The translations under genes and the position numbers were made by a program. Shown piece by piece: positions 1 through 64,000 of a stretch of 64,000 nt of DNA; within the stretch, counting starts at the first letter, position 1, and each line of letters begins with the position of its first letter. Source of the DNA: a virus. Location of the stretch: positions 186,001 through 250,000 of IMG/VR virus record IMGVR_UViG_3300042939_000736. One strand, given 5' to 3'. The notes beneath the pieces were generated by a model that searched no databases, had not been told where the DNA came from, and saw only the letters and a list, made by a program, of their open reading frames with translations.

Positions 1-2
1 TA

Positions 3-122
3 GAAATAATAATTGATAAGCCCAATAAATATGAATATGATGTAGATAACTCGACTGAAATAAAAAACTGTGAACAATGTGGAAATTGGAATCATAAATA
101 TGTTTTTAAAAAAATAAAATGA
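3..122 (+). CDS. Partial hypothetical protein, C-terminus only
   Basis: An open frame runs in from the left edge and stops at 120-122; 39 residues are visible. It has one CxxC knuckle (CEQCG) and a Lys-rich end, so a zinc-binding element is possible. Its TGA overlaps the next ATG (ATGA), as at other junctions here. Function unknown. Confidence 0.5.
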   Translation, partial: EIIIDKPNKYEYDVDNSTEIKNCEQCGNWNHKYVFKKIK

Positions 123-475
123 GAAAAACTGTAAAATTATTTAATATAAACAATGAAAATTATTTAGTTTCAGCCGACCCAATCAAAGTTGGTGATTTGG
201 CGGTTGTGACAGTTGGTGGTGAATATCCAAATATAGTTAAGTGTGAAAATGAAATGGTTTTGAATTTGATTACAGATTCTAAACTTTCCCTAACTAAAGC
301 ATTCAAAGTTGTTGCAGAACCGAATCAGTTAGATCTTTCGATTGATGAACTATCAAAAATAGAAGAAAATCAATGGTTTTGTTTGATTGAAGAAGACGAA
401 AGTGAACTTGATGAAAGAAAAGATTGGGGGTTTTCTTTACCAACAACTAAAAAAGTTAAAGTCATAGTAGAATAA
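119..475 (+). CDS. Hypothetical protein, 118 aa
   Basis: Soluble acidic protein with a beta-rich N-terminal half (VGDLAVVTVGGEYPNIVKC) and an acidic segment followed by a basic tail. Coupled by ATGA to the upstream partial gene and one base before the next start. No family recognised. Confidence 0.65.
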   Translation: MRKTVKLFNINNENYLVSADPIKVGDLAVVTVGGEYPNIVKCENEMVLNLITDSKLSLTKAFKVVAEPNQLDLSIDELSKIEENQWFCLIEEDESELDERKDWGFSLPTTKKVKVIVE

Positions 476-476
476 A

Positions 477-671
477 ATGTCAGAATTATCTATTTTAACA
501 CCGAAAGGTTACGGAAAAGTTGATCGAATTTTTTTATCAGAATTAGGTTTTTTTATGTTGAAAATTAGTTTTGAAAATGGTACATTTACAACATATAACC
601 TCGGAAAACATAATATAGATGATAATATTTTTACAAATGAATTAATGATTTATGAAGAAAAAGAAAATTAA
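477..671 (+). CDS. Hypothetical protein, 64 aa
   Basis: Small soluble protein with no recognised motif. It sits in a tightly overlapping run of small genes and overlaps the next gene by 20 nt. Confidence 0.55.
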   Translation: MSELSILTPKGYGKVDRIFLSELGFFMLKISFENGTFTTYNLGKHNIDDNIFTNELMIYEEKEN

Positions 672-825
672 AATTTTAGTGGATGGTAAAATAGTTTCGG
701 CAAAAATCGAAAATGACTTCCATTATTTAGGTGGAAAAAAAGTAGTTTATGTATTACCAAATAATGTTACTGGTAACACTTCTTTAGAATTAACAAAAAT
801 AGTCGAAGATGAAAAAGTTAATTAG
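652..825 (+). CDS. Hypothetical small basic protein, 57 aa
   Basis: ATG at 652 opens a 57-codon frame beginning MKKKKIKILVDG, with a beta-rich middle (KKVVYVLPNNVTGNTSLEL). It overlaps both neighbours by about 20 nt and fills what would otherwise be a 137-nt gap, which supports it. Function unknown. Confidence 0.5.
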   Translation: MKKKKIKILVDGKIVSAKIENDFHYLGGKKVVYVLPNNVTGNTSLELTKIVEDEKVN

Positions 826-1066
826 TTTTTTATTTTTAACTATTGTTTTTTATTCTTGTGAATTCAAACAATATAGATATGAAATTAAAGGTAAAGTTTA
901 CATACCAACAGGTGGTGTAAGTGGATTACATGATGCGGTTTGGTTTACTGACACAATAAGTTTTGATGGTGATACCGCTTATTATTTCAATAGTGACGGA
1001 AGCGAAGTCAGAATCCAACCACCATTCACAATTATCGATCATTCATCCAAAACCCAAAAAAAATGA
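809..1066 (+). CDS. Putative lipoprotein, 85 aa
   Basis: N-terminal Lys-Lys, a hydrophobic stretch (LISFLFLTIVFYSC) and a lipobox-like FYSC-E give a predicted lipidated Cys17. The mature part is short and polar. It is followed by a second lipoprotein with an ATGA overlap, so the two may act together in the cell envelope. No family recognised. Confidence 0.65.
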   Translation: MKKLISFLFLTIVFYSCEFKQYRYEIKGKVYIPTGGVSGLHDAVWFTDTISFDGDTAYYFNSDGSEVRIQPPFTIIDHSSKTQKK

Positions 1067-1281
1067 AATACTTTTATCTACTGTTACTTTTAGTTTTATT
1101 TTCTTGTGTGCCAAAGTACAAATACAAAATAATTAATTCCAAAGGGGATAAATTTTATTGTAACTTCTATAACGAAACGAGTCAAGGATGTATACTTTTT
1201 AATAAAAACCCTGGTTTGAATAATACACCAGGAGAACCATTCATTATTTGTGGTAATTACAAAATTGAAAAATTGAAATGA
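1063..1281 (+). CDS. Putative lipoprotein, 72 aa
   Basis: Hydrophobic N-terminus YFYLLLLLVLFSC with a lipobox-like LFSC. Three further cysteines in the mature part could form disulfides outside the cytoplasm. ATGA overlaps on both sides place it in one transcript with its neighbours. Confidence 0.65.
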   Translation: MKYFYLLLLLVLFSCVPKYKYKIINSKGDKFYCNFYNETSQGCILFNKNPGLNNTPGEPFIICGNYKIEKLK

Positions 1282-1412
1282 AGAAAATAAAAATAGACCC
1301 AAAAAAAGTTATTAAAACTGAACCAAAAATGGTTAAACAAGGGGCAGATGCCGGGATTTTATTGGTAATGATATTAGGATTTTTGTTAGGAATGACATTG
1401 ATATCTTTATAA
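1278..1412 (+). CDS. Small membrane protein, 44 aa
   Basis: ATG at 1278 overlaps the upstream stop. A basic N-terminal half (KKIKIDPKKVIKTEPK) precedes one transmembrane helix (AGILLVMILGFLLGMTLI) at the C-terminus. The overlap and composition support a real gene; function unknown. Confidence 0.5.
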   Translation: MKKIKIDPKKVIKTEPKMVKQGADAGILLVMILGFLLGMTLISL

Positions 1413-1415
1413 AAA

Positions 1416-1721
1416 ATGAGTTTTGACAAAAAAATATTAAACCTTAGTAGAACAATTTATCAAACTTCGATTATGTCACATGGTACAAAAGAAGATCCAT
1501 CAAAACAAATTGAACAGATAAAAAATTTGATCAGAGAATTTATAAGGGTTGAAGTGGTTCCATATGAACTTACTGATTCTGAAAAAATGTCTTTTATCCT
1601 TAAAAATGAAATGAATATTTGTGAAGCGATATCCAAGGGACATAAAGCAACAGATCAGGATGAATTTGCTGAAGTTAGAAAAAAAATAAATAAGTACAGA
1701 AAAGATTTAAAATTAATATGA
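1416..1721 (+). CDS. Hypothetical helical protein, 101 aa
   Basis: Predicted all-helical, charged and soluble, ending in a Lys-rich helix. It overlaps the next start by ATGA at 1718. No family recognised. Confidence 0.6.
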   Translation: MSFDKKILNLSRTIYQTSIMSHGTKEDPSKQIEQIKNLIREFIRVEVVPYELTDSEKMSFILKNEMNICEAISKGHKATDQDEFAEVRKKINKYRKDLKLI

Positions 1722-2008
1722 GTGCAAACAAAATACCACATCTTTCAGACGATTTACAAAATGGACCAGATGGTGTATTCGAAGACCAAAATGGAAAAAA
1801 CCCTTTAATTGGTTTAGATAGATATCACTACAATGATGAAGATATGTCAATTTGGGATAATACTTTAAGAGATGGATTAGAAGATTTTGAAGTTTACGAA
1901 ACAATTCAAAAAATAAGAAACTATTATAATGGTCATCACAATATTGATGGAAGGCCACCATCTAAAAAAGATTTCAATGATTATCTTGATTCATTACAAA
2001 AAGTTTAA
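1718..2008 (+). CDS. Hypothetical acidic protein, 96 aa
   Basis: Asp-rich soluble protein with several aromatic residues (RYHYNDEDMSIWDN). Translationally coupled to the gene before. No recognised domain. Confidence 0.6.
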   Translation: MSANKIPHLSDDLQNGPDGVFEDQNGKNPLIGLDRYHYNDEDMSIWDNTLRDGLEDFEVYETIQKIRNYYNGHHNIDGRPPSKKDFNDYLDSLQKV

Positions 2009-2031
2009 GATATTTAAAATAAAAAAAAACA

Positions 2032-2280
2032 ATGACAGAAAAAGAACTAACCCTTTTGGGATTCAAAATGGAAGAAATCAAAGAATATGATGAAGATAAG
2101 TCTTACTATTACGTATTAGACATTGTTGATGGATTAACATTGATTACACCAACTAACGAAGAAATAAAAAATAATGATTGGCATGTAGATTTTTTCGATA
2201 CCGAACCTTTAGTACGATTCAAAAACTTTGGCGAATTACAGGCATTGATAAATCAATTAACTAACGCAATTGTAAAATAA
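2032..2280 (+). CDS. Hypothetical protein, 82 aa
   Basis: Small mixed alpha/beta protein beginning MTEKELTLLGFKMEE, with conserved-looking WHVDFFDTEPLVRF and a C-terminal helix. The layout recalls short phage and bacterial hypothetical proteins; no function can be assigned. Confidence 0.6.
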   Translation: MTEKELTLLGFKMEEIKEYDEDKSYYYVLDIVDGLTLITPTNEEIKNNDWHVDFFDTEPLVRFKNFGELQALINQLTNAIVK

Positions 2281-2285
2281 AACTC

Positions 2286-2468
2286 ATGAACGATAAAAGA
2301 GAACTCCAAGGTAAACTTATGGATAATCATAGAAGAATTCTTAATGAAATATCCGATATAAAATCCAAAAATTATGAATTATCACAAGAAGATAAGTTAA
2401 AAATTCAGGAATTGGAAAAACAACTCAAGTTGGTTGCAGGTAGTCTTTACAATCTTTATAAACAATAA
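2286..2468 (+). CDS. Small coiled-coil protein, 60 aa
   Basis: Almost wholly helical with heptad-like spacing. It is a paralogue of the 60-aa protein at 42355-42537: both have an ISxIK core, then EL(S/N)Q and an LE(K/D)(Q/K)L segment at the same spacing. Function unknown. Confidence 0.6.
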   Translation: MNDKRELQGKLMDNHRRILNEISDIKSKNYELSQEDKLKIQELEKQLKLVAGSLYNLYKQ

Positions 2469-2469
2469 A

Positions 2470-2700
2470 ATGTCTGATTTTGGTAAAGTAAAAATATGGA
2501 TTGAAAAAGTTATTTTATCTTGTAAAACTTGGGACCAAATAATCACTTCAGAAAAACTTGTAAATAATTTCCAAAAACAAATGGAAATTGACAACTTCGA
2601 TAAAATGTTATTAGAACCTTACTTAATCCATTTACAAAATCTTATTCACCTACAAAAAAAAGAAATATTTCAAAAAACTATAGTAAGTAACTTTAATTAA
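2470..2700 (+). CDS. Hypothetical protein, 76 aa
   Basis: The start at 2470 (MSDFGKVKIW) follows the upstream stop closely, as elsewhere here; an earlier in-frame Met at 2434 would overlap the neighbour by 35 nt. Helical with a Leu/Gln-rich C-terminal half. No family recognised. Confidence 0.55.
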   Translation: MSDFGKVKIWIEKVILSCKTWDQIITSEKLVNNFQKQMEIDNFDKMLLEPYLIHLQNLIHLQKKEIFQKTIVSNFN

Positions 2701-2711
2701 TTTTTTTCTTT

Positions 2712-2719
2712 TATATTTG
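2712..2719 (+). promoter_or_regulatory. Host-like promoter -7 element TATATTTG
   Basis: Matches the Bacteroidota -7 consensus TAnnTTTG. It lies only 5 nt before the GTG start of the uvrC-like gene, so the mRNA would be nearly leaderless. Confidence 0.45.
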
Positions 2720-2723
2720 TGTT

Positions 2724-3998
2724 GTGATAATAGAAAAACTTTCAAATATTCCACAATCTAGTGGTTGTTACCTTTTCAAAAATGAAAAGGGTCAGATCAT
2801 CTATGTGGGTAAGTCAAAGTTTTTACCCAAACGAGTTAAGTCTTATTTTCAAAAAAATCACAAAGATCAAAAGACAACTTTGTTGGTAAACGAAATTCGT
2901 GATGTCGAGTTCATGACTACTAACGACGAATCACAGGCTCTTTTGTTGGAGGATGAACTTATCAAGTCTTTGAAACCCAAATACAACATCAAGGCAAAAG
3001 ATGACAGATCTCGTCGTTGGTTTATTACTTTGACTGATGAGGAGTTCCCAAGACTTTTGGTTTGTAATCCTTCTAACTTTTTAGGTGAAGTTCTTTTGGA
3101 ATCTACAAGTTCCAACTCTTGTTATGAGATCTATGAAATGGTTCACGACATCTTTAATCTTCGTTCTTGTTCTTACAACTTGACTGAAGAAAACATTTCA
3201 AACGAAAAGTTCAAGACTTGTTTGGAGTTTCATCTTGGTCGTTGTAATGCTCCTTGTATTTCAAACATTCTAAAATTCTCCTACAAAAAGATTGTAAGTG
3301 AAATGAAAGAAGTATTTTCTTTTGAGTTTGACAAGGTTCGTAACCGTTTGAAAAGATCTATGAAATACTTTTCTGAATCTATGGAGTTTGAAAAAGCTCA
3401 AGAGTTCAAAACTAAAATTTCTGTTATTGATTTACTTCAGAAGAAACTTGAGCCTTTTCGCGTTCGAAAGTATAATGATTTTGCTCGCCAGTTCAAAGAG
3501 TCTTTGGGTCTAATCAATGTTCCTACTTTGATCGAAGCGTTCGATAATTCACACAATGCTGGTGACTGTCAGGTGTCCGCTCTTGTTCGTTACAAGAATG
3601 GTAAAACTGATAAGTCAAACTATCGTAAGTTTAACATCAAAACTGTTGAGGGTCCTGATGATTACGCATCTTTTTCTGAAGTTCTTTCTCGTCGTTTTAC
3701 AAGACTTTTGAATGAAAAACAAGAGTTACCTTCACTTGTTGTTATTGATGGTGGTAAAGGTCAGTTGGGTGTTGCAAAACAAGTATTTGAATCTCTTGGT
3801 TTGTTGTCTCGTATTGATTTGATTTCTATTTCTAAAAACGACAAACACCAGTCTCAAACAATTCATTTGATTAATGGGTCATCATATGACATTCCAAGAA
3901 ATGAGTTTGGGTTTTTATTAGCTGAAGTTCAGAATGAAGTTCACAGATTTGTGATTTCATTTCATAGAAATAAAAAAAGTAAAAAATTATTTTTGTAA
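2724..3998 (+). CDS. uvrC: UvrC-like excinuclease subunit, shortened (424 aa)
   Basis: UvrC makes both incisions in UvrABC nucleotide-excision repair. Visible in order: GIY-YIG nuclease (GCYLF...IIYVGK, residues 14-30), a four-cysteine set near residues 150-180 (SC...TC...RCNAPC) like the Fe-S ligands known in UvrC, a UvrB-contact-type helix (SMEFEKAQEFKTKI), and the RNase H-like second nuclease (FDNSHNAG, VVIDGGKGQL). Bacterial UvrC is about 600 aa; this one stops after the second nuclease and lacks the C-terminal HhH pair. The start is GTG. Arg codons are often CGT, whereas neighbours favour AGA, suggesting separate acquisition. Dual nuclease motifs make the family call firm. Confidence 0.9.
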   Translation: MIIEKLSNIPQSSGCYLFKNEKGQIIYVGKSKFLPKRVKSYFQKNHKDQKTTLLVNEIRDVEFMTTNDESQALLLEDELIKSLKPKYNIKAKDDRSRRWFITLTDEEFPRLLVCNPSNFLGEVLLESTSSNSCYEIYEMVHDIFNLRSCSYNLTEENISNEKFKTCLEFHLGRCNAPCISNILKFSYKKIVSEMKEVFSFEFDKVRNRLKRSMKYFSESMEFEKAQEFKTKISVIDLLQKKLEPFRVRKYNDFARQFKESLGLINVPTLIEAFDNSHNAGDCQVSALVRYKNGKTDKSNYRKFNIKTVEGPDDYASFSEVLSRRFTRLLNEKQELPSLVVIDGGKGQLGVAKQVFESLGLLSRIDLISISKNDKHQSQTIHLINGSSYDIPRNEFGFLLAEVQNEVHRFVISFHRNKKSKKLFL

Positions 3999-3999
3999 A

Positions 4000-4200
4000 A
4001 TGGGTTTTAATAAAAGATTTTTAAGTCAAAAAGGTATTCTAAATAACTTGGATAACATAATGAAGTATTTAGACGCCGATGCGGTATATCTTACAGATGA
4101 GTTTTCAAGGAACGTTTATAAAATTTACAATTCAGCTGGATCAGAAACCGAAGTCAGAAAAAAAATAGAGCAATTATTGTCTGAAGAAAAAAAATATTAA
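4000..4200 (+). CDS. Hypothetical protein, 66 aa
   Basis: Small helical protein directly after the uvrC-like gene (1 nt gap), so probably on the same transcript. No recognised motif. Confidence 0.55.
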   Translation: MGFNKRFLSQKGILNNLDNIMKYLDADAVYLTDEFSRNVYKIYNSAGSETEVRKKIEQLLSEEKKY

Positions 4201-4222
4201 AAAAATGTAAAACTTTGTTTTT

Positions 4223-4230
4223 TATATTTG
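4223..4230 (+). promoter_or_regulatory. Host-like promoter -7 element TATATTTG
   Basis: Fits TAnnTTTG and lies 48 nt before the glutamine synthetase start at 4279. No well-spaced -33 TTTG is obvious. Confidence 0.4.
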
Positions 4231-4278
4231 AATTTTTTTGAAAAATTTGTTATTATTTTATTGAATAAAAAAAATTAT

Positions 4279-5403
4279 ATGAAGTTAAAATTAGAATATG
4301 TTTGGTTAGATGGTTATAAACCTGAACCAAATCTTAGAAGTAAAGTTAAAGTCGTTGAATACGAAAAAGTTAGAAATGCTCTTTTAGATGGAAATTTTCC
4401 TGTTTGGAATTTTGATGGGTCATCAACATTACAAGCAGAAACAGGAAATTCAGATCGTTTATTAAAACCTGTTAGACATTACATGAAAGACATGCAATCT
4501 ACAGTTTATGTATTGTGTGAAGTTCTAAATCCTGATGGTACACCACACGAATCAAATAAAAGATCTCAAATTGGTGAAAATTATGAAGATTTATGGTTTG
4601 GATTTGAACAAGAATATTTTATTCGTGAAGAAATTAACGGAAATATTTTAGGTCATAAAAGAAATATTCTTAAGGGTCAAGGTGAATATTATTGTGGTGT
4701 TGGGCACAATGTTGTTGGACGTGAATTTGTTGATGAACATTTGAACATGTGTTTAAATTATGGAATTGATGTTACGGGAATTAATGCCGAAGTTGCATTA
4801 GGTCAGTGGGAATATCAAGTTTTTTCCCAAGGTAAATTGAAAGGTGGTGATGATCTTTGGATGACTCGATATTTTCTTTATAAAGTTGCTGAAAAATATA
4901 ATTATCATATTGAACTCCACCCTAAACCATTGACCCACGGTGAATGGAATGGATCAGGACTTCATACAAATTTTTCAACAGACAAGATGAGAAATGAAGG
5001 AAATGAAGACTATTTTAAGGCACTATTCAATGCATTTGAATCAAGACATGATGATCATATCAAAGCTTATGGTTCACAAAATCATTTAAGACTTACTGGT
5101 GAATATGAAACCCAATCAATTGATAAATTTAGTTGGGGTGTATCCGATCGTGGGGCGTCAATTAGAGTTCCTCAGGACACGGCAAAAGAATGGAAAGGTT
5201 ACATCGAAGATCGCAGACCAGGATCAAATGCCGATCCATACAAGATAATTCGTGAAATAGTTAAGTCCTTGGATGCAACAAAAGAAATCTACGAAATGAA
5301 AGGTATGATGACTTCGTTTGTTGATATGGATGGTCTGAGTGGTAAATATGGCACAATGACTAATGAAGAGTTATTAAAAGAATACAGATCTGATGAAAAC
5401 TAA
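4279..5403 (+). CDS. glnA: Glutamine synthetase, type II (eukaryote-like)
   Basis: Forms glutamine from glutamate, ammonia and ATP. Type II signatures run in order: EYVWLDG, NFDGSST, the Mg-site FGFEQEYF, INAEVALGQWEYQV, NGSGLHTN (ammonium/ATP region), SDRGASIRVP and GYIEDRRPGSNADPY. The start at 4279 gives 374 aa, normal for GSII; the in-frame extension to 4228 adds non-family residues that would overlap the promoter element. Type II enzymes occur in Bacteroidota. In a phage this would be an auxiliary metabolic gene feeding amide nitrogen into nucleotide synthesis, which fits the nearby thymidylate synthase. All visible catalytic motifs look intact. Confidence 0.95.
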   Translation: MKLKLEYVWLDGYKPEPNLRSKVKVVEYEKVRNALLDGNFPVWNFDGSSTLQAETGNSDRLLKPVRHYMKDMQSTVYVLCEVLNPDGTPHESNKRSQIGENYEDLWFGFEQEYFIREEINGNILGHKRNILKGQGEYYCGVGHNVVGREFVDEHLNMCLNYGIDVTGINAEVALGQWEYQVFSQGKLKGGDDLWMTRYFLYKVAEKYNYHIELHPKPLTHGEWNGSGLHTNFSTDKMRNEGNEDYFKALFNAFESRHDDHIKAYGSQNHLRLTGEYETQSIDKFSWGVSDRGASIRVPQDTAKEWKGYIEDRRPGSNADPYKIIREIVKSLDATKEIYEMKGMMTSFVDMDGLSGKYGTMTNEELLKEYRSDEN

Positions 5404-5521
5404 ATTTTATAATATTACCAAATGGTTTGAAATCAATTTTGGATGGTTTTTTATAAACTGTAGAAAACAAGCCGCTTGGGCGGAATACTTAAGAAAAAAA
5501 TATAAAAATGAAAGTAATTGA
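5393..5521 (+). CDS. Small hypothetical protein, 42 aa
   Basis: ATG at 5393 lies inside the end of the glutamine synthetase gene. The frame is aromatic and basic (WFEINFGWFFINCRK, then AEYLRKKYKNE), possibly membrane-associated, and overlaps the next start. Supported only by position and composition. Confidence 0.4.
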   Translation: MKTKFYNITKWFEINFGWFFINCRKQAAWAEYLRKKYKNESN

Positions 5522-5666
5522 AGTTAATTTAGGGATTGGGATAAATATGTTTTTTGTTGAACCTGTTAAAATTATAATTGAAGATGAAACTGATTCTGAA
5601 AAACCAAAAAAAAGAAAAAAAACCGTCAAACCCATCAAAAAGGAAATAGAAATAGAAAAAGAATAG
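5508..5666 (+). CDS. Small Lys/Glu-rich protein, 52 aa
   Basis: Starts at 5508 overlapping the previous frame. A hydrophobic N-terminal half (VIEVNLGIGINMFFVEPV) is followed by a lysine-rich tail (KPKKRKKTVKPIKK). It fills the gap before thyA. Function unknown. Confidence 0.45.
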   Translation: MKVIEVNLGIGINMFFVEPVKIIIEDETDSEKPKKRKKTVKPIKKEIEIEKE

Positions 5667-5682
5667 ATTCAATACAAATAAA

Positions 5683-6801
5683 ATGAACACATTAGATAAA
5701 AATTACCAAGAACTTCTTTTTGAATTAATTGAAAAAGGAATAAAAAAAAACGATAGAACTGGAACAGGAACTCGTTCACTTTTTGGTCGTCAGATTCGAC
5801 ACAATATGAATGAAGGATTCCCTTTGTTAACAACCAAAAAAATGTATTGGAAAGGAATTGTAACAGAACTATTATGGTTTTTAAGAGGTGATACAAATAT
5901 TAAATATCTTGTTGATAATGATTGCCATATTTGGGATGGTGATGCATATAAGAACTATTCTAAAATTGCTGGTTCTGTTGAAGAACCTGATTATGACATT
6001 CACGTAGATGACCCTAATCAGAATTGTACTCGTTTGATGACACAAGAAGAATTTATCAACAAAATCAAAACAGATGATGAGTTTGCTGAGAAGTGGGGTG
6101 ATTTAGGTCCTGTGTATGGTAAACAATGGAGAAGTTGGGGTGGATTTGAAAAAAAAACTATTGGTTGGCATCACGGGTCACCGTCTGAATTTGATTTTAT
6201 CGCGGTAAATGATCAAATCACAAACCTAATAAACGACCTTAAAACAAATCCAGACTCAAGACGATTAATGGTTTCTGCTTGGAATGTAGGTGAATTAGAC
6301 CAAATGGTTCTTCCTCCTTGTCATTATGGATTCCAAGTTTATACAAGAGAGTTGACATGGGAGGAACGATATGAGTATATGTACAATACTAATGTTAGGG
6401 CCGAAGATGGGTTTAGACCACCACTAACTCCCGAAATGTTGCAACAATACAACATCCCGACCAGAGCAATCTCTCTAATGTGGAACCAAAGGTCGGTAGA
6501 TACATTTTTAGGTTTACCATTCAATATTGCTTCCTACGGACTTCTTCTAACTATTTTGGCTAAAGAAGTGAATATGATCCCTGACCAACTTATTGGTAAT
6601 TTGGGTGATGTACATTTATATGAAAACCATGTGTCTCAAGCATCACAACAGATTACAAGAGAACCATTTAAGTTACCAACATTAAATTCTTTTCCAATTT
6701 ATCAAGGAACTAAACTGGGTATCGAATGTTATGTGGTTAGTGATTTTACACTAAAAGATTATCAATCACATGAATCAATAAAGGCACCATTATCAAATTA
6801 A
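5683..6801 (+). CDS. thyA: Thymidylate synthase (ThyA type)
   Basis: Makes dTMP from dUMP with methylene-tetrahydrofolate. Seen: the dUMP-loop Arg segment NDRTGTGTRSLFG, WFLRGDTNI, WGDLGPVYGKQWR, the catalytic Cys213 in LPPCHYGFQ, LMWNQRSVDTFLGLPFNIASY and GNLGDVHLYENH. At 372 aa it is about 100 residues longer than typical ThyA; the extra length is two insertions, one after the WDGDAY segment and one after the catalytic region. Phages commonly carry ThyA to support DNA synthesis. The metabolic neighbours agree. Confidence 0.97.
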   Translation: MNTLDKNYQELLFELIEKGIKKNDRTGTGTRSLFGRQIRHNMNEGFPLLTTKKMYWKGIVTELLWFLRGDTNIKYLVDNDCHIWDGDAYKNYSKIAGSVEEPDYDIHVDDPNQNCTRLMTQEEFINKIKTDDEFAEKWGDLGPVYGKQWRSWGGFEKKTIGWHHGSPSEFDFIAVNDQITNLINDLKTNPDSRRLMVSAWNVGELDQMVLPPCHYGFQVYTRELTWEERYEYMYNTNVRAEDGFRPPLTPEMLQQYNIPTRAISLMWNQRSVDTFLGLPFNIASYGLLLTILAKEVNMIPDQLIGNLGDVHLYENHVSQASQQITREPFKLPTLNSFPIYQGTKLGIECYVVSDFTLKDYQSHESIKAPLSN

Positions 6802-6805
6802 AATT

Positions 6806-7042
6806 ATGAAAGAACAAAACAATTGGAATGACCCACAATTATCAGATGGAGATTTCCCACAAACAAACAAAACAAAATTCCAAGTAGGAGACAAAGCGAT
6901 AAAACTAAAAGGATATAAATTCCCATGTACTATTGTATCAGTATTTAAAACCGTAGAAGGAAATGTTCGGGTCGTTGGTGAGATGGATGACTATGGGTTA
7001 CTTCATATTTTTAACGAAGAACAATTAGAAAAGGTAAATTAA
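6806..7042 (+). CDS. Small conserved phage-type protein, 78 aa
   Basis: Core FQVGDKAIKLKGYKFPCTIV followed by a V-VVGE strand and GLLHIFNEEQLE. I recognise this SH3/KOW-like layout from small phage proteins of unknown function. It overlaps the next start by one base. Confidence 0.65.
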   Translation: MKEQNNWNDPQLSDGDFPQTNKTKFQVGDKAIKLKGYKFPCTIVSVFKTVEGNVRVVGEMDDYGLLHIFNEEQLEKVN

Positions 7043-7293
7043 TGAAAAAATTTTTTGTGATATTCCTTGCATCTTTTATATTGGAAACGGCGTCTACTAT
7101 GTACATTTCTACAGTATCACAAAAAAGTATTTCTATGATTTTTTGGGCGTTTATAGGACCTTTTTTGGCGTTACCTTTTGTCGGGTATATGGTAGAATCT
7201 AAAACTTGGACAGAAAGATCAAAAATGGCACTCGCATCGGGAATTGGTTATATGATTGGCGCTTATTTAGTTTATTTATATTCAAATATTTAA
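7042..7293 (+). CDS. Membrane protein, 83 aa
   Basis: Three predicted transmembrane segments (KFFVIFLASFIL, MIFWAFIGPFLALPFVGYM, ALASGIGYMIGAYLVYLY). It starts on the last base of the upstream stop. Resembles short phage inner-membrane proteins; function unknown. Confidence 0.65.
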   Translation: MKKFFVIFLASFILETASTMYISTVSQKSISMIFWAFIGPFLALPFVGYMVESKTWTERSKMALASGIGYMIGAYLVYLYSNI

Positions 7294-7304
7294 AAGTAAA
7301 AATT

Positions 7305-7388
7305 ATGATAAAACTTATAAAGTTTTTTATTTGGTTGGAAAAAGAAAAAATAAATGCTATGATTCATAGCGGTAAAGGGATTTATTAG
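7305..7388 (+). CDS. Possible 27-aa membrane-associated peptide
   Basis: MIKLIKFFIWLEKEKINAM..., a short amphipathic/hydrophobic frame between two better genes. Only spacing supports it. Confidence 0.2.
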   Translation: MIKLIKFFIWLEKEKINAMIHSGKGIY

Positions 7389-7392
7389 TGTT

Positions 7393-7764
7393 ATGGAAAA
7401 ACCTGATAATGTTGCAGAAAAACCAAATTTGTTACCATACGGATCAAACGTAGGAGCTCCTTCGATTAGAATAGAAAACATACAGTTTTGGAAAGAAACA
7501 AAAGTGAATAAAGTAAATCATCTGTTTGATGAAAAGTTCAATTCAATCAAAAAAGATTACGAAAAACTTTTAGAAGAATACGAATGGAATAATTTGGTTT
7601 ATAAATCAAATTTTAACTTCGAGCCAACTATAGGACAAACATATTATTTATATAGTTCTGATGATGATAAAACGTTTCTATCCTTAATTGAACCGAACCA
7701 ATGGAATAAAAAATATATAGGTTCATTTTTTTTGAACCATGAATGTAAATGGGTCAAAGTCTGA
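7393..7764 (+). CDS. DUF2452 family protein
   Basis: Matches the Bacteroidota-associated DUF2452 pattern as I recall it: KPDNVAEKPNLLPYGSNVGA, then a helical linker, YEWNNLVY, FEPTIGQTYYLY and a C-terminal FLSLIEPNQW...GSFFLN. The length is close to the family. Function unknown. It couples to the next gene through TGATG. A Bacteroidota-restricted family supports the host assignment. Confidence 0.8.
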   Translation: MEKPDNVAEKPNLLPYGSNVGAPSIRIENIQFWKETKVNKVNHLFDEKFNSIKKDYEKLLEEYEWNNLVYKSNFNFEPTIGQTYYLYSSDDDKTFLSLIEPNQWNKKYIGSFFLNHECKWVKV

Positions 7765-8000
7765 TGTCAAAAAAAAGAATTCATGTAAACCAACATCATA
7801 TTAGATCAAACAAATCTAAAAATACTGATCTACCTGTTATTACAATAAAAGAAGGTAGAAAAAACACATATTGTAACGAAGTTGAAATTTTGGGACCAAG
7901 TAGAATAGTTTATTGTGGTAGTGGACAACAAAAACCCATTCTTAGTTGTGGAGCCAGGGTTGTTATTGAAACTGAAAGTGAAATTATTATAATAAGTTAA
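7764..8000 (+). CDS. Small conserved phage-type protein, 78 aa
   Basis: Start chosen at 7764, where TGATG overlaps the upstream stop. The pattern IHVNQHHIRSN...PVITIKEGRKNTY...VEILGPSRIVY...LSCGARVVIETE resembles a small beta-rich family I know from many phage genomes. Function unknown. Confidence 0.65.
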   Translation: MSKKRIHVNQHHIRSNKSKNTDLPVITIKEGRKNTYCNEVEILGPSRIVYCGSGQQKPILSCGARVVIETESEIIIIS

Positions 8001-8010
8001 AAAAAACCAT

Positions 8011-8018
8011 TATATTTG
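8011..8018 (+). promoter_or_regulatory. Host-like promoter -7 element TATATTTG
   Basis: TAnnTTTG match 14 nt before the start at 8033. Confidence 0.45.
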
Positions 8019-8032
8019 TAGAAAATTATTTC

Positions 8033-8227
8033 ATGAATGCCGATAAAGATTTTAAATTTGTATTAAGGGTGTTAAACTCAAGTGAAAACAATGAACACAT
8101 TAAAACTTCAGATAAACTTTTCGAAAATTTCAAAGACAAGTGGAAAAGAAAGATGGAATGTTTTGAATTAGTTGATTATATGTTCAAATATAAAGTAGAA
8201 AGAAAAAAAAATAAAAAAAGTATATGA
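8033..8227 (+). CDS. Hypothetical protein, 64 aa
   Basis: Charged helical protein with a Lys-rich end (KVERKKNKKSI). ATGA overlap with the phosphoesterase gene suggests joint translation. No recognised family. Confidence 0.55.
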   Translation: MNADKDFKFVLRVLNSSENNEHIKTSDKLFENFKDKWKRKMECFELVDYMFKYKVERKKNKKSI

Positions 8228-8916
8228 AACTTACAATAATATCAGACACTCATAATCATCACAAAAGAATTACCGATGATCTTCCTGGTGGTGACCTTTT
8301 AATTCATGCGGGTGACCTTAGTTCTATGGGTTATGAGCATGAAATAACTAATTTTGCGAAATGGTTTGATAGTTTAGACAACTACACTAGTAAAGTTTTT
8401 ATTGCGGGTAACCACGATTGGGGATTTCAAAATAACACCGAAAAAATCAAAGGTCTTCTTACAGGTTATAAAAATATAGACTATCTTCAAGATGACTTTA
8501 TGGGAATAATAGAAGGAGGGGAACCTGAAGTTAAAATTTGGGGTAGTCCTTGGCAACCTGAGTTTTATAATTGGGCATTCAATTTACCAAGAAATGGTGA
8601 TGAGTTGAAAGAAAAGTGGGATATGATTCCCGATGATATTGACATTCTAATCACACATGGTCCTGCTTGGGGATTCTTGGATGATGTAGAAGGTCGAAGA
8701 GGAGAACATCTTGGGTGTGAATTACTTGCAGAAAGAATCAAACAAATCAAACCAAAGATTCACATTTGTGGACACATTCATACAGGATATGGTCATTATT
8801 ATAATGGACATACTCATTTCTTCAATGCATCTGTTCTAAATGAAAGATATGCTTATGCTCATTTACCTTGGAATATTGAATGGGACCCAATTACAAATGA
8901 AATTTTGTTTCTCTAA
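8224..8916 (+). CDS. Calcineurin-like metallophosphoesterase
   Basis: All five metal-binding blocks are present: SDTHNH (N-terminus), HAGDLS, AGNHDWGF, ITHGPAWG and CGHIHTGYGHY. At 230 aa it is a single-domain enzyme of the UPF0046/MPPED type, which hydrolyses phosphoesters such as cyclic nucleotides; the substrate cannot be told. It sits in the metabolic block behind a host-like promoter. The family call is firm. Confidence 0.93.
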   Translation: MKLTIISDTHNHHKRITDDLPGGDLLIHAGDLSSMGYEHEITNFAKWFDSLDNYTSKVFIAGNHDWGFQNNTEKIKGLLTGYKNIDYLQDDFMGIIEGGEPEVKIWGSPWQPEFYNWAFNLPRNGDELKEKWDMIPDDIDILITHGPAWGFLDDVEGRRGEHLGCELLAERIKQIKPKIHICGHIHTGYGHYYNGHTHFFNASVLNERYAYAHLPWNIEWDPITNEILFL

Positions 8917-8919
8917 ATT

Positions 8920-8962
8920 AAATGAGCCTAATATTTATCATATATGAAAAATAGGCTCATTT
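8920..8962. repeat. 11-bp inverted repeat spanning promoter and start
   Basis: AAATGAGCCTA (8920-8930) and TAGGCTCATTT (8952-8962) are exact inverted copies separated by 21 nt. The loop holds the TATTTAT motif (8932-8938) and the ATG at 8944. It could terminate the upstream transcript or hide the start of read-through mRNA. Confidence 0.6.
8932..8938 (+). promoter_or_regulatory. Candidate late promoter motif TATTTAT
   Basis: Ends 5 nt before the ATG at 8944, inside the inverted-repeat loop. Confidence 0.45.
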
Positions 8963-9642
8963 TACTTTTTGAACTATTCAAACAAATAGGGGGTACTTCG
9001 GCAGATTTAGAAATTATTATGGACCGAAGTTTTATCGAAGACTGGAATCAAACCGTTTATATAAACTATAATAATTCATCACGAAGAAATGTAAAAATAC
9101 CATTTTTAATGGTCAAAACTTTGAAAGACTTAGTCAAAAAGTATGATGATGTTTTTTGGGACTATAATAATTATGATAATGATGAAATTTGGTATTTATT
9201 GATTACAATAAATTATATAGAAAAAAAAATAATTTTTAGAAGTCAGTGTAAAGAAGAAACTTATAATAAATTTAGTCACGACTTTAAAAAAGATGATTTT
9301 AGTGAAATAGTACAAAATTATATTTCTGAACTCACAAATAATGCAAGTGATATTGTTGACTTTGAGTTCTTTGGTAGATGGGATGATGGTGAAATATATA
9401 ATGTTAATTTGAACGGAAAAAAAAATACGGAATTTTTCTTGGGAAACGATCATGCTTATTGGGAAATTTGTAATGCCGTTATGGAAAAAATAATTAGCAA
9501 ATATTGGAATTCAGAACAAGGGGCTACAGGTGAAATAAGATTATGGGGTGATGATATTTTTGTTCGAGGTAAAGAATTATTAGAAGAATATCAATGGACT
9601 GATTTGAATCTTGTTGTAACACCTGATAACGTTGAAGATTAA
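8944..9642 (+). CDS. Hypothetical protein, 232 aa
   Basis: Acidic soluble protein without a classic leader. Its C-terminal pattern (a Trp, then GATGEIRLWGDDIFVRG) resembles that of the 227-aa protein at 11915-12598 (GSSGTIYMFANGSYVIEH), so the two may share a fold. First gene of the window's TATTTAT-driven series. Confidence 0.6.
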   Translation: MKNRLILLFELFKQIGGTSADLEIIMDRSFIEDWNQTVYINYNNSSRRNVKIPFLMVKTLKDLVKKYDDVFWDYNNYDNDEIWYLLITINYIEKKIIFRSQCKEETYNKFSHDFKKDDFSEIVQNYISELTNNASDIVDFEFFGRWDDGEIYNVNLNGKKNTEFFLGNDHAYWEICNAVMEKIISKYWNSEQGATGEIRLWGDDIFVRGKELLEEYQWTDLNLVVTPDNVED

Positions 9643-9671
9643 ATAATCTTTGAATTTACAAATAAACAATA

Positions 9672-9678
9672 TATTTAT
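9672..9678 (+). promoter_or_regulatory. Candidate late promoter motif TATTTAT
   Basis: Ends 13 nt before the ATG at 9692. Confidence 0.45.
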
Positions 9679-9691
9679 TAGAAAAAAATAT

Positions 9692-10234
9692 ATGAAAACT
9701 GAAAAATTAGATTTAACAGAAAAATTAATTGAAGAATTGAAAAAAAGAAGAATGTTCGAAGCTAAAGAATTCGAAGAAGATGATGATGATGAGGATGATG
9801 ACGATGAGAATAATGATGAGGATGATGACGAAGACGAAAATGATGATGAAGATGAAAATAATGATAACAACGAAGACTTTTGTGAAATGGTTTGTAAAAT
9901 TCTTCACTCAAGAAATCAAGCTCACATATATCACCTTCAGACACAATCTTTTGCTGAACACAAAGCTCTAAATGATTACTATGATGGTATATTAGGACTA
10001 TTTGATGCTATTATAGAGTCTTACCAAGGTAAATACGGTATAATCAGAACTTATAAGACATTTAAAATTGAACAGTATAAAAATAATAAAAAAACAATTT
10101 CTTATTTTGAAAGATTACTGGACGATATAGATAATCTTAGAGGATCTGTTGAAGATAGTTATCTACAAAATCAAATTGATACTGTTGAAGAATTAATTAA
10201 CTCAACAATTTATAAACTTAAATTTCTTAAGTGA
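9692..10234 (+). CDS. DUF5856-like phage protein with acidic linker
   Basis: The start at 9692 follows the TATTTAT motif; an earlier in-frame Met lies upstream of the motif. After a charged N-terminus come about 35 residues of almost pure Asp/Glu/Asn, then a helical domain with HSRNQAHIYHLQTQSFAEH, KALNDYYDGI, IESYQGKYG and a final STIYKLKFL. This matches my recollection of the ferritin-like DUF5856 of tailed phages. The acidic tract may bind metal or basic partners. Role unknown. It overlaps the next gene by 4 nt. Confidence 0.7.
   Translation: MKTEKLDLTEKLIEELKKRRMFEAKEFEEDDDDEDDDDENNDEDDDEDENDDEDENNDNNEDFCEMVCKILHSRNQAHIYHLQTQSFAEHKALNDYYDGILGLFDAIIESYQGKYGIIRTYKTFKIEQYKNNKKTISYFERLLDDIDNLRGSVEDSYLQNQIDTVEELINSTIYKLKFLK
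9770..9876 (+). repeat. Low-complexity GAT/GAA/AAT tract
   Basis: Triplet-rich segment (gat, gag, gac, gaa, aat) encoding a run of acidic residues. Prone to slippage; long poly-Ser frames on the opposite strand are artefacts of it. Confidence 0.8.
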
Positions 10235-10593
10235 AACTAGAAATTACAGAAAATGAAAAAAATGATATTTCTTCACATCACGAAGAAATAGACAACATCC
10301 TGTTCAATTTTTTAATAAGAAGAGTAAGAATTGAAGAAAAAAATTTAGGTACAGATTGGTTTGATCAAAAACCGCTTAAAGTTACTGAATATAGATTTGA
10401 AGGATTTCCTGGTTATGGGTTTAATAGTTTTTCTTCTAAAAAAGACATGGAATATAAAATTGTTGAAATGTTGGTTGAAGGAACTGATATGGTTGGTGAC
10501 TGGTTTTTTGGACCAAACAATGTTAATAATCCGGAAAGACAAAAATTTATGAAAACAGTAAGAAATTTTTTAAATTTCATTTTGACAAAATGA
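10231..10593 (+). CDS. Hypothetical protein, 120 aa, leader-like start
   Basis: GTG start overlapping the upstream stop. The N-terminus MKLEITENEKND resembles the recurrent MKIIITExQ leader but lacks a clear cleavage motif. The rest includes EGFPGYGFNSFSSK and DWFFGPNN; no family recognised. Confidence 0.55.
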   Translation: MKLEITENEKNDISSHHEEIDNILFNFLIRRVRIEEKNLGTDWFDQKPLKVTEYRFEGFPGYGFNSFSSKKDMEYKIVEMLVEGTDMVGDWFFGPNNVNNPERQKFMKTVRNFLNFILTK

Positions 10594-10604
10594 AAAAAAA
10601 ATTC

Positions 10605-10612
10605 TAAATTTG
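10605..10612 (+). promoter_or_regulatory. Host-like promoter TTTG-N20-TAAATTTG
   Basis: TTTG at 10581-10584 and TAAATTTG here are separated by 20 nt, matching the Bacteroidota -33/-7 layout. Start codon at 10646. Confidence 0.6.
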
Positions 10613-10645
10613 TTTATTGTTTAACTTAAAATTATAAAAAAAGAA

Positions 10646-10894
10646 ATGGGTACAAAATCAGGGAAGAACGGGAGGTATATTTGTAAAGTTGGTTATTTTG
10701 ACATTTATGCAAAAGATAGTCACAAACCAAAAAAAGATTCAAAATATAAATTTTTAAAGGCAGAAGTTAAATCAACAGTTTACAATGTACTACACGCCAA
10801 AAAATTAATCCAAGGGAACTTTAAAACCAAAGATGATGCTGTTAAAAATGCTATTGAGCTTTTGGGGGATAAAAGATTAAACTATTCATTATAA
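10646..10894 (+). CDS. Hypothetical basic protein, 82 aa
   Basis: Lys-rich, beta-rich start (GRYICKVGYFDIYAKDS), then a helical end. Single-gene unit between a host-like promoter and a strong terminator. Function unknown. Confidence 0.6.
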   Translation: MGTKSGKNGRYICKVGYFDIYAKDSHKPKKDSKYKFLKAEVKSTVYNVLHAKKLIQGNFKTKDDAVKNAIELLGDKRLNYSL

Positions 10895-10897
10895 AAC

Positions 10898-10925
10898 AAA
10901 GTCGGATCAAAAATCCGACTTTTTA
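10898..10925. terminator. Bidirectional intrinsic terminator
   Basis: AAAGTCGGAT / ATCCGACTTT stem with a 5-nt loop and T-run, between convergent genes. Confidence 0.85.
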
Positions 10926-10929
10926 ATTT

Positions 10930-11487
10930 CTAATCGTCCCATTGAGAAGTTACATCTAAATAATTTAAACCAAAATCAAGTTGTATTGTGTGAACGTAAC
11001 CTTCAATCTCACCACGTAACCAATTTACAACATCCAAATAAATATCATCATAGTGATCATCCATAAGTTCTTCATAGGTTAATTGTCCATCACTTGTATC
11101 AAAAGTACCATTTATAATATAAAAACCAAAATTAAGTTCACCATCTTCCATGTAGAATTTTTCAAAACTACGGGTAATCATAACCTCGAAGTGGTCATTT
11201 GAATAAATATTTTGATCTGAGTTTCTTAGGTCTTTATCTGTTACCTTTAAATTTGTAATGTATTGGTCAAAAAGTTCGAAAGCCTTATCCTTACCACCAA
11301 CAAATTCATAATACCATTTATCAATTTGATCTATATATTTAGATAATTTTTTTCTATATAGATCAACGTAACCTATCCTTGGTATTTCACCTGAATTTAC
11401 TTGGCGTTCCCATAGATTGAAAAAATACTTTTTTAATGTATCCATTTTAGAATCTTCTCTTAATATGGTTTTGATAAGATCTTTCAT
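10930..11487 (-). CDS. Leader-bearing protein, 185 aa (paralogue of 18402 gene)
   Basis: Leader of the MKxIIRxILxEE type (MKDLIKTILREDSK). The body aligns with the protein at 18402-19019: YFFNLWERQVNSGEIPRIG versus RFFYNKWDKEKNEGKTPSIG, with a similar 'FxxLNGxF' strand and C-terminus. A minus-strand TATTTAT motif precedes it, so this class of promoter works in both orientations. Function unknown; predicted to be virion-packaged on the leader argument. Confidence 0.7.
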   Translation of the reverse strand: MKDLIKTILREDSKMDTLKKYFFNLWERQVNSGEIPRIGYVDLYRKKLSKYIDQIDKWYYEFVGGKDKAFELFDQYITNLKVTDKDLRNSDQNIYSNDHFEVMITRSFEKFYMEDGELNFGFYIINGTFDTSDGQLTYEELMDDHYDDIYLDVVNWLRGEIEGYVHTIQLDFGLNYLDVTSQWDD

Positions 11488-11493
11488 ATTTAA

Positions 11494-11500
11494 ATAAATA
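11494..11500 (-). promoter_or_regulatory. Candidate late promoter motif TATTTAT (minus)
   Basis: Reads TATTTAT on the minus strand, ending 6 nt upstream of the start at 11487. Confidence 0.45.
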
Positions 11501-11526
11501 CTACAAAAAACTGAAGTAAAAAACTA

Positions 11527-11533
11527 TATTTAT
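11527..11533 (+). promoter_or_regulatory. Candidate late promoter motif TATTTAT
   Basis: 15 nt before the ATG at 11549; divergent from the minus copy at 11494-11500. Confidence 0.45.
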
Positions 11534-11548
11534 TAAAAATATAAAGTT

Positions 11549-11902
11549 ATGGCACATCCACAAGTACACGCAAAAAGCTCTGTAAAAAAATATGGTGGTA
11601 AAGTTGAAGATTACATAAAAATTCATGAGTGGTTTGATGAAACTAAAGCATGGATCGGACATTCATATCACAGAATGTTTAGACATCACAGCGAAGGAAT
11701 TTTTGAATGTGAAAAAATCTTCGGACCATCTTTTGAAAATAGTGATGGAAAAACAGTTTACACTAGATATATTGGCGAAGATCATGTTAAAGAAGATTGT
11801 TTTAATTACGTCCCTTCTGCTAAAGAATGGATTAAAAATATACAAGAAAAAGAAAAACCAATATGGATGATGAGAACCTTGGATCTTAAATTTGATGATT
11901 AG
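11549..11902 (+). CDS. DUF6915 family protein
   Basis: Matches the small DUF6915 family found in phages and bacteria: MAHPQVHAKSSVKKYGG, IHEWFDETKAWIG, HRMFRHHSEGIFECEKIFG, YIGEDHVKEDC and a C-terminal 'KEWIKNIQ...WM'. The many His residues could bind metal; the function is unknown. Confidence 0.75.
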   Translation: MAHPQVHAKSSVKKYGGKVEDYIKIHEWFDETKAWIGHSYHRMFRHHSEGIFECEKIFGPSFENSDGKTVYTRYIGEDHVKEDCFNYVPSAKEWIKNIQEKEKPIWMMRTLDLKFDD

Positions 11903-11903
11903 A

Positions 11904-11910
11904 TATTTAT
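11904..11910 (+). promoter_or_regulatory. Candidate late promoter motif TATTTAT
   Basis: Ends 4 nt before the ATG at 11915. Confidence 0.45.
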
Positions 11911-11914
11911 TATT

Positions 11915-12598
11915 ATGGAAAAAAGAATTTTTGAAAATGTAATGAAGTTTTTACAGTCCTATGATAAAAAAATAATAAATTTTGAATGGAGTTCATATGG
12001 TGGTGACGGATTCAATGATATTGAATGGGAATACGGATGGTCCAACTTAGGAAATAGAAACTTACCAACATCAATTAATAATTTAGTTATTGAAATTGTT
12101 TCCGAATACGCAGAAACAATGTTTGAAAATGTTTATAGTGATCTCGAATCATATAAATTAAGGGCAACTTTTTTCCCTTTCGAAAAAAAAGTAGAACTTT
12201 ATGTTGACGCCGAAGAAAATCAAACTGAATACCGTGAAGAACAAGGGAACTTAGGCGAAAATTCTGAAGTGGTTGCTATCATGAAACAAAATGAATATGA
12301 AGAAATTGAATTTAGATACAATGGTGGTGGCGATAGTGGTGAATTAGAATCCGTTAAAGTTAATAGTATAGACGATCAAATATATAACTGGGAAAGGGAT
12401 AATGACAAAACTGTTATTTACCAAAAAGCATATGATTTATTAGAAAGCGCGTTTGCCGGTTGGGAAATTGATGATGGATCTTCAGGTACAATATATATGT
12501 TTGCTAACGGTTCATATGTTATCGAACATGAATGGTATACGCGAGAATTTGTTGATTCAGGTGAACAAAAAATAATTACAGTAAAAGACTTTGAATAA
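11915..12598 (+). CDS. Hypothetical protein, 227 aa
   Basis: Acidic soluble protein with an N-terminal helix, an IEFRYNGGGDSGELESV segment typical of small beta-sheet domains, and a C-terminal strand pair similar to the protein at 8944. No leader. Function unknown. Confidence 0.6.
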   Translation: MEKRIFENVMKFLQSYDKKIINFEWSSYGGDGFNDIEWEYGWSNLGNRNLPTSINNLVIEIVSEYAETMFENVYSDLESYKLRATFFPFEKKVELYVDAEENQTEYREEQGNLGENSEVVAIMKQNEYEEIEFRYNGGGDSGELESVKVNSIDDQIYNWERDNDKTVIYQKAYDLLESAFAGWEIDDGSSGTIYMFANGSYVIEHEWYTREFVDSGEQKIITVKDFE

Positions 12599-12601
12599 AA
12601 A

Positions 12602-13102
12602 ATGAATATTTTAATAACAAAAAGTCAATATGTTAACTTGAAAGAAAATCTTGATCAGGTATTAGATTTATATTCAAAAATGAATAGTGGTAAAGAACTT
12701 AAACCTTCCGAAAAAGACGTTTTGAGGGCTTTCAAAAGGTTTACCGACAGGGGAGGTAATCCAGAAGATTTTATATTTGATTTAGAATACATATATGATA
12801 ATGATGAAAGACAAGGAATGAAGTTTAAATACGATATCAAAGGTAAACTTTTTATTTATGAATTCTCAGAAGAAATTGATAAGGGTGATGAAATAGAATA
12901 CTATGGAGAAGTAAAGTATAACGATGACGAATTCCTTGGTGTAATTGTAACAGATAAAAGAGGTTATTTGATAACCTACGATTTTTATAGTGTTATAAGT
13001 GACCAAGATATAAGATTACAAAACATTTTGAAAAATGAAGGTACTGATTCCGAAATACAACATTTTTTCCAAGAAGAAGTTATAAATAGTTTGAAAAAAT
13101 GA
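12602..13102 (+). CDS. Leader-bearing protein, 166 aa
   Basis: Leader MNILITKSQYVNLKEN is a variant of MKIIITExQ. Next comes a short 'YSKMNSGKELKPSEKDVL' helix-turn-helix-like segment also seen near the N-terminus of the 32227 protein (DKMSRGEELSQEDKNKM), then a beta-rich domain. It overlaps the next gene by ATGA. Function unknown. Confidence 0.65.
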   Translation: MNILITKSQYVNLKENLDQVLDLYSKMNSGKELKPSEKDVLRAFKRFTDRGGNPEDFIFDLEYIYDNDERQGMKFKYDIKGKLFIYEFSEEIDKGDEIEYYGEVKYNDDEFLGVIVTDKRGYLITYDFYSVISDQDIRLQNILKNEGTDSEIQHFFQEEVINSLKK

Positions 13103-13293
13103 AAATTATTATTACAGAAAAACAAGCAGATAAGTTGTTTGGAAATAATGTTGAATGTAAAAAATGTTCACACAGTTGGGAAATAGAAAAAAATGATAAA
13201 AACCCTTTTCTGTGTCATAATTGTGGGTGGGATCAAAAAATTAAAAAATATAAAGATAAAGAGTTGTTAAACTTTTGGAAAAAATATGAGTAG
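13099..13293 (+). CDS. Leader-bearing zinc-ribbon protein, 64 aa
   Basis: Leader MKIIITEKQADKLFGN followed by a rubredoxin-like knuckle pair: CKKCSHSW then LCHNCGWD, about 20 residues apart. It consists of little more than leader plus zinc ribbon and may bind nucleic acid or a protein partner. It overlaps the following gene. Confidence 0.7.
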   Translation: MKIIITEKQADKLFGNNVECKKCSHSWEIEKNDKNPFLCHNCGWDQKIKKYKDKELLNFWKKYE

Positions 13294-15784
13294 TTTAATT
13301 TCGGAAATAAACAGAATGCGAGATTTGATGGGTATTAAAACTCAAATCAATGAAAACTACTTCAAAAAAAATATTTTGCTTTTGGAAGAAACTGGATATG
13401 GTCAAGCCATGGATATTTACAAGGGCATGTTGAAAAAAGTTGGAATAGAACTTTCAGAGGAAGAACAGAAATATCTTAAAGCTTTTGTCGATGAATTTAA
13501 CAGAAAATTCCCGTCAGAAAAAATTGATTTTTCTGGTGGACTAGATAATTTAACAAGAAAAACTTTAAATAATTTTCTGACTAAAGAAACAGAAGAAGTT
13601 GTTGGTGAAGTTTTTGAAAGAGCTATAAAAAATATTGAAGCCGATATTGCTATAAAACAAATTCAAACACCAACAGAAGTTTTAAGAACAAAACTAACAA
13701 ATAATAATATTTTGAGTTCAGGTGGGGAAGCAAAATCCTTGACGGATTACATTTCATTTATTTATCAAAAAGGGGGCGTAAAAAATTCAAACATTCCGCC
13801 CGATACATTAACTTTTTTGAAAATGGATTTAGAAGAAGCGGCAAAAAAATTAGTATCTACAGGAGAAGAAACTGTAAAAAAATATGTTAATGACTTAATA
13901 GGACAGATTGATGAATTAGAAGGAACTTCAGTAAAAACTATAGATCCCGAAATAAAAAAATCAGTCACTGATTTAAAAACATCTTTAAAACCAGCGGTTG
14001 AAACCCAACTTTCGAAAGTAGATATTTCTAATAAATTAAAAAGTTTGGCGGATGCAGACCAATCTATGAGATTAGGTAATGAAATGGATGTTGAAGTTGA
14101 TTTGTCAAATCAAACAGATCTTAAAAACTTAATGGGTAACGATCCTGAAAGTTTTATTAAAAGTTTAGATTCTATGGAAGACCTTCAAAATGTTTGGATC
14201 ATTGTTCAACATTCTGATAACGACATAAACTTTCAAAAACAAATTCTTAGTATACTACAAAAAAATCAACAATTTCTTGAAACTAAATTTACAACAGAAG
14301 CATCTCAGATAAAATCGGGAATTGCAATGTTAGAAGATAGGGTTATGGTTAATTCGAACACAAGTGTGACAGGATATAGGGAAACTGGAATGGATGATTT
14401 TGGGGATTTAACCAAAGGTAAACAAACATATGGTTCACAAGGTGGAATGACACCTGACGGTAGTTTTTGGGTCCCAAGACCAATAGAATTAGATGGAAAA
14501 ATATATTTTTTCGAAACACCTCAAAAACTTTTAGATGACACTGAATTTCTGAATAAACTAAACGCAAAAAGAACTTCTATGGGATTATCCAAAATGGAAG
14601 ATTATTTGAAACTTATGAACGATGAACTTGGTGTGGTTGATGAATTAGTTGACGATTTGGTTCCTGCACAATATCTACCTAAAAATCTATCGGATAAAAC
14701 AGTATTTTCGATTTTTTCAAAAAAGGGAATTTTTTACTCAGAAGGTATCAATCTTACTAGAGAACTTATTGATAAATTTTTATCTGAATCACAAAAACTT
14801 TATGTGGATGCCATTACAAAAAAAGAATTACAGGATTACATAACCGCATTAAATTATCTAAAAAATAAATTTGGTAACGGAAAAATATATGTTACTTCAC
14901 TTTTAGATGGAAAAACAATAGAAAAAAAGACCATAGGTGAGTTTATTACCGATGTTGAAAATAATTTCAAAAGAATTTATGATGAACAGGGAAATTGGTC
15001 TCCTTTGAATAAGTTGGATACAAATTATAACGACATGCCCAAAGAGATGACAACCTTTATCAAAACAGTTTTGAATCCTGAAGAATACGAAAATTTTGTA
15101 AAAAAAATACAAGATTTTGAAAATGCCCCTGCTAATTCAATTGAAAAAGAACAGGCAAAAAAATTATTGGAAGACGAATTTAAAAATATTAAATCAAAAC
15201 TTTTGACAAATGAAAACTATGTAAAAAATTGGACAAAAAGAGTTGACGAATTAACCCAATCAATTAAAAATAACAGCGCTTTAGGTAATTTATCAGAAAC
15301 AAAGGTTAATGAAACTTTAAAAAATAATAATTTCAAAATTTTATTCACCGCTAGTGATGGATCACCAATTGACGTTTTACTCAATATAGATCAAATTGTA
15401 GAAGACACATCAGGAGTTTTTGGTGGTGGTATTAAAACGGTTCAGACAAAAACAGCTAACTCAATCCAAGAAGGAAAATTTGTTGGTGTTGGTAAAGACA
15501 GAAAATTTGTACCTGAAGAAGGAACGGGCATATTTAAAGTTGAAATAACGGCAAATAAACGGATTGCGAAACAAAGTCAAATTGACCTTGCTGGGTTCTA
15601 TGACCCTCAAACAGGTAAAACTTTAATTGTTGGTAAACAACCAAAACTAAGTGGAACTTACAATCCGGACGGTACACCTCAGTATCTTTCACAGTTAGAA
15701 CTACCTGGATCTACAATACCAGTTACAAAATCACCAATTAAACCAATTATAATTGACAAAGATACGCCGAAGATCTTCCAATAA
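13286..15784 (+). CDS. Large leader-bearing protein (832 aa) with nuclease-like C-terminus
   Basis: Leader SLISEINRMRDLMGIKTQ is of the MNLQENI..MMG type and ends in I-N-E at residue 23. Most of the protein is helical and unrecognised. The last 160 residues look like a PD-(D/E)XK nuclease: a Glu-containing helix (LSETKVNETL), SDGSPIDVLLNID, the VQTKTA strand (E/QxK position) and IDLAGFYDPQTGKTLIVG, as in archaeal-resolvase-like PDDEXK families. If so, a DNase would be carried in the head. The nuclease part is an inference from motif order; the rest could be a structural internal protein. Confidence 0.7.
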   Translation: MSSLISEINRMRDLMGIKTQINENYFKKNILLLEETGYGQAMDIYKGMLKKVGIELSEEEQKYLKAFVDEFNRKFPSEKIDFSGGLDNLTRKTLNNFLTKETEEVVGEVFERAIKNIEADIAIKQIQTPTEVLRTKLTNNNILSSGGEAKSLTDYISFIYQKGGVKNSNIPPDTLTFLKMDLEEAAKKLVSTGEETVKKYVNDLIGQIDELEGTSVKTIDPEIKKSVTDLKTSLKPAVETQLSKVDISNKLKSLADADQSMRLGNEMDVEVDLSNQTDLKNLMGNDPESFIKSLDSMEDLQNVWIIVQHSDNDINFQKQILSILQKNQQFLETKFTTEASQIKSGIAMLEDRVMVNSNTSVTGYRETGMDDFGDLTKGKQTYGSQGGMTPDGSFWVPRPIELDGKIYFFETPQKLLDDTEFLNKLNAKRTSMGLSKMEDYLKLMNDELGVVDELVDDLVPAQYLPKNLSDKTVFSIFSKKGIFYSEGINLTRELIDKFLSESQKLYVDAITKKELQDYITALNYLKNKFGNGKIYVTSLLDGKTIEKKTIGEFITDVENNFKRIYDEQGNWSPLNKLDTNYNDMPKEMTTFIKTVLNPEEYENFVKKIQDFENAPANSIEKEQAKKLLEDEFKNIKSKLLTNENYVKNWTKRVDELTQSIKNNSALGNLSETKVNETLKNNNFKILFTASDGSPIDVLLNIDQIVEDTSGVFGGGIKTVQTKTANSIQEGKFVGVGKDRKFVPEEGTGIFKVEITANKRIAKQSQIDLAGFYDPQTGKTLIVGKQPKLSGTYNPDGTPQYLSQLELPGSTIPVTKSPIKPIIIDKDTPKIFQ

Positions 15785-15786
15785 CA

Positions 15787-15879
15787 TCAACTATAAATCA
15801 AACCAACAGTATAATAAACTACCACACAATATAAAATATACATGTTAATGTAAAACCATTTTTTTTCTGAACTACTCAT
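15787..15879 (-). CDS. Possible 30-aa membrane peptide
   Basis: Minus-strand frame MSSSEKKWFYINMY followed by one hydrophobic helix (ILYCVVVYYTVGLIY). A TAnnTTTG match (TATTTTTG) lies 15 nt upstream. It fills an otherwise empty gap; small size keeps confidence low. Confidence 0.35.
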   Translation of the reverse strand: MSSSEKKWFYINMYILYCVVVYYTVGLIYS

Positions 15880-15894
15880 AATTTGTTTTTTGAA

Positions 15895-15902
15895 CAAAAA
15901 TA
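15895..15902 (-). promoter_or_regulatory. Host-like promoter -7 element TATTTTTG (minus)
   Basis: TAnnTTTG match on the minus strand upstream of the 30-aa membrane peptide. Confidence 0.35.
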
Positions 15903-15926
15903 TGGGTTCTAATTAACAATACAAAA

Positions 15927-15933
15927 TATTTAT
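15927..15933 (+). promoter_or_regulatory. Candidate late promoter motif TATTTAT
   Basis: 14 nt before the ATG at 15948. Confidence 0.45.
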
Positions 15934-15947
15934 TAAAAAAATAAAAG

Positions 15948-16673
15948 ATGAAAATTAAAATTACGGAAGATCAATTCCAAAGACTTTTGGAAAACAAATT
16001 AAATGGTAACCAAATTAATGAAGGCGTTTTCGGTATATTAGGAAAAATTGCTAAGTACGCTTTAGGTGGTGCGGCAATTTCATATATATTAAAAAAACTA
16101 ATAGATAAGTTCAAGGATAAAGAACCTACAAAAGCGGAAGTAGAAAAAGAAATTGAAAGACTTGGAAATGATGTAAAAAAATCTGAAGAATCAGAATCCA
16201 AAATAGATAATAAAAACATAATAATAGGAGATTCACAAGTACCTTACATTGATATGAATACAAAAAAGGCCAGTAAAATATCAACCAAAGGTGGTGAAGA
16301 ATCTTTGTGGTTAGGTGGTGTTGGGTTAAACTGGTTAAAAAACGCAGTTAGAAATTATAAAACGGATAATACAGTCAAAAATGTAATAATCAGTATTGGG
16401 ACTAATGGTGGTTTTAACACTAATGAAGATATTAGTGGATTATTTGATAATTTGAAAAAAACATTTCCTAAGGCAAATTTTTATGTTGTACAAGGATCAT
16501 GGGGATGGGGTGGAAACAAAGACATAGAACAATCTGAAGTTGATAGGTATTACAGAGTCTTCAAAAACCAAGGGGCAACAATTATAGAACCACCTATAGG
16601 TAAAGTTTCGGACCCACACGGTGATTTATCTGTTTATGGTGAAATAGGTAAAAACATCGATTCCAAACTATGA
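15948..16673 (+). CDS. Leader-bearing SGNH-hydrolase-like protein
   Basis: Leader MKIKITEDQFQRLLEN leads to Q-I-N-E at residue 25, after which a hydrophobic, possibly membrane-inserting segment begins (GVFGILGKIAKYALGGAAIS). Then a charged linker and an SGNH/GDSL-type domain: IIIGDSQ (Ser96), ISIGTNGG and SDPHGD near the end. The usual DxxH is here D222-P-H224, one residue short, so activity is uncertain. Such domains act as esterases, often on cell-surface polymers. It overlaps the next start by ATGA. Confidence 0.65.
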   Translation: MKIKITEDQFQRLLENKLNGNQINEGVFGILGKIAKYALGGAAISYILKKLIDKFKDKEPTKAEVEKEIERLGNDVKKSEESESKIDNKNIIIGDSQVPYIDMNTKKASKISTKGGEESLWLGGVGLNWLKNAVRNYKTDNTVKNVIISIGTNGGFNTNEDISGLFDNLKKTFPKANFYVVQGSWGWGGNKDIEQSEVDRYYRVFKNQGATIIEPPIGKVSDPHGDLSVYGEIGKNIDSKL

Positions 16674-17140
16674 AAAAACCTAATGTAAAAATGTTGATAG
16701 AAAATCGGAATATTTACGACTATCAGTTCGGATTTTGTCATTACTTCGCCACAAATATTAAAGATAAGTTACAGGAAATTCTTTCACATAAAAAAGTTAC
16801 TTATTATTTGATTGTTTCCGAAGAACTGGTAATTGACACCAATGAAATTATTGAATATCATCTAATTCACGTTTATTTAAAAGTAGATGAATATTTTTTA
16901 GATTCAAAAGGAATACACGGATATGATGATGTTATTTCCAAAATAGAAAAATATGAAATGGAAGCGATTAAATATCTTCCTGACTTCATGGAACTTACAA
17001 TAAAAGAAGGTGAATCAGATATCATACCCAATTTATTTTTTGATGACAACGAATGTGATCAAGTACAGGTAAAAAAAGACGTTGAAGAATTTATGTCTAA
17101 TCCTGAAATAAAAAAATTCATAAAACAAATGAAATCATAA
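16670..17140 (+). CDS. Putative papain-like cysteine hydrolase, 156 aa
   Basis: The pattern GFCHYFA (Cys23), then LIHVYLKVDEYFLDSKGIHG, gives a Cys...His...Asp order like small papain/transglutaminase-fold enzymes with a GxCHxFA nucleophile motif. The N-terminus MKKPNVKMLIEN is a weak leader variant. Coupled to the SGNH-like gene. The function is an inference. Confidence 0.55.
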   Translation: MKKPNVKMLIENRNIYDYQFGFCHYFATNIKDKLQEILSHKKVTYYLIVSEELVIDTNEIIEYHLIHVYLKVDEYFLDSKGIHGYDDVISKIEKYEMEAIKYLPDFMELTIKEGESDIIPNLFFDDNECDQVQVKKDVEEFMSNPEIKKFIKQMKS

Positions 17141-17518
17141 GTCGTACTGATCACTAATTTCAACTAAACATTTATCTAAGTCTAAAAAATTGAATTGTCT
17201 TCTAAACATCCTAACAAATTGGGATGATATTTTTGATTTTTCGAATTTCCAATAACTTGACCGACAACAAACTTTTATAGTTAGTTTAGTATCAATTTCT
17301 CTGCCTGAATGAGTAACATCTCCATAACCAAAAAAATCATCAATTTCGTAAAAAAAAGTTTTTTGTTGAAATCTTTCAATATTAATCGATTCGATGCCTA
17401 CAATATCACCAAAAGTAATTTCTTTTAAAAAAATATTGAAAATTGGAAAACAGTTCAAAATTTTATCTACGTTATCGCCAATATACTTATCATGACTTGA
17501 GGATATAAGATTACACAT
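17135..17518 (-). CDS. Hypothetical protein, 127 aa
   Basis: Second gene of a two-gene minus operon, 9 nt after the 84-aa gene. Contains GDIVGIESINIERFQQKTFF and a Cys-Cys pair; no family recognised. It converges on and overlaps the end of the + strand gene. Confidence 0.55.
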   Translation of the reverse strand: MCNLISSSHDKYIGDNVDKILNCFPIFNIFLKEITFGDIVGIESINIERFQQKTFFYEIDDFFGYGDVTHSGREIDTKLTIKVCCRSSYWKFEKSKISSQFVRMFRRQFNFLDLDKCLVEISDQYDL

Positions 17519-17527
17519 TTGTTAATT

Positions 17528-17782
17528 TTACATATTTTTTATCACAGCCTCAAGTATTCCTATAGATTCTAAATCTTTTTTAGTCTTCAATTTTTTACTT
17601 TTCAAAAATAAAAGAGACTCCATAAGTTCATCTTTTTTTGTTCGTTTACCTGAGCTACAAGTGTAATCGGCATCGTTTGATTTTTTTGTATCATCTGAAT
17701 AAACTATTTTCAAAACCTTGTTGGTTTTTTTTTCACATTTAGTCAAATGTAAAACGATCATTCTAAATAGTTCCTTATCCAT
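17528..17782 (-). CDS. Hypothetical basic protein, 84 aa
   Basis: Lys-rich helical protein behind a host-like promoter. A short Cys/Ser-rich segment (DADYTCSSGKRTKK) sits in the middle. Function unknown. Confidence 0.6.
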   Translation of the reverse strand: MDKELFRMIVLHLTKCEKKTNKVLKIVYSDDTKKSNDADYTCSSGKRTKKDELMESLLFLKSKKLKTKKDLESIGILEAVIKNM

Positions 17783-17786
17783 ACTA

Positions 17787-17794
17787 CAAAGATA
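17787..17794 (-). promoter_or_regulatory. Host-like promoter -7 element TATCTTTG (minus)
   Basis: TAnnTTTG match 4 nt upstream of the start at 17782, so nearly leaderless. Confidence 0.5.
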
Positions 17795-17814
17795 ACGAAA
17801 ATACTCTGTAATAC

Positions 17815-17842
17815 AAAAAAATCCACCTTACGATGGATTTTT
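17815..17842. terminator. Intrinsic terminator
   Basis: AAAAATCCA / TGGATTTTT stem with A- and T-runs on either side. It overlaps the stop of the 42-aa minus gene. Confidence 0.7.
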
Positions 17843-17956
17843 AATTTGATCGTAGAAGAACTTTAACAACCTATCATTATCTTTTATTAACTTCAAAGTT
17901 TTGTTAATGCTTTTTCTACTTTTCTTTTTTTTACCTTCCTTTTTTGCTTTTGCCAT
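17828..17956 (-). CDS. Small Lys-rich protein, 42 aa
   Basis: MAKAKKEGKKKKSRKSINKT followed by LKLIKDNDRLLKFFYDQIKN. Very basic N-terminus, amphipathic C-terminus; ends in an intrinsic terminator. May bind nucleic acid. A minus-strand TATTTAT motif lies about 40 nt upstream. Confidence 0.5.
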   Translation of the reverse strand: MAKAKKEGKKKKSRKSINKTLKLIKDNDRLLKFFYDQIKNPS

Positions 17957-17995
17957 TTTGATTGTTTAAAAGGATTTATGAGTAAAAACACAGTG

Positions 17996-18002
17996 ATAAA
18001 TA
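17996..18002 (-). promoter_or_regulatory. Candidate late promoter motif TATTTAT (minus)
   Basis: About 40 nt upstream of the 42-aa minus gene and divergent from the + copy at 18015. Confidence 0.35.
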
Positions 18003-18014
18003 TATTCCTTATGG

Positions 18015-18021
18015 TATTTAT
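18015..18021 (+). promoter_or_regulatory. Candidate late promoter motif TATTTAT
   Basis: Ends 6 nt before the ATG at 18028. Confidence 0.45.
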
Positions 18022-18027
18022 ATTATT

Positions 18028-18402
18028 ATGAAAGTTCTGATAATGGAAAATCAACTAATATCTACAGTTCAAGGAATGGTAGATAATACAATTGACGAGT
18101 TCACAAAAGATTGTGAAAATATAGACGCTGAAAATGGGCCACCATATTTATCATTTGATGACTGTGATTTATTGGATAGTCTCGAAGAACTTGAAATTGT
18201 AGAAGTAACAAAAAGTGATCAAAATAAAGGTAAGTACTTACTTTTCGACGCAAAGGTTAATGTTTATTATAGGAATGTTTTTGAATATCAGGACTATAGT
18301 AATTTTTTACATAGTTTAAGATTAAGAATAAAAGAAAAATATAAAATAACTGTGATGTTTACTGTTGCTGATGAAGTAAATAATCAACCAAGAGAATGGT
18401 AA
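18028..18402 (+). CDS. Leader-bearing protein, 124 aa
   Basis: Starts MKVLIMENQLIS, a variant of MKIIITExQ. The body is acidic with a beta-rich C-terminal half. It ends ...W-stop in TAATG, coupling to the next gene. Function unknown. Confidence 0.6.
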   Translation: MKVLIMENQLISTVQGMVDNTIDEFTKDCENIDAENGPPYLSFDDCDLLDSLEELEIVEVTKSDQNKGKYLLFDAKVNVYYRNVFEYQDYSNFLHSLRLRIKEKYKITVMFTVADEVNNQPREW

Positions 18403-19019
18403 TGAAAGGTATTATTAGACAAATATTGAATAACGAAATTAAGAATAATTTATATGAAGGAAAACCTTCAAATTATAAAAATATAGAACAACTTAAAAGA
18501 TTTTTTTATAACAAATGGGATAAAGAAAAAAATGAAGGAAAAACACCATCAATTGGGGATATATCCAAATTAGGGTTGAATAGGGCTAAAGATCAAATAA
18601 TTTCCTTATATGTTGAATATATGGGTTATGATTCTGAAATTAGTAAAATCACCGCTATTAAAAAATATTTGACATCGAATATTTTCACTGAAAAAGACAT
18701 TACAGAAATGGATAATTTTAGTGAAGGTAAAATAACTGTAAAATTTGATAAAGTTGATTTTTCCGAATATGAAAGTGATCGTGACAATGTTATGGATTTA
18801 GATGTTAGTTTTATAGTTCTTAATGGATCCTTCTATAATAGTGAAGAAGACGAAATATATAACTTTTCAACTGGAAATAACCCATTTGATGACTTTGTTA
18901 CATATTTTGAGTTTAAAGAAGAAATTGAACAGATTGTGGAAAGTTTTGTTCACAGAACAATAGAAAATTTTGGATTAGATATAAACCGTAATTTTGATTA
19001 TATAAGTGTTAAGTGGTAA
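18402..19019 (+). CDS. Leader-bearing protein, 205 aa (paralogue of 10930 gene)
   Basis: Start chosen at 18402, where TAATG overlaps the upstream stop; it gives the leader MKGIIRQILNNE. The body aligns with the minus-strand gene at 10930-11487. It ends ...KW-stop, again in TAATG. Function unknown. Confidence 0.65.
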   Translation: MKGIIRQILNNEIKNNLYEGKPSNYKNIEQLKRFFYNKWDKEKNEGKTPSIGDISKLGLNRAKDQIISLYVEYMGYDSEISKITAIKKYLTSNIFTEKDITEMDNFSEGKITVKFDKVDFSEYESDRDNVMDLDVSFIVLNGSFYNSEEDEIYNFSTGNNPFDDFVTYFEFKEEIEQIVESFVHRTIENFGLDINRNFDYISVKW

Positions 19020-19519
19020 TGAAAAAAATCATAAGAAATATACTACATGAAGAAAATAAAAATAGTCGTTTATTATCTGATATGATAGAAAATGAAGGTC
19101 TTCTTATGACATGTAAAAAAGTTGGTGGTATAGAAAGGTTATCAAAAATTTTAGGTGTAAGAGATTATAAAATAGTTGAAAATTATTTTGTTGGAAGACA
19201 AATATCAACAAATAATTTTGAATTTCCATTAGAAGTTGGGGGATATGATTTTGTTTTTGAAGTAACCCATGTTAATTATGACTTAACTGACGATTTTATG
19301 GAAATAAGATTCAAAATAGTAGAAGGGGAAGTCACACTTATAATGACAACGGATGAAACTTATGATCTTTTAGGTGATGATCTAAAAGAAAATGAATATT
19401 TGGTTTGGGAAATAAGATATGAAGTTAGGGAGGTTGTACGTGAATATTTCAAACTATATTTTGAATATATTAGATATAGATTATTTAGCGGTTTAGATGT
19501 TGAAGTAACAAATATGTAA
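19019..19519 (+). CDS. Leader-bearing protein with KxVGG module, 166 aa
   Basis: Leader MKKIIRNILHEENK, then a short module (MIENEGLLMTCKKVGGIERL, then SKILGV) shared with the proteins at 22841 and 30331, where it reads GL/IxxAxKAVGG. The remaining beta-rich domain is unrecognised. The module looks like a small helical or helix-turn-helix element. Confidence 0.65.
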   Translation: MKKIIRNILHEENKNSRLLSDMIENEGLLMTCKKVGGIERLSKILGVRDYKIVENYFVGRQISTNNFEFPLEVGGYDFVFEVTHVNYDLTDDFMEIRFKIVEGEVTLIMTTDETYDLLGDDLKENEYLVWEIRYEVREVVREYFKLYFEYIRYRLFSGLDVEVTNM

Positions 19520-19524
19520 AATAA

Positions 19525-19551
19525 GTTTACAGTAAACTGTTTACTGTAAAC
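19525..19551. repeat. Perfect 12-bp palindrome
   Basis: GTTTACAGTAAA and TTTACTGTAAAC around a CTG spacer, followed by an A-run. Candidate operator or terminator between two leader genes. Confidence 0.6.
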
Positions 19552-19566
19552 AAAAAAAATAGAAAT

Positions 19567-20562
19567 ATGAAAAATATTATAAGAGATATATTAAAAGAAG
19601 AAACTTTTTTAATAAGCGAGATAGATATAAAACCATCTCAAGTCGCTTTGGACAATGTATGTAAATCAAAAAAGTTTTGTAATGCTCAAGGTAAAATTAC
19701 ATTTGGGCAATTAAGGGAACTTGTAGAAAAAGGTAGACTCAAAAGAATAGGAACACACATTGGAGAAGGTGGTTATAAAGCGACACTTAGGTTGATACCT
19801 TGGTTTATACCACAATTAGCACTTTTAGGTTTTGGAGCAACATGGGTTAGGGTTGCAAACAAAATATTCAGACCAGCTTTAGAAGAAACTACAGGATATA
19901 AAACATGGTGGGGAAAAACCATAATGAAAATATTTGACATGGTAGAAGGTGAATTAAAGGCCGAAGACCCTTTGTCAAAAATATTTTTCATTTCTGATGG
20001 TTTGATGACAATGTTGGATGAAAAATATAAAGTTAAATTTGCAAATTACATTTCTCAAGTGGCTGATGAAAAACCCAACGATGAAATAGTACCTGATTAT
20101 TTTGTGGAAAATGAATTAAGAAATTGGTTAAATCAAAAGTTTCTTTTGGATCCGCCATTACAACCTAAACAAATTACAACATACGTGGATAATGATACAA
20201 AATCAGAAGTTGAATTAAAAGAAAACAAAGATTCGAATTATGATAAAAAAAATATGGCATCGAAAGTTCTTGATGAATTGAATTTATCACCATGGAAAAA
20301 TGATACCTATGGTATGGAATATTTATCAACACCAGGAAAAACAATTATTTTTTTGAATATCAAACCCGATAAGGAAGTTGTAATATTGGATACAATTTAT
20401 AAAGTCCTGAACAGGATCTTCAAAGAAGAACAGGCACTTGAAAACTTTATTTTCGAGTATATCGAATATTTTGGATTGAATGTAAGAATAGGAAGTTTTT
20501 TAACTATTTCACAAGACGTTGGTACGTTAGAAGAAGATGATGAACCATTAGACTTTGATTAA
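19567..20562 (+). CDS. Leader-bearing conserved phage-type protein, 331 aa
   Basis: Leader MKNIIRDILKEE. The body has a distinctive conserved string of motifs: KKFCNAQGKITFGQLRELVE, GEGGYKATLRLIPWFIPQLA, YKTWWGKTIMKIFD, DPLSKIFFISDGLMTM, VPDYFVENELRNWLNQKF. I recall similar proteins in large phage genomes, with no known role. A hydrophobic, membrane-active middle is possible. Confidence 0.75.
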   Translation: MKNIIRDILKEETFLISEIDIKPSQVALDNVCKSKKFCNAQGKITFGQLRELVEKGRLKRIGTHIGEGGYKATLRLIPWFIPQLALLGFGATWVRVANKIFRPALEETTGYKTWWGKTIMKIFDMVEGELKAEDPLSKIFFISDGLMTMLDEKYKVKFANYISQVADEKPNDEIVPDYFVENELRNWLNQKFLLDPPLQPKQITTYVDNDTKSEVELKENKDSNYDKKNMASKVLDELNLSPWKNDTYGMEYLSTPGKTIIFLNIKPDKEVVILDTIYKVLNRIFKEEQALENFIFEYIEYFGLNVRIGSFLTISQDVGTLEEDDEPLDFD

Positions 20563-20576
20563 TTAAAAAATAATAA

Positions 20577-20583
20577 TATTTAT
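20577..20583 (+). promoter_or_regulatory. Candidate late promoter motif TATTTAT
   Basis: Ends 4 nt before the ATG at 20588. Confidence 0.45.
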
Positions 20584-20587
20584 ATAT

Positions 20588-21802
20588 ATGAACCTGAAAA
20601 ATGAACTATTGAGAATTGCTCAACTTTCCAAAAAAATAATTGGTGAAGGTTCATTCAAAATGACTATTATATCAGAAGATAAAAAAGATGATCTTTTAAA
20701 ACAGTATGGTGAAGATTATGAATGGTTAATTGATTATTTGTATGATGAAGATCCATCCCCTTCTAAAAAATATGTTAATTGGATGGTCAAAACTTATTTA
20801 AATAACGAGTCAATTGACCAAACCAATATGGCTGGCATGATTCAATATTTTGATAAAAATCAACACAAGTTTCAAAAAAAAGATATCTATCAATACACTT
20901 ATGACGAGCTAGTTAGAGCTTATGAACAAGCGTTAACAAAAATTTCGAAAAGAGAAATTTCTTCAGCTGGTGTAGAAAAACTTTATGAAGACGAAAGATA
21001 TGTTCTGGTAAGACCCAAAAACGAAGAAGCTTCCTGTAAGTACGGTGCAAACACCAAATGGTGTATTGCATCAAGAATGAATAACTATTTTTATTCCTAC
21101 AGCGATGAAAATCTTTTCTTTTTCATAATTGACAAATTGAGACAACCAATAGAAGGAAAAAAAAAGTCTTCTAACTATTTCAAAATTGCGGTTCAATATT
21201 CGCCTAATAAAGAACTATCTTGGGACCATGGTGGAGTGTCAGATTTTAGTAAACAAATGTTTTTGAAACAAAGTCAAAAAGGTGTTATACAATATTGGAA
21301 TTCGGTTGACGAAAATATTACAAAAAAAACTGTTGAAAAATATTTACCCGATCAACTGTTAAGAACATTTATAGATTTGATTAAAAAACATACATATCAA
21401 GTTTATTTAAATTATTACGAAAAACAATTAGCAGAAAAACAAAAATTTGATTATGATTACTTTAAAAAGTTAAAAAAATCACTTAATACCAAAAAGAAAA
21501 ATTTTAAAATCTTTTCTGATAAATATTTCAGTAATCCATCTGTAATTTTTGTGTATCAAACTAATGATTTATACGAAACGTTTGTACATTTTATGAAAAG
21601 TATACAAATGGAACCAAAAACATTCGATGAACTTTTGGAGTTTAAAAAAATTAAAGAAAGATATTACAAAGAAAAAAAAATACAAACTGATTTACAAACT
21701 CAGCTTAATGATTTATCTGAAGATGTCAAAAGGACCCAAAAAGAATATGATGAACTTCTAAAAATAGCAAAATCGTTGGAATTAAATATAGAATTCAGAT
21801 AA
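20588..21802 (+). CDS. Phage 'KYGANTKWC' protein, 404 aa
   Basis: Leader-like MNLKNELLRIAQLSKKIIGE. The central motif ASCKYGANTKWCIASR, followed by a NLFFFIIDK strand and a Trp-Asp-His segment, is one I have seen in many phage proteins of unknown activity. The C-terminal 150 residues are coiled-coil. The invariant Cys, Trp and Lys suggest a catalytic or nucleotide-binding site, but this is unproven. Confidence 0.7.
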   Translation: MNLKNELLRIAQLSKKIIGEGSFKMTIISEDKKDDLLKQYGEDYEWLIDYLYDEDPSPSKKYVNWMVKTYLNNESIDQTNMAGMIQYFDKNQHKFQKKDIYQYTYDELVRAYEQALTKISKREISSAGVEKLYEDERYVLVRPKNEEASCKYGANTKWCIASRMNNYFYSYSDENLFFFIIDKLRQPIEGKKKSSNYFKIAVQYSPNKELSWDHGGVSDFSKQMFLKQSQKGVIQYWNSVDENITKKTVEKYLPDQLLRTFIDLIKKHTYQVYLNYYEKQLAEKQKFDYDYFKKLKKSLNTKKKNFKIFSDKYFSNPSVIFVYQTNDLYETFVHFMKSIQMEPKTFDELLEFKKIKERYYKEKKIQTDLQTQLNDLSEDVKRTQKEYDELLKIAKSLELNIEFR

Positions 21803-21820
21803 CTTTTTCAGTGAAGAATA

Positions 21821-21827
21821 TATTTAT
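21821..21827 (+). promoter_or_regulatory. Candidate late promoter motif TATTTAT
   Basis: 26 nt before the ATG at 21854; the 5' region and leader start resemble those at 50426-50452. Confidence 0.45.
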
Positions 21828-21853
21828 TATTATAAAATAAAAAAAAACAAATT

Positions 21854-22279
21854 ATGAAAAGAATAGTTAGATTAACAGAATCAGATTTGGCTCGTATCGT
21901 TAGACGAGTTATCAGGGAAGAAGCTGAAGGTCAAGGAACAGAAAACAGAGAACAATATTACGAAATGATGAGAAATGGTAAATGTCCTAACGTTGTTTTG
22001 TCATACAAAAAAGATGGTGATTGGTTTGATAATCATACAAGTACATCTTTGTTTGACATGGCTTCTCGTGTAAATGGTTTGGACTTAAGTCAAAAACAAG
22101 GAAATGGTACCCTTGGTGAGTATCTTCTTATGATGGTAAGAAAAGGGAAACATGGTTTGAAATGTGGTAGTAACGGATATTACTTTTTGAAACCTGAAGA
22201 ACAAGAAGTGGCTTCTGATGAGTATGGTATCACTAAGAAACTAGAAAGAAAATTCCAAGGACAAGGTGGACCAAGATAA
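21854..22279 (+). CDS. Leader-bearing protein, 141 aa (MKRIVRLTESDL type)
   Basis: Leader MKRIVRLTESDLARIVRRV with a predicted V-I-R-E cut at residue 22. The leader is nearly identical to that at 50452, but the bodies are unrelated. The body has CPNVVLSYKKDGDWF and a C-terminal YYFLKPEEQEV strand; function unknown. Confidence 0.65.
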   Translation: MKRIVRLTESDLARIVRRVIREEAEGQGTENREQYYEMMRNGKCPNVVLSYKKDGDWFDNHTSTSLFDMASRVNGLDLSQKQGNGTLGEYLLMMVRKGKHGLKCGSNGYYFLKPEEQEVASDEYGITKKLERKFQGQGGPR

Positions 22280-22756
22280 TTAGTCCACCTTTATATCATA
22301 TTTACTAAAAACGTATAGGTTAAATTCTGATTCAAAATCCAAATTAATTTCAGTATAAGTTACTTGATCATTATTTTGGTCAATACGAATAGTTGAATAT
22401 ATTTTGGAAACATTTTGGTAAATATCATTATCGTAGTAAGAAATTTCGTAAATGTTATTTTTTTCTGATACTGTTACAGAATCAAACATTACAACACTAC
22501 CATCGGAGTGAGTTACTACAACAATTTTAGATTTAAGATCAATTGTATACTTTGTATCGGTTGATCTTTTTTCGTTTAAATAAGATTTACCATCGATGTT
22601 TCTAGAATAATCAACTTCTGTGACATGTATACTTATTGTATCAATTATATTTTGAGAAACAGAAGTGTTTATAGTATTGTAAATTTTAGTTGAGTCATTC
22701 ATAAATGCAAATGAAGACAAAATAAACATAAGACAGATTAAAAATAGATTTTTCAT
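22280..22756 (-). CDS. Putative secreted protein, 158 aa
   Basis: Signal peptide KNLFLICLMFILSSFAF, then a polar beta-rich protein. Host-like promoter, no leader, converging on the leader gene at 21854. Function unknown; probably periplasmic or surface. Confidence 0.6.
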   Translation of the reverse strand: MKNLFLICLMFILSSFAFMNDSTKIYNTINTSVSQNIIDTISIHVTEVDYSRNIDGKSYLNEKRSTDTKYTIDLKSKIVVVTHSDGSVVMFDSVTVSEKNNIYEISYYDNDIYQNVSKIYSTIRIDQNNDQVTYTEINLDFESEFNLYVFSKYDIKVD

Positions 22757-22770
22757 AAGGGTTTTTTTTA

Positions 22771-22778
22771 CAAAGATA
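22771..22778 (-). promoter_or_regulatory. Host-like promoter -7 element TATCTTTG (minus)
   Basis: TAnnTTTG match 14 nt upstream of the start at 22756. Confidence 0.55.
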
Positions 22779-22827
22779 TTATTTTTATTTGGTTAATCAA
22801 ACTTTTTTTAAATAACTTTCTGATTTA

Positions 22828-22834
22828 TATTTAT
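22828..22834 (+). promoter_or_regulatory. Candidate late promoter motif TATTTAT
   Basis: Ends 6 nt before the ATG at 22841; divergent from the host-like promoter at 22771. Confidence 0.45.
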
Positions 22835-22840
22835 AATAAA

Positions 22841-23281
22841 ATGAATAAAGTAAAAAATATTGTAAAAATTATTGTCGAAAGTGTTTCATTACAAGACTCA
22901 TTAAAAAAAATGATTCGTGATTCAGGAATTGTAACAGCGGCAAAAGCTGTCGGTGGCATAAATAATGTTACAAAAATATTAGATATAGATTTTGAAAATA
23001 AAGACGATGTTGAAATGTTGATCAAAAATTACATTTATTTTTGGAATGATAGCGATGTAGAAATTTCCTTTTTAGAAACACGAACATCAAAAAACGGAAA
23101 CAGAATAATCAATATCCACTTTAATTCAGATAGTAATGCTTCAAATATAGAAAGTTGGTTGGCAAGAACCTTGTCTGACGAAATGAATCAATTTTTTCCT
23201 TTCAGAATAGGGGTTACGTGGGAACCCTTTTTTGCATCTAGAAATGTTAAAATATTTATTGATGCAACAAAACTCAATTGA
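22841..23281 (+). CDS. Leader-bearing protein with KAVGG module, 146 aa
   Basis: Leader MNKVKNIVKIIVESVS, then MIRDSGIVTAAKAVGG with a following KILDI, the module shared with 19019 and 30331, then an unrecognised beta-rich domain. Confidence 0.6.
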   Translation: MNKVKNIVKIIVESVSLQDSLKKMIRDSGIVTAAKAVGGINNVTKILDIDFENKDDVEMLIKNYIYFWNDSDVEISFLETRTSKNGNRIINIHFNSDSNASNIESWLARTLSDEMNQFFPFRIGVTWEPFFASRNVKIFIDATKLN

Positions 23282-23417
23282 TCTTATAATCAAATCATAA
23301 AAACTAAATGTTAAGGGAAAGTTAAGTCGTTACCTTTTTGTTAAGTATTGTAAATGAATTGAACTTAACAAAATGGTTTACTATCTATTGTTAGATATAA
23401 ACAATAAAATTAAAAAA

Positions 23418-24983
23418 ATGAAACAAATTTATCTAACAATTTTTTCTGTAATGATGACAGTTTTGTCTTATTCACAGAATTCTTTTTGGACACCTACAAC
23501 ATACAGAGGTGCTTTTCCTATAACAGATAACACACCACAAACAGATTGGACTCATGGTTGGTCTAATTGGGATCCACAAAATACACAGTACCCAACAACT
23601 CAATTGGTAATTAATACTGATGTAACTACTGATGCAACTTGGTCAGGTGTTATAAAATTACAAAACAAAGTTTATATTAAAAATGGTGCAACACTTACAA
23701 TACTTCCAGGAACTATAATTAGAGGTGATTACAATAGTCAAGGAACTCTAATTGTAACAAGAGGATCAAAAATTATTGCTGATGGAAATGTGAACCAACC
23801 AATCGTCTTTACCTCAAACAATCCTGTCGGAAGTAGAAACGAAGGAGATTGGGGAGGTTTAGTTCTTTTGGGGCATGCCATTAATAATCAACCTGGTGGT
23901 GTTGTTAACATAGAAGGATTACCACCATCTACAAACACTCAACATGGAGGAGGTAATGATAATGATAACTCAGGAGTGTTAAGATATGTAAGAATCGAAT
24001 TTGCAGGAATTCCACTTGAACCAAACAAAGAAATTAACGGATTAACATTCGGTTCAGTTGGAAGTTTAACTACAGTGGATTATGTACAAGTAAGTTTCTG
24101 TGGAGACGACTCGTTTGAGTGGTTCGGAGGAACGGTAAACTGTAAACATTTAATTTCATATTCAACAATAGATGACGATTTTGATACTGACTTTGGATAC
24201 AGAGGTAAGGTTCAATTCGGTTTGGCGATTAGAAATGAAAATTTGTCAGACGCAGCGGGCGACTCAAATTGTTTCGAATCGGATAATGACGCACAGGGTA
24301 GCGCTTCTCAACCATTGACGGCACCTATTTTTTCTAACTTCACGATTATTGGGGCTAAGGGTGATGGGACTGTAATTCTTCCAGTGGGTGAAAAATTTGA
24401 AAAAGCTTTCAGATTAAGAAGAAATACTGCAACTTCTGTTTTCAACTCAATTGCGACAGGATGGGAAAAAGGATTATCTTTAGAGGGTGTTCCTGTTGAA
24501 AATAACATAACTTCAGGTGTTATGAACTTTAATAGTAACATACTTTCAAACTTTAATACTGGGACAGTTTGTTATACAACAACACCAAACTTTCTTTCAT
24601 CTTATTTTTCTCAAAACTTGAATGACTCAACTTTAACGAATCAAGACATCAATTGGGTTAACCCATTTGTTCAAATAGGATCAACACCTGATTTTAGATT
24701 GAATGGGTTCTCGTTTGCGGCAATTGGTGCCAACTTCCCTTTAAACATATTTGGAAATATTGCGTCAGTCGATGAACTTAATAATGGGTACACAATTTAT
24801 CCTAACCCGGCAACCAATCAAATTACGGTTAATGAAAAAACTAATATCGAAGTTATGGATCAAAACGGGAAATTATTAGTAAGTTCTTTTGATAATCAAG
24901 TTGAATTGATAAATCTACCAAATGGAGTTTATTTTGTTAGACTAAACAACTCCAAGGTTGAAAAGTTAATAATTAGAAAATGA
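23418..24983 (+). CDS. T9SS-sorted secreted protein, 521 aa
   Basis: Start at 23418 gives signal peptide MKQIYLTIFSVMMTVLSYSQ; the longer frame adds residues before it. A right-handed beta-solenoid-like body carries Bacteroidota motifs (GVIKLQNKVYIKNGATLTI, LPGTIIRG, GDWGGLVLLG, GDDSFEWFGGTVNCKHLIS). The C-terminus YTIYPNPATNQITV...KLIIRK is a type A T9SS sorting domain, so the product would be exported to the outer surface of a T9SS-bearing cell. No TATTTAT promoter. On a phage this is unusual cargo and may alter the host surface. Confidence 0.85.
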   Translation: MKQIYLTIFSVMMTVLSYSQNSFWTPTTYRGAFPITDNTPQTDWTHGWSNWDPQNTQYPTTQLVINTDVTTDATWSGVIKLQNKVYIKNGATLTILPGTIIRGDYNSQGTLIVTRGSKIIADGNVNQPIVFTSNNPVGSRNEGDWGGLVLLGHAINNQPGGVVNIEGLPPSTNTQHGGGNDNDNSGVLRYVRIEFAGIPLEPNKEINGLTFGSVGSLTTVDYVQVSFCGDDSFEWFGGTVNCKHLISYSTIDDDFDTDFGYRGKVQFGLAIRNENLSDAAGDSNCFESDNDAQGSASQPLTAPIFSNFTIIGAKGDGTVILPVGEKFEKAFRLRRNTATSVFNSIATGWEKGLSLEGVPVENNITSGVMNFNSNILSNFNTGTVCYTTTPNFLSSYFSQNLNDSTLTNQDINWVNPFVQIGSTPDFRLNGFSFAAIGANFPLNIFGNIASVDELNNGYTIYPNPATNQITVNEKTNIEVMDQNGKLLVSSFDNQVELINLPNGVYFVRLNNSKVEKLIIRK

Positions 24984-25069
24984 TTTTAACTTGGGGGTTA
25001 TTTTTGGTATTGATTATACCAAGAATAATCAAAGATAGAAAAGAATATCTCAAGTGGTCAAAAAAATAA
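24980..25069 (+). CDS. Possible 29-aa membrane peptide
   Basis: Overlaps the stop of the T9SS gene. MILTWGLFLVLIIPRIIKDR gives one transmembrane helix and a basic end, followed at once by a terminator. Confidence 0.4.
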   Translation: MILTWGLFLVLIIPRIIKDRKEYLKWSKK

Positions 25070-25073
25070 TAAA

Positions 25074-25101
25074 AGTCCTCACCAACAAGGTGGGGATTTT
25101 T
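25074..25101 (+). terminator. Intrinsic terminator
   Basis: CCTCACC / GGTGGGG stem and T-run after the T9SS unit. Confidence 0.75.
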
Positions 25102-25192
25102 GTTATCATAGATCAATCAATAAATGATTTACATGTTGATTCAAAAGGCCTATTATTTCCATACGAAAATAAACCAAAAACAAATATAAAAA

Positions 25193-25735
25193 ATGACAAA
25201 ACTTGTAATTGACCCGTCCCACTCTGATTTGGGTTTTAAAATCAGACACTTAATGGTATCTAATGTAAAAGGTACATTAACTAATTACTCAGGAGGTATG
25301 ACATATACCGCTGAAGATATGAGTGACGCTCAAGTAAGATTTGATGCCGAAGTAAACTCTATTTCTACAGGAAATGCTGACCGTGACGCACACTTAAACG
25401 CTGAAGACTTCTTCAACACAGAAAGATTCCCAAGAATGTATTTTGAATCTACAATGGTAAATGTTGAAAACGGAAAGATGAAAGGTGAAATGACAATCAA
25501 AGATACAACAAAAGAAATCGAGTTGGATATTGAGTATAACGGTAAGAGTGTTGATCCATGGGGTAATACGAAACATGGGTTTGAAATTACAGGAGTAATC
25601 AATCGTTCTGATTTTAATCTTACATGGAACGCACCTTTAGAAACAGGTGGTGTATTGTTGAGTGATGAAGTTAGATTAACACTTGATGTTCAGATGATGG
25701 AAATGGTTGAACAAACTGAAGAGCAACCCGCATAA
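25193..25735 (+). CDS. yceI: YceI-family lipid-binding-like protein
   Basis: YceI proteins are lipocalin-like barrels that bind isoprenoid chains. Typical motifs: IDPSHSDLGFKIRHLMVSNVKG near the start, NADRDAHLNAEDFF with FPRMYFES, GEMTIKDTTKEI, and WGNTKHGFEITG with a C-terminal LSDEVRLTLDV. It lacks the usual signal peptide, so it is probably cytoplasmic, as in some Bacteroidota. CGT and GAC codons are more frequent than in neighbours, suggesting host origin. Confidence 0.92.
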   Translation: MTKLVIDPSHSDLGFKIRHLMVSNVKGTLTNYSGGMTYTAEDMSDAQVRFDAEVNSISTGNADRDAHLNAEDFFNTERFPRMYFESTMVNVENGKMKGEMTIKDTTKEIELDIEYNGKSVDPWGNTKHGFEITGVINRSDFNLTWNAPLETGGVLLSDEVRLTLDVQMMEMVEQTEEQPA

Positions 25736-25764
25736 TATAGTTTTAGAATAACACTAAAATATAG

Positions 25765-25796
25765 AAATCCCCACCAAAAAAGTGGGGATTTTTCTT
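25765..25796 (+). terminator. Intrinsic terminator
   Basis: AATCCCCAC / GTGGGGATT stem, 7-nt loop and T-run. Confidence 0.8.
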
Positions 25797-25829
25797 TTTT
25801 ATATCATTTACATTTACTATATTTTGTAT

Positions 25830-26147
25830 ATGTTAAGACACCAAAACCCAATTCAGATCAATTCTACAACAACAGGATTTGCTTCACCAGCGGAAACATA
25901 CGTTGACAAACGATTAGATCTAAATGACTTGATTGTGAAAGATCACTACACAACATTTTATTTTAGATATTCAGGACCATCAGTCTTTGGAATCAATCAA
26001 GGTGATACAATAGTAATTGATCGAACTGAGAATCCAAAAGATGGGGATTTGGTAATCTTAACTGATAAGAATCATTTCAAACTTCGAGAGTTCAAAGGAC
26101 AAAAAAACTTATGGGGAAAAGTAACATGGGTATTAAAGAAAATGTAA
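25830..26147 (+). CDS. umuD: UmuD-like protein (S24 peptidase family)
   Basis: Aligns with UmuD over the segment GFASPAETYVDKRLDLNDL, then YFRYSGPSVFGINQGDTIVI, DGDLVIL and FKLREF. The Ser-Lys dyad would be Ser51 and Lys84. UmuD cuts itself at Cys-Gly; here that pair reads Thr-Gly (residues 15-16) and the N-terminal arm is short, so it may work without self-cleavage. Start at 25830 matches family length; the earlier Met is in hydrophobic non-family sequence. Overlaps umuC. Confidence 0.85.
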   Translation: MLRHQNPIQINSTTTGFASPAETYVDKRLDLNDLIVKDHYTTFYFRYSGPSVFGINQGDTIVIDRTENPKDGDLVILTDKNHFKLREFKGQKNLWGKVTWVLKKM

Positions 26148-27343
26148 AAAAGATTGGAATAATTGATTGTAACAACTTCTATGTTAGTTGTGAAAGATTA
26201 TTTAATCCTGAATCTATTGGAAGACCAACCGTTGTATTATCAAACAATGACGGATGTGTAATTGCCAGATCACAAGAAGCAAAAGACCTTGGAATTAAAA
26301 TGGGGGAACCATTCTTTAAGAGTCGAGAGTTCATGGACCAACATAGATTTTGTGTATACTCATCAAACTACAACCTGTATGGTGATATGTCAGATAGGGT
26401 TATGAAAGTAATCTCGGAGTTTGGAAATGATATTGAGGTATATTCAATTGATGAAGCGTTTGTTGATTTTTCAAACATACCTTTAGAAGATCTCACAGAA
26501 ACATTAATAGCAATTAAAGAAGAAGTTAGAAAGAAAGTTGGAATTCCTGTATCAATTGGTGTTGGCCCAAACAAAACTTTAGCTAAACTAACATCCTTTT
26601 TAGCTAAACAACAGCTAAACTATAATGGTGTATGTTCATATTGGGACTTACCAAACTTTAGAAATATGTCTTATGGGATTAATGTTGATGAGGTTTGGGG
26701 TATTGGTAGAAAGTGGGCAAAAAAACTAAAAAACATTGGGGTAGAATCAGTAGGTCAGTTTATTAACACAAACGAATATACTGTTAGAAAGTTGATGAAT
26801 ATCAATGGAGTAAAAACTCAATTGGAGTTAAAAGAAATGTATTGTTTTTTAATTCAAAAGAAGTCCAAACCAAAAAAAAATATTGCATCTACTCGTTCTT
26901 TTGGAAAAGATGTACAGGACTTTGATCAACTGGGTGAAGCGATGTATACATACATTAAAAACGGTGTGAAGAAATTAAGTCAAAACAAGTTGTTTGCAAA
27001 TAAAGTAACTATATTTGTTTCAGGAAATTATCATAAAGGTGATAAGTATTACCATTCTAAAACAATCAAACTTCAAAATCCAACTAGAGATCCTGACCTT
27101 ATTTGGTCACAGATTCACGAACAATATAAAGTTCTTTGTGACAAATCTGAAAAGTATAAAAAGTGTGGAATAGTATTTAATGAACTTACTCCTGATACAA
27201 TTATCCAAACTTCTTTATTTAGTGACGATGTTAAAGTTGTAAACGCCCCACAGAATGAAAACCATGAGTGGGAAATGAAACAAGACTATATTACTCAAAA
27301 GTACACAACATCATGGAATGAGTTACCACTTGTTTTTGTTTGA
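26126..27343 (+). CDS. umuC: UmuC-like Y-family DNA polymerase
   Basis: Translesion polymerase subunit of Pol V type. Motifs: IIDCNNFYVSCERLFNP (first catalytic Asp), VVLSNNDGCVIARS, SSNYNLYGDMS, YSIDEAFVDF (catalytic Asp-Glu), IGVGPNKTLAKL and the little-finger VWGIGRKWAKKL. The C-terminal YTTSWNELPLV is typical of UmuC (DUF4113 end). Start could also be 26111; either overlaps umuD, so they are cotranscribed. Provides damage tolerance or raised mutation during infection. Confidence 0.95.
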   Translation: MGIKENVKKIGIIDCNNFYVSCERLFNPESIGRPTVVLSNNDGCVIARSQEAKDLGIKMGEPFFKSREFMDQHRFCVYSSNYNLYGDMSDRVMKVISEFGNDIEVYSIDEAFVDFSNIPLEDLTETLIAIKEEVRKKVGIPVSIGVGPNKTLAKLTSFLAKQQLNYNGVCSYWDLPNFRNMSYGINVDEVWGIGRKWAKKLKNIGVESVGQFINTNEYTVRKLMNINGVKTQLELKEMYCFLIQKKSKPKKNIASTRSFGKDVQDFDQLGEAMYTYIKNGVKKLSQNKLFANKVTIFVSGNYHKGDKYYHSKTIKLQNPTRDPDLIWSQIHEQYKVLCDKSEKYKKCGIVFNELTPDTIIQTSLFSDDVKVVNAPQNENHEWEMKQDYITQKYTTSWNELPLVFV

Positions 27344-27348
27344 CGTAG

Positions 27349-27355
27349 TATTTAT
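27349..27355 (+). promoter_or_regulatory. Candidate late promoter motif TATTTAT
   Basis: Ends 5 nt before the ATG at 27361. Confidence 0.45.
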
Positions 27356-27360
27356 AGTTA

Positions 27361-28302
27361 ATGAAAAATTTAATTAGATCAATACTAAATGAAGAATTAC
27401 ACCGTGAAGTTATACATGAATGTACTATAGCTGCGGTAAGACTCGAAGATGGTGTTGTTTTGGCGAAAAATAGAGATCGTGGATATAAAGCAAGAGTTGA
27501 AATCATTCATGAAATAGTCAATGATGTTGAAATGGTTTATTGGAGAGATGTTGACACTGATTGGAGTGAAGGAATGAATGAATTTGGTATCGGGATTGTA
27601 AATTCAAGTTTATTAGTCGTTCAAGACGAAAAGGAAGGTAAAGGGGTTGAAAAAGAAAGAAAATCTGATGGAAAAGATAAGGACAAACCAGCAAAAAAAA
27701 GATTCGCGGCTGACGGTGGTAAAATTAGAAAGGCTCTAACTTATAAAACTTTACCTAAAGTTATCAAATCAATTATTTCTTTCAGAGGTGAAGATAAAAA
27801 AGATGTTGGCCTCAAAGGGGAAACAATAGTGTCCAATAATGAAAATGTTTACGTAGTTGAAATGACCGCAAAACATTCCCCTGTGATCAAAAAATTGAAA
27901 AAAGAATCAAAATTAGTTGTCAGAACTAATCACGGCATTTATCAGAAAAGTGCTGGTTATACCAGTGGTAAAAAAAGAAAATCTTCAGTTTCAAGGATGA
28001 AATTGGCTCAGGATCATCTCAAAGATGTAAAAAATGATATGGATGTTATTGATGCTATGAAAAAGAAATACAAAAAAGATCCATTTTTGAATCCATACAG
28101 AACAAAAAATATGTATCACATGCAAACAACGGGACAAATTATGATGAATCTTGATAAAAAACTTGTTGTTGTAAGAATGGATAATGAAATGGGTGAATTT
28201 GTTGGAATAGAAAACAAACTTCCTAAAGATTATGAACCCAAAATCAAAATCAAAGTCGAAAGTGAAAAAACACATGATAACGGTAAAAAACTACCAACTT
28301 AA
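27361..28302 (+). CDS. Leader-bearing Ntn-hydrolase-like protein
   Basis: Leader MKNLIRSILNEELHREVIHE is followed at once by C21-T-I-A-A-V...DGVVLAKNRDRGY, the start of an N-terminal-nucleophile (C45 / acyltransferase type) hydrolase, where a free Cys is the nucleophile and NRDR is conserved. Later family-like segments are MNEFGIGIVNSSL, NENVYVVE and RTNHGIY. A prohead-protease-type cut after I-H-E would expose Cys21 and activate the enzyme. An unusual Lys-rich insertion (KEGKGVEKERKSDGKDKDKP) lies in the middle. These enzymes hydrolyse or transfer acyl-amide bonds; substrate unknown. Confidence 0.75.
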   Translation: MKNLIRSILNEELHREVIHECTIAAVRLEDGVVLAKNRDRGYKARVEIIHEIVNDVEMVYWRDVDTDWSEGMNEFGIGIVNSSLLVVQDEKEGKGVEKERKSDGKDKDKPAKKRFAADGGKIRKALTYKTLPKVIKSIISFRGEDKKDVGLKGETIVSNNENVYVVEMTAKHSPVIKKLKKESKLVVRTNHGIYQKSAGYTSGKKRKSSVSRMKLAQDHLKDVKNDMDVIDAMKKKYKKDPFLNPYRTKNMYHMQTTGQIMMNLDKKLVVVRMDNEMGEFVGIENKLPKDYEPKIKIKVESEKTHDNGKKLPT

Positions 28303-28338
28303 TTTTTGAAACATTCTTGTTTTTTAATTTTTTATTCT

Positions 28339-28346
28339 TATCTTTG
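28339..28346 (+). promoter_or_regulatory. Host-like promoter TTG-N19-TATCTTTG
   Basis: TATCTTTG with TTG at 28317-28319, 19 nt apart, 8 nt before the ATG at 28355. Confidence 0.6.
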
Positions 28347-28354
28347 TCAAACTT

Positions 28355-28501
28355 ATGGAAACACAATTTGAAGATTTAGAAAAAAAAATACGTGAAAAAT
28401 TTGCTGAAAGACAAAAAAATGTCCCTAGAGTTGTTGACCGTTATTTAAGAATCAAATTCAAACAAAAACTTAAACAGTTTACAGGAATAAAACTGAAATA
28501 A
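28355..28501 (+). CDS. Small basic helical protein, 48 aa
   Basis: METQFEDLEKKIREKFAERQ then a basic C-terminus (RYLRIKFKQKLKQF). It has its own host-like promoter and its own terminator, so a complete single-gene unit between late genes. Function unknown. Confidence 0.6.
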   Translation: METQFEDLEKKIREKFAERQKNVPRVVDRYLRIKFKQKLKQFTGIKLK

Positions 28502-28502
28502 C

Positions 28503-28530
28503 AAAACCCCACCATCTTGTGGGGTTTTTT
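28503..28530 (+). terminator. Intrinsic terminator
   Basis: ACCCCAC / GTGGGGT stem and T6. Confidence 0.8.
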
Positions 28531-28541
28531 ATTTACTCTAA

Positions 28542-28548
28542 TATTTAT
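28542..28548 (+). promoter_or_regulatory. Candidate late promoter motif TATTTAT
   Basis: Ends 4 nt before the ATG at 28553 and so sets that start. Confidence 0.5.
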
Positions 28549-28552
28549 CATT

Positions 28553-29440
28553 ATGGGATTAAATGAATCAATATATAGAATAATTAGAGAAGAAACTGAA
28601 ACCGATAAAAATATTGATGGTGGTAAATTAAAAGTTTGTTCTCGTAACCCAATTACAGGTTTTTATAGAGATGGATACTGTAGAACAGGTGATGATGATA
28701 AAGGTAGTCACACGGTATGTTCTAAGGTGACAAAAGAATTTCTTAAATTTACAAAGTCACAGGGAAATAATCTTGATATGTTACAACCTGGTGACAAGTG
28801 GTGTTTGTGTGCAAAAAGATGGGAAGAAGCAAATGAAAATGGGGTAGCTCCAAAAATTATCAGAAGTTCCACCAATATTAAAACTTTAGATATTATTAAT
28901 AGTGTAGACGAAGAATTGGATGAATATGCAAGAACCTTAAAAAATGCTAGAAGACAAGGTGTTGGTATAAGATTTCCACAATCCGCAATCAAAAGTAATC
29001 CAAGTAGATTTAGACCTTCAGTTAGAAAATCAATTTCAGAAATCTACGACAACTTTAGCTTATTAAGAAGATTAAATAGATCAATTGATGACACAACGAT
29101 AAAAAGGTTAGTAAAACAAAAAATGTATGACCTTGAACCCACTGAATATAATTCCAAATATGGTTACGCGGATGATGTTATTTTTTATGTTACTGATGAA
29201 TTTATCAAACCTTCAGATGATCCACAATACAGTAAAATTTACGATATTTTATACGAATATATTAGAATGAATTTTTCTAATATCATTTATAATTATTGGA
29301 CGGAAAATCAGTTGGAAAATGATGACGAGTTATATGAAAACAAAGAAATAACAGAAAGATGTTGGAAGGGATACACTCAAAAAGGTATGAAAACTATGTT
29401 TGGTAAAAAGTATCCTAATTGTGTAAAAATAAAGAAATGA
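28553..29440 (+). CDS. Leader-bearing DUF2237 protein with Cys-rich tail
   Basis: Leader MGLNESIYRIIREE; the start at 28553 is fixed by the TATTTAT motif. Residues 25-110 match DUF2237: LKVCSRNPITGFYRDGYCRT, GSHTVCSKVTKEFLKF, GDKWCLCAKRWEEA, AP. The C-terminus CWKGYTQKGMKTMFGKKYPN, then C, is a tail motif I recognise from marine tailed-phage proteins. DUF2237 proteins have no proven activity; the Cys set suggests metal binding. Confidence 0.8.
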   Translation: MGLNESIYRIIREETETDKNIDGGKLKVCSRNPITGFYRDGYCRTGDDDKGSHTVCSKVTKEFLKFTKSQGNNLDMLQPGDKWCLCAKRWEEANENGVAPKIIRSSTNIKTLDIINSVDEELDEYARTLKNARRQGVGIRFPQSAIKSNPSRFRPSVRKSISEIYDNFSLLRRLNRSIDDTTIKRLVKQKMYDLEPTEYNSKYGYADDVIFYVTDEFIKPSDDPQYSKIYDILYEYIRMNFSNIIYNYWTENQLENDDELYENKEITERCWKGYTQKGMKTMFGKKYPNCVKIKK

Positions 29441-29441
29441 A

Positions 29442-29852
29442 ATGAACCTACAAGAAAACATACAAAGAATCAAAGAAATGATGAAAATAAATCATTCATT
29501 TTTGAACGAATCGCAAAGTTTAGGAGTTACCAAAATTTTGGGTAGACCATTCCAATTAGTTAAAACTGAAGTACCTTACAAATTTGAAATCCAAGATAAC
29601 AAAAATGACATGATTAAAATGCAAATAACCGCACCTAATGGTTCTTTTATTAATATAGATGAAGTTGACCATGTTTTGGAAGAAACTGACGGTGGTGGAA
29701 AAAAATTGATTGGTTATAATTTCAAGGGTAAGAGCGGAACTGTAAAGTTGATAGATGTTCCAAATGTTAAAAGAATTATTGAGTTTGTTGATAATTCAGA
29801 AAAAAAATCAATAACAATTTCTTTTGTGACATTCGAAAAAGTACTTGAATAA
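29442..29852 (+). CDS. Leader-bearing protein, 136 aa (MNLQENI type)
   Basis: Leader MNLQENIQRIKEMM, then S-F-L-N-E at residue 23 as predicted cut. The small beta-rich body (NGSFINIDEVDHVLEETDGG) is unrecognised. It directly follows the DUF2237 gene and overlaps the next ATG by one base. Confidence 0.65.
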   Translation: MNLQENIQRIKEMMKINHSFLNESQSLGVTKILGRPFQLVKTEVPYKFEIQDNKNDMIKMQITAPNGSFINIDEVDHVLEETDGGGKKLIGYNFKGKSGTVKLIDVPNVKRIIEFVDNSEKKSITISFVTFEKVLE

Positions 29853-30334
29853 TGAACCTACAAGAAAACATACAAAGGATAAAAGAAATGATGGGAATAA
29901 TAGTTGAAAATTACTATGACCCAAAAAAGTTGTATGTTGACATGGGTGGAGTTTTATTCAAAAAAATGGGTGCCGATGAAGGTGGATCAGGTAATGAAAC
30001 TGATTATATAGGGAGCGAATTATGGGAAAGTATTAAAAAATATTACCCAATAATTCTTACTTCCACAGGATCCAAAAATATAGAAAATTCAGAAAAAATA
30101 AAAACCAAACAAGTTCAAGACTATTTAAACCCAATTCCAAAAATTGAATTTGTTGTCTTTGGGGCTGATAAAAAAACTTTTGCCACCACAACTCAAGACG
30201 ATTTAGTTTATCCAAATATTTTAATAGATGATTCTGAAACAAACATAAACGGATGGGTAAACAATGGAGGTATTGGAATACTTCATAAAAATAATCAAAC
30301 AACTTTGGAACAATTAAAAAGTTATATCAAATGA
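29852..30334 (+). CDS. Leader-bearing HAD-like protein, 160 aa
   Basis: Leader MNLQENIQRIKEMMG with I-V-E at residue 19. The body resembles small HAD phosphatases / 5'-nucleotidases: KKLYVDMGGVLF (Asp30 nucleophile), ILTSTGS (motif II), and NILIDDSETNINGW with GGIGILHKN (motif IV). The second motif-I Asp, the usual acid/base, is Gly32 here, so phosphatase activity may be lost or changed. Overlaps the next gene by ATGA. Confidence 0.7.
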   Translation: MNLQENIQRIKEMMGIIVENYYDPKKLYVDMGGVLFKKMGADEGGSGNETDYIGSELWESIKKYYPIILTSTGSKNIENSEKIKTKQVQDYLNPIPKIEFVVFGADKKTFATTTQDDLVYPNILIDDSETNINGWVNNGGIGILHKNNQTTLEQLKSYIK

Positions 30335-31086
30335 ACCTACAAGAAAACATACCGGTACATATAAAAAGAAGAATTCATTTAATTGATAAGGTAATAGATA
30401 ATTTGTTACCCAATATGTATCCGTGTGATTATAATTCTTATGACCATTTTGTGGAAGGAGTATTAGATGAAATTAGATGGTTTTTAATTGATGTAGAAGA
30501 ATTACAACGTATTGAAAGATCGGATATTGAAAACTACATTCTTGATTACAAATATGATGAATTAACTGAATACTTCAATGAAAGGTGTATTGTTTTAAAA
30601 AATGATAAACTACAAGAAAACATAAGAAGACTTTCAAGAGAAAATTCACTAAAGAATGATTTGATGAATCTAATTGATAATGTTGGTTTAAAAAAAGCGT
30701 CAAAGGCTGTGGGAGGGATGGTTAGATTATTAAAAATATTAGATCTTGATCAACAAGAAATTAATAATTTTATTTACCAGTATCTAAAAGAAGAGTTTTA
30801 TCCTGATTATAATTGGGGACCTGAAATACATGATTTTTATAAAAAAGAAATTGAACAGTATGGTATATATGATTTTTTGATTAATGATGATCCGGCATAT
30901 TCATATTTAGGTGAGTGGGATGGATATGAATATCTATACACACTATCAATTGGTAAACTTGTCAGGGATGAACTTACAAAACTGTTTGGGGATAAGTGGA
31001 TTCCAATTTTTAAGAAATGGTTTGAAGAAAACTCAGGTCTTGAAGTAAGAGAAATAGACTTAAATAATAAATTTTTAGTGTATTGA
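30331..31086 (+). CDS. Fused leader protein: LRR...PCDY plus KAVGG modules
   Basis: Starts MNLQENIP, then an LRR/PCDY-type module (HIKRRIHLIDKVIDNLLPNM, PCDY). About residue 92 a second leader-like sequence appears inside the protein (DKLQENIRRLSREN), followed by the KAVGG module of 19019/22841 (GLKKASKAVGGMVRLLKILD) and an unrecognised domain. It looks like a fusion of two leader genes. Function unknown. Confidence 0.65.
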   Translation: MNLQENIPVHIKRRIHLIDKVIDNLLPNMYPCDYNSYDHFVEGVLDEIRWFLIDVEELQRIERSDIENYILDYKYDELTEYFNERCIVLKNDKLQENIRRLSRENSLKNDLMNLIDNVGLKKASKAVGGMVRLLKILDLDQQEINNFIYQYLKEEFYPDYNWGPEIHDFYKKEIEQYGIYDFLINDDPAYSYLGEWDGYEYLYTLSIGKLVRDELTKLFGDKWIPIFKKWFEENSGLEVREIDLNNKFLVY

Positions 31087-31091
31087 TTGAG

Positions 31092-31433
31092 GTGAACAAA
31101 AAAGAATTTATAAAAAGACTATTAAGGGAAAATAATTCAAATCCAATTAATCCAATTTTAAGAAGATTGGATGTCGTTGATTGGTTGGTTGAGTTTTCAG
31201 TAAGAGAAATAGAAAGACAATATAATGGTATATGTAAAGTAAGAACCCCTGAAAACTTTTTGGAAATTGTAATAGAAAAGACTGGGGATGGAATGTATTG
31301 GGATTATTTTTCTGACACACTAGATGATGATTCAGAAGAGTGGGCGGAAATGTATAGATTCATATCCATATATGTGTATAATAAATTTGGTGATAAGTTA
31401 AGAGAACATTTTCACACACAGTGTGGAGATTAA
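31092..31433 (+). CDS. Leader-bearing LRR-module protein, 113 aa
   Basis: GTG start at 31092 gives the leader MNKKEFIKRLLRENN; a TTG at 31083 is the alternative. Module NPILRRLDVVDWLVEF belongs to the LRR...PCDY family, although the PCDY position is diverged. Confidence 0.55.
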   Translation: MNKKEFIKRLLRENNSNPINPILRRLDVVDWLVEFSVREIERQYNGICKVRTPENFLEIVIEKTGDGMYWDYFSDTLDDDSEEWAEMYRFISIYVYNKFGDKLREHFHTQCGD

Positions 31434-31447
31434 CATAATTATATAAT

Positions 31448-32230
31448 ATGAACCTACAGGAAAACATATTAAGAATTAAACAAATGATGGGACTTGTTAC
31501 AGAAGTTACTAATCCATACAAAGTTGAATGGTTGGAACCTACACAAGAATACTTTACACAAGAGTTAAGTGAGTTATTGGGCAATCCTATTAGGTTTACA
31601 GACAAAGAGTTTTTCAACCCTGAAAACTATGATACGGTTTATAACATTATGCCACACACATTCAAAACGATTGCTGAATTTTCTAAAGGTGAATATGTGG
31701 AAGGCGAAGATAAAATTAAGGACATACTTCTAAATCAAAATATAATATCTCTTTTAAAAGAAGAAGAAAGATGGAATGAATTGAAAAACATTTTAATGAA
31801 TGACCCGCAATCAATCCAAGAAGGTTATGATTTCTTCAGTCGTGGTCAAATGACGATATGGAAAGGAACTAACCCTGAAACAGGTGAACATATTGATAAT
31901 GTAAACAACACTGATTACATGGGTGAATTAACAAGTTTTCTTGAACCATTAAAAAAAACCGTATCTTCCAAAATGTCATCACATTTGAAAAAAGTTGGTG
32001 ACGGAGAAGGTAATAAAGATTTACACGCTTTTGCAGGAAACATCGACCAATATAGAGAATTTGCAAAGAAAAGTGAAACAAGAAAATTACCAGCACCATT
32101 TGTTGTTAAATACTACACAAAGAAAAATGATAAAGATTATGTTTTAATAGGTGGATTCAAAAGAAGTTCAATCGCATTACAAATGGGTATTGAACCAATA
32201 AAAGTTTGGTTAATAGATTTAACAATATGA
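31448..32230 (+). CDS. Leader-bearing protein with ParB-like end, 260 aa
   Basis: Leader MNLQENILRIKQMMGLVTE, cut predicted after residue 19. The C-terminus PFVVKYYTKKNDKDYVLIGG then FKRSSIALQMGIEPIKVWLI resembles a ParB/sulfiredoxin-fold ending (GGxxRxxIAxxxGIxPIxVWL). The middle is unrecognised. ATGA overlap with the next gene. Confidence 0.6.
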   Translation: MNLQENILRIKQMMGLVTEVTNPYKVEWLEPTQEYFTQELSELLGNPIRFTDKEFFNPENYDTVYNIMPHTFKTIAEFSKGEYVEGEDKIKDILLNQNIISLLKEEERWNELKNILMNDPQSIQEGYDFFSRGQMTIWKGTNPETGEHIDNVNNTDYMGELTSFLEPLKKTVSSKMSSHLKKVGDGEGNKDLHAFAGNIDQYREFAKKSETRKLPAPFVVKYYTKKNDKDYVLIGGFKRSSIALQMGIEPIKVWLIDLTI

Positions 32231-32976
32231 ACCTACAAGAAAACATACAAAGGATTAAACAAATGATGGGGATCATTAACGAGAATATAGATGATGTTCT
32301 TGACAAAATGAGCCGAGGTGAAGAATTGTCACAGGAAGATAAAAATAAAATGTCAGTATTTCAAAAACATCTTTTTTCAGGAAAAAAAGAAAATGATTTC
32401 AAATATCACAGAGTATCTGAGTTAAATATTGCAGAACCTAATTCAGAAAATCATGTAAATGAATCACAAATTCTTGTACACTACGATTCTAATACTAATA
32501 TCAAACCAGAATACATGGTAAAAAAAATTGCACTTATTTTAAATAAATCAAACATTGATTGTGTAGTTGGGTATTCTTTTAGATTGTTTACATTTGCCAA
32601 TGGGTATTTTGTTAAGGTAAATGAGTACCAAGTCGAAAACGCAATTTATGTTTTGAATAAAAACGGGTTTAGTACGGAAATGAATCCAATGTATGATCTT
32701 TCAAATAACTATGACACAAAAAGTAACCGAGAAGAAAAACTACAAAACTTTTCTGAAAATTCAGATATAATAATTTTGAGTGACTCTGAAATTTATCAAA
32801 ATTTAAATCTTACTGATACACAATTTAATGATAGATTAGAAAAACTGTTAAAAAAATTTGGTATAAATAACTTCTTTATAACAAAAAATAAAATAACCAT
32901 TTCTGATAAATCAAAAATTGACGATGTGATTAATTATTTGAATACCAAAGGATACAACACAAGAAGATCAAGATAA
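32227..32976 (+). CDS. Leader-bearing protein, 249 aa (MNLQENI type)
   Basis: Start at 32227 fixed by the ATGA overlap and by the leader MNLQENIQRIKQMMG with I-I-N-E at residue 19. Then a DKMSRGEELSQEDKNKM segment like that in 12602, and a C-terminal half with two repeat-like strands ('NKSNIDCVVGYSFRLFTFA'). Function unknown. Confidence 0.65.
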   Translation: MNLQENIQRIKQMMGIINENIDDVLDKMSRGEELSQEDKNKMSVFQKHLFSGKKENDFKYHRVSELNIAEPNSENHVNESQILVHYDSNTNIKPEYMVKKIALILNKSNIDCVVGYSFRLFTFANGYFVKVNEYQVENAIYVLNKNGFSTEMNPMYDLSNNYDTKSNREEKLQNFSENSDIIILSDSEIYQNLNLTDTQFNDRLEKLLKKFGINNFFITKNKITISDKSKIDDVINYLNTKGYNTRRSR

Positions 32977-32977
32977 T

Positions 32978-33385
32978 ATGAATTTACAAGAAAACATATC
33001 AAGGATTAAACAAATGATGGGACTTCTTACAGAAGGACTTCATGACACATATTGGCAAAATGAAGATGGTGACAAAATAACTCTAATTGATTTATTAAAT
33101 GCAACACAAGACATACCTGTAGAAGAATTTTCCGTAGAAGAATTAAAACCGCATCTATTAACTTGGGATGGGGATGAAGATGAGGTTAAAAAAATAGAAA
33201 GTGCCAATTTACAATACCCAATATTAATATTCGTAAATGACGATGGTGAATTTATATCAATTATAGATGGTCATCACCGAGCACAAAAAGCGGTGAGAAA
33301 AGGGTTAGAAACAATTAAGGCGAAGGTAATACCAATTAATTCTTTACCTAAAAACATAAGAAGAGTATTTTCACATATGAACTAA
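32978..33385 (+). CDS. Leader-bearing ParB-like domain protein, 135 aa
   Basis: Leader MNLQENISRIKQMMG with L-L-T-E at residue 19. The body carries the ParB/sulfiredoxin core PILIFVNDDGEFISIIDGHH then RAQKAVRKGLETIKAKVIPI. DGHHR corresponds to the GHxR box that in ParB binds CTP and in other members has nuclease or kinase roles. It is a single small domain without a DNA-binding part. Confidence 0.75.
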   Translation: MNLQENISRIKQMMGLLTEGLHDTYWQNEDGDKITLIDLLNATQDIPVEEFSVEELKPHLLTWDGDEDEVKKIESANLQYPILIFVNDDGEFISIIDGHHRAQKAVRKGLETIKAKVIPINSLPKNIRRVFSHMN

Positions 33386-33386
33386 T

Positions 33387-34667
33387 ATGAACCTACAAGA
33401 ATCCATAAGAAGAATATTAAGGGAAGATTTGTTAAATAAATCAAAATTCTTTCTAAGAAGAATTAATTTAGATGAGGTTAAAAAATTACTTCCAATCAAC
33501 GCAGAACAAGTACATGGTGAAACAAAAAGTTATGAGCAATTCAAGTATGAATTAACTTTAAGAGCCGTGGAGGCAATTATGTGGAATGATTATGAACTCG
33601 GGTGGGAAGATCTACCAGAACAAGAGGAAATAGAATTTGTTAATGAAGTTTCCAACATGTTTAATAAAACAATCAAAAAGTTATATAATTCTTATAGTGG
33701 AAGAATATTAAGGGAAGAAGATTATTCTCCGGCGGGTAAAGAAATAATACCAAATAAAATTGTGATCCACAAGTCCAATCCGATCTTCAGAAATAAGATA
33801 ATGGAAAATGGTCTTAAAGTAAGGGCAGGAGAATGTTACAAAATATATGTTGGTTATGGTGTTAAGTGTAAACCTGCAATTTTTGCAACCAACTCAACGA
33901 ACAAAAGAGCATGGTTTGATTCAACATACGACGATGATATATGGGAAATAAATACAGAAATGATTCCTGATGTAAAGTGGTATAAAGATAGACACTTTGA
34001 GTCAAGGTCAAAACATATTGTTACGTTTCAAGACATACCAAAAGAAGCAATAACTTTAAAATATGAAGGAAGTGGAAGTGGAGATGTAGAAAAGTGGGAT
34101 AAAGATTCGCCAAACATAGTTAGAGAATCCCAAATAGACCCTTATCTTCTAAGAAGATTTCATGAGTTCGACGACACTTTCAAATTGGTATCATCAAATG
34201 TTTATCCATGTGATTTCAGACATCCACAACATTATTGGAATTACACGATAGAAAGAGTACTGGAAGCTATTTATTTTAATTTTTTCTATGAAACTAAATC
34301 CGAATTAAATTGGGAGTCCCTTTCTGATGAAATTCTTTATCTTCTAAATAGAACATATTATGATGAATTAGTTTCAGACTGGGAATCCAAGTGTAATAAT
34401 AATATTCATGAAGATTTTTCACCTGAGTTTTTAAGAAGAATAACTATAATTGATACGTTAATTGACGCAACCCTTTCTTCTATGTACCCATGTGAATATA
34501 GTTCTGAAAAAGCTTTTCTTCGTGGTTTATACGACGAATTATATTGGTCATTTATAGGGGAAGACTTAAAAATTATTGACTATTCAGATATTATTGATTT
34601 TATAGAAGAAAACAGAAAAGAAGACATATATGATTATTGGGACGAATATTGTGTTCGATTATCATAA
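33387..34667 (+). CDS. Leader-bearing ART-like protein with three LRR/PCDY modules
   Basis: Leader MNLQESIRRILREDLL. Three LRR modules: FFLRRINLDEV (N-terminal), YLLRRFHEFD...VYPCDF and FLRRITIIDTLID...YPCEY (C-terminal). Between the first two lies a domain with IVIHKSNPIFRNKIMENGLK, PAIFATNSTN, YDDDIWEINTEMIPDVKWY and HIVTFQDIPKEAITL, like ADP-ribosyltransferase/KptA folds that begin with His-x-Ser and 'xxIxxxGL'. T4 Alt is also a head-packaged ADP-ribosyltransferase, so the role fits; catalytic residues are not proven. Confidence 0.65.
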   Translation: MNLQESIRRILREDLLNKSKFFLRRINLDEVKKLLPINAEQVHGETKSYEQFKYELTLRAVEAIMWNDYELGWEDLPEQEEIEFVNEVSNMFNKTIKKLYNSYSGRILREEDYSPAGKEIIPNKIVIHKSNPIFRNKIMENGLKVRAGECYKIYVGYGVKCKPAIFATNSTNKRAWFDSTYDDDIWEINTEMIPDVKWYKDRHFESRSKHIVTFQDIPKEAITLKYEGSGSGDVEKWDKDSPNIVRESQIDPYLLRRFHEFDDTFKLVSSNVYPCDFRHPQHYWNYTIERVLEAIYFNFFYETKSELNWESLSDEILYLLNRTYYDELVSDWESKCNNNIHEDFSPEFLRRITIIDTLIDATLSSMYPCEYSSEKAFLRGLYDELYWSFIGEDLKIIDYSDIIDFIEENRKEDIYDYWDEYCVRLS

Positions 34668-34672
34668 TTAAC

Positions 34673-34743
34673 TATGGTTTTCAATTACTCGGTTCATAGT
34701 CCTTCACTTCGTTCGGAATTCACCTCATAATTTAATACCATAG
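34673..34743 (+). other. Structured 3' element with alternative pairing
   Basis: ACTATG near 34674 can pair with CATAGT near 34697 or, extended, with ACCATAGTTA near 34735. The interior CTTCACTTCGTTCGGAATTC is unlike the surroundings. No ORF. It could be a terminator, a processed RNA end or a switch. Confidence 0.4.
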
Positions 34744-34746
34744 TTA

Positions 34747-34753
34747 TATTTAT
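34747..34753 (+). promoter_or_regulatory. Candidate late promoter motif TATTTAT
   Basis: 33 nt before the ATG at 34787. Confidence 0.45.
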
Positions 34754-34786
34754 TATACATAAAGGATAACAAATCAAAAGACAACA

Positions 34787-35110
34787 ATGTCACTTAAAAA
34801 AATAATTAGAAAAGTATTGATTCAAGAATCGGGAAACATAGATCCTTACATACTTCGAAGACTTGATTTAGATAAGTTCAATGATCTCTTAGATAAAGGA
34901 AAAGTATATATGTTTTATGAATCCAATTCATTAGAAGAATTCAAATGGAAGTTAGTTACGGCAACATTAGAAAACTATCATTACTACAAGTATGAAACTG
35001 ATATAGATACAAGTGATGGATATTTCGATCAAACAATACAAAGTCTTATCAACTTATTTGAGCCCAAGTTAGAAACTATTTATAACAGATTAAAAAATGA
35101 AAGAGGATGA
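34787..35110 (+). CDS. Leader-bearing LRR-module protein, 107 aa
   Basis: Leader MSLKKIIRKVLIQES, then DPYILRRLDLDKFNDLLD and an acidic helical end; one LRR-module copy. ATGA overlap with the next gene. Confidence 0.6.
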   Translation: MSLKKIIRKVLIQESGNIDPYILRRLDLDKFNDLLDKGKVYMFYESNSLEEFKWKLVTATLENYHYYKYETDIDTSDGYFDQTIQSLINLFEPKLETIYNRLKNERG

Positions 35111-35730
35111 ACAAACAATTAAATCCATTTTTGTTACGTAGAGTTGATCCTAAAGTGTTAGACGCCGAATTTGAGGATTGTTTAGATACTGCCACAAACA
35201 TGTACAACAGGGGAAAAGACAAAAGTTCGGTATCATTACCTCAGTTTAGAAATAGAGTCATATCCATGTTGATAGACTCAATTCACTATGATATACATAG
35301 CTCTGTTCCAGAAGAACTTCAGTGGTATGATGATGTCTTTTATATGTTAAAAGATTATTATGGGGGTAAGATTAAAAAAAGATTAGATCAATTAAATTCC
35401 AAAACTATAAATGAATCCAAGTTACAAATTTATATGTTAAGAAGAATAGATGTTGTTGAACATTACCTTAACAATTTAAGTTCAAAAGATGTTTGTATAC
35501 ACTGGTCAGACGATGAGGCTTTAGAATATTCTAGTCAAATACTTTCAGACATGTCAAGAATTATTATTGATGAACTACACTATGTTGATTCAGAATCATA
35601 TGTAGACAAGTATGATGAAATATATCAATTTTTAATTGATCTTGATTATCCGAAAAGAATAGTAGACTTCTTTTATGATTCATTAAAAACTTGTGAAGAT
35701 AGACATAGATATAAATTTAGAAAACCATAA
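35107..35730 (+). CDS. Double LRR-module protein, 207 aa
   Basis: Two module copies (NPFLLRRVDPKVLDAEF and IYMLRRIDVVEHYLNNL) joined by SKTINESKLQ, which resembles a leftover leader end (I-N-E-S). Last gene before the large low-coding region. Function unknown. Confidence 0.6.
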   Translation: MNKQLNPFLLRRVDPKVLDAEFEDCLDTATNMYNRGKDKSSVSLPQFRNRVISMLIDSIHYDIHSSVPEELQWYDDVFYMLKDYYGGKIKKRLDQLNSKTINESKLQIYMLRRIDVVEHYLNNLSSKDVCIHWSDDEALEYSSQILSDMSRIIIDELHYVDSESYVDKYDEIYQFLIDLDYPKRIVDFFYDSLKTCEDRHRYKFRKP

Positions 35731-35756
35731 AATAATATAACACATTCACTCATTAC

Positions 35757-35785
35757 AAAGGGGACCTCAATCGGTTCCCTTTTTC
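35757..35785 (+). terminator. Intrinsic terminator
   Basis: 10-bp stem AAAGGGGACC / GGTTCCCTTT with a T-run, flanked by two copies of ATTCACTCAT. Confidence 0.8.
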
Positions 35786-36430
35786 ATTCACTCATATGTT
35801 ATACTATTTTATAAAACTATAATCCCCCCATTTAGTTAAGTCCTAATATATTGTCCCCCCATTTAAGTTGACCAATGATTACACATTTTGCGTAACACAT
35901 TTTGTATAATGTTATGGTACAACTATCAAGACAACTTTGTACCAAAGTTATATTTTAGTGTTGTACTTGTATTATATTTTGGTGTGGTGATTAGTTACTA
36001 AATGAATGTGTATATGAAAAGGGTATAAACATACCCACTTATTACCACTTATTAGAAGTTATTACCACTTTACTATGTGTTATTAGTTGTGTAGATTTTA
36101 GTGGTCAGGATGTTGAAAAACCCACTAAAGTGGTCGTTGAAGTTATCTATTTAATGATCTATAAGTGATCTACTAACGACATAAATGTCTGTCCACGGCA
36201 ACAGTACCATTAATATATGTTTTTCGCTGGAGAATAGACATAGTGAAAAAAGTGGTTCTGTAGGGGTCAAGAAGGGGGATTTTTTAGGTCTGTAGATAGC
36301 AACAGGTACAATTTCGGTGGTAGAAAGTGGGAAGTATAGAGTGGGGAAAAGTGGTAGAAAACCCGTAAAGAGATTGTGTCGTGTGTAACGCTCGACTGAC
36401 ATTTTGACAAAAACAAGTTTTTTAACATAA
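35786..36430. other. Low-coding region with short direct repeats (possible origin)
   Basis: No convincing gene in 645 nt. Direct repeats: TCCCCCCATTTA at 35823 and 35854; ACACATTTTG at 35881 and 35895; TTATTACCACTT at 36039 and 36059; scattered AGTGG/CCACT. The + strand of the right half is G/T-rich. Repeats of this kind suggest iterons of a replication origin or a regulatory hub; not proven. Confidence 0.4.
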
Positions 36431-36431
36431 T

Positions 36432-36438
36432 TATTTAT
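36432..36438 (+). promoter_or_regulatory. Candidate late promoter motif TATTTAT
   Basis: 18 nt before the ATG at 36457. Confidence 0.4.
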
Positions 36439-36456
36439 TAACAATTCCCCCTGGTG

Positions 36457-36750
36457 ATGGAGATATTAAAAGTTTTCAACAAAGTAATTGACAAAAGTGG
36501 TGATACCATAACCCTGACATATTGTCACCAAAACTATTCTGGTACATGTGTGTATAAAGAACATAACTTGGTTGGTAAAAATAAACCTATCAGACAAAGG
36601 TTCTACACCCTTGAGTCATCAGACATGGGGGATGTATTAGAATATCTATTTACACAGGGACATATTAAAGATGGGGACTTCAATACCATTGGTCCCCAAC
36701 TACAAGACTATTCATTAGGTCTTATATATGATCATCCATTTGATCAATAA
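36457..36750 (+). CDS. Hypothetical protein, 97 aa
   Basis: ATG at 36457 (GTG at 36454 is the alternative). Mixed alpha/beta protein with two Cys (YCHQNYSGTCVYK). The only convincing + gene in the 35.7-37.5 kb region; no family recognised. Confidence 0.6.
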   Translation: MEILKVFNKVIDKSGDTITLTYCHQNYSGTCVYKEHNLVGKNKPIRQRFYTLESSDMGDVLEYLFTQGHIKDGDFNTIGPQLQDYSLGLIYDHPFDQ

Positions 36751-36874
36751 TATAACGACGAATAAAGTTAGTTATATTTGACGTGGGGAAGTAGTCCAAA
36801 AAGAAAGCACACACTGTAAGACCAAACAGAAATAACAACGTGATTACAACATAGACCATAAGAAACATTTCCAT
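36722..36874 (-). CDS. Possible small membrane protein, 50 aa
   Basis: Minus-strand frame with a strong transmembrane helix (MVYVVITLLFLFGLTVCAFF) and a basic end (FIRRYIIDQM). It overlaps the 3' end of the opposite gene by 29 nt and fills an empty gap. Confidence 0.3.
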   Translation of the reverse strand: MEMFLMVYVVITLLFLFGLTVCAFFLDYFPTSNITNFIRRYIIDQMDDHI

Positions 36875-36920
36875 AACAGAATAATAACACACACCATTCA
36901 CCTTTTCAAGATCATTAGTA

Positions 36921-36927
36921 TATTTAT
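36921..36927 (+). promoter_or_regulatory. Late-type motif TATTTAT with no ORF downstream
   Basis: Good TATTTAT context, but no ORF longer than 5 codons follows for 500 nt; a run of hairpins follows instead. Confidence 0.4.
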
Positions 36928-36934
36928 TATTAGA

Positions 36935-37150
36935 AGTTCATTTTCCCCACAGTAGGGAATTAGTTGTTCAAGACCCAGGCGGTCTGTAAAGTTCAAGATG
37001 AAGTTGACAACATAATTTTCTTAAGGATCCCTATTCGGTGATGGGGAATTTTTTATGCTCCCTTATTTTTTTTATAAGGCATCCTGCCTCTGATTGAGCT
37101 CCACGGGTTGTTCCCCCGAGCCCGACTTAACCTTATCATCAGTGTCAATA
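36935..37150 (+). ncRNA. Candidate structured noncoding RNA
   Basis: Behind the TATTTAT motif come successive hairpins: TTCCC/GGGAA (near 36947), AGACC/GGTCT (near 36971), TCCC/GGGGA (near 37030), CCTTAT-T7-ATAAGG (37062-37080), GGCA/TGCC and CGGG/CCCG. ATAAGG can also pair with CCTTAT near 37132 to close the last part. The segment is more G+C-rich than its surroundings. Identity unknown; not a recognisable tRNA. Confidence 0.4.
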
Positions 37151-37319
37151 CAAAGGTACGGGATTAATTTGACACTACCAAATTTTCCCCCATGTTTATT
37201 TGATCAAAAGTTATTAACACCACTATAGTCGTTTACTAAGTTATCAACATGACAGTGTGTCACATGGGGGACCAATAGAGTTTGGCATACCCCTACCATA
37301 GGGGGATCCACAAGAATTA

Positions 37320-37345
37320 CCCCCTCCCCCCTCCCGTATGCCCCC
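37320..37345 (-). other. G-quadruplex motif on the minus strand
   Basis: On the minus strand: G5-CATAC-G3-A-G6-A-G5, four G-runs of three or more with loops of 5, 1 and 1. Exceptional in such A+T-rich DNA. Confidence 0.75.
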
Positions 37346-37403
37346 TTATATGACATATTGTCAGGGGAAAAAGGGGGGTCAATCCCAAATATAACATATT
37401 CGT

Positions 37404-37427
37404 AAAAAAAATTCTGGAAAAATTTTT
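37404..37427 (+). repeat. Direct repeat upstream of late promoter, copy 1
   Basis: A-run, TTCTGGAAAAATTTTT. Copy 2 is at 37876-37900; each lies about 30-50 nt upstream of a TATTTAT promoter. Confidence 0.6.
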
Positions 37428-37472
37428 GGGAAAATTTGGAAACTATACTATCCCATATTATACAGTAAAGTA

Positions 37473-37479
37473 TATTTAT
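37473..37479 (+). promoter_or_regulatory. Candidate late promoter motif TATTTAT
   Basis: Ends 4 nt before the ATG at 37484. Confidence 0.45.
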
Positions 37480-37483
37480 CAAT

Positions 37484-37789
37484 ATGGAAGAAGGTTTAAG
37501 ATGGTTTTTAAGAAGAACAAATGATCCTGAAATAATAAATCACATCGAGGAACTTGTGGAAGAGGGTTTTGATTATGAAGACGTTTGTGATTACATCGGT
37601 AGGAAAAGAGAATATGTTAGGGAAATAGTTCGTGGGTCAACTATTACTTTTATAAATTCTTATGATGGATTAGATAAACTAAATGAGTCAAGTGTGTTAA
37701 GGATTTATAATTTTATTATGTCCAGATTTCTTGAGTTAATTACGGACCATTATGACTCTAATATCGAAGATTGTGATGGATTCTTATAA
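37484..37789 (+). CDS. LRR-module protein, 101 aa
   Basis: Starts MEEGLRWFLRRTNDPEIINH; one LRR-type module, followed by EELVEEGFDYEDVCDYIGRK, and an acidic end. No cleavable leader is obvious. Confidence 0.6.
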   Translation: MEEGLRWFLRRTNDPEIINHIEELVEEGFDYEDVCDYIGRKREYVREIVRGSTITFINSYDGLDKLNESSVLRIYNFIMSRFLELITDHYDSNIEDCDGFL

Positions 37790-37791
37790 TG

Positions 37792-37860
37792 TGTAAAGTA
37801 AAACCCTTACAATCTGTAAAGTGAAACCCTTATAATCTGTAAAGTCGACCCCTTTTTAAT
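37792..37860 (+). repeat. Three 23-nt tandem repeats
   Basis: TGTAAAGT begins at 37792, 37815 and 37838 (period 23), each followed by a C-containing AAACCCTTA-like part; the third is diverged. A lone TCTGTAAAGT occurs at 36983. Iteron- or operator-like. Confidence 0.75.
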
Positions 37861-37875
37861 TTACCTTCAAATACT

Positions 37876-37900
37876 AAAAAAAATTTCTGGAAAAATTTTT
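37876..37900 (+). repeat. Direct repeat upstream of late promoter, copy 2
   Basis: Matches 37404-37427 with one extra T. Confidence 0.6.
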
Positions 37901-37928
37901 CAAAAATATAGGTTTTAGACATTCTACA

Positions 37929-37935
37929 TATTTAT
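37929..37935 (+). promoter_or_regulatory. Candidate late promoter motif TATTTAT
   Basis: 13 nt before the ATG at 37949. Confidence 0.45.
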
Positions 37936-37948
37936 TGGAAAATACATT

Positions 37949-38662
37949 ATGGAACTAAATAGATTTAAACAATTATTGGAATCAAGCTTGGGGGATGTTA
38001 GACCACTTATATCTGAACAAGAAGTAAAAGATTTTTCAGCTCAGATTTTTGAAGAACTAAAAACAAACGGATTTACAATATCAAATGTAAACGCCAATCT
38101 TGTTCAAGCGTCAAAGGCGTCACTTACACTTTTATTTCAAGTACAGGTTGATAAGCAACAACAGAAATATTATAGACTAATTGAAATAGATTATATGTTG
38201 GCGGTTGATCCAAATAATGAAGGGATTTCACCTGAGTTATTAAAAACATTTACAGGTGTGGGTGCCAGTGGGGAGTACATTGGTCCTGTTTATTCTAAAC
38301 CAACAGAAGAAGATAAAGAGTTTTTAAAAACTTTATCCAACAAAGATAGGAACATGATGACCAATAGTGGACCTACAGAAAAAAGAGCAGGTTTTAAAAT
38401 GTGGAAATCTAATCTTGGGGGTCTTGATCTTACGACTTTGGGACAATCAAAAGAAACCACAAGTATATACAAGTACATGAAAGATTTTTATGCTTTGGGT
38501 GTTACCGCACAAAAATATCAAAACTTTAATAGTGCTAATTTTGCAGGTCAAGTTAAGATTGTTGGTCAGGAATTAAAATCGGCAGCCGCTCCTATGGTTG
38601 ACAAGGCTAAACAAGGAATACAAAATCTGGCATCTAAGGTCAAAGGAAAACTACAACGTTAA
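37949..38662 (+). CDS. Leader-bearing protein, 237 aa (METNRFKQLLES type)
   Basis: The leader (MELNRFKQLLESSLGDVRPL, then I-S-E-Q) is nearly identical over 24 residues to that at 41760, while the remainder is unrelated, giving direct evidence that the leader is a separate module. The C-terminal 35 residues are a basic amphipathic helix (VDKAKQGIQNLASKVKGKLQ). Function unknown. Confidence 0.7.
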   Translation: MELNRFKQLLESSLGDVRPLISEQEVKDFSAQIFEELKTNGFTISNVNANLVQASKASLTLLFQVQVDKQQQKYYRLIEIDYMLAVDPNNEGISPELLKTFTGVGASGEYIGPVYSKPTEEDKEFLKTLSNKDRNMMTNSGPTEKRAGFKMWKSNLGGLDLTTLGQSKETTSIYKYMKDFYALGVTAQKYQNFNSANFAGQVKIVGQELKSAAAPMVDKAKQGIQNLASKVKGKLQR

Positions 38663-38678
38663 AAATTAATAAAAATAG

Positions 38679-38707
38679 AAACCCTACCTCATCGGTGGGG
38701 TTTTTTG
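38679..38707 (+). terminator. Intrinsic terminator
   Basis: AACCCTACC / GGTGGGGTT stem and T-run. Confidence 0.8.
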
Positions 38708-38720
38708 TTATTGACAGTAG

Positions 38721-38727
38721 TATTTAT
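38721..38727 (+). promoter_or_regulatory. Candidate late promoter motif TATTTAT
   Basis: 45 nt before the lipoprotein start at 38773, the longest spacing seen. Confidence 0.35.
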
Positions 38728-38772
38728 TTTTGTTAATATTATTTAACAAATAAACTTATAATTTAACTTACC

Positions 38773-38943
38773 ATGAAAAGTTTAACTTTGATGGGTCTTT
38801 TGTTAAGTTTTTCGTTGATGGTATCATCATGTAATTCTAAAAAAGAAGAAACAACTACAAACAATGTTTCTACTGAAAATGTTGGAACTGATAGTACTAC
38901 AACCGAAAACGTATCAAATGATTCCTTGACTGTTATTAAGTAA
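38773..38943 (+). CDS. Small lipoprotein, 56 aa
   Basis: Signal KSLTLMGLLLSFSLMVSSC with a lipobox-like VSSC-N, then a Thr/Ser/Asn/Glu-rich mature peptide. Complete unit between two terminators. Probably membrane-anchored in the host; function unknown. Confidence 0.65.
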   Translation: MKSLTLMGLLLSFSLMVSSCNSKKEETTTNNVSTENVGTDSTTTENVSNDSLTVIK

Positions 38944-38973
38944 AAAATAATTTATAATCTGTGAATTATTTAT

Positions 38974-39001
38974 CCCCCACTTTTATCGGTGGGGTTTTTT
39001 G
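38974..39001 (+). terminator. Intrinsic terminator
   Basis: CCCCAC / GTGGGG stem and T6. Confidence 0.75.
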
Positions 39002-39011
39002 TTTTACATTA

Positions 39012-39018
39012 TATTTAT
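39012..39018 (+). promoter_or_regulatory. Candidate late promoter motif TATTTAT
   Basis: Ends 4 nt before the ATG at 39023, which selects that start over 38999. Confidence 0.5.
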
Positions 39019-39022
39019 TGAT

Positions 39023-39349
39023 ATGAAAATTATTATAACGGAAAGACAATATAATAAAGTAATTGTTCTAAGAAGAATTAATGAAATAATGCATGAAGCC
39101 TTGTTAATGATTAGGGATGATGGGGCTTTTTATGGTGACGTAAACTTTTGTTATCATTACCCCACATTTGAAGGTTTTATGGAAGATATGGTTGAGGAAA
39201 TTATTCGCAATTATGAATATTTTAATAATTTCGACATATCGGATTTTATCTATGATGAAGTTGGTTTTGAAAACTTTATTAACATATTGATTGATGTTCA
39301 CGGTGATGAGATTAGAGAGTTCTATAACTCAAAAACAGAAGATTGTTAA
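39023..39349 (+). CDS. Leader-bearing LRR-module protein, 108 aa
   Basis: Leader MKIIITERQYNKVIV runs straight into LRRINEIMHEALLMI and a CYHYPTFEGFMEDMVEEII segment (PCDY-like position). Acidic end. Confidence 0.6.
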   Translation: MKIIITERQYNKVIVLRRINEIMHEALLMIRDDGAFYGDVNFCYHYPTFEGFMEDMVEEIIRNYEYFNNFDISDFIYDEVGFENFINILIDVHGDEIREFYNSKTEDC

Positions 39350-39350
39350 C

Positions 39351-39680
39351 ATGAAAATCATTATCACAGAAAATCAACTATTTCTTATTAGACGGCTACA
39401 ACAATTTGTTGATCTTGTTGAAGATCAGATTGATGGGTACGAAAGAAATGAAGATGGTGCTTGGTGGTGTAAATATAATACCCCCGATTCTTTTTTAGAA
39501 AATTTTAGAGATAGATGTATCGAGGAGTTTGTTAATAACAATTGGGAATTCTTTCATGATAACAGTGAAAATGGGGGATCTAATATGGATATAAGTTTAT
39601 TATATAATATTGTTGATCAAGATTACGGGAACTATATTAAAAATCTTTTTGTTCGTAAGTGTAATTATTATCGTTATTAG
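39351..39680 (+). CDS. Leader-bearing LRR-module protein, 109 aa
   Basis: Start at 39351, one base after the previous stop, gives MKIIITENQLFLIRRLQQFV; then WWCKYNTPDSFLENF in the PCDY position. Tandem paralogue of the gene before it. Confidence 0.6.
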   Translation: MKIIITENQLFLIRRLQQFVDLVEDQIDGYERNEDGAWWCKYNTPDSFLENFRDRCIEEFVNNNWEFFHDNSENGGSNMDISLLYNIVDQDYGNYIKNLFVRKCNYYRY

Positions 39681-39699
39681 TAAAATTCTTCCTTTTTAT

Positions 39700-39767
39700 T
39701 GGGGGCCGGATACCGCGGGTCCCGACTTCGTCGGAAAAATCGACCGACCGAACCCTTCGGGTTTTTA
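39700..39767 (+). other. G+C-rich structured element ending in a terminator
   Basis: Two UUC-loop hairpins (CCGAC/GTCGG at 39722-39734; AACCC/GGGTT at 39751-39763 followed by T-run) plus GGGGGCCGG, ACCGCGGGT and CGACCGACCG. Very unlike the surrounding A+T-rich sequence. Possibly a stable RNA end. Confidence 0.5.
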
Positions 39768-39824
39768 ATAGTTCATATTATATCTTACTTAAGTGAATCT
39801 TTCAGAAAAAGGTGGTTTCCCTAC

Positions 39825-39853
39825 TTGACTTAATGGTATTTACTGTTTATAAT
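39825..39853 (+). promoter_or_regulatory. Sigma70-like promoter TTGACT-N17-TATAAT
   Basis: A textbook spacing, 20 nt before the ATG at 39874. Unusual in a Bacteroidota-type genome; could be chance in A+T-rich DNA. Confidence 0.35.
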
Positions 39854-39873
39854 TTTATACACAAAAAAAAGTT

Positions 39874-40308
39874 ATGACAATTAAACAAGCACTGAAACAA
39901 AAAAATAAACTGATCAAACAGATCGGTGAAAATACAAAGTTGATGCAAGAGTACAACTCAATTGAAGTTGGAAATGAAAGACCATATAGCTCAAACGAAC
40001 TATTGGTTGAAATAACTAAAGACACAAAGGAGTTGGCAAAGTTAAAAACAAAAATTCACATTGCAAACACACCAGTGTTAGAAGACATCTTTTTTATGTC
40101 GGAGTTAAAATCAATGACTCAATCACTTAAAAAAATGGATTGTACCGAAGGGAAGTCAAATAGAGATAGGTACCGATTGGAAAGTGAAAGTATTAAAACC
40201 TCAGAAATATCTTTGGTTAAACGAAATGAAACAATCAAAGAGTTGGAAGCTCGAATTGAAGAAATCCAAGATCGATTGGATATATTCAACGCAACCACTC
40301 AAATTTAA
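39874..40308 (+). CDS. DIP1984/septicolysin-family-like protein
   Basis: The layout fits the DIP1984 family as I recall it: helical N-terminus MTIKQALKQKNKLIKQIGEN, a middle KTKIHIANTPVLEDIFFMSE, then RDRYRLESESIKTSEISLV and a C-terminal coiled coil ending in FNATTQI. 144 aa is close to family size. Function unknown despite the 'septicolysin' name. It has no leader or TATTTAT promoter. Confidence 0.6.
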   Translation: MTIKQALKQKNKLIKQIGENTKLMQEYNSIEVGNERPYSSNELLVEITKDTKELAKLKTKIHIANTPVLEDIFFMSELKSMTQSLKKMDCTEGKSNRDRYRLESESIKTSEISLVKRNETIKELEARIEEIQDRLDIFNATTQI

Positions 40309-40486
40309 TATGGTTTGTGGGTAGGGTCAAAATGATATGTGTTCTACAATTAGAGACTGAATAGTCAGATAATTGATCGTGATAAAGTAATGGTCCCAAA
40401 CTCATTATTCAAAGACTCAAAAGTCATTTGATTAAAATTTAAAACTCTTGATGACATAATTTTAATCCTCGAAACAAACTATATGG

Positions 40487-40514
40487 AACCCTCACAGAAA
40501 TGTGGGGGTTTTTT
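40487..40514 (+). terminator. Intrinsic terminator
   Basis: AACCCTCAC / GTGGGGGTT stem and T6. The 40309-40486 stretch before it holds no gene I can support. Confidence 0.75.
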
Positions 40515-40524
40515 AGTTGTAAGA

Positions 40525-40531
40525 TATTTAT
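40525..40531 (+). promoter_or_regulatory. Candidate late promoter motif TATTTAT
   Basis: Ends 5 nt before the ATG at 40537. Confidence 0.5.
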
Positions 40532-40536
40532 TTCAT

Positions 40537-41157
40537 ATGAAAATCATTGTTACCGAATCACAGTTAAGACGATACCTTGTTAAAGAATCTACAGAAGAAT
40601 CTGTTGATTTGGAAATGAATCAATCAATAGACACAACAATAAATGAACTACACCCCAACGTTATTCCAAAATTCCAAAAATTAGTAAACGCGTGGAAAGC
40701 TAAGGGATACAAATTTAAAATTACCGACGGATTTAGAACATTTGATGAACAAGAAAACGAATTCCAAAAAGGAACTAGTAAAGCTCGTGGTGGTCTTGGG
40801 ATTCACAATTATGGTCATGCGATTGATGTTTATATGTGGAATGGAAAAAATTGGGATAAACCATCTGACGCAATGTTAAAAGTTGCCGTGAACAATGGTT
40901 TTGAATCATACGGTCTTTCTTGGGGTTGGGATTTTTATCACGTACAATATACAAAAGAATTCACAGGTCAAAAAGGTGGTGATGCTAATTTCATAAAAAA
41001 ATACGGAAAACAATTAATCGATTCTTATTCCAAAATTTCATCTGAAGACAAAAAGAAAATGAAAAAAAATATTGACGCTAAATTTAAACAGGGGAATGGC
41101 GGTTACAAAGATTTAATTAATAAATGGTTGGACTTATATAGCCCCTTCAAAGATTAA
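40537..41157 (+). CDS. Leader-bearing M15 peptidoglycan peptidase
   Basis: Leader MKIIVTESQLRRYLVKES, then a VanY/L-alanyl-D-glutamate-peptidase-type domain: GFRTFDEQ, GIHNYGHAIDVY (zinc ligands His90, Asp97), and WGWDFYHVQY (catalytic Asp132, ligand His135). Start at 40537 is set by the TATTTAT motif. Such enzymes cut peptide cross-links of the cell wall. With a leader it is more likely a virion-borne entry enzyme than a lysis endolysin; no signal peptide. Confidence 0.88.
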   Translation: MKIIVTESQLRRYLVKESTEESVDLEMNQSIDTTINELHPNVIPKFQKLVNAWKAKGYKFKITDGFRTFDEQENEFQKGTSKARGGLGIHNYGHAIDVYMWNGKNWDKPSDAMLKVAVNNGFESYGLSWGWDFYHVQYTKEFTGQKGGDANFIKKYGKQLIDSYSKISSEDKKKMKKNIDAKFKQGNGGYKDLINKWLDLYSPFKD

Positions 41158-41193
41158 AATTTTTTTGACAAATATTTTTTTTATCATTAATTT

Positions 41194-41201
41194 TAAATTT
41201 G
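41194..41201 (+). promoter_or_regulatory. Host-like promoter -7 element TAAATTTG
   Basis: Fits TAnnTTTG and ends 3 nt before the ATG at 41205. Confidence 0.4.
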
Positions 41202-41204
41202 AAG

Positions 41205-41354
41205 ATGAAAAATTTAGGATTGTTTATTGCAGGAATTGTTACCGCAATTTTGGCTTTGTTATATTTACCACCATTTATAATTTATCTTATTGGTTGTTTT
41301 CAGATTGGGTCATGGATTGGATCTTATATTCAAAACAAAAGATTTGAAGATTAA
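41205..41354 (+). CDS. Small membrane protein, 49 aa
   Basis: MKNLGLFIAGIVTAILALLY then PPFIIYLIGCFQIGSWIG: two membrane segments and a charged end. Directly after the M15 gene, so a holin-like role is conceivable but unproven. Confidence 0.5.
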   Translation: MKNLGLFIAGIVTAILALLYLPPFIIYLIGCFQIGSWIGSYIQNKRFED

Positions 41355-41392
41355 TTAATAATTGGTAACTTATACTGTTTTTATTTCACAAA

Positions 41393-41399
41393 TATTTAT
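41393..41399 (+). promoter_or_regulatory. Candidate late promoter motif TATTTAT
   Basis: Ends 5 nt before the ATG at 41405. Confidence 0.45.
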
Positions 41400-41404
41400 T
41401 TTAT

Positions 41405-41704
41405 ATGGTGAATATACCCACATTTTTACTCAGAAGATTTGACGGTCACAAGATAGAAAAGACGATGAAAAAAATTGCCGGTCAAGTTTATTTTGGTACT
41501 GACAACAAACAAGAATTCAAAGATGAACTTGTTTATAGAACTCTTTCTAATTATTTTTGGACAAAATATAATTTCGATATTACACAACTCAGTGACGATG
41601 AATTGATATCTATGAATGAATTAATTTTTAAAATCTTTGAACCACTTATGAATGTATATTATTCAGGTCTTAAAAAAAATTACCCGAGTCCAAAAACAAA
41701 TTAA
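41405..41704 (+). CDS. LRR-module protein, 99 aa
   Basis: MVNIPTFLLRRFDGHKIEKT followed by the helical module; similar to the 34787 protein (FGTDNKQEFKDELVYRTLSN vs SNSLEEFKWKLVTATLEN). No cleavable leader. Confidence 0.6.
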   Translation: MVNIPTFLLRRFDGHKIEKTMKKIAGQVYFGTDNKQEFKDELVYRTLSNYFWTKYNFDITQLSDDELISMNELIFKIFEPLMNVYYSGLKKNYPSPKTN

Positions 41705-41739
41705 TTTTATTTTATTAAAAAATTTTTGAAATTCATAAA

Positions 41740-41746
41740 TATTTAT
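41740..41746 (+). promoter_or_regulatory. Candidate late promoter motif TATTTAT
   Basis: 13 nt before the ATG at 41760; a second copy at 41755-41761 overlaps the start codon. Confidence 0.45.
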
Positions 41747-41759
41747 AATAAAAATATTT

Positions 41760-42266
41760 ATGGAAACAAATAGATTTAAACAACTTTTAGAATCAACTCT
41801 TGGAAATGTTAAACCATTAATTTCTGAACAAAGAGTAAACCAATCATCAATTCAAACAGTTGAACAATATGTTGTAAAATGTCTTACAGACATTAACAAT
41901 TTCATTTTAAAAACAAACAAGGAACAAAAGAAAAATGTACCAATAATTAAATATACCGTTAAAAGAATGAATGTTGCCGCTGATCCATCATACGGGACAA
42001 GACAAACTGTAGAAGTTCCTCAATATACCTTGATGATAAACGGAGTACAGGCACCCGCACAATTAGATTTTGGTGTTTATTTAAATAACCCAAATACTTT
42101 TTTTAGAATTTGGAAAGATACTTTAGGTAATACAGATTGGTTATTGAAAAACATCAAAGATACGCAAATTCTTCCTATAATACAAAATATAGATAAAAAA
42201 TACTACGATTTATCTTTTAGAGCAACGCAGCAAGGTAACAAACAATCCCCTGTAAAAAAACCATAA
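41760..42266 (+). CDS. Leader-bearing protein, 168 aa (METNRFKQLLES type)
   Basis: Leader METNRFKQLLESTLGNVKPL then I-S-E-Q at residues 21-24, shared with 37949; body unrelated and unrecognised (beta-rich, RQTVEVPQYTLMINGVQAPA). Confidence 0.7.
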   Translation: METNRFKQLLESTLGNVKPLISEQRVNQSSIQTVEQYVVKCLTDINNFILKTNKEQKKNVPIIKYTVKRMNVAADPSYGTRQTVEVPQYTLMINGVQAPAQLDFGVYLNNPNTFFRIWKDTLGNTDWLLKNIKDTQILPIIQNIDKKYYDLSFRATQQGNKQSPVKKP

Positions 42267-42287
42267 GACACATAAAGTTACTTACAG

Positions 42288-42318
42288 AAAAACCTCATCT
42301 TCAAAAGATGAGGTTTTT
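42288..42318 (+). terminator. Intrinsic terminator
   Basis: AAACCTCATCTT / AAGATGAGGTTT long stem with a 3-nt loop and T-run. Confidence 0.85.
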
Positions 42319-42331
42319 TATTTTCTTTATG

Positions 42332-42338
42332 TATTTAT
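42332..42338 (+). promoter_or_regulatory. Candidate late promoter motif TATTTAT
   Basis: 16 nt before the ATG at 42355. Confidence 0.45.
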
Positions 42339-42354
42339 AACGTATATATTAATT

Positions 42355-42537
42355 ATGACAAACGAACAAAAAGCACAAAAGTATAACGAACTAATGTACG
42401 AATATACTAGAACACAGAACAAAATTTCATCAATCAAAGGTGAATCATTGGAATTAAATCAAAAACAAATCCATGAAGTAAGATTATTGGAAGACAAGTT
42501 AAGGTTTTTGATGCAAATGGCAGCGAAACTTCATTAA
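42355..42537 (+). CDS. Small coiled-coil protein, 60 aa
   Basis: Paralogue of the 60-aa protein at 2286-2468 with the same length and spacing (ISSIK...ELNQKQ...LEDKLRFL). Here it is under a late-type promoter, whereas the other copy is in the 0-3 kb block. Confidence 0.6.
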   Translation: MTNEQKAQKYNELMYEYTRTQNKISSIKGESLELNQKQIHEVRLLEDKLRFLMQMAAKLH

Positions 42538-42555
42538 TTTTTATTTTTTTTATTG

Positions 42556-42562
42556 TATTTAT
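42556..42562 (+). promoter_or_regulatory. Candidate late promoter motif TATTTAT
   Basis: 28 nt before the ATG at 42591. Confidence 0.45.
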
Positions 42563-42590
42563 AATAAAAATAAATTACCAAATAAAAAAA

Positions 42591-43229
42591 ATGAAAAACT
42601 TTATAATAACTGAATCAGAAAAACAAAGAATTTTAGAAATGCACCAAAGTGCAACGTCAAGACAATATTTAAAAGAAAATGAAGATGAATGGATAGACAT
42701 GTCAAATGATATGGAAACAGAATCAGATTTTTCAATGATAGATTTAAAAAATGACAGAAATTTCAAAAGATTGGTTTCATTTCTTAAAAGAAATCCTGAT
42801 GCCGCTATGGATATCAAAAATTCTTTAGAAATGAATATCAATGAGGCTCAAAAATACTATGATTATAGTGATGATCGTGGAAAAAAAGAAATTACTAGAA
42901 ATCAGTATCTTAAAAGAAAACTAATTAATTATGGTATATTTGGATTATTAGGGGCTGCAATTGGTGCAACAATGGGAGCCATGGCTGGTGACCAAGTTTT
43001 AGAAGCCGCTCTTCTTATGGCTGGAATGGGTGGTACCGTGGGAGCGGAACTTGCTGGTCAGATTGGTAGAGAAAGAGTCAAAGACGAACCACCAACAGAC
43101 GAAACTTCGATAGAAGATGACGAAACATTAAGTGAACGTTGGTCACAAAAATACAAAAGATCAATAGATTGTAATAACCCAAAGGGTTTTTCACAAAAAG
43201 CCCATTGTCAAGGTAGAAAAAAAAGATAA
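42591..43229 (+). CDS. Leader-bearing membrane-active protein, 212 aa
   Basis: Leader MKNFIITESEKQRILEMH, then L-K-E at residue 29. A Gly/Ala-rich hydrophobic pair (GIFGLLGAAIGATMGAMAG, AALLMAGMGGTVGAELAG) suggests membrane insertion like glycine-zipper proteins. The C-terminus DCNNPKGFSQKAHCQGRKKR is a conserved tail I recognise from phage proteins. A virion protein that enters the host membrane is a plausible role. Confidence 0.65.
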   Translation: MKNFIITESEKQRILEMHQSATSRQYLKENEDEWIDMSNDMETESDFSMIDLKNDRNFKRLVSFLKRNPDAAMDIKNSLEMNINEAQKYYDYSDDRGKKEITRNQYLKRKLINYGIFGLLGAAIGATMGAMAGDQVLEAALLMAGMGGTVGAELAGQIGRERVKDEPPTDETSIEDDETLSERWSQKYKRSIDCNNPKGFSQKAHCQGRKKR

Positions 43230-43232
43230 ACC

Positions 43233-43258
43233 AAACCCCGCGTTAATGTGGGGTTTTA
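43233..43258 (+). terminator. Intrinsic terminator
   Basis: AAACCCC / GGGGTTT stem with a T-rich tail. Confidence 0.75.
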
Positions 43259-43269
43259 TTTTTATGTAA

Positions 43270-43276
43270 TATTTAT
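43270..43276 (+). promoter_or_regulatory. Candidate late promoter motif TATTTAT
   Basis: 13 nt before the ATG at 43290. Confidence 0.45.
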
Positions 43277-43289
43277 AAAATAAAAAATT

Positions 43290-44192
43290 ATGAAAAAAGT
43301 ATTTAAAAAAATTAGTAAGTTGTTTTCCAAAAACAAAACGGTATCGGTAGATCCAAATACAATCGAAGGTGTGATTGTAAGCACACTTAACACAATTATT
43401 CAATCACCACAAGTACAGGACATGACATTCAAAGTGTCTTCGTCTTGTGATAAAACATCTGTTTTAAACGACATTGAATTTTGTAACGAAGTTTATGTTC
43501 ACGATAAATATACTTGGAGTGTTGTTGATGATGCTTGTATTGATGCTTGTAATGTGGCATATGACATTTGTCATGGCGGATGCTCTGCGATAGATTGGAC
43601 ATGTAATAACTGTTGTACTAAAGAATGTAAACAAGGAAGAGATGCTTGTAAAAGTCTTTGTGGTTATTTAGATATGACAGGAGGTTACGAGTTCAGACTT
43701 ATGAACATAAAAGGTGTTGGTGGTATTCAAGTAACAAATGTATATGATATGATACCAAAGTCTGATGTAGATAACGTATTTAGTATTACTATGGATTTAA
43801 ATGTTCCAAAAGTTACCGCTCAGGCATATTATAAGATTTGGCAAGACCCTATTCCTGCTATGACTGGAACAATTCCTGTGGTTGCATCTAATGTTACAGG
43901 AAAAGCAACCGGAACTTTAATTATTTCTTGTGATGAAAATAATCCTTCTGAATCAGGTTACTATTTACATATTGACACAATAGAAATTAACATACCTAAA
44001 AATGTATTTGATTCAAATATTTTATTAACTGCGGTGTCTATCTTTGGAATGGACATTCAATACTTAACAGGTGGTATTGTTGATCTTGATCAAATGTTGT
44101 TAGATTTAGCGGACGGTGAGTTGGCAGATGTTGTTGTTGATGTCTTAAACGATATTTTGGATGATTATAAATTAATGGATGCAAATTGTTGA
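43290..44192 (+). CDS. Cys-rich protein, 300 aa
   Basis: Basic N-terminus (KKVFKKISKLFSKNK), then a Cys cluster (CIDACNVAYDICHGGCSAID, CNNCCTKECKQGRDACKSLC) that could form disulfides or bind metal, within a long beta-rich domain reminiscent of lipid-binding barrels. No signal peptide or standard leader. Function unknown. Confidence 0.6.
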   Translation: MKKVFKKISKLFSKNKTVSVDPNTIEGVIVSTLNTIIQSPQVQDMTFKVSSSCDKTSVLNDIEFCNEVYVHDKYTWSVVDDACIDACNVAYDICHGGCSAIDWTCNNCCTKECKQGRDACKSLCGYLDMTGGYEFRLMNIKGVGGIQVTNVYDMIPKSDVDNVFSITMDLNVPKVTAQAYYKIWQDPIPAMTGTIPVVASNVTGKATGTLIISCDENNPSESGYYLHIDTIEINIPKNVFDSNILLTAVSIFGMDIQYLTGGIVDLDQMLLDLADGELADVVVDVLNDILDDYKLMDANC

Positions 44193-44195
44193 TAA

Positions 44196-44684
44196 ATGAA
44201 ATCCAAATTAGAAAGTCTAAATGATACTAGTTTATCAAGATATCTTAATTATGTAAAAAACGCATTATCTAATGTTGTTGATATTGAAACGATAGAATTC
44301 ACTGAATTTTATGAAAAATTAACTTATGATCTTGATTTAGAAAGAAAAATTTTTTCCCCAATAAGAGGTGGTGATAGGTATGATGTAGAATACATCTTTG
44401 CATGTTTTTCATTAAATAATTACGGAAATAATAATTTCGACCCGAATGATTTAATGAGACCTGATCAGAAAGGGTTTACAGTTAACTATATGCTAGATGA
44501 AAGAGAATTAACTAGACGAACCTACAGGATAAAGATGGAAACTTATCTTACGCGAAGAGATTTTGACACATCATATCTTTGGCAACTTAAAAATGAAGAC
44601 GAAATCGATCCATGGTCATGGGAACATGTTGACACAGATTATTTGGATAGTGATTTTGTGGATGATGATTTTGATATACATTAA
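44196..44684 (+). CDS. Hypothetical acidic protein, 162 aa
   Basis: Starts MKSKLESLNDTSLSRYLNYV; acidic Asp-rich end (DSDFVDDDFDIH). Follows the Cys-rich gene by 3 nt, so likely cotranscribed. No family recognised. Confidence 0.55.
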   Translation: MKSKLESLNDTSLSRYLNYVKNALSNVVDIETIEFTEFYEKLTYDLDLERKIFSPIRGGDRYDVEYIFACFSLNNYGNNNFDPNDLMRPDQKGFTVNYMLDERELTRRTYRIKMETYLTRRDFDTSYLWQLKNEDEIDPWSWEHVDTDYLDSDFVDDDFDIH

Positions 44685-44695
44685 AATTTTATATT

Positions 44696-45247
44696 ATGAA
44701 GTTTATTATAAATGAAAACCAATTTGCCGGATTAAGACAGAAACTTAGAAATTCAATTGAAACGGTAGGTGTATACGAAACTTTGAGAAGGTATAATATT
44801 ACATTAAATATTTTATCGGTAATCTTCGATGGGAACATGCCTGACACATCTTGTTATGATTTGTATGAATTAATTAGAGTATATCTAAGACAAAAAAAGT
44901 TCAAAGAAAAAACTTATAAAAATTTGACATTTAAGTTTAGCTTCGATTCTATGGGTGGGGTTTTAGAATTTGAATGTGAAGATAAAATAAAAAATGATTT
45001 TGTAACAGCGTTTGCTACACCATATTGGGATGGAGAGTGTCACCTTCCAATAGATTTTCAATATTTTGGTTTTATTGGTGGAGGACCAGAATCCGAATTT
45101 GAAATAAGTGGTGATTATTTCTACATTGAAGATTTACCAAATAAATTTAACAGTTTCAACGATGTAATAAAATGGCTAAATGAAGACTATTTAATAATAC
45201 TTTACGATAAGTGTAAAGAAGTTTTTGAATATATGAGAGAACAATGA
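44696..45247 (+). CDS. Leader-bearing protein, 183 aa
   Basis: Leader MKFIINENQFAGLRQKL, then SIETVGVYETLRRYNITLNI, which resembles a diverged KAVGG-type module. The rest is beta-rich (FIGGGPESEFEISGDYFYIE). Overlaps the next gene by ATGA. Confidence 0.6.
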   Translation: MKFIINENQFAGLRQKLRNSIETVGVYETLRRYNITLNILSVIFDGNMPDTSCYDLYELIRVYLRQKKFKEKTYKNLTFKFSFDSMGGVLEFECEDKIKNDFVTAFATPYWDGECHLPIDFQYFGFIGGGPESEFEISGDYFYIEDLPNKFNSFNDVIKWLNEDYLIILYDKCKEVFEYMREQ

Positions 45248-46101
45248 AAATAATAATTTCTGAAAAACAATATAGAGCACTTAAGAGTAAATTTCTAAAC
45301 GAAAATGAAGAACTCAATCAGTATGGATTAACTGACAGTGAAATGCGTGAAGTTGAAAAGGTTGCCGAAGAAGAAACTAATGATAGTATTGAAAGATTAA
45401 AAAATAATATAAAAGAGTTGGAGGATGAGGTTAAATTCTATTCAAATTATGACTTTTCTAATATTGATGATGAAAAAGTTAAAGAACATATTATTAAAAA
45501 CTGGATTGAGCCAAAGAAAAAAGAGTTAGTAAAATTAAAAAAGAGTCTTGATGAATTTAATTTTGAAGATTGGAAACAAAGAGTTATGCAGTGGCATTTA
45601 TATAGTGCTGGAGGTGTGGGATATTCTTTTAGATATGAAAGATATAAGAACGAGGCTTTAAATAGAAATTTAACTAAAGAAGATATAATTGATCTATTTG
45701 TTACCGCATTAGAAGGTGGATCTAACTATTGGTATTATATGGACTTACCTGACAACATAAAAAGTTATGGTCAGTATATATCTGAAGCCGTAGGTGAATA
45801 CATTCTACAGGGAGGTAAAATATATTTTTACGATGATGAATTAAGGTCTGAAGTAATGTATAACTTAAGAAAGGGCGAGTATAAGATAGAAGGAGATATA
45901 ATTGACCAAAAAAGATTTGATGAAGACATAGAAGAAACATATTTAGGATATGTTGATATGGATAAAATTTTAGATGCAATATCTCTAATAAAAAAAGAAT
46001 ATCCAAACATTTGGGAAAATATATTATTAGAACAAAGTGATGCGGGTGACGCTGACGTTTTTTTACAACTTAGTGTTATGGGTGAAGTGGTTTTTGGGTG
46101 A
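45244..46101 (+). CDS. Leader-bearing conserved phage-type protein, 285 aa
   Basis: Leader MKIIISEKQYRALKSKFLNE. Coiled coil, then a conserved C-terminal domain: LFVTALEGGSNYWYYMDLP, ILQGGKIYFYDDE, and the end EQSDAGDADVFLQLSVMGEV, then VFG. I recall this 'TALEGGSNYW...DADVxLQxxxFGEVVFG' pattern from phage and mobile-element proteins; function unknown. Confidence 0.7.
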   Translation: MKIIISEKQYRALKSKFLNENEELNQYGLTDSEMREVEKVAEEETNDSIERLKNNIKELEDEVKFYSNYDFSNIDDEKVKEHIIKNWIEPKKKELVKLKKSLDEFNFEDWKQRVMQWHLYSAGGVGYSFRYERYKNEALNRNLTKEDIIDLFVTALEGGSNYWYYMDLPDNIKSYGQYISEAVGEYILQGGKIYFYDDELRSEVMYNLRKGEYKIEGDIIDQKRFDEDIEETYLGYVDMDKILDAISLIKKEYPNIWENILLEQSDAGDADVFLQLSVMGEVVFG

Positions 46102-46157
46102 TAAAAACCATTAAAAAATTAATTTGTGTTTGAAATTATTTTATTTTAAACATTCAA

Positions 46158-46164
46158 TATTTAT
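46158..46164 (+). promoter_or_regulatory. Candidate late promoter motif TATTTAT
   Basis: 13 nt before the ATG at 46178, which selects that start. Confidence 0.45.
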
Positions 46165-46177
46165 AAATAAAACATCT

Positions 46178-47209
46178 ATGAAAAGATTACTGATAAACGA
46201 ACAGGAAAAACTAAGGATATTAAATCTTTATGGTACATCAAAAAATATAATAAAAGAAGAAGTTGTAATCCCATTTTCACAACAATCTGTTTATGATTCA
46301 GGTTCATCCGATCCTGCAAAATTTATAAATGACTTTGTAACAAACTTAATAAAAAAAATTGACGCAGACCCAACGGCAAAAACAATGAGATTAAGTGGTC
46401 AAATGGTATTAAGTCGAGGTACTTTTGCCGCAGGTGCAAGTAATTCTTGGGGTAAGTCCGCAACGGGTTTTGATAGAACGAATGACATGAAACCGGCAAA
46501 ACCAAGTGAAACGGTTTTGTATCAAAAAAATTATGATTTGGCATTAGAAAGGGCTAATAAATTTGAAGAAGCTTTATGGCCAATATTAGACAAATATAAA
46601 ATAAAAAAATCAACCGATCTTTCTGAAGTTAAAACACTGGCATATGTTGTTGACACTGGAGGAAAAAGTGATTCTGCTAGAGACACCACCAAATACCCAA
46701 ATCCAGGTCAAAAAATAAATGTAAACTTAGTTTTTGAATATTCACAAAAACTTGAAGAAAATAAAGACGCAACTAAGATCACATCTTTGAATCAATTTAG
46801 AAAAAACTTTGTTTTAACTGGTTCTTACTACTGTAATGGTAAAAATGGTCTTGGTGTTAGTGCAAATGTTGATACTTATTCTAACCAATGTGCCAAACTA
46901 CCAGCAAACCTAAAAGATGGGAACCACATTTCCGCATGGGAAATAAAATGGAATCCAAACGTAATGAAAAATCCATATACTGTACCTCTATATCGATGGA
47001 ATTTTTATTGGGGTGCTGACGGAAAAATAAAATCTATAGTTGGACAACAATTCAATAACGAAGCAAAATATCCGGTAAATAAAATATTTCCACCATCACA
47101 AAATGTTTCTAAAGATGACAAAACACTATTATATATGATGGGACTAAATGATAATCAAACGGCGACTGGCGGTGCTTTATATACTAAATTGATAAAACCT
47201 TACATTTAA
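46178..47209 (+). CDS. Leader-bearing protein, 343 aa, possibly OmpA-like
   Basis: Leader MKRLLINEQEKLRILNLYG, then I-I-K-E at residue 27. The body has an MRLSGQMVLSRGTFAAGASN ... YDLALERANKFEEALWPIL layout that recalls OmpA-like peptidoglycan-binding domains, with long polar insertions. This identification is tentative. Convergent 4-nt overlap with the next minus gene. Confidence 0.6.
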   Translation: MKRLLINEQEKLRILNLYGTSKNIIKEEVVIPFSQQSVYDSGSSDPAKFINDFVTNLIKKIDADPTAKTMRLSGQMVLSRGTFAAGASNSWGKSATGFDRTNDMKPAKPSETVLYQKNYDLALERANKFEEALWPILDKYKIKKSTDLSEVKTLAYVVDTGGKSDSARDTTKYPNPGQKINVNLVFEYSQKLEENKDATKITSLNQFRKNFVLTGSYYCNGKNGLGVSANVDTYSNQCAKLPANLKDGNHISAWEIKWNPNVMKNPYTVPLYRWNFYWGADGKIKSIVGQQFNNEAKYPVNKIFPPSQNVSKDDKTLLYMMGLNDNQTATGGALYTKLIKPYI

Positions 47210-47772
47210 AAGTAACCTACAGTAACAAAATTTACTGTTGTGTATATTTTATTTGATTTAGACTTTTTTACTGAACAACTTATCATACCTGAAAATCCAT
47301 TCGGATCTTTAAACATTGATTCGATTGTTAATTTGTGATTCTTTGAGGATAACCAACCGTTAAAAATTGATTTTGACAAATCATCATAAGTCAAAAAATT
47401 ACCTTCGGCCATTGAAATTATTTCTGCCGATTGATCGATGAAAAGTATACTCGGATTTTTTGAACCACATTTCCCATTTGTAAAATTAAATAATTCTGAG
47501 TACAACATTGTGTTCAATCCTTCGTTATTCACATCCATTTCCAAATGAAAGGGACTATCTTGTTTAGAATTCAAAGTTGAAGTTTTATCAGAAACACTGT
47601 CTCTAAGAGTTTTGGATGAATAAAGTTCACAAAGACCAAGTGATTTTCTATATGTATTAATTTGATAAAGTACTTTTGTTTCTAACAAGGTGAAATTGAA
47701 ATTATTGTAGTCAATTTTTTGTGATAAAGTTGTAAATGATAATAAAAAACAAAATAACAAGATCGACTTCAT
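47206..47772 (-). CDS. Secreted CAP/SCP-like protein, 188 aa
   Basis: Signal peptide MKSILLFCFLLSFTTLSQ. LETKVLYQINTYRKSLGLCE and IFNGWLSSKNHKLTIESMF match the CAP superfamily pattern (N-x-x-R-xx-xG-L; W-xxSxxH). Family roles range from proteases to lipid binding. Host-like promoter, no leader. Probably exported. Confidence 0.65.
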   Translation of the reverse strand: MKSILLFCFLLSFTTLSQKIDYNNFNFTLLETKVLYQINTYRKSLGLCELYSSKTLRDSVSDKTSTLNSKQDSPFHLEMDVNNEGLNTMLYSELFNFTNGKCGSKNPSILFIDQSAEIISMAEGNFLTYDDLSKSIFNGWLSSKNHKLTIESMFKDPNGFSGMISCSVKKSKSNKIYTTVNFVTVGYF

Positions 47773-47789
47773 AACAATTTTAATATATA

Positions 47790-47797
47790 CAAAGATA
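47790..47797 (-). promoter_or_regulatory. Host-like promoter -7 element TATCTTTG (minus)
   Basis: TAnnTTTG match 17 nt upstream of the start at 47772. Confidence 0.55.
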
Positions 47798-47862
47798 GTG
47801 TTTTTTAATATCGCTAACTAATTATAACTAAAAAAATATACAGATTTTTTTCTGTTGGTTGA

Positions 47863-47869
47863 TATTTAT
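47863..47869 (+). promoter_or_regulatory. Candidate late promoter motif TATTTAT
   Basis: 15 nt before the ATG at 47885. Confidence 0.45.
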
Positions 47870-47884
47870 AATAAAAATAATTTT

Positions 47885-49801
47885 ATGAACAAAAGTTATA
47901 GCAAGATTAGGCACATCCAAGAATTAAACCGAAGACTGGATGAAAGTCGTAATGAAAAAAATGAAGAAAAATATTTGTTTGAAAGTTTTGGAACAAAAAA
48001 CGAAAAAAACATATATCTTGATCTAATAGAAAAACAAAGAATTTTGGAAGAAAATTTAAAATTTGGTAATAAAAATTTTTTATTTGAAGCCGAAGAAGAA
48101 ATTGATGTCGAAGATGAAAATTTAGATGACGAGTCTGGTTTGGAAACTGAAGCAGATTATGACGAAATGATTAAATTATATCCTAATGAATTTAAAGAGT
48201 TTTTACAAGATTTTATAAAACAAGTTGAAGCTTCGCCTGAAGCTAATGAACCAGAATCTTTGTCTGAATCATTACTCGATGATAATCAAGCTTTATTAAT
48301 TTTGGAAAGGTGTTGTGCGTTTGGTGATAACTGTTATTTGGCAGACTGTTTCAAAAAAAATACCAAATTCAAAAGATGGATGAGAAGGCAAAAAAGTGAT
48401 CTAAGACAATTTAACACGAGACTCAAAAGAAAATTCAGAGATTGGATGCGTAATATTAAAGACATAGACTTAGATATTGAATTCAAAAAACATAAAAAAA
48501 GAAAGAAAAAGAAATCCCGAATACAAAGTAAGAGACCAAAAAGTTTACAAAAAACATGGGCAAAAAACAAAAGAGGTACCATCAAAATAGGAAGGGCCAG
48601 ATGGTTAACATTTGGTAAAGGAAAAGGTTCTGAATATGAAGAATTTGATTCTGAAGAAAGTCAAGAACCATCAATTCCTGAAGAACAATGGGCAAGCTAT
48701 TTACAAGAAAATGACGGAAAAATGGTAAGTCTTATGACAAAAGTTTCGAAACAAAATTGGAATACATTAAAAACTGATCCTGATGATATTGGATATGCAG
48801 TTGCCGTTTTAGAAAGATTCAATGACACTTATGAAGAAAAGAAATGGAAAAAAGTAGGGGTTGGTTTGGATGTAAATACTTTCAAACAAGAAATTGAACA
48901 GGATCCAATAATAAGTGATATTGAAGGTGAAACACAAGATTATCCTTACCAAACTTTTGACTTTCCATTTGATATGGCTGCAGAACCAAATTTATTTGTT
49001 AATAACCAATGGACAGAACAATATGCCACAGTATTTTCACAACAAGTTGATACATTAGTTAGTCAGGTTAGTGAAGTATTAAAAGGTTTGAACCCACCAG
49101 AAGGTAAACCTAAAGGTTATATTAAGGCATTATATTTAGAGTCTTCAGCGTCAAGATTCAGAAATGGTGGTTTGGCTAGTGATCTTTCTTTTTTAGAGTT
49201 ATCAAATAAAAGATTAGATACCGCAAAACAAATCATTTATAATAAATTGAATGCAGTTGGTGTTGGGTCAGATGCCCAAACATTAGTAAGTTTCAAACCG
49301 GAAGGTGCTAATGGGGATGGTTCATCTGGACCAAATCCACCATTGAAATATGGTTATGTACCTAAAGGAAATGTAAAAATGGAACCTTTTTGTGCTAGTG
49401 GAAAACAAGAATGTACAATAGGTGGAAAGGTTGTTAAAAGAAATGAACTTGGAGAACCACACGCCACCGAAAAAGAGTACGATAAATACAAATATATCAG
49501 AGGTACTATCGTAATAGTCTTTAACGATACGGTTAAAAAAGATCCTGATGTCACGCCACCAAAACAAGATCCGAAGGAATTTGAGCCTGATTTTGAAATA
49601 ATTGAAACAGATACTTATCCAATTTATTTCTACGCACCTGGTAAAAAACCTTTTAGGATACCAATTCCAGGTATCAGAATTAAATGGAAGAAGTTATTTG
49701 AAAAAAGATCATTCGTGAGACGTGGTATACCAACTTACGGACCACCTAATAAAAAACCAGGATCAACGAAATGTGAATTTTTTGGTGAAAACGGAAGATA
49801 A
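47885..49801 (+). CDS. Large virion-type protein, 638 aa, OmpA-like C-terminal part
   Basis: Start at 47885 after the TATTTAT motif; N-terminus MNKSYSKIRHIQELNRRLDE is leader-like, followed by repeated acidic segments with F/L-x-E sites. A very basic middle (FKKHKKRKKKKSRIQSKRPK) may bind DNA. Around residue 425 an OmpA-like signature appears (ALYLESSASRFRNGGLASDL, LSNKRLDTAKQIIYNKL). The C-terminus is Pro-rich and basic. Probably a packaged or structural protein; no firm family. Confidence 0.65.
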   Translation: MNKSYSKIRHIQELNRRLDESRNEKNEEKYLFESFGTKNEKNIYLDLIEKQRILEENLKFGNKNFLFEAEEEIDVEDENLDDESGLETEADYDEMIKLYPNEFKEFLQDFIKQVEASPEANEPESLSESLLDDNQALLILERCCAFGDNCYLADCFKKNTKFKRWMRRQKSDLRQFNTRLKRKFRDWMRNIKDIDLDIEFKKHKKRKKKKSRIQSKRPKSLQKTWAKNKRGTIKIGRARWLTFGKGKGSEYEEFDSEESQEPSIPEEQWASYLQENDGKMVSLMTKVSKQNWNTLKTDPDDIGYAVAVLERFNDTYEEKKWKKVGVGLDVNTFKQEIEQDPIISDIEGETQDYPYQTFDFPFDMAAEPNLFVNNQWTEQYATVFSQQVDTLVSQVSEVLKGLNPPEGKPKGYIKALYLESSASRFRNGGLASDLSFLELSNKRLDTAKQIIYNKLNAVGVGSDAQTLVSFKPEGANGDGSSGPNPPLKYGYVPKGNVKMEPFCASGKQECTIGGKVVKRNELGEPHATEKEYDKYKYIRGTIVIVFNDTVKKDPDVTPPKQDPKEFEPDFEIIETDTYPIYFYAPGKKPFRIPIPGIRIKWKKLFEKRSFVRRGIPTYGPPNKKPGSTKCEFFGENGR

Positions 49802-49805
49802 AAAA

Positions 49806-49831
49806 TAAAAGGGGACTAAGTCCCCTTTTTT
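49806..49831. terminator. Bidirectional intrinsic terminator
   Basis: AAAAGGGGACT / AGTCCCCTTTT near-perfect palindrome between convergent genes. Confidence 0.88.
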
Positions 49832-50381
49832 ATTTAGTAGATCTAATACAGATATTAAATGAAGATTTATTTTGATAAACCCCAAATCCGTAAGTTGTAT
49901 GTTCACTATTTAACAACATATTCATGTGGGAATCAGAACTAATAAAGATATCAAAAATACAATCAGCGATTACTTTGTTTACATCGGTACTATTGTAGTC
50001 AATTTTACTAATTAAAATAAAATTAATAGTTGCAATTACCTCATCTTCGTTTTCTGATAAATTCACATCATGACAAAAACTTTCAGAAAGTTTTTTTGCG
50101 TAAGATTTTGATTGTTTTGTCATTTCTTTATTTTCAGTAACAGATGGCTTACCATAATCAGATCTGAAATTATTAAATGATGTCAAAAGATAACCATTAA
50201 TTTTTAATGTATCAATTTTAGATAACATTTCTGATGATGGGTAAGAAAAATTTCCACCATTTATTGGTGTTATTCTTTTTGTGGTTTTTGAAAAAGACCA
50301 AACATTAGAATACAAATCAAATGTTTGTGAAAAACAGTTAAAGTAAAAAATTAAGGAAAATAAAATAGAAAAAAATTTCAT
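49830..50381 (-). CDS. Secreted CAP/SCP-like protein, 183 aa
   Basis: Signal peptide MKFFSILFSLIFYFNCFSQ. FNNFRSDYGKPSVTENKEMT, then SYAKKLSESFCHD and SSDSHMNMLLNSEHTTYGFG, then VYQNK follow the CAP order (NxxR, H, SxxHxxxLL, GxGxY). Second such protein in 3 kb on the same strand, also with a host-like promoter. Confidence 0.65.
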   Translation of the reverse strand: MKFFSILFSLIFYFNCFSQTFDLYSNVWSFSKTTKRITPINGGNFSYPSSEMLSKIDTLKINGYLLTSFNNFRSDYGKPSVTENKEMTKQSKSYAKKLSESFCHDVNLSENEDEVIATINFILISKIDYNSTDVNKVIADCIFDIFISSDSHMNMLLNSEHTTYGFGVYQNKSSFNICIRSTK

Positions 50382-50404
50382 TTTGTTTTTTTTTGGTTAT
50401 AACA

Positions 50405-50412
50405 CAAATATA
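50405..50412 (-). promoter_or_regulatory. Host-like promoter -7 element TATATTTG (minus)
   Basis: TAnnTTTG match 23 nt upstream of the start at 50381. Confidence 0.5.
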
Positions 50413-50425
50413 CAAGATTTTATGA

Positions 50426-50432
50426 TATTTAT
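50426..50432 (+). promoter_or_regulatory. Candidate late promoter motif TATTTAT
   Basis: 19 nt before the ATG at 50452. Confidence 0.45.
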
Positions 50433-50451
50433 AATAAAAAACAAAAAAATT

Positions 50452-50772
50452 ATGAAAAGAATAGTTAGATTGACAGAATCAGACCTTACAAGAATTGTAA
50501 GAAGAGTGATTTCAGAACAAGAAGAAGCCTTTATCGAACAAATTGATTCGGAATTAGATTCTGTTCCTGAAGAAGGGGAAGATCCTGGTTTATTAGAAAG
50601 AATTATAAATAAAATTCAAGATGCCGGTCACGATGTGGAAATGATTATTAGAAGATTGAAAAGAAACGGTAGAAAATTCAAAAAACACATTTCTAGACAT
50701 TTCCAACAAGAAATGATACAAGGTAAAAAAATGTGGAGAAGAATCAGAAAGAAATTAAATAGAATGTTTTAA
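50452..50772 (+). CDS. Leader-bearing basic protein, 106 aa (MKRIVRLTESDL type)
   Basis: Leader MKRIVRLTESDLTRIVRRVI then S-E at residue 22, shared with 21854. After an acidic stretch the C-terminal half is Arg/Lys-rich (IIRRLKRNGRKFKKHISRHF, MWRRIRKKLNRMF), like DNA-condensing internal proteins. Start fixed by promoter and leader. Confidence 0.7.
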   Translation: MKRIVRLTESDLTRIVRRVISEQEEAFIEQIDSELDSVPEEGEDPGLLERIINKIQDAGHDVEMIIRRLKRNGRKFKKHISRHFQQEMIQGKKMWRRIRKKLNRMF

Positions 50773-50807
50773 GTTCCGAAGTATAATTCCATTATACATC
50801 CACTACT

Positions 50808-50834
50808 AAACCCCAATTTTTTTGGGGTTTTTTT
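50808..50834 (+). terminator. Intrinsic terminator
   Basis: AAACCCCAA / TTGGGGTTT stem and T-run. Confidence 0.85.
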
Positions 50835-50844
50835 GTTTAATTTA

Positions 50845-50851
50845 TATTTAT
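50845..50851 (+). promoter_or_regulatory. Candidate late promoter motif TATTTAT
   Basis: Ends 6 nt before the ATG at 50858. Confidence 0.45.
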
Positions 50852-50857
50852 AAGAAT

Positions 50858-51517
50858 ATGGAAAAAAGAATTTCAGATAAAAAAAGTAGAAACTTTATAT
50901 TCAGAAGATATGGGTACATTAGACCAATAATCGATAGGGAAAAAAAAGACCAAGAACCTTGTTATTATAAAGATAAATATGGTGAGTTTGAAGGGTTCAA
51001 ATACTACATGGAAACCGTTTCCACATCGGTTGTTGAGTTTATAATGTATTCTTTACCTGACTTTCATGATATGGATTCTGATGAAGAAGAAAATATGGTT
51101 GATAGTCTTTTAGGAGCCTTTGACGATATGTTTTTTAATGAAATCGAAGAATATTATTTTAATTTTGATTGTGGTGAATATTTTCAAAACTTGTCCACAA
51201 TATACGAATCGGTTTCACATCAAGTTTTAAGAAGACTTAGAAGGATCCAAGAAGTTAGAGACACAATAGAATTCCAAATGGAAATCCAAGACCCGTGTGA
51301 TTTTGAAGATAGTGAAGAATTTGCCGATTTTTGTATTGGTGAAGGCCTAAGTTTTTTTTATGGTGATGAAAACTATGAAAGAGAAGATGATATATTTGCA
51401 GATGAAAATGATAATGAAGATAGTGGTAGGGAAGAAATAGAACAAATGATGTATGAAGAATATTTTGACAAATTAGTTAAGTTTTGGGATGAAATTGTTA
51501 AATACGGTAACTGTTAA
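50858..51517 (+). CDS. Double LRR/PCDY-module protein, 219 aa
   Basis: Two copies: NFIFRRYGYIRPIIDREKKD with PCYY, and QVLRRLRRIQEVRDTIEFQM with PCDF. Strongly acidic end. No cleavable leader. Followed 2 nt later by another module gene. Confidence 0.6.
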   Translation: MEKRISDKKSRNFIFRRYGYIRPIIDREKKDQEPCYYKDKYGEFEGFKYYMETVSTSVVEFIMYSLPDFHDMDSDEEENMVDSLLGAFDDMFFNEIEEYYFNFDCGEYFQNLSTIYESVSHQVLRRLRRIQEVRDTIEFQMEIQDPCDFEDSEEFADFCIGEGLSFFYGDENYEREDDIFADENDNEDSGREEIEQMMYEEYFDKLVKFWDEIVKYGNC

Positions 51518-51519
51518 TT

Positions 51520-51804
51520 ATGAAAATGGATCCACAACTTTTACGAAGATATGTTTTGATTAAAGAATTAATTGATAATTCATATGATGTCTTAAGATCC
51601 GAAGTTTGTGATTATGCTTTTTCTGATTTTTTAGAAGAAGTTTGTTGGCAAGTTTCAGACCATTTGGATTTAGAAACTGTTGACTCAATTGAAAAAATAC
51701 ATAGATGGGTTAGAAATAATTTTAACGACTACATTAGAGAAAATTTCAATAATTTATTAAATGAAGAAAATTGTGATGATGATTTCTATGATGATGTAGA
51801 TTGA
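51520..51804 (+). CDS. LRR-module protein, 94 aa
   Basis: MKMDPQLLRRYVLIKELIDN then VCDYAFSDFLEEVCWQV; one module and an acidic tail. Met at 51526 is an alternative start. Confidence 0.55.
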   Translation: MKMDPQLLRRYVLIKELIDNSYDVLRSEVCDYAFSDFLEEVCWQVSDHLDLETVDSIEKIHRWVRNNFNDYIRENFNNLLNEENCDDDFYDDVD

Positions 51805-51897
51805 TTATTCATCATTATTTTTTTTTGTATTTAAAAAACAAAAACCAATTATCAACCAACCAACAACTAAAGTAAAAACTAATTTGAATATCATCAT
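51805..51897 (-). CDS. Possible 30-aa membrane peptide
   Basis: Minus frame MMIFKLVFTLVVGWLIIGFC with a polar end. Fills the gap exactly between two + genes; no clear promoter. Confidence 0.3.
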   Translation of the reverse strand: MMIFKLVFTLVVGWLIIGFCFLNTKKNNDE

Positions 51898-51904
51898 CTA
51901 AGTA

Positions 51905-51911
51905 TATTTAT
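51905..51911 (+). promoter_or_regulatory. Candidate late promoter motif TATTTAT
   Basis: Ends 6 nt before the ATG at 51918. Confidence 0.45.
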
Positions 51912-51917
51912 AAGTAT

Positions 51918-52373
51918 ATGTTAACAAAAAAACAAATTCAAGGATTCAAAATTCTCAATAATATTGTATGTACTGAATTTCCATACATAAAAAAAGTTGA
52001 GCCAGTACTTTCAGAAATTGATAGATATCAATTTTCTTTAAATGTTTTAGTGCATGTTGATGTTTTTGAAGTCAAAGATACTTTGAATTTAGAATTTAGA
52101 TCGGACTTATCAGATAAAAAAAAGGAAAATCTTGTAGAATATATTTTAAGTATGAATGATTGGGGATATAATTATTTATTTACTATTTTTGATAAAAAGT
52201 TTGAAGAAAAAACCAATCGAAACTTCAATATCAAAATTGAAACCTTTATGAATAGAGTGTACCATCAATTACCAAAAGATATGGTAGTTTTGGAAGACTA
52301 TGAGTCTCTATTAAAAATTAAAGAACCTAAAGATCTTGAAATTAAAACTCTTATTTTTGTAGTCAAAAAATAA
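51918..52373 (+). CDS. Hypothetical protein, 151 aa
   Basis: MLTKKQIQGFKILNNIV, weakly leader-like, then an alpha/beta body with no recognised motif. Late-type promoter. Confidence 0.55.
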   Translation: MLTKKQIQGFKILNNIVCTEFPYIKKVEPVLSEIDRYQFSLNVLVHVDVFEVKDTLNLEFRSDLSDKKKENLVEYILSMNDWGYNYLFTIFDKKFEEKTNRNFNIKIETFMNRVYHQLPKDMVVLEDYESLLKIKEPKDLEIKTLIFVVKK

Positions 52374-52390
52374 TTTTATTCTTTTTTTGA

Positions 52391-52397
52391 TATTTAT
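52391..52397 (+). promoter_or_regulatory. Candidate late promoter motif TATTTAT
   Basis: 16 nt before the ATG at 52414. Confidence 0.45.
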
Positions 52398-52413
52398 AAA
52401 GAAACATTTTTAT

Positions 52414-53151
52414 ATGAAAAGAATTATTATTTCTGAAGAAGAAAGAAATCATATTTTAAAATCCCATGGTTTGAACGAATCATTGCCAGAACTTGATGTT
52501 TTTCCAATTCAGGGTGGTAAGTATAATATTGGATACGACCCAAAATGGGACGACTTCAACAACCCTATGGGTACCGCAAACAGTGACTACTCAAGACAAG
52601 CAACCCATGCTGGCGCTGGTGGACATTTACATGGTCATATAGGGGTAGATATTTTTGGACCCAAAGGTACACCTATTTTAGCGCCTGTTGATGGTAAAGT
52701 TAAATATGGTGGTAACGGTTTAACTGTGATAATAGAAGATCCCGAAACAGGATATTCACATTGGTTAGGTCACTTGGATACACGTACAGTAAATGAAGGT
52801 GATTTTGTATTTGCAGGTCAACAAGTGGGTACTTTAGGTAATACAGGAAACGCACAGGGAACAGCACCTCACCTACATTACAATATTTACAGTACTAACG
52901 CAGGATTTTATTCAGGCGAAGATCCTTTAAACATATTAAAAGGGGCGATCAATAAGACACCCAAAAAACCACAAGAAGTAGAGTATGAAGATTTAGGTAC
53001 GAAATTTAAAAGCGCCTTCAAAAAAATATTTGGATCCGAAGAAAAAGATGAAAAAGGAAACGTCAAAGCTGAAGATGAACATGATCTTTGGGATAAAATG
53101 AAAATTGCTGGAAGTGTTTTCTTTGATAAAATTAAAAATATCTTTGATTAG
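52414..53151 (+). CDS. Leader-bearing M23 peptidoglycan peptidase
   Basis: Leader MKRIIISEEERNHILKSHG, then L-N-E at residue 22. LytM-type M23 domain: HGHIGVDIFGPKGTPILAPV (zinc ligands His75, Asp79), VKYGGNGLTVII, WLGHLD, and GTAPHLHYNIY (His153, His155). These zinc enzymes cut peptide bonds of the cell wall. The C-terminal 60 residues are charged and helical. No signal peptide; the leader suggests virion carriage. First of a three-gene run ending in an NlpC/P60 enzyme. Confidence 0.88.
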   Translation: MKRIIISEEERNHILKSHGLNESLPELDVFPIQGGKYNIGYDPKWDDFNNPMGTANSDYSRQATHAGAGGHLHGHIGVDIFGPKGTPILAPVDGKVKYGGNGLTVIIEDPETGYSHWLGHLDTRTVNEGDFVFAGQQVGTLGNTGNAQGTAPHLHYNIYSTNAGFYSGEDPLNILKGAINKTPKKPQEVEYEDLGTKFKSAFKKIFGSEEKDEKGNVKAEDEHDLWDKMKIAGSVFFDKIKNIFD

Positions 53152-53152
53152 T

Positions 53153-53440
53153 ATGGGACATATTAGAATTTCTGAAAGAGAACTTATAAATACAATCAAA
53201 AAAATTATAAATGAAAATAGTGATTTTGTTACAGGTATTTCTGCATCAGAAAGAGCTGAATTAGTTGACGATGTTATAAACAGAATAAATGAATTTGGGG
53301 ACGAGTATATTATTGCGTTGAATAAATTGAATTATGAATTTCAACCAAAAAGAATTAAAAGAATGGAAAGACCTAGATCTATGGACGATGTAGAACTACC
53401 TAAAGGAATAAAAATTAGTAAAAGTATTTTTCCACGGTGA
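53153..53440 (+). CDS. Leader-bearing protein, 95 aa
   Basis: MGHIRISERELINTIKKIIN then E at residue 21; start one base after the M23 stop. The rest is a helix and a basic segment (FQPKRIKRMERPRSMDDVEL). Between two cell-wall peptidases; may assist them. Confidence 0.6.
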   Translation: MGHIRISERELINTIKKIINENSDFVTGISASERAELVDDVINRINEFGDEYIIALNKLNYEFQPKRIKRMERPRSMDDVELPKGIKISKSIFPR

Positions 53441-54120
53441 AAAAAGAACAATTCAACATATTAGAAATTGAAAAAAGAAGGATTCTTGAAATGCATAATT
53501 TCAAAGGGAGTTACATTTCTGAAGAAAAAAAACCTACTTTTTTGGTTTTGGAACAAGAAGAAGAAAATCCTGTTACAACTAACACAACAAGTATACCACC
53601 CGAAGTAAATCTCAACTCAAACAATGAAGATTTACCTACTATGGAGCCACTTAAACCTGAAAAAATAGATGTCACTCTACCATCACCGGAAATTGTGGAA
53701 ATTGGTAAACAGTATTTAGGTAAACCATATGTCTATGGTGCCCAAGGACCAAATAAATTTGATTGTAGTGGTTATGTAAGATATTTACTATCCAAAACGG
53801 GTTTATTGACAGATATAAACGACACATCTAAACTTCCTAGAACTGCTTCAGGAATGTATTCATCACCATCATTAACCAAAGTTAGTATGGAGGAAATAAA
53901 ACCCGGTGACTTAGTTTTTTTTAAATCAGGATCAAAAATTAGTCACGTAGGTTTGATTTCCAAAGTCGATCAGGATGAAAAAAATGAAAAAATATTTCAT
54001 ATGTTACACGCGTCTTCATCATCGGGAACCCAAGATACAGAACAAACTCAATATACAAAAAAAGGTGTAAATAAAACCCCATATTGGGCACCAAAGATCG
54101 CCGGTTTCGGAAGAGTTTAA
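53437..54120 (+). CDS. Leader-bearing NlpC/P60 cysteine peptidase
   Basis: GTG start overlapping the upstream stop. Leader part IEKRRILEMHNFKGSYISEE with I-S-E at residue 29, then a Pro/Asn-rich linker. NlpC/P60 domain: GKPYVYGAQGPNKFDCSGYV (Cys110), GDLVFFKSGSKISHVGLI (His170) and HMLHASSSS (His191). Cuts D-glutamyl-type peptide bonds in peptidoglycan. Catalytic triad intact. Confidence 0.87.
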   Translation: MKKEQFNILEIEKRRILEMHNFKGSYISEEKKPTFLVLEQEEENPVTTNTTSIPPEVNLNSNNEDLPTMEPLKPEKIDVTLPSPEIVEIGKQYLGKPYVYGAQGPNKFDCSGYVRYLLSKTGLLTDINDTSKLPRTASGMYSSPSLTKVSMEEIKPGDLVFFKSGSKISHVGLISKVDQDEKNEKIFHMLHASSSSGTQDTEQTQYTKKGVNKTPYWAPKIAGFGRV

Positions 54121-54123
54121 ACT

Positions 54124-54438
54124 ATGAAAAAATTGTTTATAAATAGAATTTTAAAAGAGTATGTAATGACCGAGTCATTAATTTACGATGATAATTCGTT
54201 TATTGATGAAATTGATCAGATAAAAAGACTTTCTGAACAAGATCCTGAATTTGAAAACAAACTTGATAAAATTTGGAACACTTTAGAAATTAAAGTTAAA
54301 AAAAGTGGTGGTGATATGTCAAACATTAAAACAAGCGTGAATACTTTGTTAAAAATGTTCGTTGAAAAACTAAAAGATAAAAGTAAAAATCCAGCTGTTT
54401 GGATAAGGAGATATAATGTTTGTAAATTATGGAAATGA
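54124..54438 (+). CDS. Leader-like small protein, 104 aa
   Basis: MKKLFINRILKEYVMTESLI resembles the MKxIIRxILxEE leader. The body is helical and acidic, then basic (IRRYNVCKLWK). It overlaps the next gene by 10 nt. Confidence 0.55.
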   Translation: MKKLFINRILKEYVMTESLIYDDNSFIDEIDQIKRLSEQDPEFENKLDKIWNTLEIKVKKSGGDMSNIKTSVNTLLKMFVEKLKDKSKNPAVWIRRYNVCKLWK

Positions 54439-54950
54439 CCAAAAATGTAAATGTTGATAATATTTATTCTGACAGTTTGGAAAGAATCAAATTGTTGTAT
54501 TCTGAATTCAAGAACTCTAAGGCAATAGTGTATGAATATTATCGTAGATTACACTTAGACATAACAAATAGTACTTTTGGTAAAGTTAGAAAAGAACTTA
54601 TAGAAATTATAGATAACGCCAAATCAGGAATTGTTGATTTAAAAACTGAAATAGTTAAGTACTTTAAAAAAAATAAAAGTTTAGTAACTAAATATTCTTT
54701 TGAAAGTGCATTTTCATTCGTAAAAAAAATTGATTATATAAAAAACCAAAATGCTAAAACCTTGTTACCATCAATAAACAAGGTTATAGTTAGATTAACT
54801 AATTTAGAATTTGCAGATAAAAACAAATTTAAAAAACTGATAAATAAATTTTATTTTATTTTGAATAACTATATCAAAATATTAGTACCATCAGATAAAA
54901 GTGATTTTTTGATGGGATGGGTACTTGGAAAAGTTAATCCCCAAAATTAA
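54429..54950 (+). CDS. Hypothetical helical protein, 173 aa
   Basis: Lys/Asn-rich all-helical protein. Its last codons lie in the stem of a terminator. Function unknown. Confidence 0.55.
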   Translation: MEMTKNVNVDNIYSDSLERIKLLYSEFKNSKAIVYEYYRRLHLDITNSTFGKVRKELIEIIDNAKSGIVDLKTEIVKYFKKNKSLVTKYSFESAFSFVKKIDYIKNQNAKTLLPSINKVIVRLTNLEFADKNKFKKLINKFYFILNNYIKILVPSDKSDFLMGWVLGKVNPQN

Positions 54951-54966
54951 TTGGGGATTTTTTTAA
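54936..54966. terminator. Intrinsic terminator overlapping stop codon
   Basis: AATCCCCAA / TTGGGGATT stem with T7, between convergent genes. Confidence 0.85.
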
Positions 54967-55388
54967 TTAACTTCCAAAACTTCAAGATCAAAGATTAATT
55001 TTTTACCCGCTAATGGGTGATTACCATCCAATTTAACATTTTCATCACCAACCTCAATAACTCTAAAATTTATTGGACCCATTGGTGTATTTGCTTGTAA
55101 CATGTGACCAACAACAACACCTTCAGGGACTTTGTCTTTAGGAACTTCTTGAATCATATTTTCGTTGTATTGACCATAAGCCATATCGGACTCAATTTCA
55201 ATTGTTTTCTTGTGACCAACTTCCATGTCGATCAAACCGTCTTCGAACCCTTTTATAAGTTGTCCTTGACCTAAAGTGACCGTCAATGGATCTCTTCCTT
55301 CATTTAAAGAAGAATCGAATACGGTACCGTCTTCTAATTTACCCGTGTAGTTTACAGTCACGGTGCTGTTGTTTGTAATTTTTACCAT
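54963..55388 (-). CDS. FKBP-type peptidyl-prolyl isomerase, SlyD-like
   Basis: Folding catalyst. VTVNYTGKLEDGTVFDSSL, PLTVTLGQGQLIKGFEDGLI, VGHKKTIEIESDMAYGQ, then an inserted flap domain (EVPKDKVPEGVVVGHMLQA) and GNHPLAGKKLIFDLEVLEV, the typical SlyD order. At 141 aa it ends without the metal-binding His tail of E. coli SlyD. Codon choice is close to yceI and uvrC, suggesting acquisition from a host. Chaperone help for virion proteins is a possible use. Confidence 0.92.
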   Translation of the reverse strand: MVKITNNSTVTVNYTGKLEDGTVFDSSLNEGRDPLTVTLGQGQLIKGFEDGLIDMEVGHKKTIEIESDMAYGQYNENMIQEVPKDKVPEGVVVGHMLQANTPMGPINFRVIEVGDENVKLDGNHPLAGKKLIFDLEVLEVN

Positions 55389-55433
55389 AATTTTTTTCTT
55401 TTAAAAATAATTAAATGAAATCGAAATGTAAAA

Positions 55434-55604
55434 TCAAAAAAACAGCAACAATATAAAAAACACGATATTTACTAAAATTCTTATTATATATAACCAAAGA
55501 AATAACCCCATAAACTTGAATATGATGTCTTCTTTTTTAAATTTTAATAGGTCAAATAAAAAATTTTTTATTGACGGCCAATATGACTTGATTAAGTTTA
55601 ACAT
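55434..55604 (-). CDS. Small membrane-anchored protein, 56 aa
   Basis: Minus frame MLNLIKSYWPSIKNFLFDLL, a KFKKED linker, and a long C-terminal membrane helix (LWLYIIRILVNIVFFILLLF). Downstream-of-start composition is protein-like and it fills a 266-nt gap. Confidence 0.4.
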   Translation of the reverse strand: MLNLIKSYWPSIKNFLFDLLKFKKEDIIFKFMGLFLWLYIIRILVNIVFFILLLFF

Positions 55605-55640
55605 AACCAAATTATATTATTTTTTTTTTATTAATCAATA

Positions 55641-55647
55641 TATTTAT
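55641..55647 (+). promoter_or_regulatory. Candidate late promoter motif TATTTAT
   Basis: Ends 7 nt before the ATG at 55655. Confidence 0.45.
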
Positions 55648-55654
55648 AAGTAAT

Positions 55655-56290
55655 ATGAAAAAAGTTATCTCAGAAGAATTGAATTATATCAAATATTTGT
55701 TTGATTATAAAAAAGGTGTTGTTATTTCAGAACAATCGGTAGTCACTGATACTACAACTTTAGACCCAAGTAATAAAACTAAATCAACGATAAATCAAAC
55801 AAAATCTGCTAATTTACCTGTGGTTGACGAGCCAGAACCAAGTCCTTCAAAACCAACAATTTCAACAACACAAACAGTTTCAACTACTAATGTTAATACT
55901 GTTGAACTTGAATCACAAAAAAAACAATTAGAAACGCAACTAAGTAGTATCCAATCAAGTTTGGACGTACTTAATAGAAAAAATGAAACTGAAGAAAGAC
56001 AAAGAATAGAATCTTCAATTATTAAAAAAATAGAAGACTTAGACACTTATCTTAGATCAAACTGTGGAAAGAAAATGACAAAACTCTGTAAAGAATACTT
56101 GAAAGAAAAAAATTCATATAACCAACAAATGGCAACCCTTAGAAATCTTACAACAAAAGAAGGTCCAGGTATGGAAAAAAATGAAAAGGATGCCGCGGAC
56201 AAAACACAAAAATGGATTACAGTAGTTAACAATATCATTGGGTTATTTACAAGTGCAATCGCAGCAACAAAATTGACTAAAACACAGTAA
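55655..56290 (+). CDS. Leader-bearing coiled-coil protein, 211 aa
   Basis: Leader MKKVISEELNYIKYLFDYKK, then V-I-S-E-Q at residue 26. A Ser/Thr/Pro linker (EPEPSPSKPTISTTQTVSTT), a coiled coil, a Cys pair (CGKKMTKLC) and a C-terminal hydrophobic helix (ITVVNNIIGLFTSAIAATKL). May span a membrane after ejection. Function unknown. Confidence 0.65.
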   Translation: MKKVISEELNYIKYLFDYKKGVVISEQSVVTDTTTLDPSNKTKSTINQTKSANLPVVDEPEPSPSKPTISTTQTVSTTNVNTVELESQKKQLETQLSSIQSSLDVLNRKNETEERQRIESSIIKKIEDLDTYLRSNCGKKMTKLCKEYLKEKNSYNQQMATLRNLTTKEGPGMEKNEKDAADKTQKWITVVNNIIGLFTSAIAATKLTKTQ

Positions 56291-56293
56291 ATT

Positions 56294-56506
56294 ATGAAAT
56301 TTCTTAAGTTTCTAATAATTGAGCTTATGAATAAGTATGGTTCGTTTATGTGGTTTGGAACTCATTTATCTATGACTCAAACAGATTGGCACTATCTACT
56401 TGAAACTTTTTTATGTCTTTTAGTTAACCTTTTAGTTATTTTTTCCTTATATTTGCAATACAAAGAAAAGGAAGATGAAAAATTACAAAAAACTAATAAT
56501 ACCTAA
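56294..56506 (+). CDS. Membrane protein, 70 aa
   Basis: One strong helix (LLETFLCLLVNLLVIFSLYL) with a charged tail KEKEDEKLQK. It contains the promoter of the next gene and overlaps it by 32 nt. Confidence 0.5.
   Translation: MKFLKFLIIELMNKYGSFMWFGTHLSMTQTDWHYLLETFLCLLVNLLVIFSLYLQYKEKEDEKLQKTNNT
56448..56455 (+). promoter_or_regulatory. Host-like promoter -7 element TATATTTG
   Basis: TAnnTTTG match 19 nt before the ATG at 56475, inside the upstream gene. Confidence 0.45.
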
Positions 56507-57065
56507 AGATTCTGCATGGAATAGGAAAGGAATCTTACCATTATTATGGCGAAACACACATTGGAGATTAAGATACTTTCTTGGAGGTATTAAAAACATT
56601 TTCAGATGGATGCCAACTTTATATAAAGATAAAGATTGGGATGATTGGTACATATTCACAATTCTTCAGAAAAAAATAGAATTTCAGCGTAAGGAAATAA
56701 TCTACGCTAATCGCCATATGGAGGTTGATCGTGATAATCGTGATATGACTATAGTTTTAAATTTAATAGAAAGAGTTAAAGAAGAATATTATGGTACTGA
56801 ATATCTTGACTATTCAGAAACTAAATTCAGGTTTGAACCTATTGAGGGGGATGATGATCATTATTCATTAGAACAAGATTTAATTTCAGAAAATTACGAT
56901 GAGTATCTAAGAAAGTACCCGTCAAGTGTTCGTAAAGTATCAAAAGAAAAACCTGATTTAAATAAAAGAGATTTATGTTTTTGGGTTGCAAAACATAACG
57001 AAGAAAAGGCACATAATTTATTGTTCAGAATTTTAAAAGAAAGAATGAGATGGTGGTGGGATTAA
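56475..57065 (+). CDS. Conserved phage-type protein, 196 aa
   Basis: IKNIFRWMPTLYKDKDWDDW followed by ILQKKIEFQRKE and a C-terminal LLFRILKERMRWWWD. I recall the 'RDWD...K-L...WWD-end' layout from phage hypothetical proteins. No leader; function unknown. Confidence 0.65.
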   Translation: MKNYKKLIIPKDSAWNRKGILPLLWRNTHWRLRYFLGGIKNIFRWMPTLYKDKDWDDWYIFTILQKKIEFQRKEIIYANRHMEVDRDNRDMTIVLNLIERVKEEYYGTEYLDYSETKFRFEPIEGDDDHYSLEQDLISENYDEYLRKYPSSVRKVSKEKPDLNKRDLCFWVAKHNEEKAHNLLFRILKERMRWWWD

Positions 57066-57244
57066 AAGTCTATAAAGTAAAAGATAAAGAAACGTATAAT
57101 CACTTACATACTGTTCTTTCTGGTTGGTGTTTTTTTAGAAATGAAAATCAAAATTATTATATCAAAGCTCCCGTTAACAAAACAATTCTTAATTTGATTG
57201 AAATGGGGCTTATTCAGGAAGAAGATCAAAAGAAGATTGAATAA
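57050..57244 (+). CDS. Hypothetical protein, 64 aa
   Basis: Small alpha/beta protein overlapping the previous gene by 16 nt; convergent overlap with the minus gene. No recognised family. Confidence 0.5.
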   Translation: MVVGLKVYKVKDKETYNHLHTVLSGWCFFRNENQNYYIKAPVNKTILNLIEMGLIQEEDQKKIE

Positions 57245-57491
57245 TAATTTCTTTTCTTGAACCAACAACACTCCAAGCCATTTTTATCAATGAATTCAAT
57301 GAAGTGGGGTACAAAATTTCAAAATCATCAAGACTAGATACAAACAAAGTAACGTTCAATAAATAGGAGTCTTTACTTCTAATGTAACTTATATTGTTTA
57401 TTGATATTTTACTATTTTTTCCAAACATTTCAGATAAGTCTTTTTTTAGTTGGGTGTCTAAAAACATTTGTAAAATTTCCTTTCTGTTCAT
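57210..57491 (-). CDS. Hypothetical protein, 93 aa
   Basis: Start chosen at 57491 (MNRKEILQMFLDTQLKKDLS); an earlier Met at 57527 is possible. Beta-rich end. It overlaps the + gene's 3' end by 35 nt. Confidence 0.5.
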   Translation of the reverse strand: MNRKEILQMFLDTQLKKDLSEMFGKNSKISINNISYIRSKDSYLLNVTLFVSSLDDFEILYPTSLNSLIKMAWSVVGSRKEIIIQSSFDLLPE

Positions 57492-57559
57492 ACGATAAAA
57501 AATAGTTATTGTATACTCATTTGACAAGTCAAAGTATAGACATAACCAATAATTATTAC

Positions 57560-57566
57560 TATTTAT
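57560..57566 (+). promoter_or_regulatory. Candidate late promoter motif TATTTAT
   Basis: Ends 5 nt before the ATG at 57572. Confidence 0.45.
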
Positions 57567-57571
57567 TTTAT

Positions 57572-60028
57572 ATGAAAAAAATATTTTTAATTTTTATACT
57601 TTTAGTTAACTTTGTGTATTCACAATATTGTCCTTATATTGGACCGGATTTAACCTTACCTTGTGGTGTCAACTCAACAACTTTGACCGCTGATCTATCA
57701 CAATGTGGTCAAGGAGCACTTCCTCAAGGAACCTCTAATTATGGAGTTACTAACATACCTTATGTTGCTCAAGTAAATAACGGAACATTGGTTCAACTTG
57801 GGGACGATTCACAATCTGGTGTATTTAATATTGGTTTTACTTTTTGTTATTACGGATCAACTTACACACAGTTTCGTATAGGATCTAACGGATGGGTTTC
57901 GTTAGGTGCAGGTGCTCAACCAACAACGTTCACATCTGCGGCAATTCCAAATGCAGGATTTAACATACCTAAAAATTGTATTATGGGCCCATGGCAAGAT
58001 TGGAACCCTGGAATTGGAGGTCAAATTAGATATCAAGTACAAGGAACAGCTCCGTGTCGTAAATTAGTAGTTAGTTGGATAGGTGTTCCTATGTTTTCTT
58101 GTACAAACCTTCAGGGCACTTTTCATATTATACTTTATGAATCCACAAATGTTATAGAAAATCATATTGCAAATAAACCAAACTGTCTTCAATGGGCTGG
58201 AGGAACTGCAGTACAGGGTATACATAACCTTTTAGGAAACGCTGCCGTAACAGTTGTAGGACGAAACTCAACTCAATGGACTACTGTTAACAATGCTTAT
58301 CGTTGGACACCAAACGGTGGAGTGATCCAACCAACTTGGACATGGTATCAGGTAGGAAATCCAAACCCAATTGGTACAGGATTGAGTATCACTGTCAATC
58401 CCCCCATCGGAGGAGCCTATTATACCTGTCAACCAGTATTCCCTTCTTGTAACGCAGGATGGGCAACATGTAATATTGGTGGTGGTAATTTAGGTCCCGA
58501 CACCATTTTAGTAACACCAACACCAAATTTACCACCACCCACAGTTACTCCAACAGATCCTTTATGTAATAATGGTTGTAATGGATCAATAGTTGTGACT
58601 CCTGTTGGTGGATTAGCCCCTTATGTTATTAATTGGGCTAATGGATCAAACACTCTAACTTTAAATAACTTGTGTTCAGGGACATATAATTTTTCTTTAA
58701 CCGATGCAAATGGGTGTGTGTACAATGGAACTTCCACTTTATTGAACCCACCACCATTACAATTACCAATAGTAACGTCAACTAACCCAACTTGTTTTGG
58801 TTATTGTGACGGATCATCAATTGTCAATCCTATAGATGGACTTGCACCATACACATACCTTTGGAATGATGGTCAAACCACTCAAACGGCAACTAATTTA
58901 TGTTCGGGAAACTATTCTGTAACTGTTACAGACGCAAATAACTGTCCTGCAACTCAAACTACAACGTTAGTTGATCCTCCACTTGTAACAATCAACCCGA
59001 TTACAGGATCAGACACAGTTTGTTTTAACTCTACAGGTAATTTATACAATGTTTCAAGTGTTTTTCCTAACCTAAACTACGTATGGACTAATACGATAGG
59101 AAATATCTCGTCAGGACAAGGTACAAATCAAATAAACTTGGACGTAACTGGCGTGAATAATGGTCTTTACACTAATACTTTATCGGTTATTGGTGTAAAT
59201 CAGGTAGGTTGTCAGTCACAACCTCAAACTTTTTCTATAGTTGTGTTAAATATTTTTCCTGTGATCACACCAGTTGGACCTTTTTGCGAATACGACAACT
59301 GTATCAACCTAATTGCGACTCCTCCTAACGGTAGTTTTAGTGGATCTAACGTAATTGGTGATCAATATTGTCCAAGTAATGGTTATATTGGTCTTGATGA
59401 GGTTACGTATACTTATATTCAGTCAGGATGTTTGTTTGATACCTCAATATTTGTTCAAACTTACTCAAGACCATCAATAATTCCTGTCACAAATGGTATT
59501 GTAGGTGAAAATACTGAGTATCATCAGATATGTGAAGGAGATACGGTACAAGATTCCTTCACGTTGAACACACCGAGTGGTGGTTTTAACGAATGGTATG
59601 TGTTTGGTGACACAACACAGACACAAAACCTGTCAATTACATGGAATATTGATGGAATCTACACATTTCAAGGGGTAAGATGGGACAATGGATGTGTTTC
59701 TAACCCCCAAACGTTCACTGTAACGTTAGAATTGTGTCCAAATGACATATTTTACATACCAAACGCCTTTACACCCGATGGAGACGAAAAAAACAACGTA
59801 TTTAAACCCATAATTACATCAGGAGTTGACATTTTTAACTACAGTTTTGTTATATTCAACCGTTGGGGACAGATAATATGGGAATCAATGAACACAAATA
59901 CAGGTTGGGACGGTACATATGACAACAAACCATGTCAAGATGGAGTTTATACGTGGAAATTGAAGTATAAAAATCCTAAAAATGATGAAATTCGTGAGTT
60001 TTATGGAAATTTCTCATTAATTAAGTAA
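57572..60028 (+). CDS. Surface protein with SprB repeats and CHU_C domain, 818 aa
   Basis: Start at 57572 gives signal peptide MKKIFLIFILLVNFVYSQ. An N-terminal globular domain (YGSTYTQFRIGSNGWVSLG) is followed by two SprB-type repeats (TVTPTDPLCNNGCNGSIVVT; TSTNPTCFGYCDGSSIVNPI), Ig-like parts, and the gliding-motility C-terminal domain: IPNAFTPDGDEKNNVFKPI, IFNRWGQIIWES, GWDGTYDNKPCQDGVYTWKL. That domain is a type B T9SS sorting signal. Expected to be exported onto the surface of a Bacteroidota cell. Unlike the other T9SS protein it has a TATTTAT motif, so it may be made late; an adhesin or surface decoration is plausible. Confidence 0.85.
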   Translation: MKKIFLIFILLVNFVYSQYCPYIGPDLTLPCGVNSTTLTADLSQCGQGALPQGTSNYGVTNIPYVAQVNNGTLVQLGDDSQSGVFNIGFTFCYYGSTYTQFRIGSNGWVSLGAGAQPTTFTSAAIPNAGFNIPKNCIMGPWQDWNPGIGGQIRYQVQGTAPCRKLVVSWIGVPMFSCTNLQGTFHIILYESTNVIENHIANKPNCLQWAGGTAVQGIHNLLGNAAVTVVGRNSTQWTTVNNAYRWTPNGGVIQPTWTWYQVGNPNPIGTGLSITVNPPIGGAYYTCQPVFPSCNAGWATCNIGGGNLGPDTILVTPTPNLPPPTVTPTDPLCNNGCNGSIVVTPVGGLAPYVINWANGSNTLTLNNLCSGTYNFSLTDANGCVYNGTSTLLNPPPLQLPIVTSTNPTCFGYCDGSSIVNPIDGLAPYTYLWNDGQTTQTATNLCSGNYSVTVTDANNCPATQTTTLVDPPLVTINPITGSDTVCFNSTGNLYNVSSVFPNLNYVWTNTIGNISSGQGTNQINLDVTGVNNGLYTNTLSVIGVNQVGCQSQPQTFSIVVLNIFPVITPVGPFCEYDNCINLIATPPNGSFSGSNVIGDQYCPSNGYIGLDEVTYTYIQSGCLFDTSIFVQTYSRPSIIPVTNGIVGENTEYHQICEGDTVQDSFTLNTPSGGFNEWYVFGDTTQTQNLSITWNIDGIYTFQGVRWDNGCVSNPQTFTVTLELCPNDIFYIPNAFTPDGDEKNNVFKPIITSGVDIFNYSFVIFNRWGQIIWESMNTNTGWDGTYDNKPCQDGVYTWKLKYKNPKNDEIREFYGNFSLIK

Positions 60029-60084
60029 ATAAATTGACTTTTTTAAAAAAAAATAGTATTAATTAGTATAAAATTATAAAAATT

Positions 60085-60315
60085 ATGTTATTAAACGCAC
60101 TTTTAATCATTTTTACACTAGTTTTGATCGTAATTGCGGTCGGAATGGTCATTTGGTGGAAAAAATTTGGTAAATCTTTCTTTGAAATGTCAAAAAATCT
60201 TTCAAAAATGAACCAAAACATGTTAAAAAACCAAAAAATAGGTAATTTGGGGGATTTTACCAAAGATTTTGATGAACAAATGAAGATAATTCAACAATTT
60301 ATGAAGAAAAAATAA
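60085..60315 (+). CDS. Membrane-anchored small protein, 76 aa
   Basis: N-terminal helix LLNALLIIFTLVLIVIAVGM, WWKKFGKSFFEMS, then a Met/Asn/Lys-rich amphipathic tail. Reminiscent of small phage membrane proteins; function unknown. Confidence 0.55.
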   Translation: MLLNALLIIFTLVLIVIAVGMVIWWKKFGKSFFEMSKNLSKMNQNMLKNQKIGNLGDFTKDFDEQMKIIQQFMKKK

Positions 60316-60338
60316 CAAATTACTATCAAAAATGCGAC

Positions 60339-60367
60339 AAAAAAGGGTATTATTTACCCTTTTTTTG
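60339..60367. terminator. Bidirectional intrinsic terminator
   Basis: AAAAAGGGTA / TACCCTTTTT stem between convergent genes. Confidence 0.8.
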
Positions 60368-60502
60368 TTTAATTTCGACTTCATATGGACCTGTAGTTGT
60401 CTTATGGTTATCGTATTTCCATATTACAATACAATCTTCATGATCAACAATTCTTTCATATTTCTTTCGTTCTGGTAGTTTTTTTTCTTTTTTACTTGAC
60501 AT
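60350..60502 (-). CDS. Small basic protein, 50 aa
   Basis: MSSKKEKKLPERKKYERIVD, then HEDCIVIWKYDNHKTTTGPY and EVEIKQKKGK: protein-like beta strands. Its own host-like promoter and terminator support it. Confidence 0.6.
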   Translation of the reverse strand: MSSKKEKKLPERKKYERIVDHEDCIVIWKYDNHKTTTGPYEVEIKQKKGK

Positions 60503-60508
60503 ATTTTA

Positions 60509-60516
60509 CAAATATA
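60509..60516 (-). promoter_or_regulatory. Host-like promoter -7 element TATATTTG (minus)
   Basis: TAnnTTTG match 6 nt upstream of the start at 60502. Confidence 0.5.
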
Positions 60517-60603
60517 GTCTTTTTATCAGTAATTTACAAATTTTTTTATCTAACTATCAAAAATAATTACACAAATTACTAAAAAGTTATTTTGATATTA
60601 AAT

Positions 60604-60632
60604 AAAAACCCCACTTTTCAAGGTGGGGCTAG
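60604..60632 (-). terminator. Intrinsic terminator (minus)
   Basis: CCCCAC / GTGGGG stem with a minus-strand T-run, downstream of the 87-aa gene. Confidence 0.75.
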
Positions 60633-60655
60633 TAAAAAATTTAAAAAAATGAAAA

Positions 60656-60919
60656 TTAACCTTCTGTAATTTCTTCAGAATCTGAACCGTGTTTTTTGTG
60701 AATAAATTTATCAACAGAACCTATCGCGAATGACCCTAAAACCAATATTAAAAATGAATTGAATATAAATTCATTAATTACTAATGGTGCCCCCATAAAT
60801 CCTGTTACAATATCCGCACAAGCAAATATACACATCATAATAAATGCGATAAAACCAACAACAGATTTTTCATTGATAGAATTGTTGTCACAAAATAGTT
60901 CTTTTAAAAATTTTTTCAT
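60656..60919 (-). CDS. Membrane protein, 87 aa
   Basis: MKKFLKELFCDNNSINEKSV followed by two membrane helices (GFIAFIMMCIFACADIVTGF; FIFNSFLILVLGSFAIGSV) and a His/Glu-rich end. The 'SxKxxxGFIAF' start is typical of small phage membrane proteins (holin-like size). Late-type promoter on the minus strand. Confidence 0.6.
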   Translation of the reverse strand: MKKFLKELFCDNNSINEKSVVGFIAFIMMCIFACADIVTGFMGAPLVINEFIFNSFLILVLGSFAIGSVDKFIHKKHGSDSEEITEG

Positions 60920-60936
60920 AATTAATTGTTTTTTAT

Positions 60937-60943
60937 ATAAATA
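60937..60943 (-). promoter_or_regulatory. Candidate late promoter motif TATTTAT (minus)
   Basis: 17 nt upstream of the start at 60919. Confidence 0.45.
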
Positions 60944-61005
60944 TTTAATAAAAAGTAAAAAAACTATTTACTTTTTTTATTTGTATACATTGTGTTTGTA
61001 GACCA

Positions 61006-61039
61006 AAAAAAAAAAGGGACAGTAGCGAATTGTCCCTTT
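61006..61039 (-). terminator. Intrinsic terminator (minus)
   Basis: AAAGGGACA / TGTCCCTTT stem; long minus-strand T-run after it. Ends the gene at 61078. Confidence 0.85.
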
Positions 61040-61077
61040 CATTGTTACCAATAACGGTAACGATCCTAAGCAAAAAT

Positions 61078-61608
61078 TTATTGGCCCTTAACCAAATTAA
61101 TACATTGTTTTAGATATTCTTTAGCTCTTGGTGACGGAGTATATTCGTCTTCCCTAGTTTGAAGATTTAAAACTCTTTCGATATCTTTGACAAGTTCCGT
61201 ACCATGTTCATTTTCTTTATATAATTCTATTATTTTGTCCATAGCTCGGTGACAATCACCAGTAGTTTCATCGTAATAGTTTTTGTTTCGAAACCTATTC
61301 AAATTGTTCATCATTTCATATGCCAAATGTGAACCACCATCTTTGATATCTTTAAAAAGTCTCAGATTATTTAATATACCTAAAGTATCTACCATAGAGT
61401 TAACCCCTGATTGTCTTTTTGTAATACCAGGTGAATATTTTCCATATTCTTCAGCTCTACCTACTATTTCATCAAGAGGGATCATATTTTCTCGAACACA
61501 TCTTGGTTTCACTTCACCTTTTTTTCTTTTTGTTTCTGAATCCTCCTCATTTAAAACTTTTCTTGCAATTCTTCTAATGTCTGATTCTGAAATTTTAAAC
61601 ACTTTCAT
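61078..61608 (-). CDS. Leader-bearing protein, 176 aa
   Basis: Leader MKVFKISESDIRRIARKVLN then E at residue 21, a relative of MKRIVRLTESDL. The body is helical, basic then acidic (GDCHRAMDKIIELYKENEHG). Function unknown. Confidence 0.65.
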   Translation of the reverse strand: MKVFKISESDIRRIARKVLNEEDSETKRKKGEVKPRCVRENMIPLDEIVGRAEEYGKYSPGITKRQSGVNSMVDTLGILNNLRLFKDIKDGGSHLAYEMMNNLNRFRNKNYYDETTGDCHRAMDKIIELYKENEHGTELVKDIERVLNLQTREDEYTPSPRAKEYLKQCINLVKGQ

Positions 61609-61624
61609 ATTTTTTATTTTTTAG

Positions 61625-61631
61625 ATAAATA
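61625..61631 (-). promoter_or_regulatory. Candidate late promoter motif TATTTAT (minus)
   Basis: 16 nt upstream of the start at 61608; divergent from the + copy at 61656. Confidence 0.45.
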
Positions 61632-61655
61632 TATTAAAATAAGTGAATTTTCACA

Positions 61656-61662
61656 TATTTAT
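61656..61662 (+). promoter_or_regulatory. Candidate late promoter motif TATTTAT
   Basis: 20 nt before the ATG at 61683. Confidence 0.45.
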
Positions 61663-61682
61663 ACTAATAAATATCAACTACC

Positions 61683-62057
61683 ATGATCAACGAATCAACT
61701 ATAAAAAAATTAATACATAAAATTATAAATGAAGAGTTTAATAATTTTATATATCGTGACATTTATGGATCAGTAGAAAATGCTGATTTTATATTAGAAG
61801 CAGAATATCAAGGACGAAAAGTCCAACTTGGTAAAATAATGCAAGGTGATATTAAAAAATTTAAAGTTTATGTTAAAAATGACAAAGGAAAGGTTGTTAA
61901 AGTAAACTTTGGTTTTGGTGGAAAATCTGCAAAAGGTAAAAGGATGGTTATAAAGAAAAATAACCCCGAAAGAAGAAGATCTTTCAGGGCAAGACATAAT
62001 TGTGACAATCCTGGCCCAAGATGGAAACCGAGATATTGGGCTTGTAGAACTTGGTAA
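61683..62057 (+). CDS. Leader-bearing phage protein with FRARHNC...YWACRTW tail, 124 aa
   Basis: Leader MINESTIKKLIHKIINEE. Then a small beta domain (KKFKVYVKNDKGKVVKVNFG) and the tail RRRSFRARHNCDNPGPRWKP then RYWACRTW. I recall this KVYVKN...FGxxxxxxRRxxFRARHxC...YWxCxxW pattern from T4-like marine phage virion proteins. The two Cys and Trp residues may form a metal knuckle. It abuts the minus guaC-like gene with no gap. Confidence 0.78.
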   Translation: MINESTIKKLIHKIINEEFNNFIYRDIYGSVENADFILEAEYQGRKVQLGKIMQGDIKKFKVYVKNDKGKVVKVNFGFGGKSAKGKRMVIKKNNPERRRSFRARHNCDNPGPRWKPRYWACRTW

Positions 62058-63023
62058 TTATTTGATAACAAATTTAACGGAATTCAAACAATTTAAATTA
62101 CTCGGGTTAGAACCTGCGTATGATATTGCACTTTGTAAAGATTCTTCTATTTCAACAAGTTTCGAAAAAATTGACAAATCCTTGTATTCAACTAATTTTT
62201 TAATACCCTCAATTCGGTTTGTTTTTCCTGATTGAGATGAAGATGCACTTCCCCAAAATTCCTTGTACCAAGAATTGTCTATCATGTTTTTAACCTTTTT
62301 ACCTGGAGATTCCTGATAACCCGATAACATACCGCCAACCATAACCATCGAAGCTCCTAAAACTAAACTTTTTACAATATCACAATGTTGTTTAATTGAT
62401 CCATCGGCAATTATAGGTACTTTTGAAACTTCAACACAGTTTCTTATCATAGACGCCTGCCAACCCCTATTACCAAAACCTGTTGAGTGATATGTAGTAC
62501 AGGCAGATCCACCGCCAATACCACATTTGATTGCATCACATCCCCATTCAGTTAGATCGGTTACCGCTTCAGGTGTACAAACATTACCTCCAATTAAAAA
62601 AACATCTGGCATTCTGTTTTTAACGTAATTAACCATTTTTTTCATTTTGATTGAATGTCCGTGAGCAATATCTATTGTGATAAAGTTAGGGATGTAGTTT
62701 TTTGTCACCAACTCGTCTATAAGTTGGTATGAATCTTCGTTAACTCCGATTGAAATTGACAACATTAGGTCCAAATCAATTATTTTTTTACAGAAATTAA
62801 TTATGTCAATGTTAAATCTGTGCATAATATAAAAATAACCTTTTTCTGCCAACTTGATTGCAAGATCTTCGTCAATAATACTTTCCATGTTGGCGGGTAC
62901 AATTGGTAGGTTGAATTTAAATTTACCAAATTTACAAGATGCGTCACATTCAGACCTACTATTAGCGTAACTAAAAGTTGGTAAAAGAGTTATATCGTCA
63001 AAATCAAAAACTTTATTGTTCAT
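62058..63023 (-). CDS. guaC: GMP reductase (IMPDH/GuaC family)
   Basis: Converts GMP to IMP with NADPH. FDFDDITLLP start, PIVPANMESI, ISIGVNEDS, ITIDIAHGHS, GGNVCTPEAV, the catalytic-Cys loop KCGIGGGSACTT, PIIADGSIKQHCDIVKSLVL and GASMVMVGGM with a flap region after it. At 321 aa it lacks the CBS pair of IMP dehydrogenase and fits GuaC. In a phage it would rebalance purine pools. Overlaps the thioesterase gene by 11 nt, so they form an operon. Confidence 0.9.
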   Translation of the reverse strand: MNNKVFDFDDITLLPTFSYANSRSECDASCKFGKFKFNLPIVPANMESIIDEDLAIKLAEKGYFYIMHRFNIDIINFCKKIIDLDLMLSISIGVNEDSYQLIDELVTKNYIPNFITIDIAHGHSIKMKKMVNYVKNRMPDVFLIGGNVCTPEAVTDLTEWGCDAIKCGIGGGSACTTYHSTGFGNRGWQASMIRNCVEVSKVPIIADGSIKQHCDIVKSLVLGASMVMVGGMLSGYQESPGKKVKNMIDNSWYKEFWGSASSSQSGKTNRIEGIKKLVEYKDLSIFSKLVEIEESLQSAISYAGSNPSNLNCLNSVKFVIK

Positions 63024-63426
63024 ATTCTATTGTTTCTATTAGTGTTGTTATTCTACGTTTAGCTTTTTCACCTAAAGGTATTGGATTTCCTCCTTCATCG
63101 ATTTGTACAAATGTGATTTGGGTTTTTAATACCAAGTCTTGTTTTCCAGTATAAACATTATGAGCTCGAGCTTCCATATATAAAGTCATTGATGTGTTCC
63201 CAACTTTTGTTGGTTTACCATAAATTTTTAATAACTGACTTTCTTTTGCCGGTCTTTCAAAATTACATTTATCTATTGATACTGTAACCATTCTTGGTGT
63301 ATCACATAATTGCATTGAATATCCGGCCGCTGAAGCATCTATCCATGCAAGTAATTTACCACCAAATAAATTACCGTGGAAACCTAAATCAGATTTTTTG
63401 ATTGGGTGGGTATTTAATAAATCCAT
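63013..63426 (-). CDS. Hotdog-fold acyl-CoA thioesterase
   Basis: YciA/BFIT-type small thioesterase: FHGNLFGGKLLAWIDASAAG (the GGxxxxxxD helix), MVTVSIDKCNFERPAKESQL, GNTSMTLYMEARAHN and a C-terminal KTQITFVQIDEGGNPIPL. Hydrolyses acyl-CoA thioesters. 137 aa is full length. First gene of the operon with the GMP reductase. Confidence 0.88.
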   Translation of the reverse strand: MDLLNTHPIKKSDLGFHGNLFGGKLLAWIDASAAGYSMQLCDTPRMVTVSIDKCNFERPAKESQLLKIYGKPTKVGNTSMTLYMEARAHNVYTGKQDLVLKTQITFVQIDEGGNPIPLGEKAKRRITTLIETIEYEQ

Positions 63427-63479
63427 TTCTTTAACTTTTTAAAAAAAATACATATTATTGAAAATACAATCAATACTAA

Positions 63480-63486
63480 TATTTAT
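63480..63486 (+). promoter_or_regulatory. Candidate late promoter motif TATTTAT
   Basis: Ends 4 nt before the ATG at 63491. Confidence 0.5.
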
Positions 63487-63490
63487 CATT

Positions 63491-64000
63491 ATGGATTTTG
63501 AGCAAATTTTGTTAGAAGACGGTAGAAGAAGACAAGTAATAAGAGCTATTGTTAGGGATATAATAACAGTTTATAAAAAAGAAGATGAAGGGGAATTTTA
63601 TTTACCAAATCACATTGAAAAAGATGATGACTATTATAATTTTACGAATTTTGACCATAATTTAATTGTAGAATTAATAATAATTGAAAACTATGACATA
63701 GAAGACTTTATTGTTGACGCTAACTATTGGAGAGACGAAGAAATAATTGAAATTATAATTGATTACAATCCTGATCGTAAATTCGAAACTTTATACGATT
63801 TAGTTGGTGAACTTAACCAAATTGTCGCCCACGAAATCAGACATATTGACCAAAAACATAAAGGTACACACGATCTTGATCAAGAAGAAGAGTATGACCC
63901 ATTTAAGTATTACAGTCAACCACATGAAGTTGACGCTCAAGTCTTTGGTTTTAATCGACTTTCCAAACTTACAAAAAAACCGTATGAAGCCGTGGTACGA
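63491..64000 (+). CDS. Partial HEIRH metalloprotease-like protein
   Basis: Open frame of 170 codons running off the right edge. MDFEQILLEDGRRRQVIRAI is weakly leader-like. IVAHEIRHIDQ (His114, Glu115, His118) is a zinc HExxH motif, followed about 30 residues later by QPHEVDAQVFGF, whose Glu could be the third ligand. Late-type promoter. Family not identified; C-terminus outside the window. Confidence 0.6.
   Translation, partial: MDFEQILLEDGRRRQVIRAIVRDIITVYKKEDEGEFYLPNHIEKDDDYYNFTNFDHNLIVELIIIENYDIEDFIVDANYWRDEEIIEIIIDYNPDRKFETLYDLVGELNQIVAHEIRHIDQKHKGTHDLDQEEEYDPFKYYSQPHEVDAQVFGFNRLSKLTKKPYEAVVR

Follow-up and report, generated by a model that had tools for sequence, protein, structure and literature searches.

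The window analysed here is a 64,000-nt stretch of viral DNA (positions 186,001-250,000 of IMG/VR record IMGVR_UViG_3300042939_000736). Its source is a giant virus of bacteria, whose clade we refer to as Bacteroidota jumbo phages. Between positions 9,692 and 62,057, genes with otherwise unrelated products share a small set of N-terminal leaders; start codons were set by rule (first start, or nearby ATG) in the unannotated sequence. The leader genes are listed by coordinates and strand, with a slash at the end of the leader.

10930-11487, -, leader MKDLIKTILRE/D
12602-13102, +, leader MNILITKSQYVNLKE/N (weaker); orthologue L117_1274 has MKIIITESQYKMLSE/N
13099-13293, +, 64 aa, leader MKIIITE/K
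13286-15784, +, 832-aa protein without assigned function, leader ending TQINE/N; a paralogue at C1:257622-259715 has a diverged leader ending KLNE/G
15948-16673, +, leader MKIKITEDQFQRLLENKLNGNQINE/G
16670-17140, +, leader MKKPNVKMLIE/N; orthologue L117_11525 has leader MNLQESIRRILREE
18028-18402, +, leader MKVLIME/N
18396-19019, +, leader MVMKGIIRQILNNE
19019-19519, +, leader MKKIIRNILHE/E
19567-20562, +, leader MKNIIRDILKE/ETFLISE/I
20588-21802, +, leader ending MTIISE/D; orthologue L101_7456 has a different leader ending ILFE/D
21854-22279, +, leader MKRIVRLTESDLARIVRRVIRE/E
22841-23281, +, leader MNKVKNIVKIIVE/S
27361-28302, +, C45/AAT-like Ntn hydrolase (profiles and superposition), leader MKNLIRSILNEELHREVIHE/C, Cys21 directly after I-H-E
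28553-29440, +, DUF2237 protein (E=2.4e-38), leader MGLNESIYRIIRE/E
29442-29852, +, leader MNLQENIQRIKEMMKINHSFLNE/S
29852-30334, +, leader MNLQENIQRIKEMMGIIVE/N
30331-31086, +, only MNLQENI in common, joint not clear
31083-31433, +, leader MIEVNKKEFIKRLLRE/N
31448-32230, +, leader MNLQENILRIKQMMGLVTE/V
32227-32976, +, leader MNLQENIQRIKQMMGIINE/N
32978-33385, +, leader MNLQENISRIKQMMGLLTE/G; orthologue L121_10554 has MKNLQEQIYRIQSMMGIIKE/G
33387-34667, +, hybrid leader MNLQESIRRILRE/D
34787-35110, +, leader MSLKKIIRKVLIQE/S
37949-38662, +, leader MELNRFKQLLESSLGDVRPLISE/Q
39023-39349, +, leader MKIIITE/R
40537-41157, +, VanY/M15-type carboxypeptidase (Pfam VanY, E=7.9e-7), leader MKIIVTESQLRRYLVKE/S
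41760-42266, +, leader METNRFKQLLESTLGNVKPLISE/Q
42591-43229, +, leader MKNFIITESEKQRILEMHQSATSRQYLKE/NEDEW; orthologue in L104 has MKKIIRLTESDLTRIIKRVIKE/NEEEW
44696-45247, +, leader MKFIINE/N
45244-46101, +, leader MKIIISEKQYRALKSKFLNE/N
46178-47209, +, leader MKRLLINEQEKLRILNLYGTSKNIIKE/E
47885-49801, +, leader ending EKYLFE/S; orthologue in L103 ends DNYIQE/S
50452-50772, +, leader MKRIVRLTESDLTRIVRRVISE/Q
52414-53151, +, M23 peptidase (Pfam M23, E=1.8e-21), leader MKRIIISEEERNHILKSHGLNE/SLPELD; orthologue in L101 has the swapped leader MDKKRFNQLLESKVGNVKPLISE/SLPPLS
53153-53440, +, leader MGHIRISERELINTIKKIINE/N
53437-54120, +, NlpC/P60 hydrolase (Pfam NLPC_P60, E=1.3e-17), GTG start, leader VKKEQFNILEIEKRRILEMHNFKGSYISE/E
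54124-54438, +, leader MKKLFINRILKEYVMTE/S
55655-56290, +, leader MKKVISEELNYIKYLFDYKKGVVISE/Q
61078-61608, -, leader MKVFKISESDIRRIARKVLNE/E
61683-62057, +, leader MINESTIKKLIHKIINE/E

The recognisable cargo consists largely of peptidoglycan hydrolases, and most cargo proteins have no Pfam match. Several cargoes of this peptidoglycan-hydrolase kind might alternatively function in lysis or in the tail.

Five strict leader patterns matched 30 of the 103 window genes of at least 60 aa, as compared to 3.6 ± 1.9 matches with shuffled N-termini (300 rounds, maximum 12) and 3.3 ± 1.6 in internal segments. Elsewhere in the genome, the patterns matched 8 of 108 genes from five further stretches (3.1 ± 1.8 expected). 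Some of the matches are surely false. Nonetheless, the recurrence is not a product of chance, and the claim of an initial annotation that a few leader types (MKIIITE, MNLQENI, MKxIIRxILxEE and others) precede unrelated bodies stands. Its figure of "about forty" proteins is fair, being reached with the 30 strict matches and about a dozen looser genes taken in by eye. When N-terminal 25-mers were compared in pairs, 53 of 18,721 had a BLOSUM score of at least 40, versus 2 of 12,720 at residues 31–55 and 2 of 8,515 at residues 61–85. Single-link clustering of 194 N-termini (window and L008-L010) produced one cluster of 47 with 100 links, a cluster that contains noise in the form of some unrelated N-termini drawn in by the method; one of these links also joins similar bodies.

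A hydrophobic-x-Glu triplet (φ-x-E) commonly marks the joint between leader and body. All 13 triplets cited in the initial annotation were recovered by script, with the Glu at residue 19–29: INE in genes 13286, 15948, and 32227, LTE in 32978, LNE in 29442 and 52414, IVE in 29852, LKE in 42591, and ISE in 37949, 41760, 50452, 53437, and 55655. In gene 55655 an ISE already ends at residue 7; the triplet originally meant (VVISE/Q) ends at residue 26. Across the leader genes of the window and of the five other stretches, 33 of 38 contain φ-x-E within residues 13–38, against 18.6 ± 3.1 after shuffling (none of 200 shuffles reached 33), and the control [LIV]-x-[DQKN] shows no excess (31 observed, 31.5 shuffled). 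Against the explanation developed below, non-leader genes also show some excess of φ-x-E (75/173 versus 52.4 ± 5.3), and in the type-B leaders (MKxIIRxILxE) of related loci the later φ-x-E is unclear (8/19 versus 5.6). The control pattern is raised both in these type-B leaders (14 versus 8.3) and across all related leaders (74 versus 63.1). Leader genes 30331 and 10231 have no clear φ-x-E joint. Since the MKIIITE and MKxIIRxILxEE types carry an additional φ-x-E within the leader, at residue 5–12, more than one cut position is conceivable in some proteins. Short N-terminal leaders ending in L/I-x-E before unrelated bodies, the arrangement expected of a T4-type capsid-targeting system, are found at this locus. 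In large fusion proteins the same domains begin after φ-x-E, either N-terminally (FITE/Q, LIKE/A) or internally (VIEE/K, LLKE/V).

The genome encodes a Peptidase_S77 of the gp21 family (PF03420, E=1.4e-23, 80.7 bits, cut-off 27) and, near it, a gp23-like capsid protein (PF07068, E=4.9e-64) and an acidic scaffold, with the gene order of T4. These head genes are 170 kb from the window, outside of which the initial annotation had placed the protease and capsid genes. That annotation had also made its proposal depend on a prohead protease being present in the genome, and had suggested looking for the same cleavage consensus in the capsid. The capsid protein does carry an L/I-x-E site, LINE/A, at the position of the T4 gp23 maturation site FLTE/A. 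LINEA occupies the predicted maturation site in 80 of 81 aligned capsid sequences, the remaining one (immuto) having IVSEA, and VKESL-x-E is present in 41 of 53 proteins chosen by pattern as scaffolds. Among 16 records that we picked from carriers of the hydrolase described below, S77 and gp23 matches were found in the same 6; the ten records without a protease match measure at most 144 kb and may all be fragments. It is highly probable, in our estimation, that the leaders are capsid-targeting propeptides that load about forty proteins, are cut by the gp21-like protease, are swapped as cassettes and, in at least one case, lead to activation of a zymogen.

The strongest evidence for this explanation is the φ-x-E that adjoins the predicted catalytic nucleophile, Cys21, of the Ntn hydrolase at 27361-28302. 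Profile NF040521 matches the protein with E=1.5e-10 and 41 bits, under its curated cut-off of 85, and matches 15 of 15 aligned members; PF03417 gives 22.5 bits, under its cut-off of 23.2, and matches 11 of 15. Judged by these profiles, the hydrolase is a remote relative of the C45/AAT families and not an equivalog. Foldseek comparison of its AlphaFold model, in which residues 1–21 have pLDDT under 50, gave a match to 2x1e (E=2.8e-7, TM about 0.5). In 47 of 50 rows (Z 14–18) the superposition begins at model residue 21, which falls on the first mature-chain residue of NAAA, AAT, acid ceramidase, bile salt hydrolases, and others; the model thus has an Ntn fold with Cys at the would-be mature N-terminus. 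Cys21 is invariant among homologues and follows φ-x-E immediately in 60 of 60 distinct ones (P3 residue I in 35, L in 16, V in 7, M in 1, and F in 1), including EFLNE/C in the cultured phage MA9V-1. Leader length ranges from 4 to 35 residues in the 47 standalone homologues.

C45 enzymes usually self-process, and known members otherwise lose only the start Met, so the Glu before Cys could serve autoproteolysis. Under this alternative the hydrolase, and perhaps other cargo, would remove its own leader, φ-x-E would be no prohead site there, and the leaders would serve, for instance, in tail, membrane, or host-factor binding. NCBIfam calls the NF040521 family autoproteolytic, and the cargo includes several cell-wall hydrolases, enzymes that work during entry or lysis. 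However, one would not expect autoproteolysis to call for the very L/I-x-E that this phage's capsid protein carries, and it leaves the recurrence of L/I-x-E before unrelated bodies, such as that of the M23 peptidase, unexplained. We regard self-removal as unlikely.

Leader shuffling, which the initial annotation had deduced within one genome, is seen directly between genomes, where orthologous bodies bear different leaders with the joint at φ-x-E. A conserved φ-x-E lies at the boundary from variable to conserved sequence in 21 of 222 families, a few of them trivial (different start calls, the protease itself), and the next residues, K and I, reach 12. In a looser test K exceeded E (13 families versus 8) because M was counted as hydrophobic and near-start positions were allowed. 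The five full MNLQENI leaders are 80–93% identical in DNA across their first 45 nt, as compared to 20–43% in the 30 nt upstream and 24–39% downstream. This identity spans the ATG to the leader end and speaks against a shared promoter module.

These data bear on a second alternative, which treats the leaders as 5′ expression cassettes (promoter, ribosome binding site, and start region) spread by recombination because they confer strong late expression, with a peptide that has no targeting role. Of the 103 window genes, 33 have a TATTTAT box in the 45 nt before the start (3.8 expected), and the box is more common before genes marked as leader genes (19/40) than before others (14/63; one-sided Fisher p=0.007). 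It also precedes 6 of 20 genes in the head stretch and 8 of 17 in L093, and over the AT-rich 30 nt upstream the leader pairs 37949/41760 and 21854/50452 are still 60% and 67% identical. Against this stand the MNLQENI leaders, whose shared DNA starts at the ATG, and an expression cassette explains neither why φ-x-E is conserved at the joint nor why it stands in front of the Ntn nucleophile, making this account less likely still. Chance similarity in an AT-rich genome (G+C 30%) with a Lys/Ile/Glu-rich proteome, to which the unrelated N-termini in the single-link cluster lend something, is next to negligible given the 3–4 matches from shuffles and internal segments against 30 observed, the concentration of high-scoring 25-mer pairs at N-termini, and the near-identical DNA of MNLQENI leaders in genes with unrelated bodies.

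The system is best read as an enlarged form of the T4 capsid-targeting-sequence system, with multiple leaders, that would also activate a zymogen. Late in infection, about forty different proteins would be made, each carrying a short N-terminal tag of one of several types. This tag would bind the scaffold core and the protein would be enclosed in the prohead, where the gp21-like (S77) protease would cut after L/I-x-E and release the tag as the head matures. The mature proteins would then go with the DNA into the next host cell as "effectors". As independent cassettes, the tags would pass from gene to gene through recombination at the start codon and the cleavage site. As the cut would fall directly before the predicted catalytic Cys of the C45-type hydrolase, leader removal at head maturation would turn this predicted zymogen into an active enzyme. 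Comparisons of sequence and modelled structure show that the tags exist and are exchanged, and they reveal the protease, the capsid site that matches, and the φ-x-E ahead of the predicted nucleophile; from these we infer packaging, the cut, injection, and cargo action in the cell. We lean toward a broader view, in which the prohead protease of this clade serves to activate a whole injected arsenal. Dozens of enzymes, among them fusion proteins that contain internal sites, would be loaded by exchangeable address peptides; the maturation cut would free them and create the catalytic N-terminus of the Ntn hydrolase, which would therefore have no activity in the producing cell and become active only in the finished head and the next host. 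A limited literature search found no virion proteomics for the clade; the accessible part of the MA9V-1 paper reports SDS-PAGE and does not mention mass spectrometry.

T4 IP propeptides of 10–19 residues have been described as capsid targeting sequences (PMC9026906, section 2.6), and the T4 propeptides that we read are ipI (...STITE/A), ipII/III (MKTYQEFIAE/A), and gp24 (MAKINELLRE/S). The present system resembles T4 IPI-III and Alt in its short N-terminal propeptides ending in L/I-x-E, its unrelated mature bodies, its S77 protease, and its gp20-gp21-gp22-gp23 gene order. T4 has similar leaders on three IPs, with Alt in addition, whereas at least five leader types precede about forty proteins here. 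Compared by eye, the leaders are alike in form but have only M-K and E in common with those of the T4 IPs, with no resemblance to MKTYQEF. The T4 cargo comprises anti-restriction proteins and an ADP-ribosyltransferase, and here it comprises peptidoglycan hydrolases, an Ntn hydrolase, and proteins without assigned function. At least 10 T-even ip genes are reported, recognised across T-even phages by a common N-terminal signal (PMC12373910, on Repoila 1994); in the accessible text, T4 has three and related phages have other types, with one kind of signal, as compared to dozens of proteins in one genome and several exchangeable signals here. The accessible portions of the phiKZ and SPN3US literature describe a divergent gp21-type protease and many head proteins cleaved after x-x-E, but with S/A/G-x-E or A-x-E specificity and, in SPN3US, several propeptides of >100 residues; the paralogues gp53 and gp54 are noted there to begin identically at the N-terminus. 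For P1 DarB, the portion available describes an N-terminal signal of 10 to 30 residues that directs a reporter into the capsid. The C45/AAT-type Ntn hydrolases (2x1c-2x1e, NAAA, bile salt hydrolases) share the fold and the position of the Cys nucleophile, whereas here the residues preceding Cys match the phage protease consensus.

If L/I-x-E always adjoins the nucleophile, capsid maturation would activate a zymogen, a process for which our limited literature search found no description. Swappable natural tags could reveal what a capsid address peptide needs. Together, tag and cut site allow otherwise unreadable phage "dark matter" to be catalogued as proteins predicted to be packaged in virions; in related loci, simple and rather loose patterns yield 287 candidate packaged proteins in 106 body families.

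Strict leader patterns begin 30 of the 103 genes in the window (3.6 expected), against 8 of the 108 genes (3.1 expected) in five other stretches of the same genome, and as far as we looked (164 of 291 kb) the leader genes are therefore concentrated in the window. All 13 L/I-x-E joints listed in the initial annotation were confirmed on re-reading, as was its claim that the leaders stand before unrelated bodies, with body similarity in 1 of 100 N-terminal links. Minimum protein lengths were 60 aa for the leader and hydrophobic-x-Glu (phi-x-E) counts, 70 aa for the pooled families and the boundary test, and 110 aa for a looser leader-pattern set. We consider it very likely that the leaders are capsid-targeting propeptides removed by a gp21-like protease.

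The window (C1:186001-250000 in whole-record coordinates) belongs to a 290,710-base IMG/VR virus record whose head genes, by profile matches and gene order, lie near one end. The protease and capsid genes had been presumed to lie outside the window, and both were found there:

C1:10203-10919, Peptidase_S77 (gp21 family) gene by family match, in stretch L008 of the record
C1:11268-13025, acidic scaffold gene, 585 aa
C1:13093-14982, gp23-type capsid protein gene
head stretch, terminase and portal genes, named by position
head stretch, reverse strand, putative ribosomal protein S21, 61 aa, identified by eye

The T4 gene order is 17-18-19-20-67-68-21-22-23. A putative capsid cleavage site of the leader consensus, anticipated at the outset, is present as LINEA in 80 of 81 aligned capsid proteins (contig-end truncations shorter than 450 aa left out) and as IVSEA in Flavobacterium phage immuto. 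T4 gp23 has FLTE/A at this position (a slash marks the proposed cut), and other records bearing the hydrolase discussed below have capsid proteins with LISEA, LVTEA, LINEA or LLNES. The T4 leaders are comparable in form: MKTFKEFTSTTTPVSTITE/A in ipI, MKTYQEFIAE/A in ipII and ipIII, and MAKINELLRE/S in gp24, where the ipI and gp24 cuts are presumed positions, placed by motif. Passages in PMC9026906 describe T4 gp21 as cleaving after L/I-x-E. The S77 protease has a conserved YIME/S near residue 34, where it may cleave itself, a behaviour also discussed for T4 gp21.

Among named isolates, Microcystis phage Mel-JY01 comes closest by capsid protein at 43.1%, followed by immuto at 41.1%; both values cover about half of the protein. 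The gene set, together with S21 on the reverse strand, is consistent with the bS21-encoding Bacteroidota jumbo phages as portrayed in passages of PMC9723584. Two contigs, IMGVR_UViG_3300042482_001138 (~274 kb) and 3300042540_001399 (~291 kb), gave 100% matches to queries; they are evidently the same phage from other samples and for these matches were excluded from the pooled families.

Within residues 13-38, phi-x-E is present in 33 of the 38 leader genes of the window and the five other stretches (18.6 when shuffled) and in 61 of 85 in related loci L011-L090 (33.1), where a control pattern is also somewhat raised (74 vs 63.1). Non-leader genes have an excess too, but a smaller one, and the type-B leaders (MKxIIRxILxE) of the related loci show none in this count. 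Among 222 families, each represented by two or more distinct proteins, a conserved phi-x-E marks the boundary from variable to conserved sequence in 21, against 12 each for K and I and 10 each for L and N; we read this as an excess for E without clean separation, a few of the 21 families being trivial. An earlier, poorly built design, superseded by the 222-family version, had given K in 13 families and E in 8.

Individual swaps locate the joint closely. The M23 peptidase of the window reads LNE/SLPELD, and its orthologue in the related contig L101 reads ISE/SLPPLS behind an unrelated leader, one of the METNRFKQLLES type; the protein at 42591 has LKE/NEDEW and its L104 orthologue IKE/NEEEW. In the gene downstream of the capsid gene (36 distinct members), leaders swap at joints such as YISE/ATGDSS, RVLKE/GTGDSS and IILE/ATTELG. 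The immuto leaders are MKKQILSEQFKRMQFLAGIITE/S and MENFDLKKFLVENRLTYNSKLINE/G.

The protein at window 27361-28302 (+) is predicted to be a remote relative of the C45/AAT Ntn hydrolases. Its profile matches are significant yet under curated cut-offs, phmmer and profile searches against PDB sequences gave no significant match, and the link to known structures comes from fold comparison only. The AlphaFold model (pLDDT 70.1, pTM 0.76; residues 1-21 below pLDDT 50) matches isopenicillin N acyltransferase, penicillin V acylase and bile salt hydrolases at TM ~0.4-0.55. In the VIA superposition, 47 of 50 rows start at model residue 21 (Z 14-18), the predicted nucleophile Cys, which aligns with, for example, residue 1, 2, 103, 126 or 143 of known enzymes, residues that we take to be their nucleophiles. 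The 99 homologue hits reduce to 60 distinct proteins, of which 47 stand alone and 13 are part of larger proteins; the L193 hydrolase runs off its contig end and so was not counted. Glu directly precedes the Cys in 60/60, and two residues before that Glu stands I (35), L (16), V (7), M (1) or F (1). Leaders of the standalone proteins span 4 residues (MINE/C) to 35, per called starts, and fall into 19 types under a 40% identity rule. In this family the site is conserved and the leader is not. The cultured Chryseobacterium phage MA9V-1 has a hydrolase with EFLNE/C, a gp23 match and an S77 match of 29.2 bits, barely above the cut-off. None of 29 pattern matches in genome contigs was a hydrolase relative; because this alignment-based scan used two peptide patterns, it is weak evidence for the absence of the family from cells. 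The main alternative for the hydrolase is that it cleaves itself, but this would leave the recurrence of the triplet in front of unrelated bodies unexplained.

Under the propeptide reading, leader proteins would enter the prohead, the gp21-like protease would cut the leader off, the cargo would be injected, and the hydrolase would be activated by removal of its leader. Where the hydrolase is part of a fusion protein (439-1,593 aa), it is preceded by LDE, IHE, VSE, VHE or VDE. Two other domains in some fusions begin after phi-x-E both N-terminally and internally: FITE/QVKAKK...GRFQPF and VIEE/KSKIKK...GRFQPF for the GRFQPF domain, LIKE/ASTGANFPTDDGPPTF and LLKE/VANSGMFPTDDGPPTF for the other. 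Such starts at either position suggest that fusion cargo may be processed by the same protease. Injected proteins of polyvalent type are already known, and passages in PMC5512222 propose self-processing for them. The 1,593 aa fusion of loci L203, L204 and L205 has phi-x-E sites at domain borders; by eye its domains are P-loop-kinase-like, Ntn hydrolase, GRFQPF nucleotidyltransferase-like and further ones.

A mobile promoter cassette could also spread N termini. In its favor, 33 of the 103 window genes have TATTTAT in the 45 nt before them (3.8 expected), and the pairs 37949/41760 and 21854/50452 may share an upstream piece too, their AT-rich 30 nt upstream being 60% and 67% identical. DNA comparison of the full MNLQENI leaders, which start five genes within 4 kb, rejects it as the main cause: their first 45 nt are 80-93% identical, against 20-43% for the 30 nt before the ATG and 24-39% for the 100 nt past the leader. 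As identity is confined to the leader, the mobile piece here is the leader itself. Gene 30331 has only the first 21 nt in common with these leaders, and gene 33387 fuses MNLQES to the IRRILRE type. Chance similarity was ruled out by shuffles and by internal segments, which are much less alike than the N-terminal ones.

With a leader list made by eye, TATTTAT precedes 19 of 40 leader genes compared with 14 of the 63 remaining genes (one-sided p=0.007). In the head stretch it precedes 6 of 20 genes, protease and scaffold among them, in L093 8 of 17 and in L094 3 of 22. Packaging requires late expression, with which this distribution is compatible, though no proof of it.

Most cargo has no recognisable family. 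Of 41 window leader proteins 30 were searched, and four matched Pfam above the family cut-off (DUF2237, VanY, M23, NlpC/P60); recognisable window cargo comprises VanY/M15, M23, NlpC/P60, DUF2237 and the hydrolase. A scan with the NlpC/P60 protein matched solely the two near-identical contigs. Among related leader proteins, 88 were chosen by eye from 106 family representatives of the looser set, which certainly includes some false leaders; they matched 24 families, among them phage lysozymes, GH19, LysM, M23, NlpC/P60, PG-binding, NUDIX, PAP2 and thioredoxin. The share of cell-wall enzymes fits a role in crossing peptidoglycan at entry; they could instead serve lysis.

Capsid targeting sequences are established in T-even phages (PMC9026906 section 2.6), with ip genes joining a common signal to diverse bodies in passages of PMC3012670 and PMC12373910, the latter mentioning at least 10 Ips across these phages. 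Neither a set of exchangeable leader types serving dozens of proteins within one genome nor zymogen activation by a prohead protease is described among the literature matches listed, which cover few subscription journals.

A further short motif, [FLI][LIF]RR-x, recurs near residues 5-40 of about ten small window proteins with or without a leader (PFLLRRVD, PYILRRLD, RWFLRRTN, TFLLRRFD, PQLLRRYV):

window 10231-10593, 31083-31433, 33387-35730, 37484-37789, 39023-39680, 41405-41704 and 50858-51804, [FLI][LIF]RR-x proteins

Scattered among the leader genes are others whose N-termini look like ordinary signal peptides (MKKIFLIFILLVNFVYSQ; window 23373-24983, 57572-60028, 47206-47772, 49830-50381), one of them encoding a large secreted-looking protein; they form an export class different from the leader proteins. 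Likely enzyme genes, identified by eye, lie at window 5683-6801, 26111-27343, 54963-55388 and 62058-63426; likely products there are thymidylate synthase, UmuC-type polymerase, FKBP-type isomerase, IMPDH/GMP reductase and acyl-CoA thioesterase. Beyond the leader region, 22 tRNA genes form an array (L009:15051-L010:1243, C1:265051-271243; 18 in L009 and 4 in L010, stretches of this record), where many short ORFs resemble tRNA-derived artefacts.

Follow-up and report, generated by a model that had tools for sequence, protein, structure and literature searches.

A phage Ntn hydrolase preceded by a capsid-targeting-like leader whose predicted cleavage by a prohead protease would expose the catalytic cysteine

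Enzymes of the N-terminal nucleophile (Ntn) fold require a free N-terminal nucleophile. Bile salt hydrolases and penicillin V acylases share with the enzyme considered here both this fold and an N-terminal Cys, and differ from it in being cellular enzymes; some of them start with Met-Cys, as do nine of the phage homologues presented below, the penicillin V acylase of B. sphaericus reportedly removes its own three-residue pre-peptide, and we know of no prohead-protease motif in this group. Isopenicillin N acyltransferase (IAT; peptidase family C45, Pfam AAT, PDB 2x1c-2x1e), which resembles the phage enzyme in its fold, in its N-terminal Cys, and in the need for a cut before that Cys, cleaves itself between Gly102 and Cys103, its alpha subunit being formed from the region ahead of the cut (PMC7183595), and self-processing is the default for the fold.

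On the phage side, the closest parallels are the IPI-IPIII and Alt proteins of T4. Excerpts of the accounts devoted to them (PMC9026906, PMC7411985) describe short N-terminal propeptides carried by unrelated proteins and cut by an S77 protease after L/I-X-E, as predicted here, as well as head proteins that are co-injected with the DNA, a fate that the phage enzyme would share. According to the same excerpts, the cut serves targeting and core release, and the creation of a catalytic residue is not among the roles that they describe, whereas the cut predicted here falls exactly at the nucleophile of an enzyme. In the giant phages SPN3US and phiKZ, many internal proteins are likewise trimmed by a gp21-related protease, but at A/S-X-E, a P3 specificity other than the one found here, and the excerpted sources report no Ntn enzyme for them (PMC5694885, PMC9026906). 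A prohead-protease-activated Ntn enzyme was not found in the literature searched, which is not proof of absence; what seems new here is that Ntn activation would be handed to the capsid-maturation protease.

The gene under study lies in a window of 64,000 nucleotides, which corresponds to bases 186001-250000 of a 290,710-bp phage record. Its features are as follows:

27361-28302, plus strand: ORF of 313 aa, beginning with MKNLIRSILNEELHREVIHE, directly followed by CTIAAVRLEDGVVLAKNRDRGY...
27361-27420, plus strand: 20-residue leader MKNLIRSILNEELHREVIHE, a capsid-targeting-like propeptide
27385-27393, plus strand: L9-N10-E11, first possible prohead-protease site, fitting [LI]xE
27412-27420, plus strand: I18-H19-E20, predicted prohead-protease site, where a cut would expose Cys21
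27421-27423, plus strand: Cys21, predicted N-terminal nucleophile, Cys in 130/130 homologues and directly before strand 1
27421-28299, plus strand: predicted mature Ntn hydrolase domain, AAT/C45-like, residues 21-313 (AlphaFold, Foldseek, C45 profile)
27469-27480, plus strand: NRDR motif, N37-R40, with D39 at Cys+18, invariant in the homologue alignment
27928-27936, plus strand: N190-H191-G192, candidate oxyanion-hole motif, invariant in the homologue alignment

A preliminary description of this DNA had noted a leader ending I-H-E at residue 20 and a Cys at residue 21, which can be read directly in the translation, and had taken this Cys for an Ntn nucleophile, an assignment that is now strongly supported by the fold, by C45/AAT matches, by the homologues, and by relatives that start with Met-Cys. 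In the structure prediction that it had called for, with the leader removed, Cys21 directly precedes the first strand (E2-8; block pLDDT 97), and the Cys21-start form reaches a pLDDT of 90.5 and a pTM of 0.90 with AlphaFold, a better score that is not attributable to leader removal alone, this model having also used a deeper alignment. The full-length model is good from residue 21 onward, with a low pLDDT of 52-55 over the leader, and its best solved match in Foldseek is IAT 2x1c (E 5e-9). In the PDB, the Cys21-start model comes closest to CV2077 and isopenicillin N acyltransferase (Foldseek best 3gvz, E 1.2e-9; IAT 2x1e, E 2.0e-8), followed by bile salt hydrolases and penicillin V acylases; proteasome/HslV structures also figure among the fold matches, as does, for the full-length model, the precursor structure 2iwm of the B. 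sphaericus penicillin V acylase. Both programs thus place the protein in the alpha-beta-beta-alpha Ntn fold, and in the model as in the homologues the catalytic residue opens the first strand at position 1 of the predicted N-terminus. In all 72 sequences of the first homologue set, the N of NRD stands at exactly Cys+16, and the position of D39 at Cys+18 corresponds to the Cys103-to-Asp121 spacing of isopenicillin N acyltransferase; N190-H191-G192 may form the oxyanion hole.

The ORF product is accordingly best described, as modeled and as matched by profiles, as a predicted Ntn hydrolase of AAT/C45 type, and the fold suggests that its substrate bond would be an amide or N-acyl bond. Searching the PDB by sequence yielded no usable match, and no PHROGs family covers the enzyme. 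The window protein itself remains below the curated C45/AAT cut-offs, just short for Pfam AAT (PF03417: E 1e-4, 22.5 bits against 23.2) and further below for NCBIfam C45_proenzyme (NF040521: E 1.5e-10, 41 bits against 85), when the homologue L104 clears the former with 24.4 bits and NF040521 matches 50 of 55 diverse relatives (best E 3e-14). These subthreshold scores are what one would cite in favor of an inactive relic, or of a structural protein with a noncatalytic Cys, a notion to which we give practically no credit in view of the 37 columns that are invariant across the 55 diverse members, including Cys1, NRDR, NHG, and several Arg, and of the start codon that stands directly before the Cys where the leader is absent. 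As a side observation, a 944-residue viral protein in BFVD (A0A1B1IVH7) has a domain of the same fold with 35% identity, which suggests that the enzyme occurs within a larger polypeptide too.

The strongest argument for a cleavage that unmasks Cys21 comes from the relatives of the enzyme, which supply a control experiment, and it is for this reason that the finding is stronger than could be known from the window. Scans of IMG/VR returned more than 400 relatives each, and the N-termini of 429 loci were read, corresponding to 130 distinct proteins; the only isolates in which the gene was found are the Chryseobacterium phages MA9V-1 and MA9V-2, with LNE or INE ahead of the Cys, and two scans covering 84,980 prokaryote species, with a single genome per species, found no close cellular relative. 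At the nucleophile position, all 130 proteins have Cys. A leader precedes it in 121 of the 130 distinct homologues, with many unrelated types and lengths that range between 4 and more than 90 aa, and the nine others start with Met-Cys, where the Cys would be freed by methionine aminopeptidase; besides these two, no other arrangement was seen among the 130. In the leader-bearing homologues, which represent 89 distinct leaders, all 121 end in Glu (P1), and 118/121 have Leu or Ile at P3 (Leu 66, Ile 52, Met 1, Phe 1, Val 1), when P2 and the positions from P4 onward vary freely. In the phage proteome, [LI]xE has a background of 1.37% per position and precedes 11 of 1,033 Cys. Because 118 of 121 leaders carry the motif against this background, and because the search patterns that collected most homologues contained no junction, the I-H-E/Cys junction is more than chance.

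Two further explanations were considered and rejected. That the junction is a search artefact does not fit with most scans having used patterns located elsewhere in the protein. That start codons were wrongly placed does not fit with the in-frame stop found close upstream for most short leaders and Met-Cys starts: in the Met-Cys homologues, in-frame stops lie 0-19 codons upstream with no ATG, GTG, or TTG start in between, and in five MLNE cases and in L414 an upstream TTG or GTG is present, so that these leaders may be longer.

The leaders themselves are heterogeneous. Besides the type of the window protein (MKNLIRSILNE...), we found MNLQ..IRRIL and IT/LTESQ types, a type resembling the short targeting peptides of T4 (MEFKEFLFNE, MDFKQFINEINE), and very short ones, just four or five residues long (MIKE↓C, MINE↓C, MKLTE↓C, the arrow marking the predicted cut). 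A quick tree built from the mature domain, with open forks and long branches, requires at least 21 changes of leader class and at least 4 of the leader/no-leader state; the junction has therefore been kept through repeated replacement of the sequence that precedes it. Two further leader forms were observed. In L091, L102, L103, L105, L120, and L147, the place of the short leader is taken by a pro-domain some 90 residues long, which likewise ends [LIV]xE↓C and has no Pfam match (L120 searched). In L024 and L076, the leader bears a tandem AHDT repeat expansion (MKRILITESQLSLLVKSDNTAHDTAHDTAHDTIQE) with an unaltered IQE↓C junction.

The motif is not restricted to this enzyme. In the same genome, the MKxLIRxILxE class of leader also heads unrelated ORFs, so that a short N-terminal peptide is common to unrelated proteins of one phage: 34 ORFs of the record bear leaders of three classes, and [LIVM]xE occurs in residues 8-32 of 34/34 of them against 116/276 other ORFs, a count constrained in part by the leader-class patterns, and in an interior stretch of the same leader proteins in 12/33. 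The record further has a T4-type head module, with the large terminase gp17, a T4-like portal gp20 (E 3e-76), and the major capsid protein Gp23 (E 2e-73), and the prohead protease presumed in the preliminary description does exist as a gene of the same record:

10203-10919 of the record (G000), outside the window: Peptidase_S77 (gp21-type) prohead protease, E 1.1e-22

As T4 gp21 cleaves after L/I-X-E, according to the excerpted source (PMC9026906), the I-H-E before Cys21 fits its motif. The same source describes that, with Asp at the T4 position corresponding to E20, processing no longer takes place whereas targeting persists. In this phage and ten others, the gp23 propeptide ends deduced from alignment are of the form LINE↓A, LLNE↓S, LVTE↓V, LLKE↓G, and LMNE↓V, with Val and Met also found at P3 like the rare exceptions in the enzyme family. 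Among sampled homologue-bearing records, S77 was detected in 14/20 and 11/16, those without it being fragments or not known to be complete, and in 1/10 of a further set made up mostly of short fragments. In the two Chryseobacterium phages (L205 and L206), the S77 match lies within an open frame of more than 1,200 codons, so that their protease may belong to a far longer protein.

These observations bear on the question of who makes the cut. Autocatalytic removal of the leader, as in C45/AAT enzymes and penicillin V acylases, with [LI]xE merely aiding self-cleavage, would have in its favor that the profile nearest to the enzyme is that of an "autoproteolytic" C45 family, that IAT and the 2iwm precursor offer models for it, and that self-cleavage could take off short leaders. 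Self-cleavage does not predict a Glu at P1 together with L/I at P3 when P2 and P4 onward are free, nor that the motif coincides with that of the phage's own protease and reappears at the leader ends of unrelated proteins. Moreover, the alpha region of about 100 aa found in IAT is absent from the phage enzyme: unlike IAT, the family mostly has leaders of 0-35 aa, or an unrelated pro-domain, ending [LI]xE, and with Glu at every P1 and leaders mostly of 4-35 aa, no Gly-Cys junction behind a long alpha region was encountered. On this basis, we consider self-processing to be unlikely. A host Glu-specific peptidase, which the shortness of the motif might allow, would not account for the specific L/I at P3 that matches gp21, nor for the co-occurrence of S77 in long records, and we deem it highly improbable. 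The claim that the prohead protease, and not the enzyme, performs the cut appears instead well supported by the S77 gene, the gp21 motif match, the agreement of gp23 and of the 34 leaders, and the persistence of the motif through many changes of leader.

It could also be proposed that the leader serves for targeting alone, the protease cutting at E11 or at various points and other peptidases then trimming the protein up to Cys21. The leader does contain a second L-N-E site after residue 11, a position at which leaders end in other genes of the same phage, and propeptides with more than one site have been described for T4-like and giant phages, as seen in excerpts (PMC5694885, PMC9026906). Nevertheless, what all leader types conserve is the site adjoining the Cys, even where a leader has no other (MIKE↓C, MKNTLLQE↓C), which leaves this proposal little credibility.

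We therefore retain cleavage by the gp21-type protease as the probable course of events: a leader-bearing Ntn proenzyme would be packaged, cut after E20, matured in the head, and delivered with the DNA. In such a scenario, the phage would synthesize an Ntn amidohydrolase/acyltransferase as a proenzyme, whose capsid-targeting-type leader would bring it into the prohead core with other leader-bearing proteins; the T4-gp21-type protease, activated in head maturation, would cut after I-H-E, and the loss of the leader would turn Cys21 into a free N-terminal nucleophile, such that the enzyme would mature inside the head and enter the next host with the DNA. The unmasking of Cys21 by cleavage is well supported by the comparison of homologues; packaging, cutting by this protease, inactivity of the precursor, and delivery are inferred. 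That the precursor would be inactive until head maturation, the "safety catch" of the preliminary description, would follow from Ntn chemistry and is not universal: the nine Met-Cys homologues have no such catch, and at least some of them sit in S77-bearing phages. Head trimming is therefore not needed in every phage, which suggests that in some lineages the enzyme works unlocked. The shortest leaders, of four or five residues, may be too short for core targeting, although in the excerpted description of T4, Alt loses just 7 residues (PMC9026906). More broadly, and with somewhat less assurance, we lean toward the view that a large, virus-restricted Ntn family gave up self-activation, its N-terminus being made in trans in the prohead by the capsid-maturation protease, which would couple activation to virion assembly, and the active enzyme delivered, with lineages switching between the lock and Met-Cys.

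If true, Ntn enzymes would have one more way to reach maturity, next to self-cleavage and methionine removal, and the role of head maturation would extend from the trimming of structural proteins to the activation of a packaged enzyme. The invariant junction would also constitute an internal, testable argument that the leaders found on dozens of otherwise unknown phage proteins are prohead-protease substrates, which opens a reading of head-packaged proteomes from sequence alone.

With regard to expression, the enzyme gene is preceded by an element shared with head genes:

27349-27355, plus strand: TATTTAT element, 12 nt upstream of the start codon

Of 310 ORFs, 92 have TATTTAT in the 60 nt before their start, when permuted 7-mers give a median of 24, and it precedes the gp17, gp21, gp22-like, and gp23 genes as well as 18/34 leader genes, which makes it a candidate late promoter of the phage, common to the enzyme and head genes. 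Next to the enzyme gene, the ORF at 28553-29440 has a DUF2237 domain behind a leader-like N-terminus (MGLNESIYRIIREE...), and its product is probably head-packaged. It is followed at 29442-33385 by a run of genes with a common leader, MNLQENI.RIK.MMG.., ending [LIV]xE, one of which matches the 5'-3' deoxyribonucleotidase family. Elsewhere in the window, 23373-24983 and 57572-60028 encode type IX secretion sorting domains (Por_Secre_tail; SprB repeats and CHU_C), which suggests that the host belongs to the Bacteroidota and that some phage-encoded proteins would be secreted or displayed at the surface.
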